This document shows, one piece after another, positions 1-45,127 of a stretch of 45,127 nucleotides of DNA (position 1 is the first letter of the stretch; each line of letters opens with the position of its first letter). The stretch lies in the NCBI RefSeq assembly GCF_004022215.1, contig NZ_SAUZ01000029.1, positions 1-45,127 of the forward strand, read 5' to 3'. The notes beneath the pieces are model-generated. The model was not told the origin of the DNA. It made no database searches and saw only the letters and a list, made by a program, of their open reading frames with translations. This DNA is from Paenirhodobacter populi (lineage in GTDB: Bacteria > Pseudomonadota > Alphaproteobacteria > Rhodobacterales > Rhodobacteraceae). The position numbers and the translations under genes were made by a program.

Positions 1-35
1 CGAAGCAGCGAATCGAGGCCGTTGCGAAAGGTCAT
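1..35 (-). CDS. 5' end of a divergent gene, product not determined
   Basis: A strong GGAGG ribosome binding site sits 6 bases ahead of an ATG at 35-33 on the minus strand. The open frame reads MTFRNGLDSLL and runs off the window edge. It diverges from the LysR gene at 187, the usual layout for a LysR target. The first residues resemble starts of isochorismatase-family hydrolases, but eleven residues are too few to name the product. Confidence 0.5.
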   Translation of the reverse strand, partial: MTFRNGLDSLL

Positions 36-186
36 GGATGTTTCCTCCGTTACCATGTGAGCGGGAGTGTCCGCCGGGGGGCCTGCGCCAGAGGGCGACA
101 TGGCCTGCACGCAACTTGCCGTTCCCTCTCCCGACGCGATAGTGCCATAGTCAGGCAAGCTGTGTCGCGAAGTGGGGAACACCGGA

Positions 187-1080
187 ATGGACATCGAAGA
201 TCTGCAGACATTCGTCGCGGTGGCCGATGCCGGGGGCGTATCGGCCGCCGCGCGCCGGCTCGGCGTCTCCAAGTCGATCGTCAGCCGGCGGCTCTTTCGG
301 GTTGAAGCGGAGCTTGGCGTGCAACTGCTGGCACGAACGACCCGGGGCGCCGCGCTCACGGAAGCGGGCATCACCTTCAGGGACCACGCGGCCCGGGCCA
401 GCGCCGAGATCGATACGGCCCGGGAAACGATCCATCCGGGTGGTGAGCTGCGCGGCCGCCTGAGGGTCGCCATGCCGCTGACCTTCGGCCCGACCCACTT
501 CGCCCCCGTGCTCGCGGAAATGGCGCGCCTGCACCCGCAGCTGCACATCCATACCTCCTACAGCGATCGCTTCGTCGATCTCATCGCCGAAGGGTTCGAT
601 TGCGCGATACGGGGCGCCTACCTTCAGGATTCAAACCTGATCGCGAAGCGCGTCGGGCCGATCCATGGAAAGCTTGTCGCCAGCCCTGAGTACATCAAGG
701 TGCATGGATCGCCCGAGGCTCCGGACGAACTCCTTGCCCATCAAGCCCTCATGCAGGGAACGGAAGCCTGGCAATTCATGGATGGCAGCAGGATTGTCAC
801 GGTCCAGCCGCAGGGCAGGTTCAAGGCCGACAGCGCCACGGCACTTGCCGCGGCGGCGGCGGCAGGTCTCGGCATCGCGTGGCTCCCCGATTGCATCACA
901 CATGAATATGTGACCTCCGGCGCGCTGGTTCCGATCATGACAGACTATCCGGTGCCTCCGGGGGCAACGTATGTCGTCCGCCCGCCGGGTCAGCATCCCA
1001 CGCGGAAAGTGCGGGTGCTGACCGAGATGCTGATCGCATATTTCAAACGGAACCCGGAACTTTGGGGGCTCGACGGCTAG
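187..1080 (+). CDS. LysR-family transcriptional regulator
   Basis: Predicted 297-residue LysR-type regulator. The N-terminal winged helix-turn-helix (about residues 1-60) contains the typical SAAARRLGVSKSIVSRRL recognition region and LLARTTRGAALTEAG, followed by a LysR substrate-binding domain (about 88-290). An ATG at 187 is chosen over an in-frame GTG at 172 because family members begin just before the DLQTFVAVAD helix. It is divergent from the gene at 35, so it probably controls that gene and itself from the shared 150-bp gap. The inducer cannot be read from the sequence. Confidence 0.92.
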   Translation: MDIEDLQTFVAVADAGGVSAAARRLGVSKSIVSRRLFRVEAELGVQLLARTTRGAALTEAGITFRDHAARASAEIDTARETIHPGGELRGRLRVAMPLTFGPTHFAPVLAEMARLHPQLHIHTSYSDRFVDLIAEGFDCAIRGAYLQDSNLIAKRVGPIHGKLVASPEYIKVHGSPEAPDELLAHQALMQGTEAWQFMDGSRIVTVQPQGRFKADSATALAAAAAAGLGIAWLPDCITHEYVTSGALVPIMTDYPVPPGATYVVRPPGQHPTRKVRVLTEMLIAYFKRNPELWGLDG

Positions 1081-1313
1081 GGCGCGAACGGAGCGAAGCT
1101 TCATCAGGAATCTGCGTTCGACCGTGGCATTCCCTCGGGCCCACGTTCCACTTGCCGCGACACAGCATGACCTGTCACGGGGCTGGTTCGGTGGACGGTC
1201 GCGCACCAGTTCAGGCATTCCGGCAGCGCAGGAGGATGACGCGCACAAGCTGGAACCCAGCCATCGAACCCCGCTGCCCTGACAGGGCGGGCCATCTGGA
1301 AGGAGAAATTCCC

Positions 1314-1664
1314 ATGAAGATTCGCAAGTTCACCATCACCGACGCGGTGCTGGAACGTTCCCCCGGACAGGACGGAGACGTTTTCGTGGGGAATCTGGTC
1401 GATCAGCGCCACGGCTCCCCGATCACCATCGGCTACGGGCGCTATGGGCCGAACCAGACGCTCGAAGAGACGATGGCCGTCGATGATGTGGTGGTCGTCC
1501 TCGAGGGGCGGCTGTCGGTGTCCGGGACCTCGGGCACCGTCACCGCGGGACCGGGCGAGATCGTCCATATGCCCAAGGGCCAGAAGGTCACGATCCGCTC
1601 GCACGAACAGGGCGCTGTCACCGCCTATGTCACCTATCCCAACTGGCAGGAGGCACGGGGTTAG
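1314..1664 (+). CDS. small cupin-domain protein, EutQ-like
   Basis: A 116-residue single-domain protein that reads as one cupin beta-barrel: the first motif region is around EETMAVDDVVVVLEGRLSV and the second around GPGEIVHMPKGQKV. This resembles the cupin half of EutQ (ethanolamine utilisation) and stand-alone relatives. The start at 1314 has an AAGGAG ribosome binding site 8 bases upstream; the frame is open further upstream but without another good start. The canonical cupin metal histidines are not clearly complete. The protein follows the LysR gene in the same direction after a 230-bp gap. Function unknown. Confidence 0.8.
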   Translation: MKIRKFTITDAVLERSPGQDGDVFVGNLVDQRHGSPITIGYGRYGPNQTLEETMAVDDVVVVLEGRLSVSGTSGTVTAGPGEIVHMPKGQKVTIRSHEQGAVTAYVTYPNWQEARG

Positions 1665-1759
1665 GCGTCCAGACAACCTCGCAGGTTCGACACCGACGTG
1701 GATCATGCTCAATCAGGGTCTCCGTTTCCGCTTTCGCTGCGGAAAACAACGGCACCGCT

Positions 1760-2710
1760 TCAGGGAAGCTTGCGGGCCGTGTGAGACGTAACTGTCTGGC
1801 CGCCACCGCTCTCCAGGCTCGGCCCCGCACGCAGATAATCGACCAGAGCCGCGAGCGGTGCGGACTTCTGGTGGCGGCTCGGATAATAGAGGTGATATCC
1901 CGACCAAAGCGGGCAGAAGTCCTCGAGACAGGTTTCAAGTCGCCCCGCAGCCAGATGATCTGCCACAAAGGGCTCGAACGTGTAGGCGAGGCCCAGCCCA
2001 GCCAAGGCCGCTTCGGTCATCGCCGGCGCATCGTTCAGCGCGATCCGACCGCCGACCGGAACCTGTACGGTCCGTTCGCCTTGCCGGAACAGCCATCGGA
2101 AGATGTCGCCGTGGCTGGCCAGCCGGTAGTTGATGCCGTCGTGGCGACCCAGATCTTCGAGGCGTTCGGGCCGCCCGCGCCGGGCGAAATAGGCGGGCGC
2201 GGCCACGACCACCGCTCGGACATCGCCGCCGAGCGGCACCGCCACCATGTCCTGCTCCAGATGCGTGGCAAAGCGGATGCCGGCATCGAAACCACCCTGC
2301 ACGATATCGATCAGCCGGTCGCTGACGTCCAGATCGACCGAAACATCGGGATAACGGTCAAGGAATCCGGCCAGGGCCGGTATCAGAATTGCGCGCGCCG
2401 GATATTCTCCCGCCGTCAGCCGCAGCGTACCGGAAACCCGGCCCCGCCCCTGCTGCAGCTCTTCGATCCCCTCTCCGATCTGCCTGAATGCGGGCGACAG
2501 GCGGTCAAGCAACCGTTGCCCCGCCTCTGTCGGGCGCAGGCTACGGGTGGTACGGGCCAGAAGCGGCACGCCCAGCCGTCTCTCCAGTTCCGCAAGGGTC
2601 TGGCTCAGCCCGGATTGCGCGCGGCCCAATCGGGCTGCCGCCCGGGTAAAGCTGCCCTCTTCGGCAACGGTCTGAAACAACAGCAGGTCGGCAAGGTCAC
2701 GTCGATCCAT
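1760..2710 (-). CDS. LysR-family transcriptional regulator
   Basis: A 316-residue LysR-type regulator. Winged helix-turn-helix at residues 1-62 (SFTRAAARLGRAQSGLSQTL, then LLARTTRSLRPTEAG), followed by an effector-binding domain including the typical VSVDLDVSDRLIDIVQGGFD stretch. It faces away from the exported hydrolase at 2809, and the 98-bp gap between them holds an 8-bp inverted repeat, so it probably controls that hydrolase. The effector is unknown. Confidence 0.93.
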   Translation of the reverse strand: MDRRDLADLLLFQTVAEEGSFTRAAARLGRAQSGLSQTLAELERRLGVPLLARTTRSLRPTEAGQRLLDRLSPAFRQIGEGIEELQQGRGRVSGTLRLTAGEYPARAILIPALAGFLDRYPDVSVDLDVSDRLIDIVQGGFDAGIRFATHLEQDMVAVPLGGDVRAVVVAAPAYFARRGRPERLEDLGRHDGINYRLASHGDIFRWLFRQGERTVQVPVGGRIALNDAPAMTEAALAGLGLAYTFEPFVADHLAAGRLETCLEDFCPLWSGYHLYYPSRHQKSAPLAALVDYLRAGPSLESGGGQTVTSHTARKLP

Positions 2711-2722
2711 ACATCATCCACA

Positions 2723-2748
2723 GTGATAGACCCATTCACATCTATCAC
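2723..2748. promoter_or_regulatory. candidate LysR operator
   Basis: A perfect 8-bp inverted repeat, GTGATAGA, 10 bases, TCTATCAC, lies between the divergent lysR (start 2710) and hydrolase (start 2809) genes. Size, symmetry and position fit a LysR binding site. The link to this regulator is inferred from position. Confidence 0.6.
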
Positions 2749-2808
2749 AATAGTCTCGGTCTCCCCGCAAAGCTATCTCAGGAAACAAGCAACCGAGGAG
2801 TTTCCGAA

Positions 2809-3570
2809 ATGGCCCTTCCGCAAAATCTGCTTCTGGCCGGCACAACAGCGCTGCTGCTGGCTACCCTGCCCGGGCTGGCGAGTGCCGAAACGCCCGAAAT
2901 CGTTCTGGTGCACGGCGCGAACATGGACGGCAGCGCTTGGCGCGCGGTCTATGACCGGCTAACGACGGACGGATACGAGGTGGCGGTCGTGCAACTGCCG
3001 CTGACCTCGGTCGAGGCGGATGTGGCCGCCACCCGGCGCGTGCTTGAAACCGTAACGGGTCCGGTGGTCCTTGTCGGCCATTCCTACGGCGGTTTCGTCA
3101 TCAGCCAGGCAGGCGTCGATGAGGATGTGAAAGCACTGGTCTATGTCGCCGCTTTCCTGCCGGATCGGGGCGAGACCATCGCCACGCTGAGCGCGACGGC
3201 GCCGTCGAAACTGTCACCCGAGGTGATGCGGGTCTTCCCCGACGGACATTATCTGCTCGGGCGCGAAGCCTGGATCGCGGATGTGGCGACGGGCCTGCCG
3301 GAAGCCGACGCCCGGTTCACGGCGGATGCGCAGACGGCCTCGAACACGGTGATCTTCAGCTATCAGGCCACGGATGCTGCCTGGCAGACTGTCCCCGCCT
3401 GGTCTGTCGTCGCAACAGACGACCGTATCATCTCGCCGGATCTGCAACGCCGCATGTCCGTCCGGGCAGGCGCGACAGTTGTCGAGATGGACGGCGGCCA
3501 CTTGTTGCCGATGACCAGATCCGCCGAGGTGGCGAAGGTGATTGAAAAGGCCGCGGCATCAATCGAATGA
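2809..3570 (+). CDS. exported alpha/beta-fold hydrolase
   Basis: A 253-residue alpha/beta hydrolase. Residues 1-26 form a Sec-type signal peptide (hydrophobic LLLAGTTALLLATLPGL, then ASA before ETPE), so the enzyme is probably periplasmic. HGANMDGSAW supplies the oxyanion-hole region, GHSYGG the nucleophile elbow with the catalytic Ser, VATDDRIISP the Asp, and GGHLLP the His. The set resembles small esterases of the EstC/MKS type acting on hydrophobic esters; the substrate is not known. A GAGGAG ribosome binding site precedes the ATG. Probably controlled by the divergent LysR. Confidence 0.88.
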   Translation: MALPQNLLLAGTTALLLATLPGLASAETPEIVLVHGANMDGSAWRAVYDRLTTDGYEVAVVQLPLTSVEADVAATRRVLETVTGPVVLVGHSYGGFVISQAGVDEDVKALVYVAAFLPDRGETIATLSATAPSKLSPEVMRVFPDGHYLLGREAWIADVATGLPEADARFTADAQTASNTVIFSYQATDAAWQTVPAWSVVATDDRIISPDLQRRMSVRAGATVVEMDGGHLLPMTRSAEVAKVIEKAAASIE

Positions 3571-3623
3571 GCCAGACGGATAGCGAAGGTTGTGAGAAAC
3601 CAGAGTTAATGATCGCTTTCTAT

Positions 3624-4714
3624 GGGCGTTGTTGCAGAAGTTCCTTGGCCGTGGGATTCACACGAGGAATCCATGTGGTTAATGGTCTGAGATGACGAGA
3701 CCTGACCCTACCCGCTATCGGACGACGAACTGGAAGAGTTACAACGAGGCCCTGAAGCGGCGCGGTTCCCTGCTGATCTGGTTGGACAAGGACATGACGT
3801 GGTTTGCGCCGAAGGTCGGAGGCAACGGCCGACCGCCGGTGTTCAGCGATGCAGCTGTCCAGTTTTGTTTGATGGTGAAGGTTCTGTTCGGGCTACCACT
3901 TCGCCAGACGACCGGGATGGTGGCAAGCATTCTGTTGATGGCCGGTCTCGACTGGCCGGTGCCGGACTTTTCTACCGTGAGCCGCCGACAGAAGCGGATC
4001 ACGGTGCAGATATCGAACCGCCGCGCGTCCGGCCCGCTGAACCTGCTTGTGGACAGCACAGGGATCGAGTTCCTCGGGGATGGGGAGTGGCTTGCGCGTA
4101 AGCACGGCACGCAGCGCCGACGCCAGTATCGCAAGGTTCATTTGGCGATGGACACGACCACCGGCGACATCCGTGCCGTGGAATTCACCTCGAGCGACAA
4201 GGGCGACAGCCCCGTTCTGCCCCATCTGCTGGACCAGATCCCTGTTGACGAACAGATCGGCACCGTGACCGGCGATGGCGCTTTTGACACAAGGCGATGC
4301 CATAGCGCGATCCTCGAGCGCGGCGGCACAGCGATCATACCCATCCGCAAGAACGGGCGGCGATGGCGCGAGAACTGTCCCGCCGCGCTCGACATGGTCC
4401 TCGGACCAGTGGCGGACAATGTCTCGCCCCGCAACGAGATCCTCAAGGCCACACAACGCCTGGGAAGGGCAGCCTGGAAACGCTGGTCAGGATATCACGT
4501 CCGAAGCCGGATTGAGGCCAGGATGAGGTGTCTCAAGTCGTTCGGGGAACGCATTGCATCACGCGACCCGGACCGCCAGACAGCCGAAGTCCACATCCGC
4601 GTTGCACTCATGAACCGTTTCAATGCACTCGGCACTGCCGAGATCGAACGCGTGGCCTGAACCCAACGGGAAAGGGGAAAGTCAGGCCATCGAATGACTT
4701 CTGCAACAATGCCC
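3624..4714 (+). mobile_element. IS5-family insertion sequence, apparently complete
   Basis: About 1.09 kb holding one intact transposase. Terminal inverted repeats are visible: the left end reads GGGCGTTGTTGCAGAAGT and the right end, reverse-complemented, reads GGGCATTGTTGCAGAAGT (one mismatch in 18). I could not see a convincing target-site duplication outside these ends, so exact boundaries may be off by a base or two. Confidence 0.85.
3692..4660 (+). CDS. IS5-family transposase (IS903-like)
   Basis: A 322-residue DDE transposase, full length for the group. N-terminal RTTNWKSYNEALKRRGSL and WPVPDFSTVSRRQK match the IS903-type N-domain. Catalytic Asp candidates lie in LLVDSTGIEF and TGDGAFDT, with a Glu near the C-terminal RSRIEARMRCLKSFG. 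No frameshift or stop interrupts it, so the element may be active. A related but heavily broken transposase lies at 39716-40656. Confidence 0.93.
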   Translation: MTRPDPTRYRTTNWKSYNEALKRRGSLLIWLDKDMTWFAPKVGGNGRPPVFSDAAVQFCLMVKVLFGLPLRQTTGMVASILLMAGLDWPVPDFSTVSRRQKRITVQISNRRASGPLNLLVDSTGIEFLGDGEWLARKHGTQRRRQYRKVHLAMDTTTGDIRAVEFTSSDKGDSPVLPHLLDQIPVDEQIGTVTGDGAFDTRRCHSAILERGGTAIIPIRKNGRRWRENCPAALDMVLGPVADNVSPRNEILKATQRLGRAAWKRWSGYHVRSRIEARMRCLKSFGERIASRDPDRQTAEVHIRVALMNRFNALGTAEIERVA

Positions 4715-4913
4715 ATCCACCTTGTCGTCGAAAGTCTGCATCTTGATCCTCATGGGATTGGGACCAGCCCCCTGCCCCACCGTCAGAATGGCGATGCGGG
4801 GAACTGGCCTTAAGGAAGGCGGTACCGGCATCCGGTGCAGATAGGCGCCGCGATGCCGTGTAAAGTTCACCCTGCTCAGAACGCCGCGGGCAGGGAGGCC
4901 GGCGGGTGCCGGA

Positions 4914-6110
4914 TCAGCTGACCCGGTCGAGCAGTTTCTTCGCCTTGCCTTCGAATTCTAGCCGGGCGTCCTGATGGGGCTTGTCACGTGCAAGCCGGGT
5001 GATCCCCTGAACGAAGAAGATGGACTCCGGCGGATGGCCTTCTTCCATGAGGACCTTGTCGATGATCTTCGCAGTCTCCGGCTTGGAAAACCCTCGCTTG
5101 CGCAGGAACTCCTGGCGATCCTCATCGGTGCGTGCCACAATCTGCTGCCGTGCCGCCTTGATGCCGTTGATGAAGGGTTGCGGCGAAGAATTGGCGAAGC
5201 GGGTCAGCGCCGGCGCGGCCTCGTGCGCGAACCGGGTAGCGGCGTATTTCGAGTGCCGGATGGTGATTTCCTGGAAATCCTCGACGCCCCAGAGCTGCCG
5301 GTTCTGGCACACCGCGCGAAGGTAGAAACTCGCGATCCCGAGGGTCTTCGCGCCCACCTCCGAATTCCAGGCGTAGAAGCCACGGAAGAAGAGATCCGGC
5401 GACCCATCGGGGAGTTTCCCCGCCTCAATCGGGTTGAAATCGTCGACCAGAAAGACGAACACATCGCGATCGGACGCATAGAGCGTCGTGGTAGCGCGGC
5501 TGATACCGACATCGGGATTATACACCCCCGTCGACCAATCGAGGACGCCCGGCACTTTCCACCGCGTATCACCAGTGCCATTGCCTGCAATCTTCTGGAT
5601 CGCCTCGATCAGTTCGTGATCGTGGATACGGCCATAATCCGACCCTGTCACCGCCCGCAGCTCGACCCGGCCGTCCTCGGTCTCGAAGGTCTTGATCTGT
5701 TCGGAACGGCAGGAGGAAAGACCATACTGCAGGTTGATGCCCGCCAGAGGCGCCGGAAGCTGGCGAAGATCGGCGGGCGGCGCGCCGGCCATGGCCGCCA
5801 GCTGGCCGAACGCCCAGTGGGTCGGCGCCAACGGAGTCTCCTCCATCGGCAGGTGAATCTGCATCCGCTCGGCATTGTCGCGACTGGCTTCGACATGGAT
5901 CCGCGCCGCCTCGACGATCCGCGTCCGGCTGCGCTCGGAGCGGTATTTCACCGAAGACCAGAGATCATCGAGCGAGAGATAGCGTTCATCGTCGGGACGG
6001 TTGAACCATTCCGACGACACCCGGCCGACCCGTTCACCCCGACCGACATCCCCCTTGTAGCCGCTGCTGCGCCTCGGGCCCGCGAGGTCCAGAATCTCGA
6101 ACTGTGTCAT
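4914..6110 (-). CDS. DUF932 plasmid/phage-type protein
   Basis: A 398-residue protein matching the DUF932 family commonly found on plasmids, phages and integrative elements of alphaproteobacteria. Recognisable stretches are IHDHELIEAIQKI, WSTGVYNPDVGISRATTTLY and QNRQLWGVEDFQEITIRHSK. The frame is open back to 6299, but the first 60 codons there are imuB debris and transposon end. The start at 6110 (MTQFEILDL) has a GGAGAA ribosome binding site and is preferred. The molecular role of DUF932 is not established; on plasmids it often accompanies antirestriction or maintenance genes. Confidence 0.82.
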   Translation of the reverse strand: MTQFEILDLAGPRRSSGYKGDVGRGERVGRVSSEWFNRPDDERYLSLDDLWSSVKYRSERSRTRIVEAARIHVEASRDNAERMQIHLPMEETPLAPTHWAFGQLAAMAGAPPADLRQLPAPLAGINLQYGLSSCRSEQIKTFETEDGRVELRAVTGSDYGRIHDHELIEAIQKIAGNGTGDTRWKVPGVLDWSTGVYNPDVGISRATTTLYASDRDVFVFLVDDFNPIEAGKLPDGSPDLFFRGFYAWNSEVGAKTLGIASFYLRAVCQNRQLWGVEDFQEITIRHSKYAATRFAHEAAPALTRFANSSPQPFINGIKAARQQIVARTDEDRQEFLRKRGFSKPETAKIIDKVLMEEGHPPESIFFVQGITRLARDKPHQDARLEFEGKAKKLLDRVS

Positions 6111-6227
6111 GGAAATTCTCCGGGCAAGCCCCGGGAGCCTCTCTCCCGGTCGCGACCTGCCGCCCCTCTCTCCCCCATCTCTCACTCTTTTGGGGCTTAT
6201 ACCGGTCAAGAGAGCGCCACGCAGCAA

Positions 6228-6274
6228 CCCTAGACGCCAGGCCGGGTCGTCGAACCACCATTCCGGGGCGATCC
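6228..6274 (-). pseudogene. imuB: 3' fragment of imuB separated by the transposon
   Basis: Reading minus strand from the transposon edge gives IAPEWWFDDPAWRLG, the conserved C-terminal ImuB motif. The imuB copy at 21395-22662 stops exactly before this point (ATGPER). Joining the two over one copy of ATCC gives ATGPERIAPEWW in frame. Similarity ends after DPAWRLG, so the last part of imuB was already lost here. Confidence 0.85.
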
Positions 6275-6345
6275 TGCTGGTTCGCAGAGAAATCGGCACC
6301 CGATTGCGTTAAGCTTCTGCACCCCGTCGCGTGACCTTCGGCACC
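6275..6345 (+). repeat. left terminal repeats of the IS21-type element
   Basis: Three consecutive units: 6275-6300 (begins TGCTGG, ends GGCACC), 6301-6323 (CGATTGCGTTAAGC then TTCTGCACC) and 6324-6345 (ends CTTCGGCACC). The second unit closely matches 21345-21323 on the minus strand (CGATTGCGTTAGTC then TTCGGCGCC). They are presumed IstA binding sites. Confidence 0.82.
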
Positions 6346-6378
6346 AACCAACAACCAGAGTAACAGACCTCAACGTTA

Positions 6379-6431
6379 GCGAAGGCGAGAAGCGCGGAGA
6401 CCTCAATTATCGCAGCGGTTCTCGCCTTCGC
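6379..6431. repeat. 53-bp dispersed hairpin, copy 1
   Basis: Stem GCGAAGGCGAGAA pairs perfectly with TTCTCGCCTTCGC, with the loop holding GCGCGGAGAC and ATCGCAGC. A second copy of identical length is at 40726-40778, with the same loop motifs and an A-T to G-C exchange at stem position 10. It lies about 215 bp beyond the 3' end of the NACHT gene, inside the transposon. Confidence 0.75.
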
Positions 6432-6645
6432 GGTTGTTGTGAGCGGCGGTACCAAAAGGGCGGAGAGCCGACTGATGGCAGTGCAGCGTGGCAGACGCAG
6501 AAACCTTGTCAGAGCGGCCGTTCGGACGGACTGCAGCGAAATCTCAGTCGGAACCGCCGCCAGGGGCGGAAAGCGGCCATTTGCCGCGATTGCAGACTTC
6601 AAAGGGTAGACCTGCAAAGCGGCCGTTCGGTTAACAGAGTCCCGC
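6432..6645. other. intergenic region with short GC-rich relic repeats
   Basis: No gene seen. The stretch contains recurring short motifs of the form GCGGCCGTTCGG (about 6513 and 6620) and AAAGCGGCCATTTG (about 6580). They look like decayed copies of a small dispersed repeat rather than coding sequence. Confidence 0.35.
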
Positions 6646-9600
6646 TTACATAGTGTCGGACGGTTTCTCCGAGATGTCGCGCGTAACTGCGACCACCATC
6701 TTACCGTCAGAAAGGCCATCATTTACTTCCGCACACTTATCTCCCACGAGTGCAGCGAGTCTTGCGAAGTTTACTTCTTCACCCGCGACAGTCTTTCGGA
6801 AGGCGCTTCTTTTGACACCCTTAGTTTTCTTGTCCATCACGTCCTCCCTAGGGAGGGACGCATTAACAAGAACATATATGCCGGTGTGAGATGAAGCTTC
6901 GAACAAATACTGTTTTGAGAGCTGTTCATCAGGAGTGGCGACCAATTGGTCTCCTTTCCAATGCTCCATATCGGCAAGCTTGATTTCAACTGACACCTTC
7001 CCCAAGGCGTCCACCCTCGAATGCAGCCTGAGATCGGGCCGTTTCTCACCAGCGACTTCTTGCTCCCGGATGACCGTGTAGTAGCGCTCCCCCACCTCTC
7101 TAAGCCGGGCGGCTAGCCAATTTCTCAAGTCAGCTTCTAATGCCTTGCCACGCCGGAAAAATGCGCTTTCATCATCGTCGGAGGTGTGGAGCCGTTCGAG
7201 GAGCGTCGCTAGATGCGATTGGCAAAGCTTCCTGAACTCTTCCACAGTCGCGGGTGCCTTGGACTGATCGTTGAGGAACTGAATTGCTTCATCAGGTGAA
7301 AACTCAGTCCGTCTTCCTGCCCCTCGCTTCATCAACTCGATCTGGTACAAAAACGTATCCCGGTAGCCCACAAGCATTTTTGACTTGGCCAGTCGTTCAA
7401 ATGCGCTGACAACGCTGGCTGTTTGAAAGGCCGCCAACATGCTTGTGTAGTTTCGCCTGTTGCTTTCTGCGTGGTCAGCTTTACCCGGCGAGTACACAGT
7501 CTCATGCTTCACATCGTTCTCGGGAGGCCATGCCAAGTAAGATGCTTGAACCAACCACTCTAGAAGAATTGGATCGTGCTTATATTCACCTCTCACAGGG
7601 TCCGATCCTTCCCCTAGAGCAGGATTGTTTTTCTCGTGCCCCAAGTATTCGAAAAACAGTGCCCTCTGTCCGGCGCTGTGGAGATCACCAAAGGTCGAGA
7701 CCAACACGCTTCTAGCGGCGTTTGAGTTCGCGTCCATCAGACCATCAAGCCAAACCCACGCCTCTCTGAAATCAAACCGGGTCAACGCCGCTCGATAGCC
7801 TGAGACAAGAAACCTAGAAAGGCGGTTCCGCTCGACAGCAGGGGCGCGTGCCACGACGTCTAGACAGAGCATTCTATCACGGCGGTTCTTTGGAAGATCA
7901 CGCATCATCATCCGCAGGAGCATCGGCGCCACTAGGCTTCTAGTTCTGACACCCGAGTAAGCAATTTTTCTCACGCAATCAGAAACGTGGTGGTCATCGT
8001 CACCTTGCTTAGTGTTGAAGTCTGACAGCAACGCACCTTTGATCTCAGAGACAAATTGGCTTGGAAAATCCTGCGCTAGCTCATCAACCCATTCGGGAAA
8101 GCCGTTCAACTCGTGAAACGCGTAGCGAAAAGCCTTGCGGGCAAGGTCTGCATCTCTGGGCATCTCTCCCAATGAGTAATCCAAGTTGATGCCAGCTAAG
8201 CCAATGTGGCCGAGGTATGTTCGTCTTTCAGCGTAGCTCGTATCATGGGCCTTCCAGTATTGCCGCATGCCATCGCTGAATAACTGCGCAATACTAGAGC
8301 CATATTCTTCTTGGACTGCGCGGATCGTCCCGGTTCCAAGATCATTTGGAGCCTTTTCGAAAAGCCAAACCGCATTGCGCTTATCAAATTCACCAGCAAC
8401 AATGCTTTTACTATTTCTCGAAATGAATTTCCGATTCCTTCGGGCGGTTCGCCATAAATGAACGGCTTCCTTCCTTCCCTGGAACCACCTCAGAGCATCA
8501 TAGCGATATTGATGTTGCACGCAAGATTTTGTTCGGAGATACCAGCCGCGGACACCAAATTGTCGCCGCTGATCGTCGTCCCCATAAATTCTCAAATATT
8601 TTCTGAACTCACCCAACGCATTCCTATGCTCTTTCCCTCGAAGTTTCTCCAAAATGGTTCCTGACAGGTCAAGCAAGAACGCCCGATCATTTTGATCGGA
8701 GATCTTTGATGCGAGTTCGCAAAAGTGAGACACATCGGACTGATCGAAAACGTCTCCATTTTCATCCTTATCATCAAATTCTAAAGGGTGGATCACTCCA
8801 AACGGAACGCGATTCCGCTGAACTCGATCAGAAAATAGTGCTATTCGTCGTTGAACGAGAGCGTGCTTGACATCCGGTCGCGCCCGAAGGCCACTCGCGA
8901 GTTGCTTTGTCGGCGCTTTGCGGCCAAAAACGTCGATCCTGTGATCCTTGCCCATCGCCATCTCAATGGCATCAAGTAAGTCTTCATCGTCTGGGTGCAA
9001 CCCCTCATCACCCAATAACTCCGAAGCCAAATAGATAATGGCAGGCACAAACCTTCTATAGCGATCCGAAGCGTCTGGCATTCGGTAGCGGCTCTCGGAA
9101 CAGCCGGCAAATGCAAAGCGCAGCAATATTGACAGCCACAACTGTTTTTGGGGTCGCGGCAGGCCATCAAGTATTTCGATCAAATACTGAGATGTTGCAG
9201 ATGAATAGTTGGAGCGTTCTCTGTGAATTCTCGAAAGAATGGCAATCCCGTCGAGCAAGGCAGCTTCGCAGAAGCCGTACTTCAATGCCTTCAACAAGAA
9301 CATATTCCAGTTAGGAGCAGAATCCGTATCCTCGACATCCGGCGGCGTGGTCGTCAGGGCTTCGAACATGACATCAGCGCGAAATGAATCATCTCCTATT
9401 TCATCGAGGGCAGCACACGCTTCCGCTTTGCTGCGATAGCCAATTCCTGAATTTTTGACATAGCCCGCCAGTTTGGATGCAAGCGGCTTCATTCGACCAA
9501 ATCTAGCGACCTCGATCAAAAAGTCGGTTAACTCGGGAGAACTAGATTTGTCTAGAAGTTCATCGACTACAGGCCATAAGTCAGGGTGTGTGAAGCGCTT

Positions 9601-11019
9601 GACATCATCATGATAGAACCACTCGCCTCTGAAGCGAAGTTCGTCGTAGAGGCGCGCTTGATGGCGCAACGCGATCACCTTATCGCCTACAGATAGTGAT
9701 TTTGGGTCTCCAGTCTCGATTAGCAGCGCCGGCCTCACATTCGCCACAGCCGCCTTGGCGGAACTGTTCAAGGCCGCCAACCAGCCCATCACGTGCTCTG
9801 TTGACTGTGGAATCGACCGACGCCCTAGACCCTCGGCAAAAAGTGGCGCGATTGTTTCTTCGGAATGTGCTCTTGCTCGCAAGCTTGCGTCGAAATGTTC
9901 AGCTGCAAGGAAGTCCCGTATCTCCCGATGGGCGAACCGGATGCGCCCCCCAAAAGATGGCTGAAACAGCCCGCAGGCGAGCAGCTGGCGAACCTCTGTA
10001 GGTGTCCAAGCTTCCACATCTGTAGACAGAATATTTGCTGCATTCATGGCATCGCCTGCTGCCAACGGCAGGACAGAAAAATCCTGTTTACCTGACAAAA
10101 CCACGAAGGCTGCAAGTTTTGCTGCGGCCTTGCTTGCCCGGTGAATGTCAATGTTCAAGCGATCTTTGTTTTCAGAGCGCCCGAACAGCCGCCATGCCAC
10201 CAAATCGCGCATGACTTGAAGTCTTGATTTGAATACTTCATCGGGGGAGCGGCCTTCATCAATGGCCTTTTCCCAAACATCTAGGAATAGATTCGCATCC
10301 AATGGTTGTTGGATTAGGGCCGTGGAAAGATGGGCGTTTACGGCGTGTATGAAATCCGTGGGCTCTACGTCGCGAGAAACAGCAAATTTCTCAATGTCCC
10401 CACTCGCCAGCGGTGCTAGGCGATAAATCTTGTGTCTCGGGCCGTCTCTTCCCAAGTCCTGTTTGGCATCGCGTGTCTGCTTTATGAAACGAGTTAGAAG
10501 TCTTACATCGCCCTCCCCAAGCCACTCGCTTGGGCGACTGGTGACTAGAACGTGAAGGGGCCCCCGTCGTCGTCCAACTTCACGTGAGACAATGTCTAGG
10601 GCTTTTTCTAGCGCACTCTCATTGCGTGAAGACGGCAGGCGCGCCTCGTCGAGCGCGTCAAAAAATAGATACCCACCTTTTCTTGATCGCTTCCATTTTT
10701 CAAATCGGTCGCGTTGGTCATCCAATTCGAAATCAAATGAATCCGCCAAAGTTCCATCTTGTAGCGCTTCCAAGCGCATCAGGAATGCGTCTTGCCCATC
10801 CTTAACGAGGCGCTTTACATGCTGACGAATTTCAGTTGTTTTGCCTGATCCGGCGGTACCAAGGAGAACAGAAATATCATTTGTAAGAATTTCTTCCCAC
10901 GTTTTACCCGTTTCGCGGGTCGCGAGAGAAGCCCAAATGCTATCCGGTTCATTGTCAAAGTCTGCCGATTGGATTTCGACAAAGCGTCGTGACAAAGAAA
11001 TGTACTGGCTGTTGTTCAC
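6646..11019 (-). CDS. NACHT-type STAND NTPase with C-terminal PD-(D/E)XK nuclease-like domain
   Basis: A 1,457-residue protein, candidate anti-phage or anti-plasmid effector. The NTPase is at the very N-terminus: Walker A GTAGSGKTT (54-62), Walker B GGYLFFDALDEA (115-126, with the NACHT-style second acidic residues) and sensor VLVTSRPSEW (157-166). A long helical, repeat-like middle (about 300-1270) would be the sensor. Near the C-terminus, KALEADLRNWL, RPDLRL (Asp about 1329) and VSVEIKL (Glu about 1345, Lys about 1347) fit a PD-(D/E)XK nuclease core. Start is GTG 11019 with an upstream AGGGGA; an ATG two bases earlier is followed at once by TGA. Base composition is clearly more AT-rich than its neighbours, suggesting foreign origin. 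Avs-type STAND proteins usually carry the effector at the N-terminus, so the order here is reversed. Function is inferred. Confidence 0.8.
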   Translation of the reverse strand: MNNSQYISLSRRFVEIQSADFDNEPDSIWASLATRETGKTWEEILTNDISVLLGTAGSGKTTEIRQHVKRLVKDGQDAFLMRLEALQDGTLADSFDFELDDQRDRFEKWKRSRKGGYLFFDALDEARLPSSRNESALEKALDIVSREVGRRRGPLHVLVTSRPSEWLGEGDVRLLTRFIKQTRDAKQDLGRDGPRHKIYRLAPLASGDIEKFAVSRDVEPTDFIHAVNAHLSTALIQQPLDANLFLDVWEKAIDEGRSPDEVFKSRLQVMRDLVAWRLFGRSENKDRLNIDIHRASKAAAKLAAFVVLSGKQDFSVLPLAAGDAMNAANILSTDVEAWTPTEVRQLLACGLFQPSFGGRIRFAHREIRDFLAAEHFDASLRARAHSEETIAPLFAEGLGRRSIPQSTEHVMGWLAALNSSAKAAVANVRPALLIETGDPKSLSVGDKVIALRHQARLYDELRFRGEWFYHDDVKRFTHPDLWPVVDELLDKSSSPELTDFLIEVARFGRMKPLASKLAGYVKNSGIGYRSKAEACAALDEIGDDSFRADVMFEALTTTPPDVEDTDSAPNWNMFLLKALKYGFCEAALLDGIAILSRIHRERSNYSSATSQYLIEILDGLPRPQKQLWLSILLRFAFAGCSESRYRMPDASDRYRRFVPAIIYLASELLGDEGLHPDDEDLLDAIEMAMGKDHRIDVFGRKAPTKQLASGLRARPDVKHALVQRRIALFSDRVQRNRVPFGVIHPLEFDDKDENGDVFDQSDVSHFCELASKISDQNDRAFLLDLSGTILEKLRGKEHRNALGEFRKYLRIYGDDDQRRQFGVRGWYLRTKSCVQHQYRYDALRWFQGRKEAVHLWRTARRNRKFISRNSKSIVAGEFDKRNAVWLFEKAPNDLGTGTIRAVQEEYGSSIAQLFSDGMRQYWKAHDTSYAERRTYLGHIGLAGINLDYSLGEMPRDADLARKAFRYAFHELNGFPEWVDELAQDFPSQFVSEIKGALLSDFNTKQGDDDHHVSDCVRKIAYSGVRTRSLVAPMLLRMMMRDLPKNRRDRMLCLDVVARAPAVERNRLSRFLVSGYRAALTRFDFREAWVWLDGLMDANSNAARSVLVSTFGDLHSAGQRALFFEYLGHEKNNPALGEGSDPVRGEYKHDPILLEWLVQASYLAWPPENDVKHETVYSPGKADHAESNRRNYTSMLAAFQTASVVSAFERLAKSKMLVGYRDTFLYQIELMKRGAGRRTEFSPDEAIQFLNDQSKAPATVEEFRKLCQSHLATLLERLHTSDDDESAFFRRGKALEADLRNWLAARLREVGERYYTVIREQEVAGEKRPDLRLHSRVDALGKVSVEIKLADMEHWKGDQLVATPDEQLSKQYLFEASSHTGIYVLVNASLPREDVMDKKTKGVKRSAFRKTVAGEEVNFARLAALVGDKCAEVNDGLSDGKMVVAVTRDISEKPSDTM

Positions 11020-11189
11020 ATGAGTCCCCTATACACCTTAAACGATAGTATCAGCGGTGTGAGCGGTAATCCATCCGAGTTAGTGGCTCAAAGGGACCTA
11101 CCAAGCAGACTGGTGTGTGGTGCCACAGTTGATCGTCCGGATTGGCGGACTCAGGAGACGCATCGCAGGTGAACTGAACGTCCGCAAAG

Positions 11190-11357
11190 GGCCGAGGCTG
11201 TGTCAAAACTCACCTTTATGACAGTGGCTTAGAATGAAATTCCCTCACGAAGCCACCCTTAGGCCATCTGCGCGCGCCGATGTGAACATAGGTGCCACTG
11301 TGGAGAACCGCATTCTCCGGTGCGGCGCCTGAACCGAGTTTTGACACAGCCTCGGCC
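11190..11357. mobile_element. 168-bp MITE-like element with perfect 22-bp terminal inverted repeats
   Basis: Left arm 11190-11211 (GGCCGAGGCTGTGTCAAAAC then TC) is the exact reverse complement of right arm 11336-11357. The 124-bp centre has no open frame of note. Size and perfect ends fit a non-autonomous insertion element moved in trans by an unidentified transposase. No clear target duplication was seen. It lies in the 457-bp gap between the NACHT start and the DUF2268 gene. Confidence 0.7.
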
Positions 11358-11476
11358 GGCCTTCTCTGTCCGGGGACTAGGTCGCCCATTTCGGCCAAAG
11401 ATGCCACTTGCTGTCCCGCGGCATGTTGTTCGGAGCCCATTGCGGTCATTGGCATTCAGATGCGATGCTTCCAACC

Positions 11477-12121
11477 ATGCCCAAGATGACCTTGCATATC
11501 ATCAACGCCCGCCATCAGCTTACCGGCATAGCTAAATGGCTTTCAGAGCGGCTGGACGATGCTTTTGTGGTGTCTGCTAAGCATTTGCCGCTGCTTGATA
11601 CGGATGTGATCATGAGGGCCGGCAAAGCCGTCATTCCTGAGAAGGGGCATCTGGGATATGCTCCCGAAAGAGGGCTGATCTACGTTACCGTAGACCCAGA
11701 AAACCCTATCTTGCGAACAAACCCATCACAGTCTTTGGAACGGATGCTGGCGCATGAACTGCACCACTCCTCGCGGTGGGACGGTCCAGGGTATGGCAAA
11801 ACACTCGGTGAGGCGCTTGTTTCAGAGGGGTTGGCTGGGCATTTCGCACAGGAAGTCTATGGCGGCGCGTGCGACCCTTGGGAGCAACTACCGGCCAGCA
11901 CCTTGCGCCCCTACTTTTTCAAAGCTCAAGCTGATTGGCAAAGCGCCGACTACAACCATGCGGAATGGTTCTTCGGATCACAGGAGTTCCCGGCATGGGT
12001 GGGCTACTCCCTCGGGTATGAGATGGTCGGGCGTTATCTGGCCGCGCATGGCGATGCGCGTGCCTCCAATCTGGTCCACGCGGACGCTGCCGATTTTCGC
12101 GCATTTCTCGACGCTGTTTGA
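11477..12121 (+). CDS. DUF2268-type putative zinc protease
   Basis: About 214 residues. LAHELHHSSRWDG contains the HExxH zinc-protease motif, followed by EALVSEGLAGHFAQEVYG supplying a further Glu and His, as in DUF2268 (predicted Zn-dependent proteases). A downstream AWVGYSLGYEMVGRYL stretch is also typical. Start is uncertain: ATG 11477 or 11486 fits the family better than the upstream TTG at 11408, which would add 23 unlike residues; no strong ribosome binding site is visible. It is convergent with the small-gene array on its right. Substrate unknown; in this cargo context a defence role is possible but unproven. Confidence 0.72.
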   Translation: MPKMTLHIINARHQLTGIAKWLSERLDDAFVVSAKHLPLLDTDVIMRAGKAVIPEKGHLGYAPERGLIYVTVDPENPILRTNPSQSLERMLAHELHHSSRWDGPGYGKTLGEALVSEGLAGHFAQEVYGGACDPWEQLPASTLRPYFFKAQADWQSADYNHAEWFFGSQEFPAWVGYSLGYEMVGRYLAAHGDARASNLVHADAADFRAFLDAV

Positions 12122-12134
12122 GCGGCAGCTTCGT

Positions 12135-12200
12135 CCGCAGAGTGACCGCCGCTGGCCCGCTCCAGCGCGAGGGTGCGGTCAGGTCAGCGGGGGATCGACA
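12135..12200 (-). repeat. cassette repeat, copy 1
   Basis: First of four near-identical GC-rich copies (shared core CCGCAGAGTGACCGCCGCTG to GGCGGGATCGACA). This copy has one base less at its left edge and AGCGGGGG where the others have GGCGGG. It lies directly 3' of the gene at 12222-12581. The core can fold: GACCGC pairs with GCGGTC, enclosing CGCTGG/CCAGCG. Confidence 0.85.
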
Positions 12201-12221
12201 TGAAGAGCCCATAGCGGACTT

Positions 12222-12581
12222 TCAGCTGAAACGCTGGACGTCCGCGACAAGCTGCACCGCCTTTGTGAGGCTGTCCCTGATCGTGGCCGACAGCGCGAAA
12301 AGCGCGGGCCCGTTGAAAACCTGGTTCATCACCTCAATGCTGGTAGTGCCGCCGTCTCTCGTCAGGCGCTCGGCCTCCACATCAAGATTTCGCAGTTGCG
12401 ACAGAACCTTATCTACCTCTTCGCTTTCAATCTTCCCGGTGTATCGGATGAGGGATGACGCAATATGGATAGGAGAAAAGTCGAACGCATCTACGCCGCA
12501 GCAAGCCGCTTCACAAAGCGTCTCGCAGTGCTTGATCAGCCCAAGCAAAGGGTAGTCCAAGGCAATTTGATGATCTTCCAT
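12222..12581 (-). CDS. small hypothetical protein, array gene 1
   Basis: A 119-residue acidic, helical protein starting MEDHQIALDYPLLGLIKHCE, with VDKVLSQLRNLDVEAERLTRD suggesting helices. I do not recognise the family. The frame is open further upstream, but that part is the neighbouring repeat, so ATG 12581 is preferred. It is the most distal of four tandem small genes, each ended by the same repeat. Such arrays are seen for orphan immunity genes against secreted toxins; that role is only a hypothesis here. Confidence 0.6.
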   Translation of the reverse strand: MEDHQIALDYPLLGLIKHCETLCEAACCGVDAFDFSPIHIASSLIRYTGKIESEEVDKVLSQLRNLDVEAERLTRDGGTTSIEVMNQVFNGPALFALSATIRDSLTKAVQLVADVQRFS

Positions 12582-12617
12582 AGCGCCTATATTACGCGCG
12601 GGGTGACCGGCAAGAAA

Positions 12618-12684
12618 GTCCCGCAGAGTGACCGCCGCTGGCCCGCTCCAGCGCGAGGGTGCGGTCAGGTCGGCGGGATCGACA
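12618..12684 (-). repeat. cassette repeat, copy 2
   Basis: Starts GTCCCGCAGAGTGACCGCC and ends GGGATCGACA, matching copies 3 and 4 over 67 bp, then diverges (GGCAAGCCC instead of GTCAGAGCCC). Located between the start of array gene 1 and the stop of array gene 2, ten bases 3' of that stop. Confidence 0.88.
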
Positions 12685-12693
12685 GGCAAGCCC

Positions 12694-13152
12694 TTAGCGG
12701 ACGGTCGGTACCCACCATGTGCCGGTTGTGTTGTCCTCAAAAATCCCATCGACCATTCGCGTGAGCGCTTCTAGAAGTTCCCTCGCTTGCGGCTCTTCAG
12801 GGTCAAAAGACGTCCATCCAGCCATGACGAAAATGCCTCTATCCGTTGTGGTGACACTCTCGTCGGAGGCGTCTCCAAAGCTCAGTCGCGCTTCGCAGTT
12901 AGACAATCTGCCCCTCAATGCCTCTGGCGCAGATCGTGAAATTTCTTCTGCTTCTTCTACGACCCAACTGTCATCTTCCAACTGCATGAGGAAGTTAGAG
13001 GGGTTTGTCACATGCAATTGCGGGACCACATAGCCATCTAAGCGCCATTCTGCGTCTATCACCTCAACACCCATACCCTGAAGGTATTCCTTGCACTGCG
13101 TAAGCGTTATCGCTGTGGCGGGCTTCTGGAACCAAATTCGAGCAGATTGCAT
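12694..13152 (-). CDS. small hypothetical protein, array gene 2
   Basis: A 152-residue acidic protein starting MQSARIWFQKPATAITLTQ and ending TGTWWVPTVR. It reads as a compact alpha/beta domain, with GIFVMAGWTSFDPEEPQARE near the C-terminus. No family recognised with confidence. ATG at 13152 follows AAGGTAG at a suitable distance. Its stop codon TAA lies at the margin of repeat copy 2. Size, acidity and setting resemble immunity proteins, which is inference. Confidence 0.65.
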   Translation of the reverse strand: MQSARIWFQKPATAITLTQCKEYLQGMGVEVIDAEWRLDGYVVPQLHVTNPSNFLMQLEDDSWVVEEAEEISRSAPEALRGRLSNCEARLSFGDASDESVTTTDRGIFVMAGWTSFDPEEPQARELLEALTRMVDGIFEDNTTGTWWVPTVR

Positions 13153-13205
13153 TTGTTCTACCTTGCAGATTCTGTGCGCGAGATTTTCATAGCTACGACC
13201 GCTTC

Positions 13206-13282
13206 GTCCCGCAGAGTGACCGCCGCTGGCCCGCTCCAGCGCGAGGGTGCGGTCAGGTCGGCGGGATCGACAGTCAGAGCCC
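13206..13282 (-). repeat. cassette repeat, copy 3
   Basis: A 77-bp copy from GTCCCGCAGAG to CAGTCAGAGCCC. It is identical to copy 4 across all 77 bases as read. It abuts the TAA stop of array gene 3 (13285-13283), so the repeat begins right at the end of the coding sequence. Confidence 0.9.
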
Positions 13283-13759
13283 TTAGCCGCCAGTCGCTTC
13301 CCACTTCTTTTGCCAGAATGTGATCTGGTAGTTGTCGAGTTCCTCGGGGTCGTCAGGCGTTGTGCTGATCACCCGACATGGTCGGTCGGGAAACTGCCAC
13401 ATCAGCTTTGCCTCATGTATTTCACACAACTGCCGTGTCAGGAACGCGACCACCTCACGTGACAGCCCATCGTCGTGGTGCAGGAAATAGTCCGTCAGGT
13501 GGATGTGATTCATAACGGCCTCTAAACCACGTGAATCACCAGAAAGACTGTCCTCCCATTCCGCTATCCCCTCTGCGCTCGCACCCTCCCTGAGGATGTA
13601 TGGGCCGACCAATTTAAACTTCGGCCACAGAAGCGCTGAATAGGACACTGACAAGCGATAGCTGCCTTCGTATTGCGAAAGAACTTCCAACTCCGCGCCG
13701 TTTCCGTTGTTCCAGGCGCTCAGCTCAGACGCGACTGGTTCAGGTGCTGAATAAGGCAT
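13283..13759 (-). CDS. small hypothetical protein, array gene 3
   Basis: A 158-residue protein starting MPYSAPEPVASELSAWNNGN; it contains aromatic-rich QYEGSYRLSVSYSALLWPKF and ends WQKKWEATGG. Family not recognised. ATG 13759 is preceded by AAGGAAG, a good ribosome binding site. The stop directly abuts repeat copy 3. It shows no visible similarity to its array neighbours despite the shared repeat, which points to a mix-and-match array and not a gene-duplication array. Confidence 0.68.
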   Translation of the reverse strand: MPYSAPEPVASELSAWNNGNGAELEVLSQYEGSYRLSVSYSALLWPKFKLVGPYILREGASAEGIAEWEDSLSGDSRGLEAVMNHIHLTDYFLHHDDGLSREVVAFLTRQLCEIHEAKLMWQFPDRPCRVISTTPDDPEELDNYQITFWQKKWEATGG

Positions 13760-13793
13760 GCCGCTTCCTTAAATTTTGACGACCGTCCGCTCC

Positions 13794-13870
13794 GTCCCGC
13801 AGAGTGACCGCCGCTGGCCCGCTCCAGCGCGAGGGTGCGGTCAGGTCGGCGGGATCGACAGTCAGAGCCC
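13794..13870 (-). repeat. cassette repeat, copy 4
   Basis: A 77-bp copy identical to copy 3 as read, placed 11 bases 3' of the stop of array gene 4 and 34 bases 5' of the start of array gene 3. Confidence 0.9.
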
Positions 13871-13881
13871 AAAGCTGCCGG

Positions 13882-14304
13882 TTATGTTCTCGCGGTGCAC
13901 CTCCTTAATTCGCGGCGCGGATCGTGCCGTTGCACCGACAAAATGCGGTTGGCCTCGAAAGAGCGCCCAAGGTCAGAAATCACACGAAACGAGCAGCTAA
14001 GACAGTCAGGAGCGGTCAACTCAATAGTGAAGCGAGCGTCCTGAATCCACTCGGAGGGCATATTTTTGCTTTCCATCAAAAATTGAAGCGTTTTTGCGAA
14101 GCGTTGAGATAGCGGAGAAATTTGAGCTTTCTGGTCGCTGAATCGGTCATCCACCAGCGGTATGACAAGCAGGGCCGCACCCTCATCCTCTATCCAGTTT
14201 CTTAACTGACCGAGGGCCCAGTATCCGTTCAAATCGTTATTGCGGCTGATAAAAGCAGCGAGTCCATCATGAACGATACTCTGAAACTCGATGCGTCTTG
14301 CCAT
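13882..14304 (-). CDS. small hypothetical protein, array gene 4
   Basis: A 140-residue protein starting MARRIEFQSIVHDGLAAFIS and ending RRELRRCTART. ATG 14304 is chosen because AAGGCGG lies at the right distance; an in-frame ATG at 14325 would add seven residues. It is the promoter-proximal gene of the four-gene array. Not recognised. GNN-type or catalytic motifs are absent. Confidence 0.62.
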   Translation of the reverse strand: MARRIEFQSIVHDGLAAFISRNNDLNGYWALGQLRNWIEDEGAALLVIPLVDDRFSDQKAQISPLSQRFAKTLQFLMESKNMPSEWIQDARFTIELTAPDCLSCSFRVISDLGRSFEANRILSVQRHDPRRELRRCTART

Positions 14305-14356
14305 TCCGTTCCGCCTTCTAATCATTACCTAAGTTCGGCCGACGGTGGTATCCGTC

Positions 14357-14431
14357 GACGGCAGCTTTGTCCGCATAGCTACCATCCTAGCCGGTCGCTT
14401 GCTGCGGAGCAATCCGAACGGCAGCTCTGGG
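14357..14431. repeat. degenerate dispersed repeat left of soxR-MFS
   Basis: GACGGCAGCTTTGTCCGCAT, then later TTGCTGCGG and CCGAACGGCAGCTCTGGG. The same ordered motifs recur at 16778-16897. The 14305-14812 gap otherwise holds no gene that I can support. Confidence 0.5.
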
Positions 14432-14812
14432 GGGCGCGGCGAAGCAGCATCCTGTCCGGGTGACTGGCCGCTTTGGGCCGGACTGGCGACCGACGACCAC
14501 CAAGACGGGGACACGGCACCGCCGCAAGGTGGCTTTGCGTCCCCTTGCCGCCATTTGGTTTGGGTCAGTTGGGGCGGATGGAACGTGGGCGTCACGATGA
14601 TGCATGAGGATAGCGCGGCGCGGTCGAGGTTTCACAAGATTCCGCGCAATGATGCCGAAGCCCTCCATGCGACCGACCGGGATCGGCGTTGCGCGATCAC
14701 TGTGGAAGCGTCGGCATGATAGGGCAGAGTTGTTGCAGGTTCTGGGAATTTCGCGACAGCAGATTTCTTCGCAGTATCGCGAACGACAGATTCAGAGGCG
14801 TTCCCGGTAACC

Positions 14813-15244
14813 TCAAAGCAGCCGGGCCCCGGGGCCGTCGTTCGCCAGATGATCGTCCGCGTTGACCAAAGGGCAACGTTTCACGCTAAGACATCCGCAG
14901 CCGATGCACATTGCCATCTTGTCGCGAAGCGCCGTGAGAATCTCGATCCGCCGCGTCAGATCGTCATGCCAGCTTGCGGCGATGCGCTCCCAATCGTGTG
15001 TGTCGGGCGGTGCGTCGCGTGGCAGTTGCGAGAGCGCTTGGGATATCTCGGCAAGCGGGATGCCCGCGCTCTGCGCGACTTTGATGACCGTCACGCGCCT
15101 CAGGATTTCACGCCGATAGACCCGATGATTGGCCGAGGTCCTCTCGGATGCAATCAGCCCCCTGCGTTCATAGAAATGGAGCGTGGAGATGGGCAACCCG
15201 CTGCGGCGCGAGAGTTCGCCGACGGACAATTCCTTCTTCGCCAT
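14813..15244 (-). CDS. soxR: SoxR, redox-sensing MerR-family activator
   Basis: A 143-residue protein with a MerR helix-turn-helix (SVGELSRRSGLPISTLHFYE), a dimerisation helix, and the C-terminal [2Fe-2S] cysteine set CIGCGCLSVKRCPL (CX2CXCX5C), diagnostic of SoxR. It senses redox-cycling compounds through cluster oxidation and remodels promoters with long spacers. ATG 15244 has AAGGAG upstream. It is divergent from an MFS exporter with a SoxR-like box between them. Outside enteric bacteria SoxR usually controls efflux and modification genes directly, which fits. Confidence 0.95.
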   Translation of the reverse strand: MAKKELSVGELSRRSGLPISTLHFYERRGLIASERTSANHRVYRREILRRVTVIKVAQSAGIPLAEISQALSQLPRDAPPDTHDWERIAASWHDDLTRRIEILTALRDKMAMCIGCGCLSVKRCPLVNADDHLANDGPGARLL

Positions 15245-15255
15245 TCGGAATCTCC

Positions 15256-15286
15256 TTGACCTGAACCAATGTTGAGGCCGTAGCAG
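15256..15286 (+). promoter_or_regulatory. SoxR box within a long-spacer promoter
   Basis: The dyad CCTGAACCAATGTTGAGG (15260-15277) matches the SoxR consensus CCTCAAGTTAACTTGAGG at the conserved arms. It overlaps TTGACC (-35, 15256-15261) and lies ahead of TAGCAG (weak -10, 15281-15286), a 19-bp spacer as expected for MerR-type activation. The promoter points to the MFS gene and sits 12 bp from the soxR start codon, so it may also serve autoregulation. Confidence 0.75.
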
Positions 15287-15310
15287 CCTATCCGTCAAGA
15301 GGAGACGGGC

Positions 15311-16753
15311 ATGGCGGACGCGGACACAGAGGCAGGGAAGGACACGGAGACGTTCGTGTCATGGAGGGAGTTTCTTGGAAGCCCTTACGCGGCATCGCTG
15401 GCCCTGGTTTGCCTGGCCGTCTGGCTGCACGCGGCCGACAGCCTGATCGTCGCCACCATGCTCCCCTCCATCGTGGCCGAGATCGGTGGAGCCGCTTTGG
15501 TGGGCTGGTCTGTCTCGCTCTACGAGATCGGGTCAATCGTCGCGGGAGCGGCCAGCGCATTGCTGATCATACGCTTCGGCCTGCGCGCGCCGATGGGCAT
15601 GGCCGCCGCCCTGTTCGGGTTCGGCTGCATTCTCAGCGCCGTCAGCCCGGCCATGCCGTTGCTTCTGACGGGACGCGCGTTGCAGGGGCTCGGCGGCGGC
15701 GGTCTGGTGGCGATGGGCTTCGTCGCGGTCGGCCTGATCTTCCCGCGCCGCTACATCGCGCGCGCGATGGCGGCCGTTTCGACCCTTTGGGGCGTCTCGG
15801 CCTTCGCTGGCCCGCTTGTCGGCGGCTTCTTCGTCGAATATGCGACATGGCGTTGGGGCTTTGTCTTCTTTGCCTGCCAGGCATTCGCACTCGCCCTCTG
15901 GATCGTCCTGCGAAGCGATGCGGGCGCGACACGACCCACGGCCGACGCCGCTGCATTCCCTGTCGGGCGTCTGTCCCTGTTGTGTCTCGCTGTCGTTTTG
16001 GTCGCCTTTGGCGGCGTCGAGGTCTCGATCCCGCGAACGGTCCCTTCCGTCGCCGCCGGTCTGGTCTGCCTAATCGGCTTTCTGTGGCTGGACGAGCGCG
16101 CAGGCGATACCCGGCTTCTTCCGCGTCGTCCGTTCGATCCGCAGCGGACGGCCGGTGCCGCGCTGCTCATGATCCTGTCCATGTCCATGGCGACTATTGC
16201 CGTCACGGCGTTCGGGCCGCTCCTGGTCACGGCCATCCACGGCGTATCCGCGCTGACTGCCGGTTACATCGTTGCCTGTTCGTCCATCGGCTGGACGGTC
16301 ATGGCCGTTCTGGTCAGCGGATTGCCCGAGCGGTTCGATCGGCTGATGATCGCGCTCGGCATGACGGCCGTGGCCCTCAGCATCCTCGGCTTTCTCCAGG
16401 CGGTTCCGGAAGGCCCGGTCTGGCTGATCGCCGTCTTCGCAGCCTTGGAGGGCGGCGGCTTCGGGATGGCGTGGACATTCGTTCTCAGGCGAACGGTGGC
16501 GCTCGCCGATGCAGGCGAGGTCCAGCGCGTTTCCGGGGCGATCCCCACGATTCAGAGGCTCGGCTACGCTCTCGGCGCGGCCTATGTCGGGATCGTAGCG
16601 AATGCCTCGGGCCTGCTGTCCATGGAGACGGCCGCAGACGCCGCGAAGGTTGCCCGATGGGTCTTCCTGTCATGCGTGCCGTTCGCGGCAATCGGGCTGA
16701 TCGCCATGAGCGCACTGGTGCGGAAGGGGAAATCACGACCGCGATCGAAATAG
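15311..16753 (+). CDS. MFS multidrug efflux transporter
   Basis: A 480-residue inner-membrane protein with about 12-14 hydrophobic segments beginning at residue 28. RALQGLGGGGLVAMGF and a GPLVGG stretch are typical of drug:H+ antiporters. The ATG has a GAGGAGA ribosome binding site. Directly downstream of a SoxR box and divergent from soxR, it probably exports redox-active compounds such as phenazine- or quinone-like molecules; the substrate is inferred from regulation only. Confidence 0.9.
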   Translation: MADADTEAGKDTETFVSWREFLGSPYAASLALVCLAVWLHAADSLIVATMLPSIVAEIGGAALVGWSVSLYEIGSIVAGAASALLIIRFGLRAPMGMAAALFGFGCILSAVSPAMPLLLTGRALQGLGGGGLVAMGFVAVGLIFPRRYIARAMAAVSTLWGVSAFAGPLVGGFFVEYATWRWGFVFFACQAFALALWIVLRSDAGATRPTADAAAFPVGRLSLLCLAVVLVAFGGVEVSIPRTVPSVAAGLVCLIGFLWLDERAGDTRLLPRRPFDPQRTAGAALLMILSMSMATIAVTAFGPLLVTAIHGVSALTAGYIVACSSIGWTVMAVLVSGLPERFDRLMIALGMTAVALSILGFLQAVPEGPVWLIAVFAALEGGGFGMAWTFVLRRTVALADAGEVQRVSGAIPTIQRLGYALGAAYVGIVANASGLLSMETAADAAKVARWVFLSCVPFAAIGLIAMSALVRKGKSRPRSK

Positions 16754-16777
16754 CCTGAGCGGGAGAAATGCTGATCG

Positions 16778-16897
16778 GACGACAGCTTCGCCCGCATCGC
16801 CGACATCGGCCGACTGATTTTGCTGCGGCACGCACGAATGTCCTGTTTGGGGAACACCGCCTAAAGGTACACGACGAAGCCGAACGGCAACTCTGGG
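16778..16897. repeat. degenerate dispersed repeat right of soxR-MFS
   Basis: GACGACAGCTTCGCCCGCAT, TTGCTGCGG and CCGAACGGCAACTCTGGG appear in the same order as at 14357-14431, with about 45 extra bases in the middle. The two copies bracket the soxR-MFS pair. Confidence 0.5.
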
Positions 16898-17041
16898 CCG
16901 TTCCTGCCGTTGGGTCATAGATGCTACGGAAGATAGCAGGCTCGGTCCGAGCGCCTTACGCGCGAAGTCTTGGTACTTACGCAGGTGCCCACCGGCAATG
17001 TCGGAAACGGGGTGGCCGAGTATCATCGGCTTTCGAGCGGG

Positions 17042-17761
17042 TCAGCCTGGCGGCATATAGGGTCCAGTGGCCGCCATAGCTTCGGCCTCTGTCTGGAGCG
17101 GCAGATGATCGCGGGGAATGGGGTTGGGGTTCTGCCAGTCAGTTTCACCAAGTTCCCTGAACCGTCTGATGGCGTCTTCGATCACGGTGCGGTCGATAGT
17201 CGGAGAGGCAACGACGATCTCCAGCCCTATGCCATAGCGATACGAGCGGTCGAGCCGGAACGTTTCGTGGATCTCTGGTGGGGTGTCGCGCAGGATCTCA
17301 GAGGCGGTCCGTTCCTCATATTCTCTGACGGTCAGGCCCTCAAGCGCGGCATGGCGGCTTGGCTCCGGTCGGGTCACCCGAAAGTATTTCTGCCGCCCGA
17401 CATGAAACGCAGGGCTGAACTCCCAGCGGAATTCCTCGTCCAACTCTGTCTCGCTCAGGTGTGCGTGTGTCCGTTCGGCAGCGAGGTTCTGAACGCGATC
17501 CCAGAATTGCAGGTTTCCGGTAATGATGCTGGCGTTCCAGATGCTGTGGTCATCGAGCCCCAGAAACATAAAATCGAACCACTGCCTGAAAATATCGGGG
17601 CGCCCCGGCTCGTTTAACACCAGATCGCTGGTGAACAGCCCACCGTATGTCGGTGCGTCGCCGAGGATCTTCCAGCGCAACTGCACGAAAGCATCACGTT
17701 GTCGGTGTTTCGACAAGGCAGTGAACGGGGTGAAGCGGGTATGTTTGCGGCGTCGGATCAT
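17042..17761 (-). CDS. hypothetical protein
   Basis: About 239 residues, no signal peptide or membrane segment, many charged residues. Readable stretches include FRQWFDFMFLGLDDHSIWNA and GIGLEIVVASPTIDR. I do not recognise a family. Two adjacent ATGs (17764 and 17761) follow GAGGAG; the second has the better spacing. It is in the same direction as the small gene at 18099, 86 bp upstream, and could be co-transcribed with it. Part of the transposon cargo. Confidence 0.6.
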   Translation of the reverse strand: MIRRRKHTRFTPFTALSKHRQRDAFVQLRWKILGDAPTYGGLFTSDLVLNEPGRPDIFRQWFDFMFLGLDDHSIWNASIITGNLQFWDRVQNLAAERTHAHLSETELDEEFRWEFSPAFHVGRQKYFRVTRPEPSRHAALEGLTVREYEERTASEILRDTPPEIHETFRLDRSYRYGIGLEIVVASPTIDRTVIEDAIRRFRELGETDWQNPNPIPRDHLPLQTEAEAMAATGPYMPPG

Positions 17762-17847
17762 CATCTCCTCGTGAGCCTCGGTGACGCCCCGGTCCTACCT
17801 GAGCTCCGGCAGCAAAATTCGCTACACTCGCACAGTTCTGCTTGATC

Positions 17848-18099
17848 TCAATCGGCCGCAAGGCCCTCACCGTCACCATACCCGTGCTTTTCCAAAAGAT
17901 CTCGCACGAGAACGGGGTATGCCCTGTCCTCTCGCTCCCCTCGGATCATCAACCGTGTCAGATAGCTGAGCGGAACCCTGACCTCCAGCGTACAATCGAC
18001 GTCATGCTCGGGGTGTGCTTCGAGATGGCGGAGCCAGACTGTCAGGTTCTCCAGCGTTTCTGTCCTCGGAAGCTCGTTCCCCACGCATGTCGCAACCAT
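17848..18099 (-). CDS. small hypothetical protein
   Basis: An 83-residue acidic protein (MVATCVGNELPRTETLENLT...). GGAGGG lies eight bases ahead of the ATG, a strong translational start. No recognised domain. It lies upstream of and co-directional with the hypothetical gene ending at 17042, and diverges from the XRE regulator at 18204 across a 104-bp gap that probably holds both promoters. Confidence 0.55.
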   Translation of the reverse strand: MVATCVGNELPRTETLENLTVWLRHLEAHPEHDVDCTLEVRVPLSYLTRLMIRGEREDRAYPVLVRDLLEKHGYGDGEGLAAD

Positions 18100-18203
18100 T
18101 TCTACCCTCCTGCCGCATCTTCACGATCCATGCGGACAAGGAACCGCAAAACTGTGACTATAGTCAATAGATACATCGTTGTCCCTTCGCCATTAGCACT
18201 GGG

Positions 18204-18464
18204 ATGGAACGGACGAATGCCAAACTCATCAAAGCCTTCGCGAAGGTATTGAAGCGCAGGCGGCGGGCTGCCGGGCTGTCGCAGGAAGAGTTGGCGTTTC
18301 GCACCGACCTGTCGCCAAGCTATATCTCGCTTTTGGAAACGGCGAATCGTCAACCGACACTGACCGTTCTTGCTGAGCTATCGGATCGCCTTGGCATTGA
18401 CCTGCCGGAACTCATAGCAGAGATCACCGCAGAGCAGAACGGGCAGCCCCCCGGACATAGCTGA
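18204..18464 (+). CDS. XRE-family helix-turn-helix regulator
   Basis: An 86-residue single-domain Cro/C1-type protein: KVLKRRRRAAGLSQEELAFR, then SPSYISLLETANRQPTLTVL, is the classical HTH. Similar size to phage repressors and restriction-modification controller proteins. Divergent from the small gene at 18099 and 141 bp upstream of the Ner-like gene. A repressor role over the transposition genes is plausible by position. Confidence 0.88.
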   Translation: MERTNAKLIKAFAKVLKRRRRAAGLSQEELAFRTDLSPSYISLLETANRQPTLTVLAELSDRLGIDLPELIAEITAEQNGQPPGHS

Positions 18465-18605
18465 TTGAGAAGATGTGATTATTCAATATGCGTATCGCGG
18501 GTTTCTGGCCTGTGACAATCTGTATTTAGATAGATTTATCGCATTAATTACAATAACTTGCAAGTTTGCTCTCGATTTGTCACGTTGTTGGCACGGAGGC
18601 AGGCC

Positions 18606-18830
18606 ATGGACGCAAGGCGCGGTCGTCACGAGACAATCAAATACGAGTTGCGGATGAAGGGCACTTCATTCGCCGAGTTGGGCCGCCGTCATGCCGTGCA
18701 CCCGTCGGTGTTCTCAGCCGTTGCATCCGGCCGCAGGCGTTCACTCCCCACAGCGAAGATCATCGCCGACGCACTGGGCACCGACCCGTCGATCCTATGG
18801 CCCGAATTGTACGGAGATACAGATGGCTAA
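18606..18830 (+). CDS. Ner-like DNA-binding regulator
   Basis: A 74-residue protein. IKYELRMKGTSFAELGRRHA, then IIADALGTDPSILWPELYGD, closely resembles phage Mu Ner, with the IWPSRY-type ending. In Mu, Ner represses early transcription upstream of the transposase genes A and B. Here it lies directly upstream of istA and istB, which are functional counterparts of MuA and MuB. GGAGG lies upstream of ATG 18606. The AT-rich stretch 18475-18600 before it probably carries the promoter. Confidence 0.82.
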   Translation: MDARRGRHETIKYELRMKGTSFAELGRRHAVHPSVFSAVASGRRRSLPTAKIIADALGTDPSILWPELYGDTDG

Positions 18831-18831
18831 G

Positions 18832-18857
18832 TAAAAGAAAACCGCCGAAACCGGCGG
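18832..18857 (-). terminator. intrinsic terminator reading on the minus strand
   Basis: CCGCCGAAACCGGCGG forms a hairpin; on the minus strand it is followed by a T-rich run (TTTTCTTTTA). No minus-strand gene ends here, so it would stop antisense transcription coming out of istA or shield the regulators from it. Confidence 0.5.
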
Positions 18858-18992
18858 CTCTCTCCGAGAAGATCTCGTAAGGTTAGGTCCCTTTCCCAGA
18901 ACTTCCTCGATTGCAGTCGCCAAGTCAAGAACCGGCCACCTGGCCGGACGAATTTCTGCACCCTGCGCGTGGCGCAGGTTCGAGAGGATATT

Positions 18993-20555
18993 ATGAAATC
19001 GGATATTCGCAGGATGGCCGAAAGGCTGTTGGACCCGACCCTCAATCACACCGAGGTCGGACGTCTCATTAACCGAAATCGCGACACGATCCGGCGCCTG
19101 CGCCGGAGAGCTGTACAGGCAGGTCTCCGGCCTGAGATGTTGGGCGATCTTCCAGATGCGCGCCTGCGCGACATGCTCATGCCGTCTGGTCATCGCAAGG
19201 TTAGATGCGTTCAGCCCGACTGGGATGTCATCGTCCGCCATATTCTGGCGACGGGCGACAGCGTGCTGGACACCTATGATGACATCTATCTCAAGCAGCA
19301 GTCCACCGATACCGATCTCCCGCCTATGAGCTATGCCAACTTCTGTCGGGAGCTCGCCAAAATCCTGAAGCGACGTGCCCCCGAATACCGACATCATTAC
19401 CGGCCGGGCGAAGTGATGCAGATCGATTTCGCCGGATTCCAGCCCGTCTGGACTGACCCTCAGAACGAGCGCAGGAAATCGACCCTGCTGATCGCCCATT
19501 TCCCGTTCTCGCAGTTCTGCCTGGGGGAGGTGATCCAGAGCCAGAGTCGGGCGGATGTGATCCACGGTCTCACCCGCATCTTCGTTCGCTTGAACGCTGC
19601 TCCCCGACAGATCATCCTCGACAACTTCAAGGCTGCGATTGACGTTGCCCGAAGTAAGCGACGAGAAGCCAGGATCAACGCTGAGTTCCAGGCGTTTCTG
19701 GATCATTATCGGATCGTGCCGGACCCTGCCCGCGGGAGAGAGCCACGCGACAAGGGGGCTGTCGAGGGGACGGTCAGGCTGAGCCAAAGATTTTATGCGA
19801 GGGTTTTGCGGGACCGCACGCCTCGATCAATGGCCGAGCTGAACGAGTTGCTGCAAGCCGCGCTGGAGCATCTGAATGACAAGGTCATGCGGCGCTGGAA
19901 AATGTCACGGAACGAACGCTTCCGAACCCGCGAAATGCCCTGTCTACAGCCGCTGCCCAAAACCTCTTATGATTATGGCAGCTGGCACCCCGGTATCAGG
20001 ATCCAGCGTCACTATCACGTCAACGTCGAAGGGCGGGATTACAGCGTGCCGTCATACCTGATCGGTGAGCTGGTCAGCCTCAAGGTTATGGCCGCGACCA
20101 TCGAAATCTACCACGATTCGACGCTTGTGGCCGTACATCCTCGTCGCGCTGTCACGCCAACCGATGACGCGCCGATAATCGACCCGACCCATATGCCGGA
20201 AAACCATCGCGCAATATGGCAGCAAAGCCCGGATGCCCTCATCGCGCGCGCCACCGACTACAGTCGGTGCCTCGGGCGGTTCGTGTGCAAGCACTTAGAT
20301 GTCAATTCCAACCCCCGAGCGACATATAGCATGTTGAAGCGGTTGCTCGAAGTCGCGCCGGTCTACGGCAAAACCACGATCGATGCAGCCTGTGCCGAGG
20401 CTCTCCGGCGCGATCAGATCAATGCCGATGCGCTGCGGCAGATTCTTAACCGGGGCCCGAAAAAGCTGCCGCGCCCCGAACCGCAGCAGGCCCCGCCACC
20501 GTCCGAAAACATCCGCGGTGCGGGCTATTATTCGGAGGACGACGATGCAGCATGA
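18993..20555 (+). CDS. istA: IS21-family transposase IstA
   Basis: A 520-residue IS21-type DDE transposase. N-terminal helix-turn-helix with NRNRDTIRRLRRRA; catalytic triad candidates MQIDFAGFQ (Asp), IILDNFKAA (Asp) and KGAVEGTVRLSQR (Glu); C-terminal beta-rich domain with GRDYSVPSYLIG. ATG 18993 with AGAGGATA upstream is preferred to the upstream start at 18969. Its 3' end overlaps istB by 11 bp, suggesting translational coupling. It should recognise the multiple repeats at 6275-6345 and 21301-21394. Confidence 0.94.
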   Translation: MKSDIRRMAERLLDPTLNHTEVGRLINRNRDTIRRLRRRAVQAGLRPEMLGDLPDARLRDMLMPSGHRKVRCVQPDWDVIVRHILATGDSVLDTYDDIYLKQQSTDTDLPPMSYANFCRELAKILKRRAPEYRHHYRPGEVMQIDFAGFQPVWTDPQNERRKSTLLIAHFPFSQFCLGEVIQSQSRADVIHGLTRIFVRLNAAPRQIILDNFKAAIDVARSKRREARINAEFQAFLDHYRIVPDPARGREPRDKGAVEGTVRLSQRFYARVLRDRTPRSMAELNELLQAALEHLNDKVMRRWKMSRNERFRTREMPCLQPLPKTSYDYGSWHPGIRIQRHYHVNVEGRDYSVPSYLIGELVSLKVMAATIEIYHDSTLVAVHPRRAVTPTDDAPIIDPTHMPENHRAIWQQSPDALIARATDYSRCLGRFVCKHLDVNSNPRATYSMLKRLLEVAPVYGKTTIDAACAEALRRDQINADALRQILNRGPKKLPRPEPQQAPPPSENIRGAGYYSEDDDAA

Positions 20556-21288
20556 ACATGTCGTTGCGCTTGCTCGTGAACTGTCTCTTGCGGGCTTAGC
20601 CGATACGCTCGAGCGTCAGGCCAAAGATCCGTTCTTTGCGGACATGGCCTTCGTCGAAAGGCTCGCCGCGCTACTGATCGCAGAGAAGGAGCGGCGCGCG
20701 ACCAGCCGGCTGACGCGGATGCTGAACGAGGCGAAACTCCCGATCAAGGCGGCCCCCGAGGAGCTGATTGGCGATGAGGCACGGGGCTTCAAGACCGCTG
20801 TCATGCGCGAGCTGCTGAAATGCAGCTGGATCCCCTTCGCCTGGAACGTCCTTATCAGTGGCGAAACCGGAACCGGCAAAAGCTGGATCGCCTCCTGCAT
20901 CGCCACGGCCGCCATTCGCGCCGGACACAAGGCCCGCTATTACAAAGTCTCCGACCTGCTTTATAGCCTGTCGATGACGCTGGAAGACGGCGTTTACCTG
21001 CGAGAGCGCGAAAAGCTGTCCAAGTTCAGGCTCCTGATCCTCGACGACTTCGGCAAGGTTGCGATGAGCGAAACCGAGAAATCGATCCTGTTCGACATCA
21101 TCGAAGACCGAAGCGGGACCCTGTCGACCATCATCGTCGGCCAGCGCCCCTATAATGACTGGCATGGCTTCATCGACAATCCGGTCATCGCTGACGCGAT
21201 CCTCGACCGCCTGTCGCGCGACCGCCATCACATCAAGCTACGCGGCGAGTCACTGCGCCGTCGCGAGGCCAGTTTCGACGGTCTGTAA
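20545..21288 (+). CDS. istB: IS21-family transposition ATPase IstB
   Basis: A 247-residue AAA+ protein, the MuB/DnaC-like partner of IstA. Walker A GETGTGKSW, Walker B LLILDDFGK, and the C-terminal RLSRDRHHIKLRGESLRR are typical. It forms assemblies on DNA and selects targets for IstA. ATG 20545 overlaps the istA 3' end. The gene ends 12 bp from the first right-end terminal repeat, so istAB is the terminal module of the transposon. Confidence 0.95.
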   Translation: MQHEHVVALARELSLAGLADTLERQAKDPFFADMAFVERLAALLIAEKERRATSRLTRMLNEAKLPIKAAPEELIGDEARGFKTAVMRELLKCSWIPFAWNVLISGETGTGKSWIASCIATAAIRAGHKARYYKVSDLLYSLSMTLEDGVYLREREKLSKFRLLILDDFGKVAMSETEKSILFDIIEDRSGTLSTIIVGQRPYNDWHGFIDNPVIADAILDRLSRDRHHIKLRGESLRRREASFDGL

Positions 21289-21300
21289 ACTGCCCCCTTC

Positions 21301-21394
21301 GGCGCCGAAGTTGACGCAACCCGGCGCCGAAGACTAACGCAATCGGCTGCGGAAACCTGATGCAGTTTGGTGCCAAAAATCATGCGTGCGTGCA
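21301..21394 (-). repeat. right terminal repeats of the IS21-type element
   Basis: Four tandem units: 21301-21322 and 21323-21345 both begin GGCGCCGAAG and contain ACGCAA; 21346-21368 is GCTGCGGAAACCTGATGCAG then TTT; 21369-21394 runs from GGTGCC to the terminal TGCA. On the minus strand they mirror the left-end units. The duplicated target ATCC follows at 21395-21398. Confidence 0.85.
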
Positions 21395-22662
21395 ATCCGT
21401 TCAGGCCCTGTGGCACGGTGCGTGGTGAAGGACATTCGCCGCCAACTGAAGAGGGCGGGGGGGCTGCCGGAGACCGAGGCAAGCGGCTCCGGCGGGAACA
21501 GGGTGATCGGGCGCCGGGGGCGGCGCTTTTTCGGGAACGGCTCCGGCCCTGCGTAGGCCACAGGTACGATGAGAAAGCTGCGCTCCGAGATCCGGCTGCT
21601 GGCTGGCAGGAAGCGCTGCACCGCCTCGAACCCGAGCCGGTTGCCGAGACGGGAGATCAGATCGGAGAGTTCATCCTCTTCCCTGATCCTGGCATTTCCG
21701 ACCTGCTCTGGCGCCAGCGGCTCCGTTGTCACCGCGAAGAGCCGCAGTCCGTCGATCCATAACCGCTGTCGACTTCGTCTACCCCTTTGCGGAACAGTAC
21801 GGAAATCCGGGCCGGATCCCGCATCGGTCGGGCTAGGCCGACCTCGACCACCGCAGCGGACCTGTCGACGCGCTGCAACTCCAGCCGAACCTTCCGTGTC
21901 CCCTGCCCCGCCCTCGCCAGCTTGTCGCAAAGCCGGGCCAGGAGTCGGTCGAGCGCCGCCATCACATCCGAGGTCAGCCCGATCGGTTCGGGCAGGGTCA
22001 TCCTCACCCCGAAATACGGCGCATCCGTTTCCGCAGCCACCGACTCCCCTTGTGTCCCGAGCGCCTGATCCAGACGGCGCAGCAACTCCGGGCCAAACCG
22101 GCGGGCGAGCGGTGCCCGCGGGACAGTGGTGAGGTCGGCAATCTTCTTAAGCCCCAGCCGGGCCAGCCCTTCCGAGATCTCCGGCCCGATCCGGAGCGCG
22201 CCCACCGGTAGCGGGCCGAGCTTTTCCAGCAGCGCCCCTCCGGGATCACCCCGCCGCCCCGCCGGGCCAGCGCCCAGGCCCTACCCCGCGTCCCGGCGAT
22301 CGCGCTCTTCGACCCGATCCAGTCGCGCTTCGACATCCGCCAGCAGCTCTGCTTCCCCGCCGAACAGATGCGGCACACCGGAGACGTCGACGATCAGCCC
22401 ATCGGAGCCATCCTTCGCGGCGTGCGGTCCGTATCGGCTGGCCCACCGGCCGGGTCGAGAGACAAGGTCAGATCGCCCTCGCATCCGCGAGTGGCATGCC
22501 GCGATGCAGCCCGGCGTGGCTGGCGGCTTCGTTCAGACAATGCAGCTGCTCGGCGTTCGACGCCCTGAGCGTCAACGCGAAAGGCCCTTCAACGGGACAG
22601 CCCCTCAGGCTGACGTCGCTCGCCAGTTGGGGGAGCCAGATGGAAAGCAGCCGTCGCTCCAT
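21395..22662 (-). pseudogene. imuB: imuB, Y-family polymerase-like SOS mutagenesis protein, decayed
   Basis: ImuB segments appear in order but in different frames: MERRLLSIWLPQLASD (22662), DGLIVDVSGVPHLFGGEAEL, SAIAGTRGRAWALARRGGG, LPEPIGLTSDVMAALDRLLA, and RFLPASSRISERSFLI to ATGPER at the transposon edge. At least four frameshifts separate them, and part of the region after LADARAI seems deleted. ImuB is an inactive polymerase homologue that links ImuA and DnaE2 in damage-induced mutagenesis. The gene was additionally split by the transposon; the last motif is at 6228-6274. Confidence 0.88.
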
Positions 22663-23171
22663 CCCAACTCACATAATGGGCCCCAGGTGTTCCCTTTTTG
22701 TTCTTATTAAGGGCCCGCCGATGCCGAGTCGAGCCCACGGGCCTCGGCATAGGATCACATTTCCAGCGGGTCTCGGCGGCGTTGCTTCCCCCGCCCTCGC
22801 GGATCAGCAGGAGCCCGGTTGTCCGACTCGCCTCGGCGGCAAGCTGGAGCCGCCTGCCCGCGGTCAGCGACATCGGTTTCTCGGGCTCGGCGATGACGAG
22901 GCCAACCGACCTCTATCGCCCAGATCAGGTCAGTCTCGCTTCGGGCCTCATTGAGATGCAGCCGCTCCGCCACCCCGTCGGGAAGTGATAATGGCATGAG
23001 CCGATCGCGATCATGCGCGAGGGTGATCCAGAAGATCGGCCCGCTGAACCTGACCGCCTGAAACAGGGCGAACCCCACCCTCCCCCGGCCCTCGGCCTCA
23101 TGGACGCGAGCGCTCCGCAGCCGAAGCGAATCGATGGGCTCATCGAGAAGTCGTTCACGCAGGGCCCGCAT
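22589..23171 (-). pseudogene. imuA: imuA, RecA-like SOS mutagenesis protein, frameshifted
   Basis: The first part (MRALRERLLDEPIDSLRLRS... to RSETDLIWAIEVG) is in one frame. The conserved RRLQLAAEASRTTGLLLIRE and GTPGAHYVSWDGATAAFHLA follow in another, with a one-base shift near 22895. ImuA lies between the SRAP remnant and imuB, the usual imuA-imuB order, and overlaps both slightly. No dnaE2 is present in the window. Confidence 0.85.
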
Positions 23172-23838
23172 GTGTCCCCTCCGCTACGATGCGAAGCAGC
23201 CCGTCCGGCAGTGGCCGTTGAAGGTTCAGCGCTTCCGGTGTGTCCGCGGTCAACCAGGTTCTCCATTGCTCGGGCCGGGTCAGGATTACCGGCATCGCCC
23301 TCTCGTGAACCGGTTCAACCTCGGCGTTCGCCTTGCATGTGAGAAAGCCGAAAAGCTCGGCGGTCACCTCTCCCTCCTTGAGTTTCCGGACCGAGGTCCA
23401 TTCGGTGCGGATTCCGGTGAAGAACGCGAGCGGTCGATCCTCACTGAGCGAAAACCAGACCGGATTGTTGCGTGGCGCGCTCGGCCGGCTGTCGATCTCG
23501 GAGAAGCTGGTGAATGGGACCAGGCAGCGGTGTTCCGTCCCGAGCCAGCGCCGCTAATGTGGGGAGCTGACGTTTCGGATGTTCGTGACGCCCGGATCGG
23601 TCCGTTTTCCCTTAAGATAGACCGGGGGGGTTGGCATCCCCCAGCGGGCCACGGTCAGCATCCAGTTCCAGTCTTCGCCGTGTCGGATGATCGGCGCGGG
23701 ATAGTCCGGATAGGTTCCGGGTGACGATGGCAGGTTGCCGGCGGTGTCGATCAGTTCCTCGCCATCCTCGAGCACGGCATTGGAGACCTGACGCATCGCG
23801 TCCTGGCTCTTGGACTGGAAATACAGGTTGCACGTCAC
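23155..23838 (-). pseudogene. SRAP (YedK/HMCES-type) SOS-associated peptidase, nonsense-mutated
   Basis: The conserved start CNLYFQSKSQDAMRQ, the GEDWNWMLTVARWGMPTP region, the NIRNVSSPH segment, and the C-terminal PVHERAMPVILTRPEQWRTW with a length near 227 codons identify SRAP, which crosslinks abasic sites through Cys2. An in-frame TAG (23556-23554) stands where family members have Trp (SSPHW). The expected ATG before the catalytic Cys is ACG; the only start nearby is GTG 23838, which would move Cys to position 3. Both changes suggest inactivation. It is preceded by an intact LexA box. Confidence 0.85.
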
Positions 23839-23862
23839 ACTACCTCGAGAATCGCCGATTGA

Positions 23863-23877
23863 GAACAATGACAGAAC
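23863..23877 (-). promoter_or_regulatory. LexA (SOS) box
   Basis: Minus strand reads GTTC, seven bases, GTTC (GTTCTGTCATTGTTC), the alphaproteobacterial LexA operator. It lies 25 bp upstream of the SRAP start and would have controlled the SRAP-imuA-imuB cassette. Confidence 0.8.
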
Positions 23878-23947
23878 AGCGACGGATTCCCAAGCGCCGC
23901 TTTTCGGGGATGCTTTGACGCTTTGACCTGTCAGTTACATGGTCAGA

Positions 23948-25165
23948 CTAGGCCGTCAGGATGGATTGGAGGTAGGCATCCGGACTGCGAATGGTTTCCA
24001 CTTTCCTTGCGATCTGATCCTCGATCCTTAGAAGTTCCCACAAGCCAAGTTTTGCGGCAGCGCTGGCAAGAAGCGTCTGACTTATTCTCAGCATCTTCCC
24101 GAACTCGAAGGCGATGGCTGCGGTATCCTGATGGCATCCCGGCGCATCATAGAAGGCGCTGACCTCGGTTAGGTCGGCCCATCGCGGTTGATGCTCACGG
24201 CTGGGTTTTCTTTTTTTTGTATCTGACTCTGGTTCTATGTGGCGGACATTCTGTCCGTCATAGGCGGGCGTTTTGTCGGTGGCAGGTGCTGAGCTTGTGT
24301 TGGATCCGGTCGCGGCAGGCTTGTCCGGTTCCACTGCCATGGGAAGAATTATCGCGGCGGTGGAGGGCAAGTCAGGTTCTTGATGTGGGTCGTCGGCCTT
24401 GGGATGGCGATCGGTCTTGTGGGTTGCGGAAGCTGGTTCAGAGGGAATGATCGCCATACTGGTGGCCTGGCCAATGACCGTGGTCAGGCGGGCGAGTGCG
24501 GCGTGAGCCTCTACGAGGGTCAGCGTCGCACGACGGACGAGATTGCGGAGTCCGTCGACGAATGTCGCGGTGGTCTCATCAAGATGAAGCTCGAGACAGG
24601 CTGCCCGCAGACGAAGGATCTGGGCTCGCACACCGCGCAGTTCAGCGGCCTGCTCGCGCCGCTTCAGAGCGAGTGCGAGGAGATCGTCGGCACGAGCGAA
24701 GAGAGGTGACAGATCCAGTCCGAAGGCGCCGATCGCTTTGCCGCCCTTCATGATGGGAAACCTTTTGCCGTTGGCGCTGTCGCGCCGGACAAGCAGTCCT
24801 GCCTTCTCGAGGGTTTCAATGTGACGGCGAAGTTGGCGGTCAGTTAGGCCCTTCGCGCGGAAGCAGAGCGTCTCGTTGCTTGCATAGACCGTGAGCAAGG
24901 TGGCGGGGGTGACCGGGATTTCGCTGCCGTTGGGTCCCTGGCAGGGCAGGCAGCTCAGCAGGGCATCAAGAACGACCACTGCGCCTTGCCGGATACCAAG
25001 TTCGCGACTGCAGGTGTTGACCGCGGACATGATCGCGCGGCGTGAGACAGGGCGGAAGCCTGGCTGATGGGGGATCGAACCCATGCCGGAGAGCGAAAAC
25101 TCCCTGGAGTCGGCACAGATCTTCCGTGCCCCGGCCGTAAGGACCGTGGATGTGATGTGTTTCAT
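23948..25165 (-). CDS. repC: RepC, replication initiator of a repABC replicon
   Basis: A 405-residue initiator, normal length for RepC. The N-terminal DNA-binding region includes FRPVSRRAIMSAVNTC and the winged-helix part LTDRQLRRHIETLEKAGLLVRRDSANG. RepC binds an origin usually lying within its own coding sequence. It is the last gene of repA-repB-repC, separated from repB by a 254-bp gap carrying a countertranscribed RNA that should set copy number. Confidence 0.95.
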   Translation of the reverse strand: MKHITSTVLTAGARKICADSREFSLSGMGSIPHQPGFRPVSRRAIMSAVNTCSRELGIRQGAVVVLDALLSCLPCQGPNGSEIPVTPATLLTVYASNETLCFRAKGLTDRQLRRHIETLEKAGLLVRRDSANGKRFPIMKGGKAIGAFGLDLSPLFARADDLLALALKRREQAAELRGVRAQILRLRAACLELHLDETTATFVDGLRNLVRRATLTLVEAHAALARLTTVIGQATSMAIIPSEPASATHKTDRHPKADDPHQEPDLPSTAAIILPMAVEPDKPAATGSNTSSAPATDKTPAYDGQNVRHIEPESDTKKRKPSREHQPRWADLTEVSAFYDAPGCHQDTAAIAFEFGKMLRISQTLLASAAAKLGLWELLRIEDQIARKVETIRSPDAYLQSILTA

Positions 25166-25243
25166 GCGATTTCAGACGGCAAACCAGATCCGGTCACCGA
25201 AATCGGTGTTGCGCTGATTCGATTTTCGGGCTACGAAATAGGT

Positions 25244-25298
25244 GTCTAAGCTATCGGAGCCCTCTGGAAGCATCACCGCTTTCGGGGGGTTTCTTTTT
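25244..25298 (+). ncRNA. countertranscribed RNA (incompatibility RNA) of repABC
   Basis: Plus-strand promoter TTGCGC (25209-25214), 17-bp spacer, TACGAA (25232-25237). Then about 55 nt end in a strong intrinsic terminator: a 12-bp stem CCCTCTGGAAGC/GCTTTCGGGGGG around a 6-base loop (25260-25289) and TTTCTTTTT. Position in the repB-repC gap, antisense orientation and size match the ctRNA of other repABC plasmids, which represses repC translation. The start site is estimated. Confidence 0.72.
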
Positions 25299-25363
25299 GC
25301 CTGAAGTCTGCTCCCTTTCCTGCTCGTTTCTAGTTGTAGCCCGTTAACTATGGGCCGCGATTT

Positions 25364-25380
25364 GTTGACCAGCGGTCAAT
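25364..25380. promoter_or_regulatory. parS-like palindrome 1
   Basis: TTGACC-AGC-GGTCAA, with outer GTT giving GTTGACCAGCGGTCAA, close to the repABC parS pattern (GTT, four, GC, four, AAC). Located just 3' of repB, a common parS position; presumed RepB binding site. Confidence 0.65.
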
Positions 25381-25403
25381 TTAGGTCACAATCCGGACCC
25401 ATT

Positions 25404-25419
25404 TTGACCACTGGTCAAC
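25404..25419. promoter_or_regulatory. parS-like palindrome 2
   Basis: TTGACC-ACT-GGTCAAC shares both arms with palindrome 1, 24 bases away, and abuts the repB stop codon. Two copies of the same dyad support a RepB partition site. Confidence 0.65.
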
Positions 25420-26349
25420 TCAGTCATCCCCGTCACCCCGGAAGTCTGCGAGAAGCTGCTCAAGCCGCTCGTCAAGGAAGGTGGAGAAGGCTCTCATCTC
25501 TTCACCGGATGACCGGATGACGATCTTGCCTGGCGCGCTCTCGACCTTCACTCTGCCTTCCGCGAGCACCCGCTTGACGCTGACCGGCGGAGTTGGGCCG
25601 GACTTCTGAGTGAGCGCCCGGATCAGGCCGTGCAACCGTTCATTGCTGCTAGCGGCATCAGTCGGGATCAGCGCAACAAGCGCGGGCTGGTCGAGGTCGG
25701 TCCTCTCTTTCAGAAGGTCCCGCAACTGCTGCCAAGGGCGGCGGCCAGAGTCGTGAGCAGGGCCGATCCGGTCGATGACGGCGCGCGGCACGTCAGTCAC
25801 CACGCCAAGCATCCGGCTGATCGTCGTCTTGTCGACTGCGAGCACTTCCATGATATCTTCGCGAGAAAACTCGTGACGCAGAAGTTGCTCCGCGTAGACC
25901 GATTGCTCGATAAAGCTGCGCTGGAGACGGGCCGCGTTCTCAAGCCCTTGGGAGATCAGCGCCTCCCGGTCGCTGAGTTCCGCGATATGCGCGAGAACCT
26001 GAATGCCGAGCAGTCTACACGCCTCAATCCGCCGCCGGCCGTAGACCACTTCGTAGGGCAGGGGCCCCTGATGGGTGCGGCGGAGTAGGACCGGGAGCTT
26101 CTGTCCAGACGTCCTGATCGAGCTGACCAGGTCCTCTAGGCCGTCCTGAACGTCGAACCGGTCCTTGACAGCGCTCTCAGAAATCTGGGCTGGGTCGATC
26201 TGACGGGCCGCGCCGGCGCTGAGCTGGTCCAGGCCGCGTTGGACGTCGAGCACCCCGGAAAGCTTCCGGGGCTTCTGCTCCTCCTCGGTCGTTGCGGCCT
26301 TGCCATCCCGGACCGCCTTTAGGCTGCTCGCGAGCAGGTTCTTTCGCAT
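25420..26349 (-). CDS. repB: RepB, ParB-type partition protein
   Basis: A 309-residue ParB-family centromere-binding protein. The ParB N-terminal domain contains LLRRTHQGPLPYEVVYGRRR (the GRRR CTPase/partition motif), followed by the HTH region EDIMEVLAVDKTTISRMLGV. Its ATG overlaps the repA stop by one base (TGATG), indicating coupling. It binds the parS-like dyads at its 3' edge and works with RepA in segregation. Confidence 0.96.
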   Translation of the reverse strand: MRKNLLASSLKAVRDGKAATTEEEQKPRKLSGVLDVQRGLDQLSAGAARQIDPAQISESAVKDRFDVQDGLEDLVSSIRTSGQKLPVLLRRTHQGPLPYEVVYGRRRIEACRLLGIQVLAHIAELSDREALISQGLENAARLQRSFIEQSVYAEQLLRHEFSREDIMEVLAVDKTTISRMLGVVTDVPRAVIDRIGPAHDSGRRPWQQLRDLLKERTDLDQPALVALIPTDAASSNERLHGLIRALTQKSGPTPPVSVKRVLAEGRVKVESAPGKIVIRSSGEEMRAFSTFLDERLEQLLADFRGDGDD

Positions 26350-27545
26350 CAGATCCTCCCCCAGCTTTGTTGTAGCATCGCGTGAAGCTCTTCGGTCACC
26401 TCGTGTATGGACTGGATCGCCCGCTCATAAGTCTTTCGGTTGCGCATCTCGCTGAGCTCGACCTCAAGCACGCTCTGCTGCGAGACCCCGGCTTCGCTGA
26501 TTGCGGCGGATTTCAGGAAAGCTGATTTCATAACCGCTTCGCCGAACAGGTCTCGAATGAAGGAGGCGAAGTCGACCTGGGTCGCCACGTTCGTGTCGAA
26601 GCGACTCAGCAAGAACCGAAAATTATCGAACAGACCGACCCCGGCGCTCTCGTGCAAGACCTCGGTCAACGAGGACGCCATGTTGAGAAATTGGGCCGCC
26701 GAGGCGAGGTCGACGCGTTCTGGGATGATCGTCATGACGATATTCTGAGCGGCGCAGATCGCGGACAGAGTCACGTAACCAAGCTGCGGCGGGCAGTCGA
26801 GGATGACCACGTCATAGTCATCCTTCACCGTGTGAAGCGCGGAGCGGATCTTGTCGAAAAAGACGGGTAACTCGCCCTTGCTAAGCGCGGCCGGCGTTTC
26901 ATGCTCGAATTCGGCGACCTGGATGCCGCCGGGCAACAAGTCGAGGTTCGGAAAATAGCTGTGTTTGATCACGTCGGTGATCTGTTTTGGCCCCTCACCC
27001 GTCTCCCGGTCCCGGTAGCGGATGACGTCATATAGCGAGCCGCCGTCGAAAAAATCGAGCTCAGGCTGATAGCCGAAGAATGTGGTCAGCGACGCCTGCG
27101 GGTCGCAGTCCACAGCGAGCACCCGGTAGCCCCGCATCGCGAGGTCCTGGGCCGCGTGAATAGCGGTTGAGGTCTTCCCGGAGCCGCCCTTGAAGTTGAC
27201 GAACGCGATGACCTGAGTGAGGTCATCCGAGCCGCGGCGTCCGGGGCGGAACTGGTCCGGGTTCTTGGCGGTCGAAGCCAGCACCCGTCGGATCTCATGA
27301 ATCTCATCCGCCGAATATTTTCGGCGCCCACCCGGACCCATCTCGACTTCGGGAATCCGGCCTTCGTGATGGGCCTTTCTGAGATATCCGTCCGCGACGC
27401 CGAGGTAATAGCTTGCTTCACCGGCCGAAAATTTCCGGAGCGTCTTGACCTCATGGGGCGCAAATGAGTTCTCTGACAGCGCTTTAAGCGCCGTGGTGAG
27501 GTCCTTTGCAAAGCCCAAAAGGTGCTCGTGTAGCGCCTGTGTCAT
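26349..27545 (-). CDS. repA: RepA, ParA-type partition ATPase
   Basis: A 398-residue ParA-family ATPase with the deviant Walker motif FKGGSGKTSTAIH (about 118-130), a DCDPQASLT motif and a VVILDCPPQLGY motif. The N-terminal 100 residues carry a winged-HTH region (FSAGEASYYLGVADGYLRK), as expected for plasmid RepA proteins that autorepress the rep operon. First gene of the operon; a 16-bp-spacer promoter is seen 200 bp upstream. Confidence 0.96.
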   Translation of the reverse strand: MTQALHEHLLGFAKDLTTALKALSENSFAPHEVKTLRKFSAGEASYYLGVADGYLRKAHHEGRIPEVEMGPGGRRKYSADEIHEIRRVLASTAKNPDQFRPGRRGSDDLTQVIAFVNFKGGSGKTSTAIHAAQDLAMRGYRVLAVDCDPQASLTTFFGYQPELDFFDGGSLYDVIRYRDRETGEGPKQITDVIKHSYFPNLDLLPGGIQVAEFEHETPAALSKGELPVFFDKIRSALHTVKDDYDVVILDCPPQLGYVTLSAICAAQNIVMTIIPERVDLASAAQFLNMASSLTEVLHESAGVGLFDNFRFLLSRFDTNVATQVDFASFIRDLFGEAVMKSAFLKSAAISEAGVSQQSVLEVELSEMRNRKTYERAIQSIHEVTEELHAMLQQSWGRI

Positions 27546-27750
27546 CTGTCCGCTCTCGTTTTTCGGTGAGGCCAGGAACGGTAACCGCCCGAATTTTTCG
27601 CTTATTGCGTCCAGTCTATGCCGATAGGTCGGTCAAAGCGCAAGAAAAGTTTGCTACCATCGGAACGGAAATACACAGGGAGTAGGGGGTTCAACCGTTC
27701 CGGCGTTCACACGCAGGCTGAGATTGGATGTACAACATATTGAAATATAT

Positions 27751-27778
27751 ATGTTAATAATATCCACAGTCTTGTCAA
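27751..27778 (-). promoter_or_regulatory. candidate repABC promoter
   Basis: On the minus strand, TTGACA (27778-27773) and TAACAT (27756-27751) are spaced 16 bp in an AT-rich stretch that also holds ATATATATGT and a near-match to a DnaA box (TATCCACA). It lies about 206 bp upstream of repA. The 27546-28031 gap shows no gene. Confidence 0.5.
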
Positions 27779-28031
27779 CAGAGGCTGATTTTCGGGCAAG
27801 GGGTGCGGAAGTGTCCCTAATCGGAATTCTGGCGATCGGAACGCCACATCGTGAAGAGTAGGTGGATCGGCGTCTCGTGAGGCCGACTCGGTGCCGAACG
27901 ATTCACGGTTGCTATAAGAACGTAAATCATTCCTGCTCGACTACAGGCTGGTTGATTGAACTGGCAAGGTCTTTGAAGCAGGACTGAGTTTCTGCCGAGG
28001 TAAAAGCCCAGCAGCTTTTGTCAGGTTCACC

Positions 28032-28900
28032 CTAAACTATTGTGTCTTCGTTGATACCCTGCGGGTCATTTAGGCGTTGGCCGAGTTGCTTCTGCATATG
28101 CCGTTCGTCGACCTCGGCCGAGGAGGCGAGCCCGGCGCGGAGGCTATGTTCCGATAAGAGGGCGGGGCGATCTTTCTCAGGTAGATCGGCCCTGTAGCCC
28201 GGCGGCCTCACGGTCCTTGAGGAGGAATGGTCCTGGCTCCTTTCCCCACCCGTGATTCGACAGAACAATAGGCCTTGGCTGATGGGGGCCAGTTTCAGCC
28301 GCAGCTCTCCAGCGCCTCGACCGGGCAGGTCGCGGGCGAAGACCTGCGGCCGATCTTGACTTGCGTCAGCCAGTTTTGCCGCGCAGGGAGACCAGAGGCC
28401 GCCTGGTAGTACCTCTATTAACCCGCGCACATCTTTGGTTTGGTCGTGACCCGGATCCAGTCCGGTGATCTCCGAATGCCGCATCCCGCCGGTGAAACCG
28501 ATCAGCAGCATGGCGGGGTCACGAAGACCGTGAAGGTCTGCTAGGGTCGCAGGTCTCCAGCATGGCCAAAAGGTCCTCGGGCAGGACCGCTTCCTTTTGC
28601 CGAGGTGGTGCAGAATAAGTGTTGCGGATGCCGGCGAGCACGGTGGCGATATGCCGTTCACGTCGATCGAGGCTCAGCCCTCGCGACGTGTAGCCCTAGC
28701 CAGCGCTGAGGGGCAACGCTCAATGGTTGAGACGGCATTCTTCCGGTTGCCGGCGGATTTCAGGCCGCTGGCACAGGCGGTGATGTCGAGGCCAACGGCC
28801 TGCGGATCGGGCATGAGCGCGTCCAACCCCTTACGGCGATACCCGCCGTGAAATGCTTCCGGTCGGCGGCATAAGCCTTGTGGGTGTTGGCGGAACTCTC
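28032..28900 (-). pseudogene. tyrosine recombinase, decayed
   Basis: Recombinase segments appear in several frames: HPQGLCRRPEAFHGG, HIATVLAGIRNTYSAPPRQK, LRDPAMLLIGFTGGMRHSEI (Arg region) and LLSEHSLRAGLASSAEV (H-x-x-R region). Frameshifts near 28560-28660 break the N-terminal half, and the last third has no catalytic Tyr. It is related in layout to the intact enzyme at 29911-30954. Its start is fused with the fic remnant upstream, so the left limit is approximate. Confidence 0.75.
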
Positions 28901-28959
28901 CATTTTTCATAGCCGCATGCCTGTCTCGCAAGATCGCGCAGGGCAGGGCGAGGGGAGCT

Positions 28960-29576
28960 GCTTGTTCATCGTGGTCTGCGGCGGCTCCGATCTGACGCAA
29001 GAGCAATGCCGGCAGCAGGGTGGTGTCACCGCGATAGGCCGCGATCGATACGGCGAGCATCGCGTCGGGCGGCACGTCCTCCCAGGTGATCGGATAGTCG
29101 GCTCGTTCCGCCAAGTATCGTACATATTCGCGCAGGGTGCGGCCATTACCATCCCTGAATGGATGCGGGACGTTCAACTCACCCATGAGCCAGGCCATGC
29201 GCTCAGCAAAGCGCTCGGCCGACAGCCCGGCAAGCCAGTTTTCTCGCCCAAGCTCAACCATCAGCCGCGTGCCCTCCTGGTCGATGAAGCGTCAGTTGGC
29301 GAAGCGATTGCCCCCTTTGGAGATGTCCACGTCCCGCACCGTTCCGGCCCAGGGATAGATGTCACCAAACAGGGCGCGATGAATTGCCAACACAGGTAGG
29401 AGAAATCCGGCCCCCTGCTGGCTAGGGCAGAGGCGAGTTCTGTATCTAAAAGGTGGCCAGCGCGACGATCGTGGCTTCGACCTGATCGAGTTCTGCCTGA
29501 TCCGTGATGCCGAGCAGATTGTTGAGTACGCTGCTCTGAGGGTCGAGATGTCGATCGTCGCTATCGTATTTCGCTA
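28960..29576 (-). pseudogene. Fic-domain toxin, decayed
   Basis: The Fic motif HPFRDGNGRTLR is intact, preceded by FGDIYPWAGTVRDVDISKGG and, further upstream, KYDSDDRHLDPQSSVLNNL. An in-frame TGA at 29294-29292 follows GGNRFAN, there is a frameshift between the first and second segments, and the expected start codon right after the antitoxin reads ATA. Fic enzymes transfer AMP to target proteins. Immediately 3' of an intact Fic-inhibiting antitoxin. The 3' limit is approximate because the frame runs on into recombinase debris. Confidence 0.8.
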
Positions 29577-29580
29577 TACC

Positions 29581-29802
29581 TCAATCTGTGGCTGAAACTC
29601 TGCGGTATCGCTCCAGCAGGCGAACGCGAAGCTCGGTTGGACTGAGGTCGCCAGCTGCGACTTCCCGCAGTTCGGCCAAGGCCAGTGGATCAACGCGCAG
29701 GCCCTCGATCTCCTGGCTGGCAATCGCGCTCGCCAGAATCCGTGCGGGCGGCATGGATCTGGTCGGCTTATCGGTCCGGGACTGGGTGGTTTTGATGCGC
29801 AT
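29581..29802 (-). CDS. Fic antitoxin, VbhA-like
   Basis: A 73-residue protein. ASAIASQEIEGLRVDPLAL contains the Fic inhibitory helix motif [S/T]xxxE[G/N] (SQEIEG), and the downstream ELREVAAGDLSPTELRVRLL matches VbhA-type antitoxins. The Glu of this motif blocks ATP binding in the partner Fic protein. GAGGAA lies upstream of ATG 29802. The antitoxin frame is intact although the neighbouring toxin is not. Confidence 0.82.
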   Translation of the reverse strand: MRIKTTQSRTDKPTRSMPPARILASAIASQEIEGLRVDPLALAELREVAAGDLSPTELRVRLLERYRRVSATD

Positions 29803-29910
29803 CGCGGTATTCCTCTTCTGTCGTATCCTGTCTTAGCAGATACGAGGCGGAGTTGCTTCATCAGCCTTGACGCTTCCTTCGGCTTGGCCGCGGAATTTCC
29901 CCGGGCGTTC

Positions 29911-30954
29911 TCATTCCAGCAGGTCGGTTGCGGGGTTCTGCTCGATTTCCACATCGGCATAGTAACGGCCTGCCTGCTGGACGGAACGATGCAGCGACAG
30001 CTTCATCGCCGCTTGCAACGGCGCACCGTCCAGTGCCGCCTGCGTCAGAAAGCCCGATCGCAGCCCGTGCGGCGTGGCGTAATCCTCGGGTAGGCCCGCG
30101 GCCTTCAGCCGGGCGCGCAGGATGATGCGGATCGCGTCCGGGGCAAGCGGGCGGGGCAGGGGACGCCCGGCCCGGCTGACGGGGCGGAAGAGGGGGCCGT
30201 TGTCGATCCGCGCGGCCTCGATCCAATGCGCCAAGGCACGGGCGGCGCGCCCCTTGACCGGCAGGCGCGGCGCCGCACCCCGCGCCGTGGTCTTGGTTTC
30301 CAGAAGCCGCAGCCAGATCAGCCCGCGTTCGGCAAAGTCACTCAGGTCGATGTCGTCGCGCTTCAGCCCGGTGATCTCCGACCGCCGCCGCCCGCCCGAG
30401 GCGAAGCCTAGCATCAGCACCGCCCGGTCGCGGATCCCGCGCAGGCTGTCGTCGCAGGTGGCCAGCAGGGTTTCCAGCACGTCGCGGGTGACGGGGCGGG
30501 GGGATTTCGGTTTCTCGGGCCGGGCCGCGGCCTTGCGCGCCTTGGCCCGCGCCTGACGCAGGAGCGGCGCCTCAAACGGCGAGGGCAGGTTGCGGATCCG
30601 GTGAAACGCCCGCCACGAGGCGATCCGCCGGTCCAGCGTCGACGGGGCAGGGCAGTCGAGCGACCGCCGCAGCCCCGCCGCGATCAGCTCCATCGCTGCG
30701 TCATGCGCATTGGTGCCGGGCCGGTCGTTCAGGTCGATGGAATGGTCGAGCACGAACCGCAGCGCGACACGCTCGTCCTCCGGCCAGACGAGCGGCTGCC
30801 CGAACACCGCCGCCTTCCATGCGGCGATATAGGCCAGATCGCGTTCCCAGGCCCGAAGCGTGTTCGTGGGCGTGCCGCGACGGTAGAGATCTGTGAGGGT
30901 CTGTTCCTCATCCTTCGACAGGCTGGAAAAGCTGATCGGAACCGGCGTGGGCAT
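29911..30954 (-). CDS. tyrosine recombinase / site-specific integrase
   Basis: A 347-residue intact tyrosine recombinase. SAM-like N-terminal domain (TPTNTLRAWERDLAYIAAWK), then a catalytic domain with Arg in FASGGRRRSEI, Lys after LLETKTTARG, HGLRSG (H-x-x-R) and the terminal LSLHRSVQQAGRYYADV holding His and the Tyr nucleophile. It resembles XerC/D-like plasmid recombinases that resolve multimers or integrate elements. It lies upstream of the fic module; no attachment site was recognised. Confidence 0.92.
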   Translation of the reverse strand: MPTPVPISFSSLSKDEEQTLTDLYRRGTPTNTLRAWERDLAYIAAWKAAVFGQPLVWPEDERVALRFVLDHSIDLNDRPGTNAHDAAMELIAAGLRRSLDCPAPSTLDRRIASWRAFHRIRNLPSPFEAPLLRQARAKARKAAARPEKPKSPRPVTRDVLETLLATCDDSLRGIRDRAVLMLGFASGGRRRSEITGLKRDDIDLSDFAERGLIWLRLLETKTTARGAAPRLPVKGRAARALAHWIEAARIDNGPLFRPVSRAGRPLPRPLAPDAIRIILRARLKAAGLPEDYATPHGLRSGFLTQAALDGAPLQAAMKLSLHRSVQQAGRYYADVEIEQNPATDLLE

Positions 30955-31738
30955 GGTGGTTTCTCCCGTGGTTTCGGGGAAGGATGGCGGAAGGCCGCCG
31001 GATTTTCAACACTCATGATAAGCATGACTTATCGTGAATAACTAAGGAGGTATTAAAGATCATCTATAATCCGCATATAATCCTAATAATACGGTTATAC
31101 GGAGCGAATTGATGGAAGATGATGATCTTCATAGGATCATGAAGAACTGCCACCACGCAGGACTCTTGGCTTGATCGTATCGCGAGAAGAAGAGTACCCG
31201 GCCGTGGGAAAGCCGCGGGTCGGCCATCTTCGCCCGCTGGATGGGCGCCCGATAGCCTGTACCGCAATGACGGCCACAGCTTGATGGTGGAACCGATACA
31301 GCCATCCCGCTGGGTAGATCGGGATCAGCGACACCCGGTTCTTCAGGTTTTGCCCCGACGATCTCCTCCCTACTATGGCAATTTGTATTTGCAGCACTAG
31401 GGGATGGAGCTCTCTATTCGGTGTGAAGCAGCGATGACGACAGCAGACTCTGACCGGATGTTGAAAACGGACAGGCGCACGCCGCTGGTCAGATGTTTGG
31501 CGATCCCACGCACTAGCGGAGCTGGTCGCCAATCGGGCTATGCAACTGGGGATGAATGGAGCGCGGGTCTGTTTTGCGCGAAGAGAGACTTGGCGGTGAC
31601 AACTTCGATAAGACGGACAGGCGAATGTCTGACGTCGAGAATGCTTTCGGTCGTAGGGGGCAGCAGGGTGGGTAGATGCGTTGCGGGGCTACAGCGCTCA
31701 GACTACCGCAGGAGGGGCATTTATCAGATCGCCTCAAT
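30955..31738. other. 784-bp intergenic region, no gene seen
   Basis: The first 150 bp are AT-rich (31030-31120) with short imperfect inverted repeats and probably hold the recombinase promoter. The remainder is of mixed composition, with only short open frames lacking ribosome binding sites or recognisable motifs. Confidence 0.4.
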
Positions 31739-31774
31739 ATAAAACCGCGCCTGTCCGACATGGGGCAGGCGCGG
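31739..31774 (-). terminator. intrinsic terminator of the dgo-tct operon
   Basis: Minus strand: a CCGCGCCTG-CC stem pairs with GG-CAGGCGCGG around a short loop, followed by TTTTAT. It starts 25 bp after the tctA stop codon. Confidence 0.85.
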
Positions 31775-31798
31775 ATATTGTACTCTTTCAACGCTGTT

Positions 31799-33319
31799 TC
31801 AGGTATTCGTCGCGACGCTACCTGCCTTTGCGCTTGTCAGTTTGCGCTTCAGGCTCAGCAGGAACGGCATGACGATGGTGAACAGGGCCAGCAGCAGCAA
31901 AACCACCGTGATCGGCCGGGTGTAGAGGAAATCGTAGGAACCGCCCGACATAGACAACGCACGGCGGAAGTTGGCCTCGGCCATCGGTCCCATGATCAGA
32001 GCAAGGATGACGGGGGAGGCGGGAAAACCCCACTTCTGCATGAAATATCCGACCCCGCCTGCGATCAGCATCAGATAGACATCGAACATTGAATTGTTCA
32101 GTGCATAGGTGCCGACGGTGCACAGGGCAATGATGCCGGGGGTCAGGATGGAGCGGGGCACGCGCACGACGCGGCCCACGACGCGCGAACAGAGCAATCC
32201 CATAATTACCATCGCCAGATAGCACAGCAGCATCCCGGCAAAGAGCGTGAAGACCAGATCGGAGTTGTGTTCGAATAGCAAAGGCCCGGGTTGCAGACCC
32301 TGAAGCGTCAACGCTCCAAGCATGATTGCCGTCACTGCGTCGCCAGGAATGCCGAGCGTCAGCATCGTCAGGAGTGCCCCGCCGGTACAGGCGCTTGCCG
32401 AAGCTTCACACGAGGCAATGACCGCGGGCTCTCCCTTACCGAAGGTTTCGGGCGTCTTGCTGAAGCGTCGGGCTTCGTTATAGGCGACGAAACCCGCGAT
32501 GTCTGACCCGGCACCCGGCACCATGCCGATGATCGTACCGATCCCGGTGGAACGCAGGATCGAGGTGCTCAATCGCCGCCATAGGCTCATCCCCGGAAAC
32601 AGCCGCCCCAACTGCATCGCGGTTTCCTTCACGGATCCCTTGCTGTTTTCGAAGGCACGGAAGGCTTCGCTCATCGCGAACAGGCCGATCATCACCGGGA
32701 TCAGCGGCACCTCGTACAGCTCGCTCATGCCACCGGTGAAACGGGGCATCCCCGCCATCGGATCCAGCCCGACCGTCGCGACGATCAGCCCGAGAATCCC
32801 GGCAATGATCCCCTTGACCGGGCTTTCCGCAGAAATGCCCGCGATCACCGACAGGCCGAACACCGCAAGGGCGAAGGTTTCGGCGGCGCTGAAGTTCAGT
32901 GCGAAACCAGCAATGACGGGGCCCAGAAAGACCATGACCATCACGCTGATGGTGCCGCCGATGTAGGAAGATATCGCTGCGATCGACAGAGCAATTCCTC
33001 CTTCCCCGCGGCGCGCCATTTCATTGCCGTCGATGGTGATCGCGGCGGAGGCGGGCGTGCCGGGTATGCGCAGCAGGATTGAGGTGATGGATCCGCCATA
33101 CACCCCGCCAAAGAAGATACCGCAGATCAGCAGGATACCAGAAACCGGGTCCATCCCGAAGGTGAAGGGAAGAGCGATCGCCACACCCATCGCGACGCTC
33201 AGACCGGGGGTCGCGCCCACAAGGATGCCTAGTGCGACTCCTACGATGGCCAATAGAATGGCCATCGGGTGGGATCCGAGTGTCATGATACCGGCCCCGA
33301 GAGACTCAAGTTGTTGCAT
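31799..33319 (-). CDS. tctA: tripartite tricarboxylate transporter, large membrane subunit TctA
   Basis: A 506-residue, roughly 12-segment membrane protein. GILVGATPGLSVAMGVAIAL and FGGVYGGSITSILLRIPGTP are hallmark TctA stretches. It forms the permease with TctB and accepts substrate from periplasmic TctC, driven by an ion gradient. AGAGGA lies ahead of ATG 33319, 24 bp after tctB. Last gene of the galactonate operon. Confidence 0.95.
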   Translation of the reverse strand: MQQLESLGAGIMTLGSHPMAILLAIVGVALGILVGATPGLSVAMGVAIALPFTFGMDPVSGILLICGIFFGGVYGGSITSILLRIPGTPASAAITIDGNEMARRGEGGIALSIAAISSYIGGTISVMVMVFLGPVIAGFALNFSAAETFALAVFGLSVIAGISAESPVKGIIAGILGLIVATVGLDPMAGMPRFTGGMSELYEVPLIPVMIGLFAMSEAFRAFENSKGSVKETAMQLGRLFPGMSLWRRLSTSILRSTGIGTIIGMVPGAGSDIAGFVAYNEARRFSKTPETFGKGEPAVIASCEASASACTGGALLTMLTLGIPGDAVTAIMLGALTLQGLQPGPLLFEHNSDLVFTLFAGMLLCYLAMVIMGLLCSRVVGRVVRVPRSILTPGIIALCTVGTYALNNSMFDVYLMLIAGGVGYFMQKWGFPASPVILALIMGPMAEANFRRALSMSGGSYDFLYTRPITVVLLLLALFTIVMPFLLSLKRKLTSAKAGSVATNT

Positions 33320-33343
33320 CTTCGATATCCTCTCTCTCGGCCG

Positions 33344-33856
33344 TCACTCGAAGAGCGATCCGGTGGGCAGCGGTACAAGCAGCAGCCATGAAAACAGCAT
33401 GTAAATCGCTCCCGAAAGGCAGGCCGCCAACAATATGGTCAGGATGAAGTCGCGGCGCCCGAGCAGCAGCATCAGGACGATCAGCGCGACGAAAGTGGCC
33501 GGAAGGAATCCGATCATCTCGATTCCGACCGCGTAGCCAACGCTGATGGCGAAGCTCAGCACGACGGCAAGATAATCGGGTTTGGTCCTGTCGCCGCTCA
33601 AGTTCGCCGCCAGAACCGGCGCGCGCCAGGTTTGGACCGCAAGGAGAACCGACAGGGCAATCAGAATGGCCGAATAGAAAGTGGGGAATGCTGCGGGGCC
33701 GACATCATTGCTCATGGCAAACCGCGGAAGCTTCTGTGCAGCGAGAGCGGTGATCACGCCAATCACCATGCAAACGCCCGAAATCATCAGGATTGCGAGC
33801 CTGTCATCGCGACGGAGTGACGGGACCTGCTCGCCAGGATTGCTGGCACTGTCCAT
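33344..33856 (-). CDS. tctB: tripartite tricarboxylate transporter, small membrane subunit TctB
   Basis: A 170-residue protein with four hydrophobic segments (for example ILMISGVCMVIGVITALAAQ and FILTILLAACLSGAIYMLFS), the size and topology of TctB. ATG 33856 has GGGAGG upstream and is preferred over a start 16 codons earlier. Lies between tctC and tctA. Confidence 0.9.
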   Translation of the reverse strand: MDSASNPGEQVPSLRRDDRLAILMISGVCMVIGVITALAAQKLPRFAMSNDVGPAAFPTFYSAILIALSVLLAVQTWRAPVLAANLSGDRTKPDYLAVVLSFAISVGYAVGIEMIGFLPATFVALIVLMLLLGRRDFILTILLAACLSGAIYMLFSWLLLVPLPTGSLFE

Positions 33857-33914
33857 AAGACTACCTCCCTTTGATCGGACGTGTCCGGCCGGATGGCCGG
33901 ACACGCGCCGTCAA

Positions 33915-34871
33915 TCAGTTTCCAACAAGATTGATGTTCGAAATCAGATCGCCAAACTGCTGGTCATCCTGCGCGATGGCCTTCGCAAATTCCGGCGCGT
34001 CCAGATAGGCTTCGGTCATGTTCATCCGTTTCATCTGGGCTTGGAATTCGGGATTTTCGGCAACCTTGCGGCTGACCTCACGCAGGGTGTTGATCACGTC
34101 ATCGGGCGTGTTCTTCGGCGCCAGAAGGCCGCGCCAGGTGCCGACCGACACGTCATACCCCAGTTCGCTCATCGTGGGGATTTCCGGGAACAGCGCTGAC
34201 CGTTCCTTGTCCATCACGCCCAGCAGGCGCAACTGACCGGCTTCGACATACGTGGACACTTCGGCGGGTGAGACGCTGACGGCTTCGATATGGCCGCCGA
34301 TCAGGGTGGTCACTGCTGGGTTGGCACCCTCGAACGGAACATTGTTGAATTCGGCCCCTGCGGCTTTGCCGAAGGCTACGGCAGCAAGGTGATAGATCGA
34401 ACCGGTGCCGGAACTGCCGACGCGGATCGTGTTGGGCTTTTCCTTGGCTGCGGCAACGAAGTCCTCGAGCGTTTGCCACGACGAATCCGCACGCACCGTG
34501 ATCGCCGCGGGTTCGGCGTTGATCCGGGCAATCGGACGGAAATCATCCACCTTGAAAGGGGCGATCCCCAGATGTGGCAGGATCGTGATCTCGACGAAGC
34601 CCATGGCGAGCTTGTAGCCGTTGGGACGCGCCCGGGCCACATCCGTCAGACCCACAGCCCCGCCGCCTCCGGGCTTGTTCACGACGCCCATGGGCTTCGC
34701 CAAAAGCTTGTTCGCATGATCGACGAAGGACCGGGTCAGAAGGTCGGTACCCCCGCCAGCGGCGGTCGGGACGATCACTTCGATATTGCGTGCCGGGTAG
34801 TTCTGTGCGGTGGCGGGCAGGGTGCCAAGAAGCCCCAGCAGCAGTCCAGCAATTGCCTGTTTGAATTTCAT
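33915..34871 (-). CDS. tctC: tripartite tricarboxylate transporter, solute-binding protein TctC
   Basis: A 318-residue periplasmic protein. The signal peptide MKFKQAIAGLLLGLLGTLPA ends near ATAQ. Mature start YPARNIEVIVPTAAGGGTDL and the GVVNKPGGGG loop are typical of the TctC/Bug family. It should bind a carboxylate; from its operon the likely ligand is D-galactonate or a related sugar acid. GGAGGAA precedes the ATG. Confidence 0.93.
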   Translation of the reverse strand: MKFKQAIAGLLLGLLGTLPATAQNYPARNIEVIVPTAAGGGTDLLTRSFVDHANKLLAKPMGVVNKPGGGGAVGLTDVARARPNGYKLAMGFVEITILPHLGIAPFKVDDFRPIARINAEPAAITVRADSSWQTLEDFVAAAKEKPNTIRVGSSGTGSIYHLAAVAFGKAAGAEFNNVPFEGANPAVTTLIGGHIEAVSVSPAEVSTYVEAGQLRLLGVMDKERSALFPEIPTMSELGYDVSVGTWRGLLAPKNTPDDVINTLREVSRKVAENPEFQAQMKRMNMTEAYLDAPEFAKAIAQDDQQFGDLISNINLVGN

Positions 34872-34922
34872 GTCTGTATTCCTCCCTACTTAAAGCGCGA
34901 ATGGCTTGCTCCCGTTCGCTGG

Positions 34923-35906
34923 TCAGCCGGTGCGCAGCTGGCCAGTTTCGTGATCTCCCTGCGAGGTCAGTCCTGCCGTTGTCGCAAACAGGAATAGTCC
35001 TGCGGGGGCGGTATTTCCGTGCAATATCGGTGGCGTACCGCCAATGAAGCGGATGGCGTCCTGATAGCGGCGGCACAACGGACCTTCGCCGACAACGCGG
35101 ATATCGTCTGCGCCGAATTTGGCGATGCCGGAAATGATTTCCTGTGCGATGACGATGCCCGACAGGTATTCCCCCAGTAGTTCCTGCGGCATATGCCCGA
35201 ACAGCCCCAGCGTGCGCACCGAAAACAGCTGATGGGCGAAATCCCCGGTGCCGCCGTTGCTCGCAAGGCTCAGCCCCTGCTCAAAGGCCGAGCGACGTTC
35301 GTCATCGCTGCAGGTATTCGGTGCCACCAGCAGACGCGACAGGATCGTATGGCGTGACAGCGCGTCATAGATTTCGCCGGTCATGTAGGTGCAGAAGCTC
35401 TCCACCTGACCGTCACGGATCCTTGCCCATTTCGAATGGGTTCCGGGCAGCACGATCAACGCATCGTGGCGGGTCTCGGGGGCGATGGCAAAGACCCCTG
35501 CGATCTGGATTTCCTCGCCCCGCATGACATCGGGCGCCCCGCCTTCGGGCAGGTATTTCATCCCCGGGGCGATCAGCAGTCTGACCCCCAGCGGCGCCTC
35601 AACCGCCGTGGCATGGGCAAGGAGCGTATCCGTACCCGCCGGACAGGCGACATAAGGGGTTTCAACCCAGCCCTGCGCGCTGCCGACCATGCCGCAGGTC
35701 ACGGCGTTGAGGATCTTGTATTGCGTGACCCAGTCCGCGCACAGGGCAATGAATGCCTGTTCGAACCCCTCTTTGCCCGCGGCCGGCAGGTTCTGGATGC
35801 CATGCCGGCTGGCACGGGTTTCCAGAATTTTCCCGCCATTGTCGATCAGGAACCCGCGCAGGCTGCTGGTGCCCCAGTCGATTGCGATAAGGTGAGGCTG
35901 CGTCAT
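34923..35906 (-). CDS. dgoK: 2-dehydro-3-deoxygalactonokinase
   Basis: A 327-residue kinase of the DgoK family. It phosphorylates 2-keto-3-deoxy-D-galactonate with ATP, the second step of D-galactonate breakdown. IAIDWGTSSLRGFLIDNGG is the N-terminal phosphate motif, with VLPGTHSKWARI and GEIYDALSRHTIL family-typical. ATG overlaps the iclR stop by one base. Placed between iclR and the transporter genes. Confidence 0.93.
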   Translation of the reverse strand: MTQPHLIAIDWGTSSLRGFLIDNGGKILETRASRHGIQNLPAAGKEGFEQAFIALCADWVTQYKILNAVTCGMVGSAQGWVETPYVACPAGTDTLLAHATAVEAPLGVRLLIAPGMKYLPEGGAPDVMRGEEIQIAGVFAIAPETRHDALIVLPGTHSKWARIRDGQVESFCTYMTGEIYDALSRHTILSRLLVAPNTCSDDERRSAFEQGLSLASNGGTGDFAHQLFSVRTLGLFGHMPQELLGEYLSGIVIAQEIISGIAKFGADDIRVVGEGPLCRRYQDAIRFIGGTPPILHGNTAPAGLFLFATTAGLTSQGDHETGQLRTG

Positions 35907-36712
35907 TATTTTCCCCCCGTCCAGCCCAGATCGCGCGAGATCGCCTCGGCGGTCATTTTCACGGCAGGGCCAAGCGCATACATGCGTTCTTCGCTCATGT
36001 AGGGGACGGCGCTGGCGACGCTGATGCCCGCAATCGCCCTGTTGGAAATGTCGTAGATCGGGCTGCCGACGCAGCGGATGCCCAGCTCGTTTTCCTCGAA
36101 ATCAAGCGAGAAACCGAGATCACGGTAGTTTTCCATCGTGGCGCGGAATTCATCCCAGGGAGCCAGCATCGGACGATGAGCATCGGCCTCGCTATAGGCG
36201 AGGGCCTGGTTGAACATCCCCTGCCAGTCGCTTTGCGGCAGCCCCAGCATCAGTCCCTTGCCGACGCCCGTCGATGCGGCGGGCATGCGTTTGCCGACCT
36301 GCGAACGCATTTCCAGCCCGCGGCGACCGGGGATCTTGACCAGGTAAAGCAGCATTTCGCCATCCAGCACGGCGAGGTGTGTGGTGTCGCTGGACAGTTC
36401 GGCCAGCTTTTCCAGATGCGGCATGGCGATTCCGGTTAGTGGCCGTTGCTGCAGCGCGGCGGCGCCCAGGCGGATCAGTTTGGGGCCAAGAAAATATCCC
36501 TGTTGGGGGACATGGTGCAGATAGCCTTCGGCGACCAGCGTGCTAAGCATCCGGTGCATGGTGCTGCGCGGCTTTTCCAGTCGCTCGCTCAGGCGTTTGA
36601 CGTCATTGATGCCATCCGCCACGCATTCCAGAATCGCGAACCCGCGGCTGAGCGTCTGGGTCCCGGGTGCATTCGCGTTTTCCGGAGGCATATCTGGCAG
36701 AGGCTCGTTCAC
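35906..36712 (-). CDS. IclR-family regulator of the galactonate operon
   Basis: A 268-residue IclR-type regulator. The N-terminal winged HTH (VKRLSERLEKPRSTMHRMLS) is followed by the effector-binding domain (ELGIRCVGSPIYDISNRAIA and AGISVASAVPY). Located inside the operon it probably controls, so it may respond to galactonate or a keto-deoxy intermediate. A palindrome upstream of dgoD is the likely operator. In Enterobacteria the equivalent regulator DgoR is of the GntR family, so this is an alternative regulator type. Confidence 0.92.
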   Translation of the reverse strand: MNEPLPDMPPENANAPGTQTLSRGFAILECVADGINDVKRLSERLEKPRSTMHRMLSTLVAEGYLHHVPQQGYFLGPKLIRLGAAALQQRPLTGIAMPHLEKLAELSSDTTHLAVLDGEMLLYLVKIPGRRGLEMRSQVGKRMPAASTGVGKGLMLGLPQSDWQGMFNQALAYSEADAHRPMLAPWDEFRATMENYRDLGFSLDFEENELGIRCVGSPIYDISNRAIAGISVASAVPYMSEERMYALGPAVKMTAEAISRDLGWTGGK

Positions 36713-36753
36713 GGGATGGATCCTTGGATAGGCGTGACAACTGGGTTTTCGGC

Positions 36754-37689
36754 TTATTGCGGAACCCGGGCAGGGATCGGGGCGCCGCTGAAATGGGCTT
36801 CAAGATTGGCGAGGAAAAGATTCGACATGGCTGCGCGGGTTTCATGCGTGGCGCTGGCCATATGCGGCGTCAGGACTACGTTCGGCAGTGCCCGCAGGGC
36901 TTGCGGGACATTCGGTTCCGTCTCGAACACGTCAAGCGCGGCACCGGCGATCCTGCCGTCTTGCAGGTATTCGATCAGCGTCGCTTCATCGACCACGCTG
37001 CCCCGGGCGACATTGATCAGGAAGCCATGCGGACCAAGAGCGTCCAACACATCCGCATTGATAAGATGACGGGTCGACTCTCCGCCGAAGGTGGTCACGA
37101 TCAGAAAATCCACGGCTTTCGCCAAGGCAATGAAATCATCGTGAAAGAGATAAGGGACTTTGTCGCGTTTCTGCCGGCTGGTGTAGGAAATATCCATGCC
37201 GAAGGCTTCGGCTCGCCTGGCGATGGTGACGCCGATCCGTCCAAGACCGACAATACCCAGTCTCGCTCCGGTAACCTTGCGAGTGAACGGGTACCCGCCG
37301 TTAGGCCATCTATCGGCGCGCAGGAAACGGTCGGCCTGCGGCACCTGCCGCGCGATCGACAAAAGCAGCGCGATCGCGTGATCGGCAACGTCGTCGGTCA
37401 GGACATCGGGCGTGTTCGTCACGATGATTCCCTGTTCCGTCGCGGACGGAACATCGATCCCATCGTAGCCGACGCCAAAGACGGACAGGATTTCGACATT
37501 CGGAAAGCGCGCCATGAAGGATCCGGGAACGACGGATTCCCCATTTGCCGCGATCGCCCGGATCGAGGGCGACAGCGATTCCAGTTCCGAGTCTGAAACT
37601 TCGCTTAATCGGATGAAATTGTATCGATCCTGCAGACTTTGGTCGAGCAGCGGCGGCAGTTTGGCGACGGACAGCAGATTCACGGTCAT
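36754..37689 (-). CDS. D-isomer-specific 2-hydroxyacid dehydrogenase
   Basis: A 311-residue NAD(P)-dependent dehydrogenase. LGIVGLGRIGVTIARRAEAF is the Rossmann dinucleotide motif; Arg in VARGSVVDEATLI, Glu in DVFETEPNVP and His in LTPHMASATHETR form the catalytic set. Closest in feel to glyoxylate/hydroxypyruvate reductases (GhrB). Its role in the galactonate operon is not standard; it may handle an aldonic-acid or C3 side product. Spacing to both neighbours is under 60 bp. Confidence 0.9.
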   Translation of the reverse strand: MTVNLLSVAKLPPLLDQSLQDRYNFIRLSEVSDSELESLSPSIRAIAANGESVVPGSFMARFPNVEILSVFGVGYDGIDVPSATEQGIIVTNTPDVLTDDVADHAIALLLSIARQVPQADRFLRADRWPNGGYPFTRKVTGARLGIVGLGRIGVTIARRAEAFGMDISYTSRQKRDKVPYLFHDDFIALAKAVDFLIVTTFGGESTRHLINADVLDALGPHGFLINVARGSVVDEATLIEYLQDGRIAGAALDVFETEPNVPQALRALPNVVLTPHMASATHETRAAMSNLFLANLEAHFSGAPIPARVPQ

Positions 37690-37747
37690 GACGGTTTTCC
37701 GTTCCAGTATTGGTGCCCGGGCAAAGCCCGCGATTGGGAGCGAGGGA

Positions 37748-38389
37748 TTAAGTCCGCGCCTTGCGGTAGGCAGCGACCAGCGCTTCGGCCCGCGCCCGCA
37801 ACGTATTGGCGGTCATGCCGGGCTTGTAGATCGCGCTGGAAAATCCGAAGCCCGAGGCCCCGGCTGCCAGAAACGCTTCCATGTTGTCCTCGCCGATCCC
37901 GCCGACGGGGAGGATGGCGGCATCCATTGGCAAGACGGCGCGGATATCCTTGATATATCCTGGGCCCAACTGTCCTGCGGGGAAGATCTTCAGCCCCGTG
38001 GCGCCCGCCTTCAACGCGGCAAAGCATTCCGTCGGGGTCATGGCACCGGGCATGGACACCATGCCGCGTTCGCGCGCTGCGCCGATCACATCCGGCGCGA
38101 CATTGGGTGATACCATCAGGCGTCCGCCGACATCATGCAACCGCTGCACATCATCGGCATCCAGCACCGTCCCGGCGCCGATCAGGACAGTATCGGGTAG
38201 GATCGATACGAAACGCTCGATTGTCTCAAACGGTTTGGGCGAATTCAGTGGCACTTCGATAAAGCGGAAGCCGGTGCCATGCAGCGATTCGGCGATGCCG
38301 TCGGCGTCAGAAGGCCTGATACCGCGCAGGATCGCGACCAATGGCAGATCGTGGAACGCATCTTCGTACAGATCAATACCGGTCACCAT
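37748..38389 (-). CDS. dgoA: 2-dehydro-3-deoxy-6-phosphogalactonate aldolase
   Basis: A 213-residue class I aldolase of the KDPG/KDPGal family. It cleaves 2-keto-3-deoxy-6-phosphogalactonate to pyruvate and glyceraldehyde 3-phosphate. Glu45 ([11 protein letters not shown]) and Schiff-base Lys134 ([10 protein letters not shown]) are present, with LVAILRGI at the start and PVGGIG near the end. It overlaps the dgoD 3' end by 7 bp. The DgoA assignment over KDPG aldolase rests on the dgoD and dgoK neighbours. Confidence 0.93.
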
Positions 38390-39531
38390 TCGGCAATACT
38401 CCCGTCCGCATGCCTCCAGACGGGATTGCGCCAGCGGTGGCCTTCCTTCGAACGCTCGATCACCTTTTCCTCATCGATATCGACGCCGAGGCCGGGCTTT
38501 TCGAGCAGGTTGAGATAGCCATCCACAATCGAGAGCGGTGCCGTATCGGTAACATAGTCCAGCACGTCATTGCCCTTGTTGTAGTGGATCCCCATCGACT
38601 GTTCCTGGATGAACGCGTTATGGGAGATGAAATCGACCTGCAGGCAGGCCGCCAGTGCGACCGGTCCCAACGGGCAATGCGGGGCAAGCGCCACGTCATA
38701 GGTTTCGGCAAGGCTGGCGATCTTCATCGCTTCGGTGATCCCGCCACAATGGCTCAGGTCCGGCTGGATGATGTCGACGCAGCGCGCCTCCATGATGGGC
38801 CGGAAGTCGAAGCGACTGTACATCCGTTCGCCCGTTGCGATCGGATAGGACAAACCGGAGGCGATCGCGGGCAGGCAGTGAAGCTGTTCCGTCAGAACCG
38901 GCTCTTCAACGAACAGCGGGTGCATGCCTTCAAGTTCGCGCAGCAGCACCTTGGCCATAGGGCGGTGGACACGGCCGTGAAAATCGATCGCGATCCCGAT
39001 GTCCCGTCCGACGGCCTCGCGGGCCTCGAAGGCACGGGCGACAGCATCATCGACCTTGCTGTGGCTGTCGACGATCTGGATTTCGGGGGTGCCATTCATC
39101 TTAAATGCGGTAAAACCCTTTTCGGTAACCTCCTTGGCCTGACGCGCGATGTCGCCAGGGCGGTCACCGCCGATCCAGCAATACATTCGCATGCGATCGC
39201 GCACCGCGCCGCCCAGAAGTACGTGCACCGGAACACCAAGTGCCTTGCCCTTGATGTCCCACAATGCCTGATCAATTCCAGCGATGGCGCTCATCAGGAT
39301 TGGGCCGCCGCGGTAAAACCCGCCGCGATACAGCATCTGCCAGATATCCTGGATCCGGCTCGGGTCGAGGCCGATGAGATAGTCCGAAAGTTCGTGTACT
39401 GCCGCCTCGACGCTGGAGGCGCGGCCTTCGATGACGGGTTCACCCCAACCGGCTATACCTTCATCCGTCTCGATTTTCAGGAACATCCAGCGTGGCGGTA
39501 CCTGCCATGTCTTTATCGACCTGATTTTCAC
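38383..39531 (-). CDS. dgoD: D-galactonate dehydratase
   Basis: A 382-residue enolase-superfamily enzyme, the same length as E. coli DgoD. It dehydrates D-galactonate to 2-keto-3-deoxygalactonate. [15 protein letters not shown] and ATGERMYSR supply the Mg ligands, and [14 protein letters not shown] the catalytic His region. First gene of the operon; a near-perfect palindrome lies 64-81 bp upstream. Confidence 0.95.
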
Positions 39532-39594
39532 GATTCCCCCCTGGACCCTCGTGCTTTCCTCTGGCTGTTTGATACGTTAGCAAATCATCTGTGT

Positions 39595-39612
39595 CAATAT
39601 ATGGATATATTG
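39595..39612. promoter_or_regulatory. candidate operator of the dgo-tct operon
   Basis: CAATATAT-GG-ATATATTG is a perfect 8-bp-armed palindrome, extended by TGT/CCA-like flanks, in an otherwise ordinary upstream region. It lies 64 bp before the dgoD start and is the best candidate site for the IclR-type regulator. Confidence 0.6.
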
Positions 39613-39992
39613 TCCAAATAGTGAGACTAATTGGATGAACGCAAGGAGGCTTTGTTGCACTCCCCCGTCGGATTACGGATTCATGTTTGTGAGTCAGCGG
39701 GTTAGATTGGCGTCCTGAGCAAGCCTGCCCCTGTCTTCCGGACCACGAATTAGTCCAGTTACAATGCGGCGCTGAAGCGCCGGGGCTCGCTGATGGTCTG
39801 GCTGGATCCAGAGATGTCCTGGTTAGCGACACCGAGCGGCAAGCCGGGTCATCCTGAGCGGTTCTCGGCGGCTGCCATTCAGTTCTGCCTCTCAATGAAG
39901 ATCTTGTTCGGCCTGCCGCTCCGGCAAACGACAGGGTTCGTGGAAAGCTTGCTGGCCCTGTCGGGTCTGGACTGGCAGGTACCCTTCGTCGG

Positions 39993-40017
39993 GCGATCCT
40001 TCCACTGGAAGGATCGC
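39993..40017. repeat. hairpin insert 1 in the IS5 remnant
   Basis: Perfect 11-bp stem GCGATCCTTCC/GGAAGGATCGC with a 3-base loop (ACT). It sits where the transposase should continue from DWQVP to DFST, within about 40 unmatched bases. Confidence 0.8.
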
Positions 40018-40159
40018 TGATCCTTCTCAGTACACAACGCTCTGCCGTAGGCAGAAGCATCTGAAGGTGCAGATCCCGTATCGGCCTGCATCCGCTCCAC
40101 CGCACCTGCTGGTGGACAGCACAGGGATCAAGTTCTCGGGCGAAGGCGAATGGCCAATC

Positions 40160-40196
40160 GCCGGGAAAACAGTCCCCCGGACTGTTTTCTGGCCCG
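40160..40196. repeat. hairpin insert 2 in the IS5 remnant
   Basis: Perfect 10-bp stem AAAACAGTCC/GGACTGTTTT around CCC (40166-40188), extended by an outer GCCGGG/CCCGGC pair with a CTGG bulge. It interrupts GEGEW before the expected ARKHG. Confidence 0.8.
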
Positions 40197-40331
40197 GCTC
40201 ATATCCGCAAGCACGGGGCCAGTCGCCGCCGGCAGTGGCGCAAAATCCATATCGGGATCGATGCTGATACACTGGAAGTGCGGGCGGTGGAGATGACCAG
40301 TAACCGCATCGGGGATGGTGAGCGGGCGAAC

Positions 40332-40433
40332 GCCATTGATGGAGTGGATGGCTCCCTTCATGGGTTCATATGACAGCACCCAATGTGGCACATTGCGATG
40401 CCGGGAGCGGGAGCCATCCACTCCATCAATGGC
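40332..40433. repeat. long inverted repeat 3 in the IS5 remnant
   Basis: Perfect 25-bp arms: 40332-40356 (GCCATTGATGGAGTGGATGG then CTCCC) and its exact complement at 40409-40433, around 52 bases. It replaces the part of the transposase that should carry the second catalytic Asp. Confidence 0.85.
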
Positions 40434-40725
40434 GGGCGGCCCCTCACTACCGCCTCGCCGAAATGCCGGAACCTGGAAGGGACACGATCCGGGACTGCGA
40501 TCACGCAATGAAGCACTGCGTGCCTGCAAGCGCTTTGGCCGGGCCAACTGGAAGAAATGGTCCGGATACCACCGACGAAGCCTGGTCGAAGCCAAGATGC
40601 GATGCGTCAAGCTGCTCGGCGAGCGCATTGGAGGGGGCATGGGAACTGACTCGTGACGGCGCGTGAACCTGCCCTCGCTTGGCGAGGCACCAGCCCAAGT
40701 GATGCCCTTCTATGACGACCGGGTA

Positions 40726-40778
40726 GCGAAGGCGGGAAGCGCGGAGACATCATCTATCGCAGCGCTTCCCGCCTTCGC
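40726..40778. repeat. 53-bp dispersed hairpin, copy 2
   Basis: A perfect 17-bp stem (GCGAAGGCGGGAAGCGC with its complement) and a 19-base loop GGAGACATCATCTATCGCA. Same length and loop motifs as copy 1 at 6379-6431. It lies 3' of a possible restriction-gene remnant. Confidence 0.78.
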
Positions 40779-40879
40779 TTTTGCTGTACATCTGCTGTAT
40801 ATCGACATCTTGGGCGGAAACCGGCGCCGCGCCTAGCACGGCCATCCGTTCTGGGCTGGGCTTTCCCTCTCCGCCCTTA

Positions 40880-41005
40880 TCACGCGGCCCGCTCCCGCAG
40901 GGCTTCGTACAGCCGTCCCGGCCCCATGAGTGCCGTCTTCAGTCCGTCCTGGATTGTCTGTGATTCCAATGCCTGACGACTCATCGCCGAATGTGCATCT
41001 AACAT
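40880..41005 (-). pseudogene. possible 3' remnant of a type I restriction subunit (HsdR-like)
   Basis: A 41-codon minus-strand frame ends in QTIQDGLKTALMGPGRLYEA LRERAA, which resembles C-termini of HsdR proteins (a GLKDIL...LWEKLRE-type ending). Too short to be certain. The rest of the 40657-41047 gap holds only the 53-bp hairpin. Confidence 0.3.
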
Positions 41006-41047
41006 TACAGTTGCGTTTGTTTCTGACCTCTGAATCACTGTGCTACC

Positions 41048-42265
41048 ATGGTGCAGATGAGGTCACGGATGTCAGGGTTTGCTGTCGAGGATACGCTTGA
41101 GCTGTGGGCTTCGTCGCTTCGAGATGTGAAGTCTCGGATACGGGTGCTGTTCACGCAGGACCGTGTTGCGGCGTCTGCCGGTCAGTTTCTCGATGGCTTA
41201 CTGGGCGATGAACGCCGCAAGACCGGATGGATGCGGGCAGAAGCCGCTGGCGACAAGGGCCCATGGCGGCAGCAGGCGATCCTCGGCCGGGTGCCCTGGG
41301 AAGCCGATGCCTTGCGTGACATCGTGCGCGATTATGCGTTGGAGACACTGGCCGATCCCGATGCCGTTCTAGTCATCGATGAGACCGGTTTTCTGAAGCA
41401 GGGCCATGCCTCCTGTGGCGTGGCGCGGCAATATACCGGCTCGGCAGGTAAGATCACCAACTGCCAGATCGGGGTCTTCGCCTCCTATGTCTCGCGCCAT
41501 GGCCACGCTTTTATCGACCGGGCGCTCTATCTGCCGAAGGTCTGGGCCGATGATCTGGAACGGCGCCACAAGGCCCATGTGCCGAAGGATATCGACTTCG
41601 CCACAAAACCTGCGCTGGCCTGCGCCATGATAGAACGGGCGCTGGCCGCGGATGTGCCGTTTTCCTGGGTGGCCGCCGACAGCGTCTATGGGGTCGGCGA
41701 TATCGAACTGGCGCTGCGGCGTGCCGGCAAGGGATATGTGCTTGGGGTCAGCGCAAAGCATACGTTCAACTCCTGGGGCAAGCCTTGTGCCGTTGCCGGA
41801 ACCGCAAAGGATATCGCCGCGGACTTGCCTCCGGGGGCGTGGCAGCGTCTTTCGGCAGGCATGGGCACCAAGGGAGAGCGCCTTCATGACTGGGCCTATA
41901 TCGAGTTGGCCGATCTCGATGCCGAAGATTTCAGCGCGGCTTTCAGCGGGATCTGGACGCGGGGCCTGCTGATCCGCCGCAACATCGCTGATGGCGATAT
42001 TGCCTTCTTCTCGACATGGTCCCCTCAAGGCACCCCTATCGAAACCCTGGTGCGGATCGAGGGTCACCGATGGGCAATCGAAGACAGCTTCGAGACCGCG
42101 AAGAACGAGCTTGGCCTCGATCACAACGAGACGCGCTCATGGCACGGCTGGCACCGCCATGTTTCTCTGGTCATGCTGGCCTTCGCCATGATGGCCGTCA
42201 TCCGCCATCATGCCAATGTCGCACCACCCCCAAAAACAATGCACAGGCCCCATCGCCACACCTGA
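41048..42265 (+). CDS. IS701-family transposase, C-terminus in the -1 frame
   Basis: A 405-residue DDE transposase. VLVIDETGFLKQGHASCGVA (Asp), WVAADSVYGVGDIELAL (Asp) and RWAIEDSFETAKNELGLDHN (Glu) are the catalytic regions of IS701-type enzymes. The zero frame ends soon after VAPPPKT. The -1 frame continues with HLIRWSAQEIRRIANRMAQ and IIAWSLWRRAHQAVARQAHM to 42462, which is the expected IS701 C-terminus. The switch point is a C5A5 run containing CCCAAAA. Its 3' end overlaps the convergent cyclodeaminase-family gene. Terminal repeats were not recognised. Confidence 0.88.
   Translation: MVQMRSRMSGFAVEDTLELWASSLRDVKSRIRVLFTQDRVAASAGQFLDGLLGDERRKTGWMRAEAAGDKGPWRQQAILGRVPWEADALRDIVRDYALETLADPDAVLVIDETGFLKQGHASCGVARQYTGSAGKITNCQIGVFASYVSRHGHAFIDRALYLPKVWADDLERRHKAHVPKDIDFATKPALACAMIERALAADVPFSWVAADSVYGVGDIELALRRAGKGYVLGVSAKHTFNSWGKPCAVAGTAKDIAADLPPGAWQRLSAGMGTKGERLHDWAYIELADLDAEDFSAAFSGIWTRGLLIRRNIADGDIAFFSTWSPQGTPIETLVRIEGHRWAIEDSFETAKNELGLDHNETRSWHGWHRHVSLVMLAFAMMAVIRHHANVAPPPKTMHRPHRHT
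42229..42235 (+). promoter_or_regulatory. possible -1 frameshift site CCCAAAA
   Basis: CCCAAAA in zero-frame phase C CCA AAA fits the X XXY YYZ heptamer for -1 slippage, and the -1 frame carries the rest of the transposase. A simple one-base indel in the C5A5 run explains the same data. Confidence 0.4.
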
Positions 42266-42444
42266 TCCGATGGTCCGCCCAGGAAATCCGCCGCATCGCC
42301 AACCGCATGGCACAGCGTCAAATCCAGCCCGCACAGATCATCGCATGGTCGCTCTGGCGACGAGCGCATCAGGCCGTAGCAAGACAGGCCCATATGACAC
42401 CCTCGGCTCCCGCAGGAACGGCGCTACCAGCCCAGGACGATGTA

Positions 42445-43401
42445 TCAGCCGCCGCAGCTTGACGCCTGCGCGGTCAGCTTTTGGGCGATCAGGCTGGCGA
42501 TTATCAGATCGAGATGCCCGCCCCCGCCGTTTTTGAACAATGTTACCTCATCGTCCGATCGGCGCGCAGTCGGACCGAGCGGGACGAGATCATAGAGATC
42601 GCCCCGCACGTCTTGAGGCCCGATAACGCCAGCAGCGATCGGCTGGGTCAGATCGCCGACCCGATCCACCGTGGTAGCAAGGCAATCAACCCAGATCCCG
42701 GACCGCATGATCAGGCTGTCGTCGGCCTCACGCATCTCGGGTTTGAAACCACCGATCAGATCGACATGGGTGCCGGGACGGATCCACTCGCCCTTCAGAA
42801 TCGGATCCCGCGCCATGGTCGCAGAGGCGACGATATCGGCCGAGCCGAGCGCTGCGGGCAAGTCGGCCACGGGCTGTAGATCGGCACGAATATCCGCAGC
42901 CGCTTCGACCAGCGCCAGCGCCTTTTCGGGGTTCCTTGCCCAGACCGAGATACGGTCCAGATCCGGGAACAGCGTGGCATAACCCTGTACCAGATCGCGG
43001 GCCACGACCCCCGCCCCGGCGATCACCAGATGGCGCGCATCGGGTCGGGCAAGCAGGCTTGCCCCCAGAAGCGAATCCGCCACCGTCTTGAACTGCGTCA
43101 CCACGCTGCTTTCGATGATGGCCCGGAGGGTGCCCGTTCTGTCATCGAACAACAGGACCGCCCCCTGCACCGAGGGCACGCCTTGCGCTGCGTTCGCCTC
43201 GAAAATCGTCTCTGCCTTGACGGCATAGCCCAGACCATTGATGTGCGCCGCACGATTCAGAAGGCCCACGCTGCCCCCACCCAGGATCAGATCACCAAGC
43301 TCCGGACGTGGCAGAAGATGCCCATTGCGAATAGCCTCGACCGCTTCAGGCCATGTTAGAAAGTGACCAGCCTCTTGCCGCGTCAATATTCTGGTAAACA
43401 T
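42445..43401 (-). CDS. ornithine cyclodeaminase-family protein, probable delta1-pyrroline-2-carboxylate reductase
   Basis: A 318-residue OCD/mu-crystallin-family NAD(P)-dependent enzyme. VTQFKTVADSLLGASLLARP and HLVIAGAGVVARDLVQGYAT (dinucleotide fold), THVDLIGGFKPEMREAD and a C-terminal GGGGHLDLIIA are family-typical. Next to a hydroxyproline epimerase/dehydratase, the likely reaction is reduction of delta1-pyrroline-2-carboxylate to L-proline. The last residues (QASSCGG) overlap IS701 DNA, so the native C-terminus may have been replaced. Confidence 0.85.
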   Translation of the reverse strand: MFTRILTRQEAGHFLTWPEAVEAIRNGHLLPRPELGDLILGGGSVGLLNRAAHINGLGYAVKAETIFEANAAQGVPSVQGAVLLFDDRTGTLRAIIESSVVTQFKTVADSLLGASLLARPDARHLVIAGAGVVARDLVQGYATLFPDLDRISVWARNPEKALALVEAAADIRADLQPVADLPAALGSADIVASATMARDPILKGEWIRPGTHVDLIGGFKPEMREADDSLIMRSGIWVDCLATTVDRVGDLTQPIAAGVIGPQDVRGDLYDLVPLGPTARRSDDEVTLFKNGGGGHLDLIIASLIAQKLTAQASSCGG

Positions 43402-43448
43402 GTGGGATGACGGTCCTTCTGAAGCTGGGGCAATACTGTCCGGAACCG

Positions 43449-44501
43449 TCAGGCCCAGATATCGCCAATGGTGAAGCCTTCGGTAAAGGGATCGTCATGA
43501 TCCAGCACGAAGGTGTTGATTCCGAATACCCAACTGCGGCCGGTAATGGTCGGCACCACGCCACGACGTCCGACGATGTCCACCTCTTCAACCAGACGCC
43601 CGGTATAGACGTTGCCGATGATGCTCTGATGCCGGAAGTCCTGGCCGATCTTCAGCTCGCCCTTGGCATGCAGCACCGCCATCTTGGCACAGGTGCCCGT
43701 TCCGCAGGGGCAACGATCGATAGCTCCGGTCCAGGTCGCCGGATCATCCCAGGAGAAGCTGCCCGAGGACATTGTGACGGCATTCTTCCAGTCAGCATTC
43801 AGATCTTCAGTCGGTCCGCCAAGCTGCGCGACCGTGATGCCGATGCCGGGGTAATCCGGGTGGGCGACGGGGAGTTGCTCGCTCGCAGCACGCTTGATCA
43901 TCTCCGATACGCGGGTGATCTCGCGGCCATGCTCGGGGATCAGTTCCAGCCCTTTGAATTGCCGCACGTCGGCGATGACATAAAACATGCCGCCCCAGCC
44001 CACATCAACCCGGACCTTGCCCAGATGCGGCACATCGATTTCCGCATCCAGATGCACCGCAAAGGCAGGCACGTTACGGAAGGTTACACCGGTAACCTTT
44101 CCGTTCTTGCAGGCTGCGGTCACGCGGATCAGCCCGGCCGGTGCTTCCAGCGTCAGTTCGGTCACCGGCTCCTTCATCGGCAGGATGCCCATTTCCAGCA
44201 GCACTGTCACGACAGAGATCGTGTTGCCGCCGGACATCATCGGATATTCGACCTGCTCCATGATGATATAGCCCGCATCCGCCTTGGGGTGGCTGGGCGG
44301 AACGAGCAGGTTGCAGCAATGTGCCGGGTAGCCGCGCGGCTCGCGCAGCATCAGCTTGCGCAGTTGATCGTCGTTTTCCTCAAGCCACCTAGTCTTTTCG
44401 TAGACCGAGTTCCCCGGGATATGCGGCACACCGCCCGTGATGACGCGCATCGGCGTTCCGGCATGTGTGTCAACGGCATGGATCATGCGCTTGAAAGTCA
44501 T
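43449..44501 (-). CDS. proline racemase-family hydroxyproline epimerase/dehydratase with Ser/Cys pair
   Basis: A 350-residue proline racemase-superfamily enzyme. The first active-site position is Ser90 (MMSGGNT) where racemases have Cys; the second is Cys266 (RCPCGTGTCA). In this superfamily Cys/Cys members are racemases or 4-hydroxyproline epimerases, Cys/Thr members are trans-3-hydroxyproline dehydratases, and Ser/Cys members have been reported to do both epimerisation and dehydration. The adjacent cyclodeaminase-family reductase, 47 bp downstream in the same direction, favours trans-3-hydroxy-L-proline use. Cytosolic. Confidence 0.88.
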   Translation of the reverse strand: MTFKRMIHAVDTHAGTPMRVITGGVPHIPGNSVYEKTRWLEENDDQLRKLMLREPRGYPAHCCNLLVPPSHPKADAGYIIMEQVEYPMMSGGNTISVVTVLLEMGILPMKEPVTELTLEAPAGLIRVTAACKNGKVTGVTFRNVPAFAVHLDAEIDVPHLGKVRVDVGWGGMFYVIADVRQFKGLELIPEHGREITRVSEMIKRAASEQLPVAHPDYPGIGITVAQLGGPTEDLNADWKNAVTMSSGSFSWDDPATWTGAIDRCPCGTGTCAKMAVLHAKGELKIGQDFRHQSIIGNVYTGRLVEEVDIVGRRGVVPTITGRSWVFGINTFVLDHDDPFTEGFTIGDIWA

Positions 44502-45009
44502 TGTCGGGAACTCCTGATTCTATGGGGCATGTTCGGGGTTGGACAACTATTGAACACCAGGACATGTGTGCGTGTGCGGGTTCCCGATGACCCCGTTGCT
44601 GCAGTTCGCGCCTGGAGGTTGGAGTAACAGGGATCAGGTCCCGCCGAATAGTGAAACCTAACCGTAAGTGGCCTGCCACCCGCAATCGAGATTTTCATCA
44701 AGTGCCGCATTAGCAGAACTATGGCAACCACCTGCCGGATTGAGTCAGCCCGCTTCATGCAGGGACCGCAGGACATGCGGTTAGAGGTGGCTGCGAAAAT
44801 CTGAACAGCCGGGATGAGTGGATTTTCCGAGCAACATCGGTATTATGCTGCAAGCGAGGAGAAGATGATCGCGCCGGAACCACAGTCCGGCATTCAAGGC
44901 GAAAGTGGGTATAGTTGCGATCATGGGCGGTAGAAGGCTATGATCGAGTTGGAGCAGCATCGAAACCGATCAGCAGGCGCAGGCAGTAGCTTAAATCAGC
45001 CCCAAGACT
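44502..45009. other. 508-bp intergenic region, no gene seen
   Basis: Only short open frames without recognisable motifs. The first 100 bp probably hold the promoter of the hydroxyproline genes. The rest separates them from an IS3-type element end. Confidence 0.35.
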
Positions 45010-45127
45010 TGAACCGCTCCGGGTTTGCCGGAGGCTGATTTGGGTTAGTTACGCGGCCATGTCTTCGGTTTCCAGAGCGGCGTAGAAGTTGGCCTCGGCT
45101 TCTGCGGGCGGGATGTTTCCAATAGGC
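45010..45127 (-). mobile_element. right end of an IS3-family element, truncated by the window
   Basis: The end TGAACCGCTCCGGGTTTGCC then GGAGGCT has the TGAACC...CCGG form of IS3-family terminal repeats and is followed by the transposase 3' end on the minus strand. The other end lies outside the window. Confidence 0.75.
45049..45127 (-). CDS. IS3-family transposase OrfB, C-terminal end
   Basis: The minus-strand frame from the window edge reads PIGNIPPAEAEANFYAALET then EDMAA and a TAA stop at 45051-45049. PPAEAEANFYAAL-type endings are characteristic of IS3-family integrase-like transposases. Only 26 codons are in the window. Confidence 0.82.
   Translation of the reverse strand, partial: PIGNIPPAEAEANFYAALETEDMAA

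Follow-up and report, generated by a model that had tools for sequence, protein, structure and literature searches.

Our analysis of a 45,127-nucleotide stretch of Paenirhodobacter populi DNA (hereafter the window) indicates that the 15,120 bp between positions 6275 and 21394 very probably form a unit transposon, which carries cargo in an exchangeable bay and represents a branch of its own within the IS21 family. An initial annotation, made from the letters of the window, had read this segment as one mobile unit of IS21 type that carries large cargo, a reading borne out by defined ends, a target duplication, an empty site and two complete relatives. The IS21 family is regarded as minimal, with two genes (istA, istB), and the IstA/IstB machine has structural cousins in Tn7 and Mu. 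That the element is mobile and of benefit to its host is what we infer from these data. The nearest matches of the 45-kb contig, which comes from a genome of 4.78 Mb, are Rhodobacterales plasmids. Table 1 gives the features of the element.

Table 1. Features of the 15,120-bp element and its borders (window coordinates).
Feature	Position	Strand	Basis
Target duplication ATCC, left copy	6271-6274		Flank sequence and empty site
Left end: TGC tip and three repeat units (starts at 6292, 6315 and 6337)	6275-6345	+	
Conserved hairpin (stem variable, loop GGAGACCTCAAWTATCGCAG constant)	6377-6433	+	
NACHT/STAND protein, 1457 aa, related to antiphage HyoA	6646-11019	-	NCBIfam NF058534
DUF2268 predicted Zn protease	11408-12121	+	Pfam 2.4e-34
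Four small genes with a 99-nt direct repeat 3' of each; DUF6331 in one	12122-14325	-	
SoxR-type MerR regulator	14813-15298	-	NCBIfam TIGR01950, 185.6 bits
MFS transporter	15311-16753	+	Pfam 5.2e-40
240-aa protein, no assigned function	17042-17764	-	G407 relative, 83% over 234 aa
Core HTH protein (Ner/SfsB-like), gene ahead of istA	18558-18830	+	Pfam HTH_35 2.2e-9
istA, DDE transposase	18969-20555	+	NF033546; PDB 8b4h/8q4d at about 1e-9
istB, AAA+ target-capture ATPase	20545-21288	+	NF038214; PDB 8q3w at 4.2e-18
Right end: repeat units (starts at 21377, 21354, 21331 and 21309) and terminal GCA	21297-21394	-	
Target duplication ATCC, right copy	21395-21398		Flank sequence and empty site

The ends of the element are homologous inverted repeats with units of 22-23 bp and TGC...GCA tips, the left terminus reading TGCTGGTTC... 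inwards from 6275 and the right one ...GCGTGCA up to 21394. Set directly against each other, the two ends give only moderately strong evidence of homology: without gaps, the left end ranked first among other matches over 60 bases (36/60; runner-up 31/60), shared its score over 80 bases (39/80) with an unrelated site and fell outside the top six matches over 40 bases; with gaps, it scored 58 versus 37 at the best unrelated place. For this reason we turned to HMMs built from other genomes only (window excluded), one from three right ends of other genera and one from four left ends of other plasmids. In the window, the right-end model matched 21393-21297 on the minus strand (E 1.7e-7) and 6285-6347 on the plus strand (E 2.8e-6), its next match being at 0.2; the left-end model matched 6275-6370 (E 4.8e-23) and 21354-21298 on the minus strand (E 3.8e-6), followed by a match at 0.38. 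In 20 shuffled windows the best match had an E of 0.37. This test is decisive and non-circular: it picks out exactly two places, both of them element ends, and so confirms the matching multi-unit terminal repeats that had been noticed on either side.

Directly outside these ends lie the two copies of ATCC already seen in the initial annotation, and rejoining the flanks with a single ATCC leaves imuB open in frame across the junction, again as first proposed. When aligned to the imuB gene on plasmid pRsa of Fuscovulum blasticum, which has one ATCC at this point, the rejoined flanks show no gap over the junction. Going by this alignment, pRsa provides the empty site of the element and hence the related imuB with one ATCC that the annotation had suggested looking for. 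To the left of the element, imuB is down to about 43 bp (6232-6274), so that the gene is truncated there too, which amounts to a second loss. A 4-bp match on its own has a chance of 1 in 256, and if that of ATCC were coincidental, the segment might have travelled within a larger genomic island or prophage with an integrase of its own. To our minds this scenario is scarcely credible, given the single ATCC in the related imuB, the HMMs that place the ends at these very points and a Pfam scan of ten ORFs of the element, which found no integrase (and no TniQ).

At the right edge of the element we find istA and istB, in agreement with the initial annotation; they are present as a single copy, and the left end is without a transposase. 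Both proteins score just below the curated cut-offs of their families, IstA with 156.2 bits (1.3e-45) against NF033546 (cut-off 160) and IstB, scored as the longer ORF 20383-21288, with 193.7 bits (3.7e-57) against NF038214 (cut-off 200). Their PDB matches are IS5376 proteins, and D143, D208 and E256 of IstA (in the aligned fragment) presumably occupy the places of the DDE triad. IstA is divergent from its relatives on plasmids, the best 40 of 2,835 records being 27-32% identical; IstB reaches up to 42% identity among the matches listed (at least 5000 records).

In a tree of 19 IstA sequences (one outgroup row, L033_ord, sits on a very long branch), the ten members of the group that includes our element fall on one side of one branch with a support of 100/98, and group membership needs 1 change versus a mean of 6.7 when shuffled. 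All ten members carry an HTH gene just upstream of istA, compared to 0/9 of the other sequences. Since this gene is common to the whole group, it is better counted as core than as part of the regulatory cargo named at first. Relatives of the HTH protein also occur in non-IS21 loci (L006, L073, L088). Ordinary IS21 elements have terminal repeats within about 270 bp of istA in 8/8 cases (scores 40-94, each over all of its own 200 shuffles), whereas the 500 bp upstream of istA contain a repeat pair above shuffles in none of nine group members (L103 and L033 were left out of this test owing to no annotated or no intact istB). The element departs in this from usual IS21 anatomy - istA and istB only, with adjoining ends. 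The left end has thus moved away from istA in the members tested; in three complete units, the distance between the two is 8.8-12.7 kb. Taken at the level of sequence, the element belongs to a distinct IS21 branch and is not a one-off.

Besides the one in the window, we identified two complete units, 11,180 bp long in G327 and 14,475 bp long in Litoreibacter (G397), each bracketed by a 7-bp target duplication (AGCAAAC and CGGGAAA, respectively). Their right-hand 5,188 bp, which comprise the istAB core, are 96.5% identical up to a stop exactly at the right end, and pieces of their left ends match over 77 bases at 91% and over 75 bases at 83%; beyond this, blastn at E 1e-3 detects nothing shared. 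The cargo in G327 consists of DndB/DpdB-like, HNH, MT-A70 and D12 methyltransferase genes, and that in G397 includes a SIR2 protein as well as EruA (1223 bits, with a cut-off of 1000); the same kind of ends is thus found around different cargo, which the initial annotation had proposed to look for. The rejoined flanks of the G327 unit form an open frame across the junction, insertion sites differ among the three complete units, and all 8 loci aligned at the right end show a terminal TGCA next to flanks that differ between loci. These findings bear on an accidental scenario, according to which a resident IS21 trapped DNA once with the help of a left end left over from another IS21 copy, with no cargo-carrying lineage behind it. 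Composite and one-IS modules do form in such a way (Paracoccus transposable modules; PMC3281130, in part), and left-end loci without istAB (see below) would fit as well. However, three complete units with duplications, two genomes that combine a near-identical core with different cargo, the absence of repeats beside istA (0/9 group members) and the lack of a second close istA in the P. populi genome (best other match 25% identity) have already largely refuted this scenario, and we hold it to be very unlikely.

As for the distribution of the unit transposon, a scan of genome contigs with IstB yielded 7 loci at 56-99%, and an IstB profile (E 1e-60) picked up 2/18 whole genomes of the same genus and 6/390 of the order (own genome included in both), two of the latter six being flagged with internal stop codons. 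The left end is present from its first base in 4/7 matching plasmid records and in one (G407) of 17 other same-genus genomes; a 176-base left-end query against 394 family genomes gave partial, mostly hairpin-type matches in 12 besides our own. The initial annotation had reckoned with a left repeat that always lacks istAB as an argument against the unit; among eight left-end loci three have istAB, so 'always' does not hold, and five (four plasmids and G407) have neither istAB nor a detectable right end. Much of the left-end evidence therefore comes from relics or derivatives. Such loci may be relics; a Paracoccus IS21 element is reported to generate large deletions (PMC3281130, in part). In the four plasmids, right ends were sought by target-duplication matching, repeat-unit patterns and HMMs (the HMMs covering W01 and W03 as a whole, W02 and W04 in part) and none was found, nor did a record-wide search of all four yield anything below E 0.2. 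The G407 contig stops shortly past its homologue of the 240-aa gene. No left end was found for Ruegeria L036 or G550 L098, that of L037 falls beyond its contig, and no TGCA tip was seen after istB in G426 (L097). Viral contigs contained no relative.

The conserved hairpin lies near the left border in 8/8 left-end loci. Among its 17 distinct sequences, 14/17 pairs are changed on both sides, and 90.0% of cells pair versus 75.7% in shuffles, figures that count 17 of 20 listed hairpins without L083 (a close copy of the one in L003), L020 and L021, the last two of which pair poorly by eye so that their omission raises the paired share. When the partner is slid by 1-3 columns, pairing falls to 39-46%. 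Further copies are located in the window itself (40724-40787), on contig C67 of the same genome adjoining a type IIG RM gene, next to a TniQ/TniB/Mu-type transposon in Loktanella and beside other transposases (named by eye). The Loktanella locus (G398), considered at one stage as an istAB-linked left end, was dropped, its hairpin adjoining the TniQ/TniB-type element. Possible roles for the hairpin include that of a terminator, an insulator or a recombination handle. Its occurrence beside other transposons and the RM gene, together with the five left-end loci devoid of istAB, might suggest that left repeat and hairpin belong to some other defence-associated mobile element or hotspot, to which the IS21-like istAB is secondary. 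This, too, we consider most improbable, as the left repeats are homologous to the right repeats adjoining istB by the window-free HMMs, and duplications bracket exactly the distance from left to right end in three genomes.

Inside the unit transposon, the 1457-aa protein scores 577.8 bits against NF058534, i.e. under the equivalog cut-off of 1200, and reaches 6.3e-4 only with PADLOC; its kinship with HyoA means that to speak of defence-like cargo was right. Phaeobacter inhibens plasmid pP78_a codes for a HyoA-like protein 89% identical to that in the window (with short flanks), and a repeat-pattern scan of 24.6 kb around its gene found no left end, which implies the gene moves in other contexts too. 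Relatives of the 240-aa protein are present on 19 plasmid records, hypothetical wherever annotated, and its predicted fold is uninformative (pLDDT 36.9). The 99-nt repeats were without match in plasmid records and their fold is not unusual; Rfam gave no match in the window at gathering thresholds. Several cargo proteins matched no family. A metallophosphoesterase was rejected as a transposon-specific core gene on account of relatives in 230 plasmid records.

In every one of the eight loci whose left end is defined, a defence-family gene is among the first two genes (annotated or predicted) met on going inward, by a rule set after the loci had been viewed. These are the HyoA-like gene of the window, EruA in G397 (SIR2 coming third), a type I RM gene followed by a SIR2 gene on K. 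vulgare p3, NsnC on P. pantotrophus pPAN1 (with NsnAB and Hachiman HamAB deeper in), a weaker IIG-like methyltransferase on P. ferrooxidans pFER2 (3.4e-28), a Tmn-like gene on P. sediminicola p1, DruE in G407 and a DpdB-like gene in G327. PADLOC at 1e-4 made 6/8 of the calls, the window and G397 being called by NCBIfam only. Outside the ends, PADLOC matched 0/10 proteins; this set comprises nearest or next-nearest genes, nine from seven left-end loci and one from G483 (where hairpin and istAB only were located), and has two other proteins in place of the IS5 transposase beside the L001 left end and a 139-aa ORF of L072. With phmmer, none of the ten resembles the HyoA-like or EruA protein. As the outside set was scanned by PADLOC alone, the contrast between inside and outside is uneven and reads, for PADLOC only, 6/8 loci versus 0/10 proteins. 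Toxin-antitoxin pairs do occur outside the ends in L003 and L006, and L003 also has a type I RM gene some 7 kb out. Two more group members, G483 (with the hairpin adjoining) and G474, carry Gabija genes, and an HsdM-like fragment was spotted by eye in L037. No recognised defence gene was found in Ruegeria L036 (one protein scanned) or in G550 L098, the latter having siderophore-type genes (judged by eye). L097, L038, L040, L042 and L033 are left out of this tally.

How does the element relate to known systems? With IS21/IS5376 (anatomy compared from PMC10122671, in part) it has in common a DDE-core IstA with an adjoining AAA+ IstB, multi-unit terminal repeats, TG/CA tips and a short duplication, features that place it in the IS21 family, but it differs from them in its distant left end, the HTH core gene, its cargo genes and its diverged IstA. 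Tn7-like elements have large exchangeable cargo with defence genes (PMC8649781, in part) and several transposase sites per end (PMC10122671, in part), and our element may work alike, yet it has no TniQ among the ten ORFs scanned, uses IstA/IstB and sits at different sites in its three complete units. In the transposable modules (TMos) of Paracoccus, one IS mobilises adjacent DNA; these involve IS1380-type elements, whereas both ends of our element are defined and recur in other genomes (PMC3281130, in part). Composite transposons hold cargo between IS-type ends as well; here, in contrast, there is one istAB copy. Among titles and abstract starts listed in the full-text literature (a scope short of subscription papers, bioRxiv and ISfinder), none describes a cargo-bearing IS21 transposon. 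The element is probably best seen as an IS21-family variant that works like a Tn7-like cargo carrier.

In IS21 biochemistry, binding to the repeats of either end is the task of IstA tetramers, and target capture falls to IstB (PMC10122671, in part); the window keeps the parts involved. By analogy, IstA tetramers would bind the repeat units at both ends of our element and pair them across 15 kb, and IstB would capture the target and activate strand transfer, leaving duplications of 4 bp (window) or 7 bp (two relatives). Expression of the transposase may be controlled by the small HTH protein encoded upstream of istA. The right-hand core would consist of HTH-istA-istB plus accessory genes that differ by sub-branch, and the region between this core and the left end with its hairpin would act as a bay for exchangeable cargo, often anti-phage systems, which may benefit plasmid or host and hence the element. 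In lifestyle the unit would come close to Tn7-like elements, with IS21 machinery as the engine. Whether this IstA branch amounts, in Rhodobacteraceae, to dedicated anti-phage vehicles with fixed core and ends, a swappable bay and a border hairpin that, common to other transposon classes, may mark or insulate the bay is to our minds evenly poised. If our interpretation is true, the IstA/IstB machine would also drive the spread of bacterial immune systems in units of 11-15 kb with changing cargo, the element ends would offer practical bait for new defence genes, and large DNA could be moved by a compact system of two proteins.

The hairpin near the left end of the element recurs in Rhodobacteraceae, where it covaries among copies around a constant loop of 20 nt and is found near the borders of several transposon classes as well as next to defence genes. 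In Loktanella, for instance, a copy and a metallophosphoesterase adjoin TniQ/TniB/Mu-type genes (locus L073), and in the own genome another copy adjoins a restriction-methyltransferase of type IIG, together with a helicase that matches DISARM- and PLD-type helicase models (locus L088). At gathering thresholds, Rfam matched nothing in the window.

Coordinates of the features discussed
Feature	Location	Remark
Hairpin copies	window 6377-6433; window 40724-40787; L073 near 216; L088 near 6686; L018, L020 near 1500	
Replication and partition genes	window 23948-27545	RepC-, RepB-, ParA-like by eye
Four 99-nt repeats	window 12122-12220, 12608-12706, 13196-13294, 13784-13882	
TniQ/TniB/Mu-type transposon genes	L073 336-7134	Loktanella
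Gene split by G327 element	L027 985-3231 and 14357-17627	DNA-polymerase-like, by eye
Type IIG restriction-methyltransferase and helicase	L088 7708-14001	own genome, contig C67

Within the cargo, four small genes on the minus strand each have one of the 99-nt repeats (66-94% identity to the reference copy) at their 3' end, and all four repeats share an identical 48-base core. This arrangement resembles cassettes or a polyimmunity array; by eye, no canonical attC motif was seen in the repeats, and a plasmid search with them gave no match. Because of its RepC-, RepB- and ParA-like genes, the window's contig is itself probably a plasmid. As to the complete relative in G327, joining its flanks leaves a frame open over the junction, and a reverse-transcriptase-like gene (by eye) lies near the interrupted gene.
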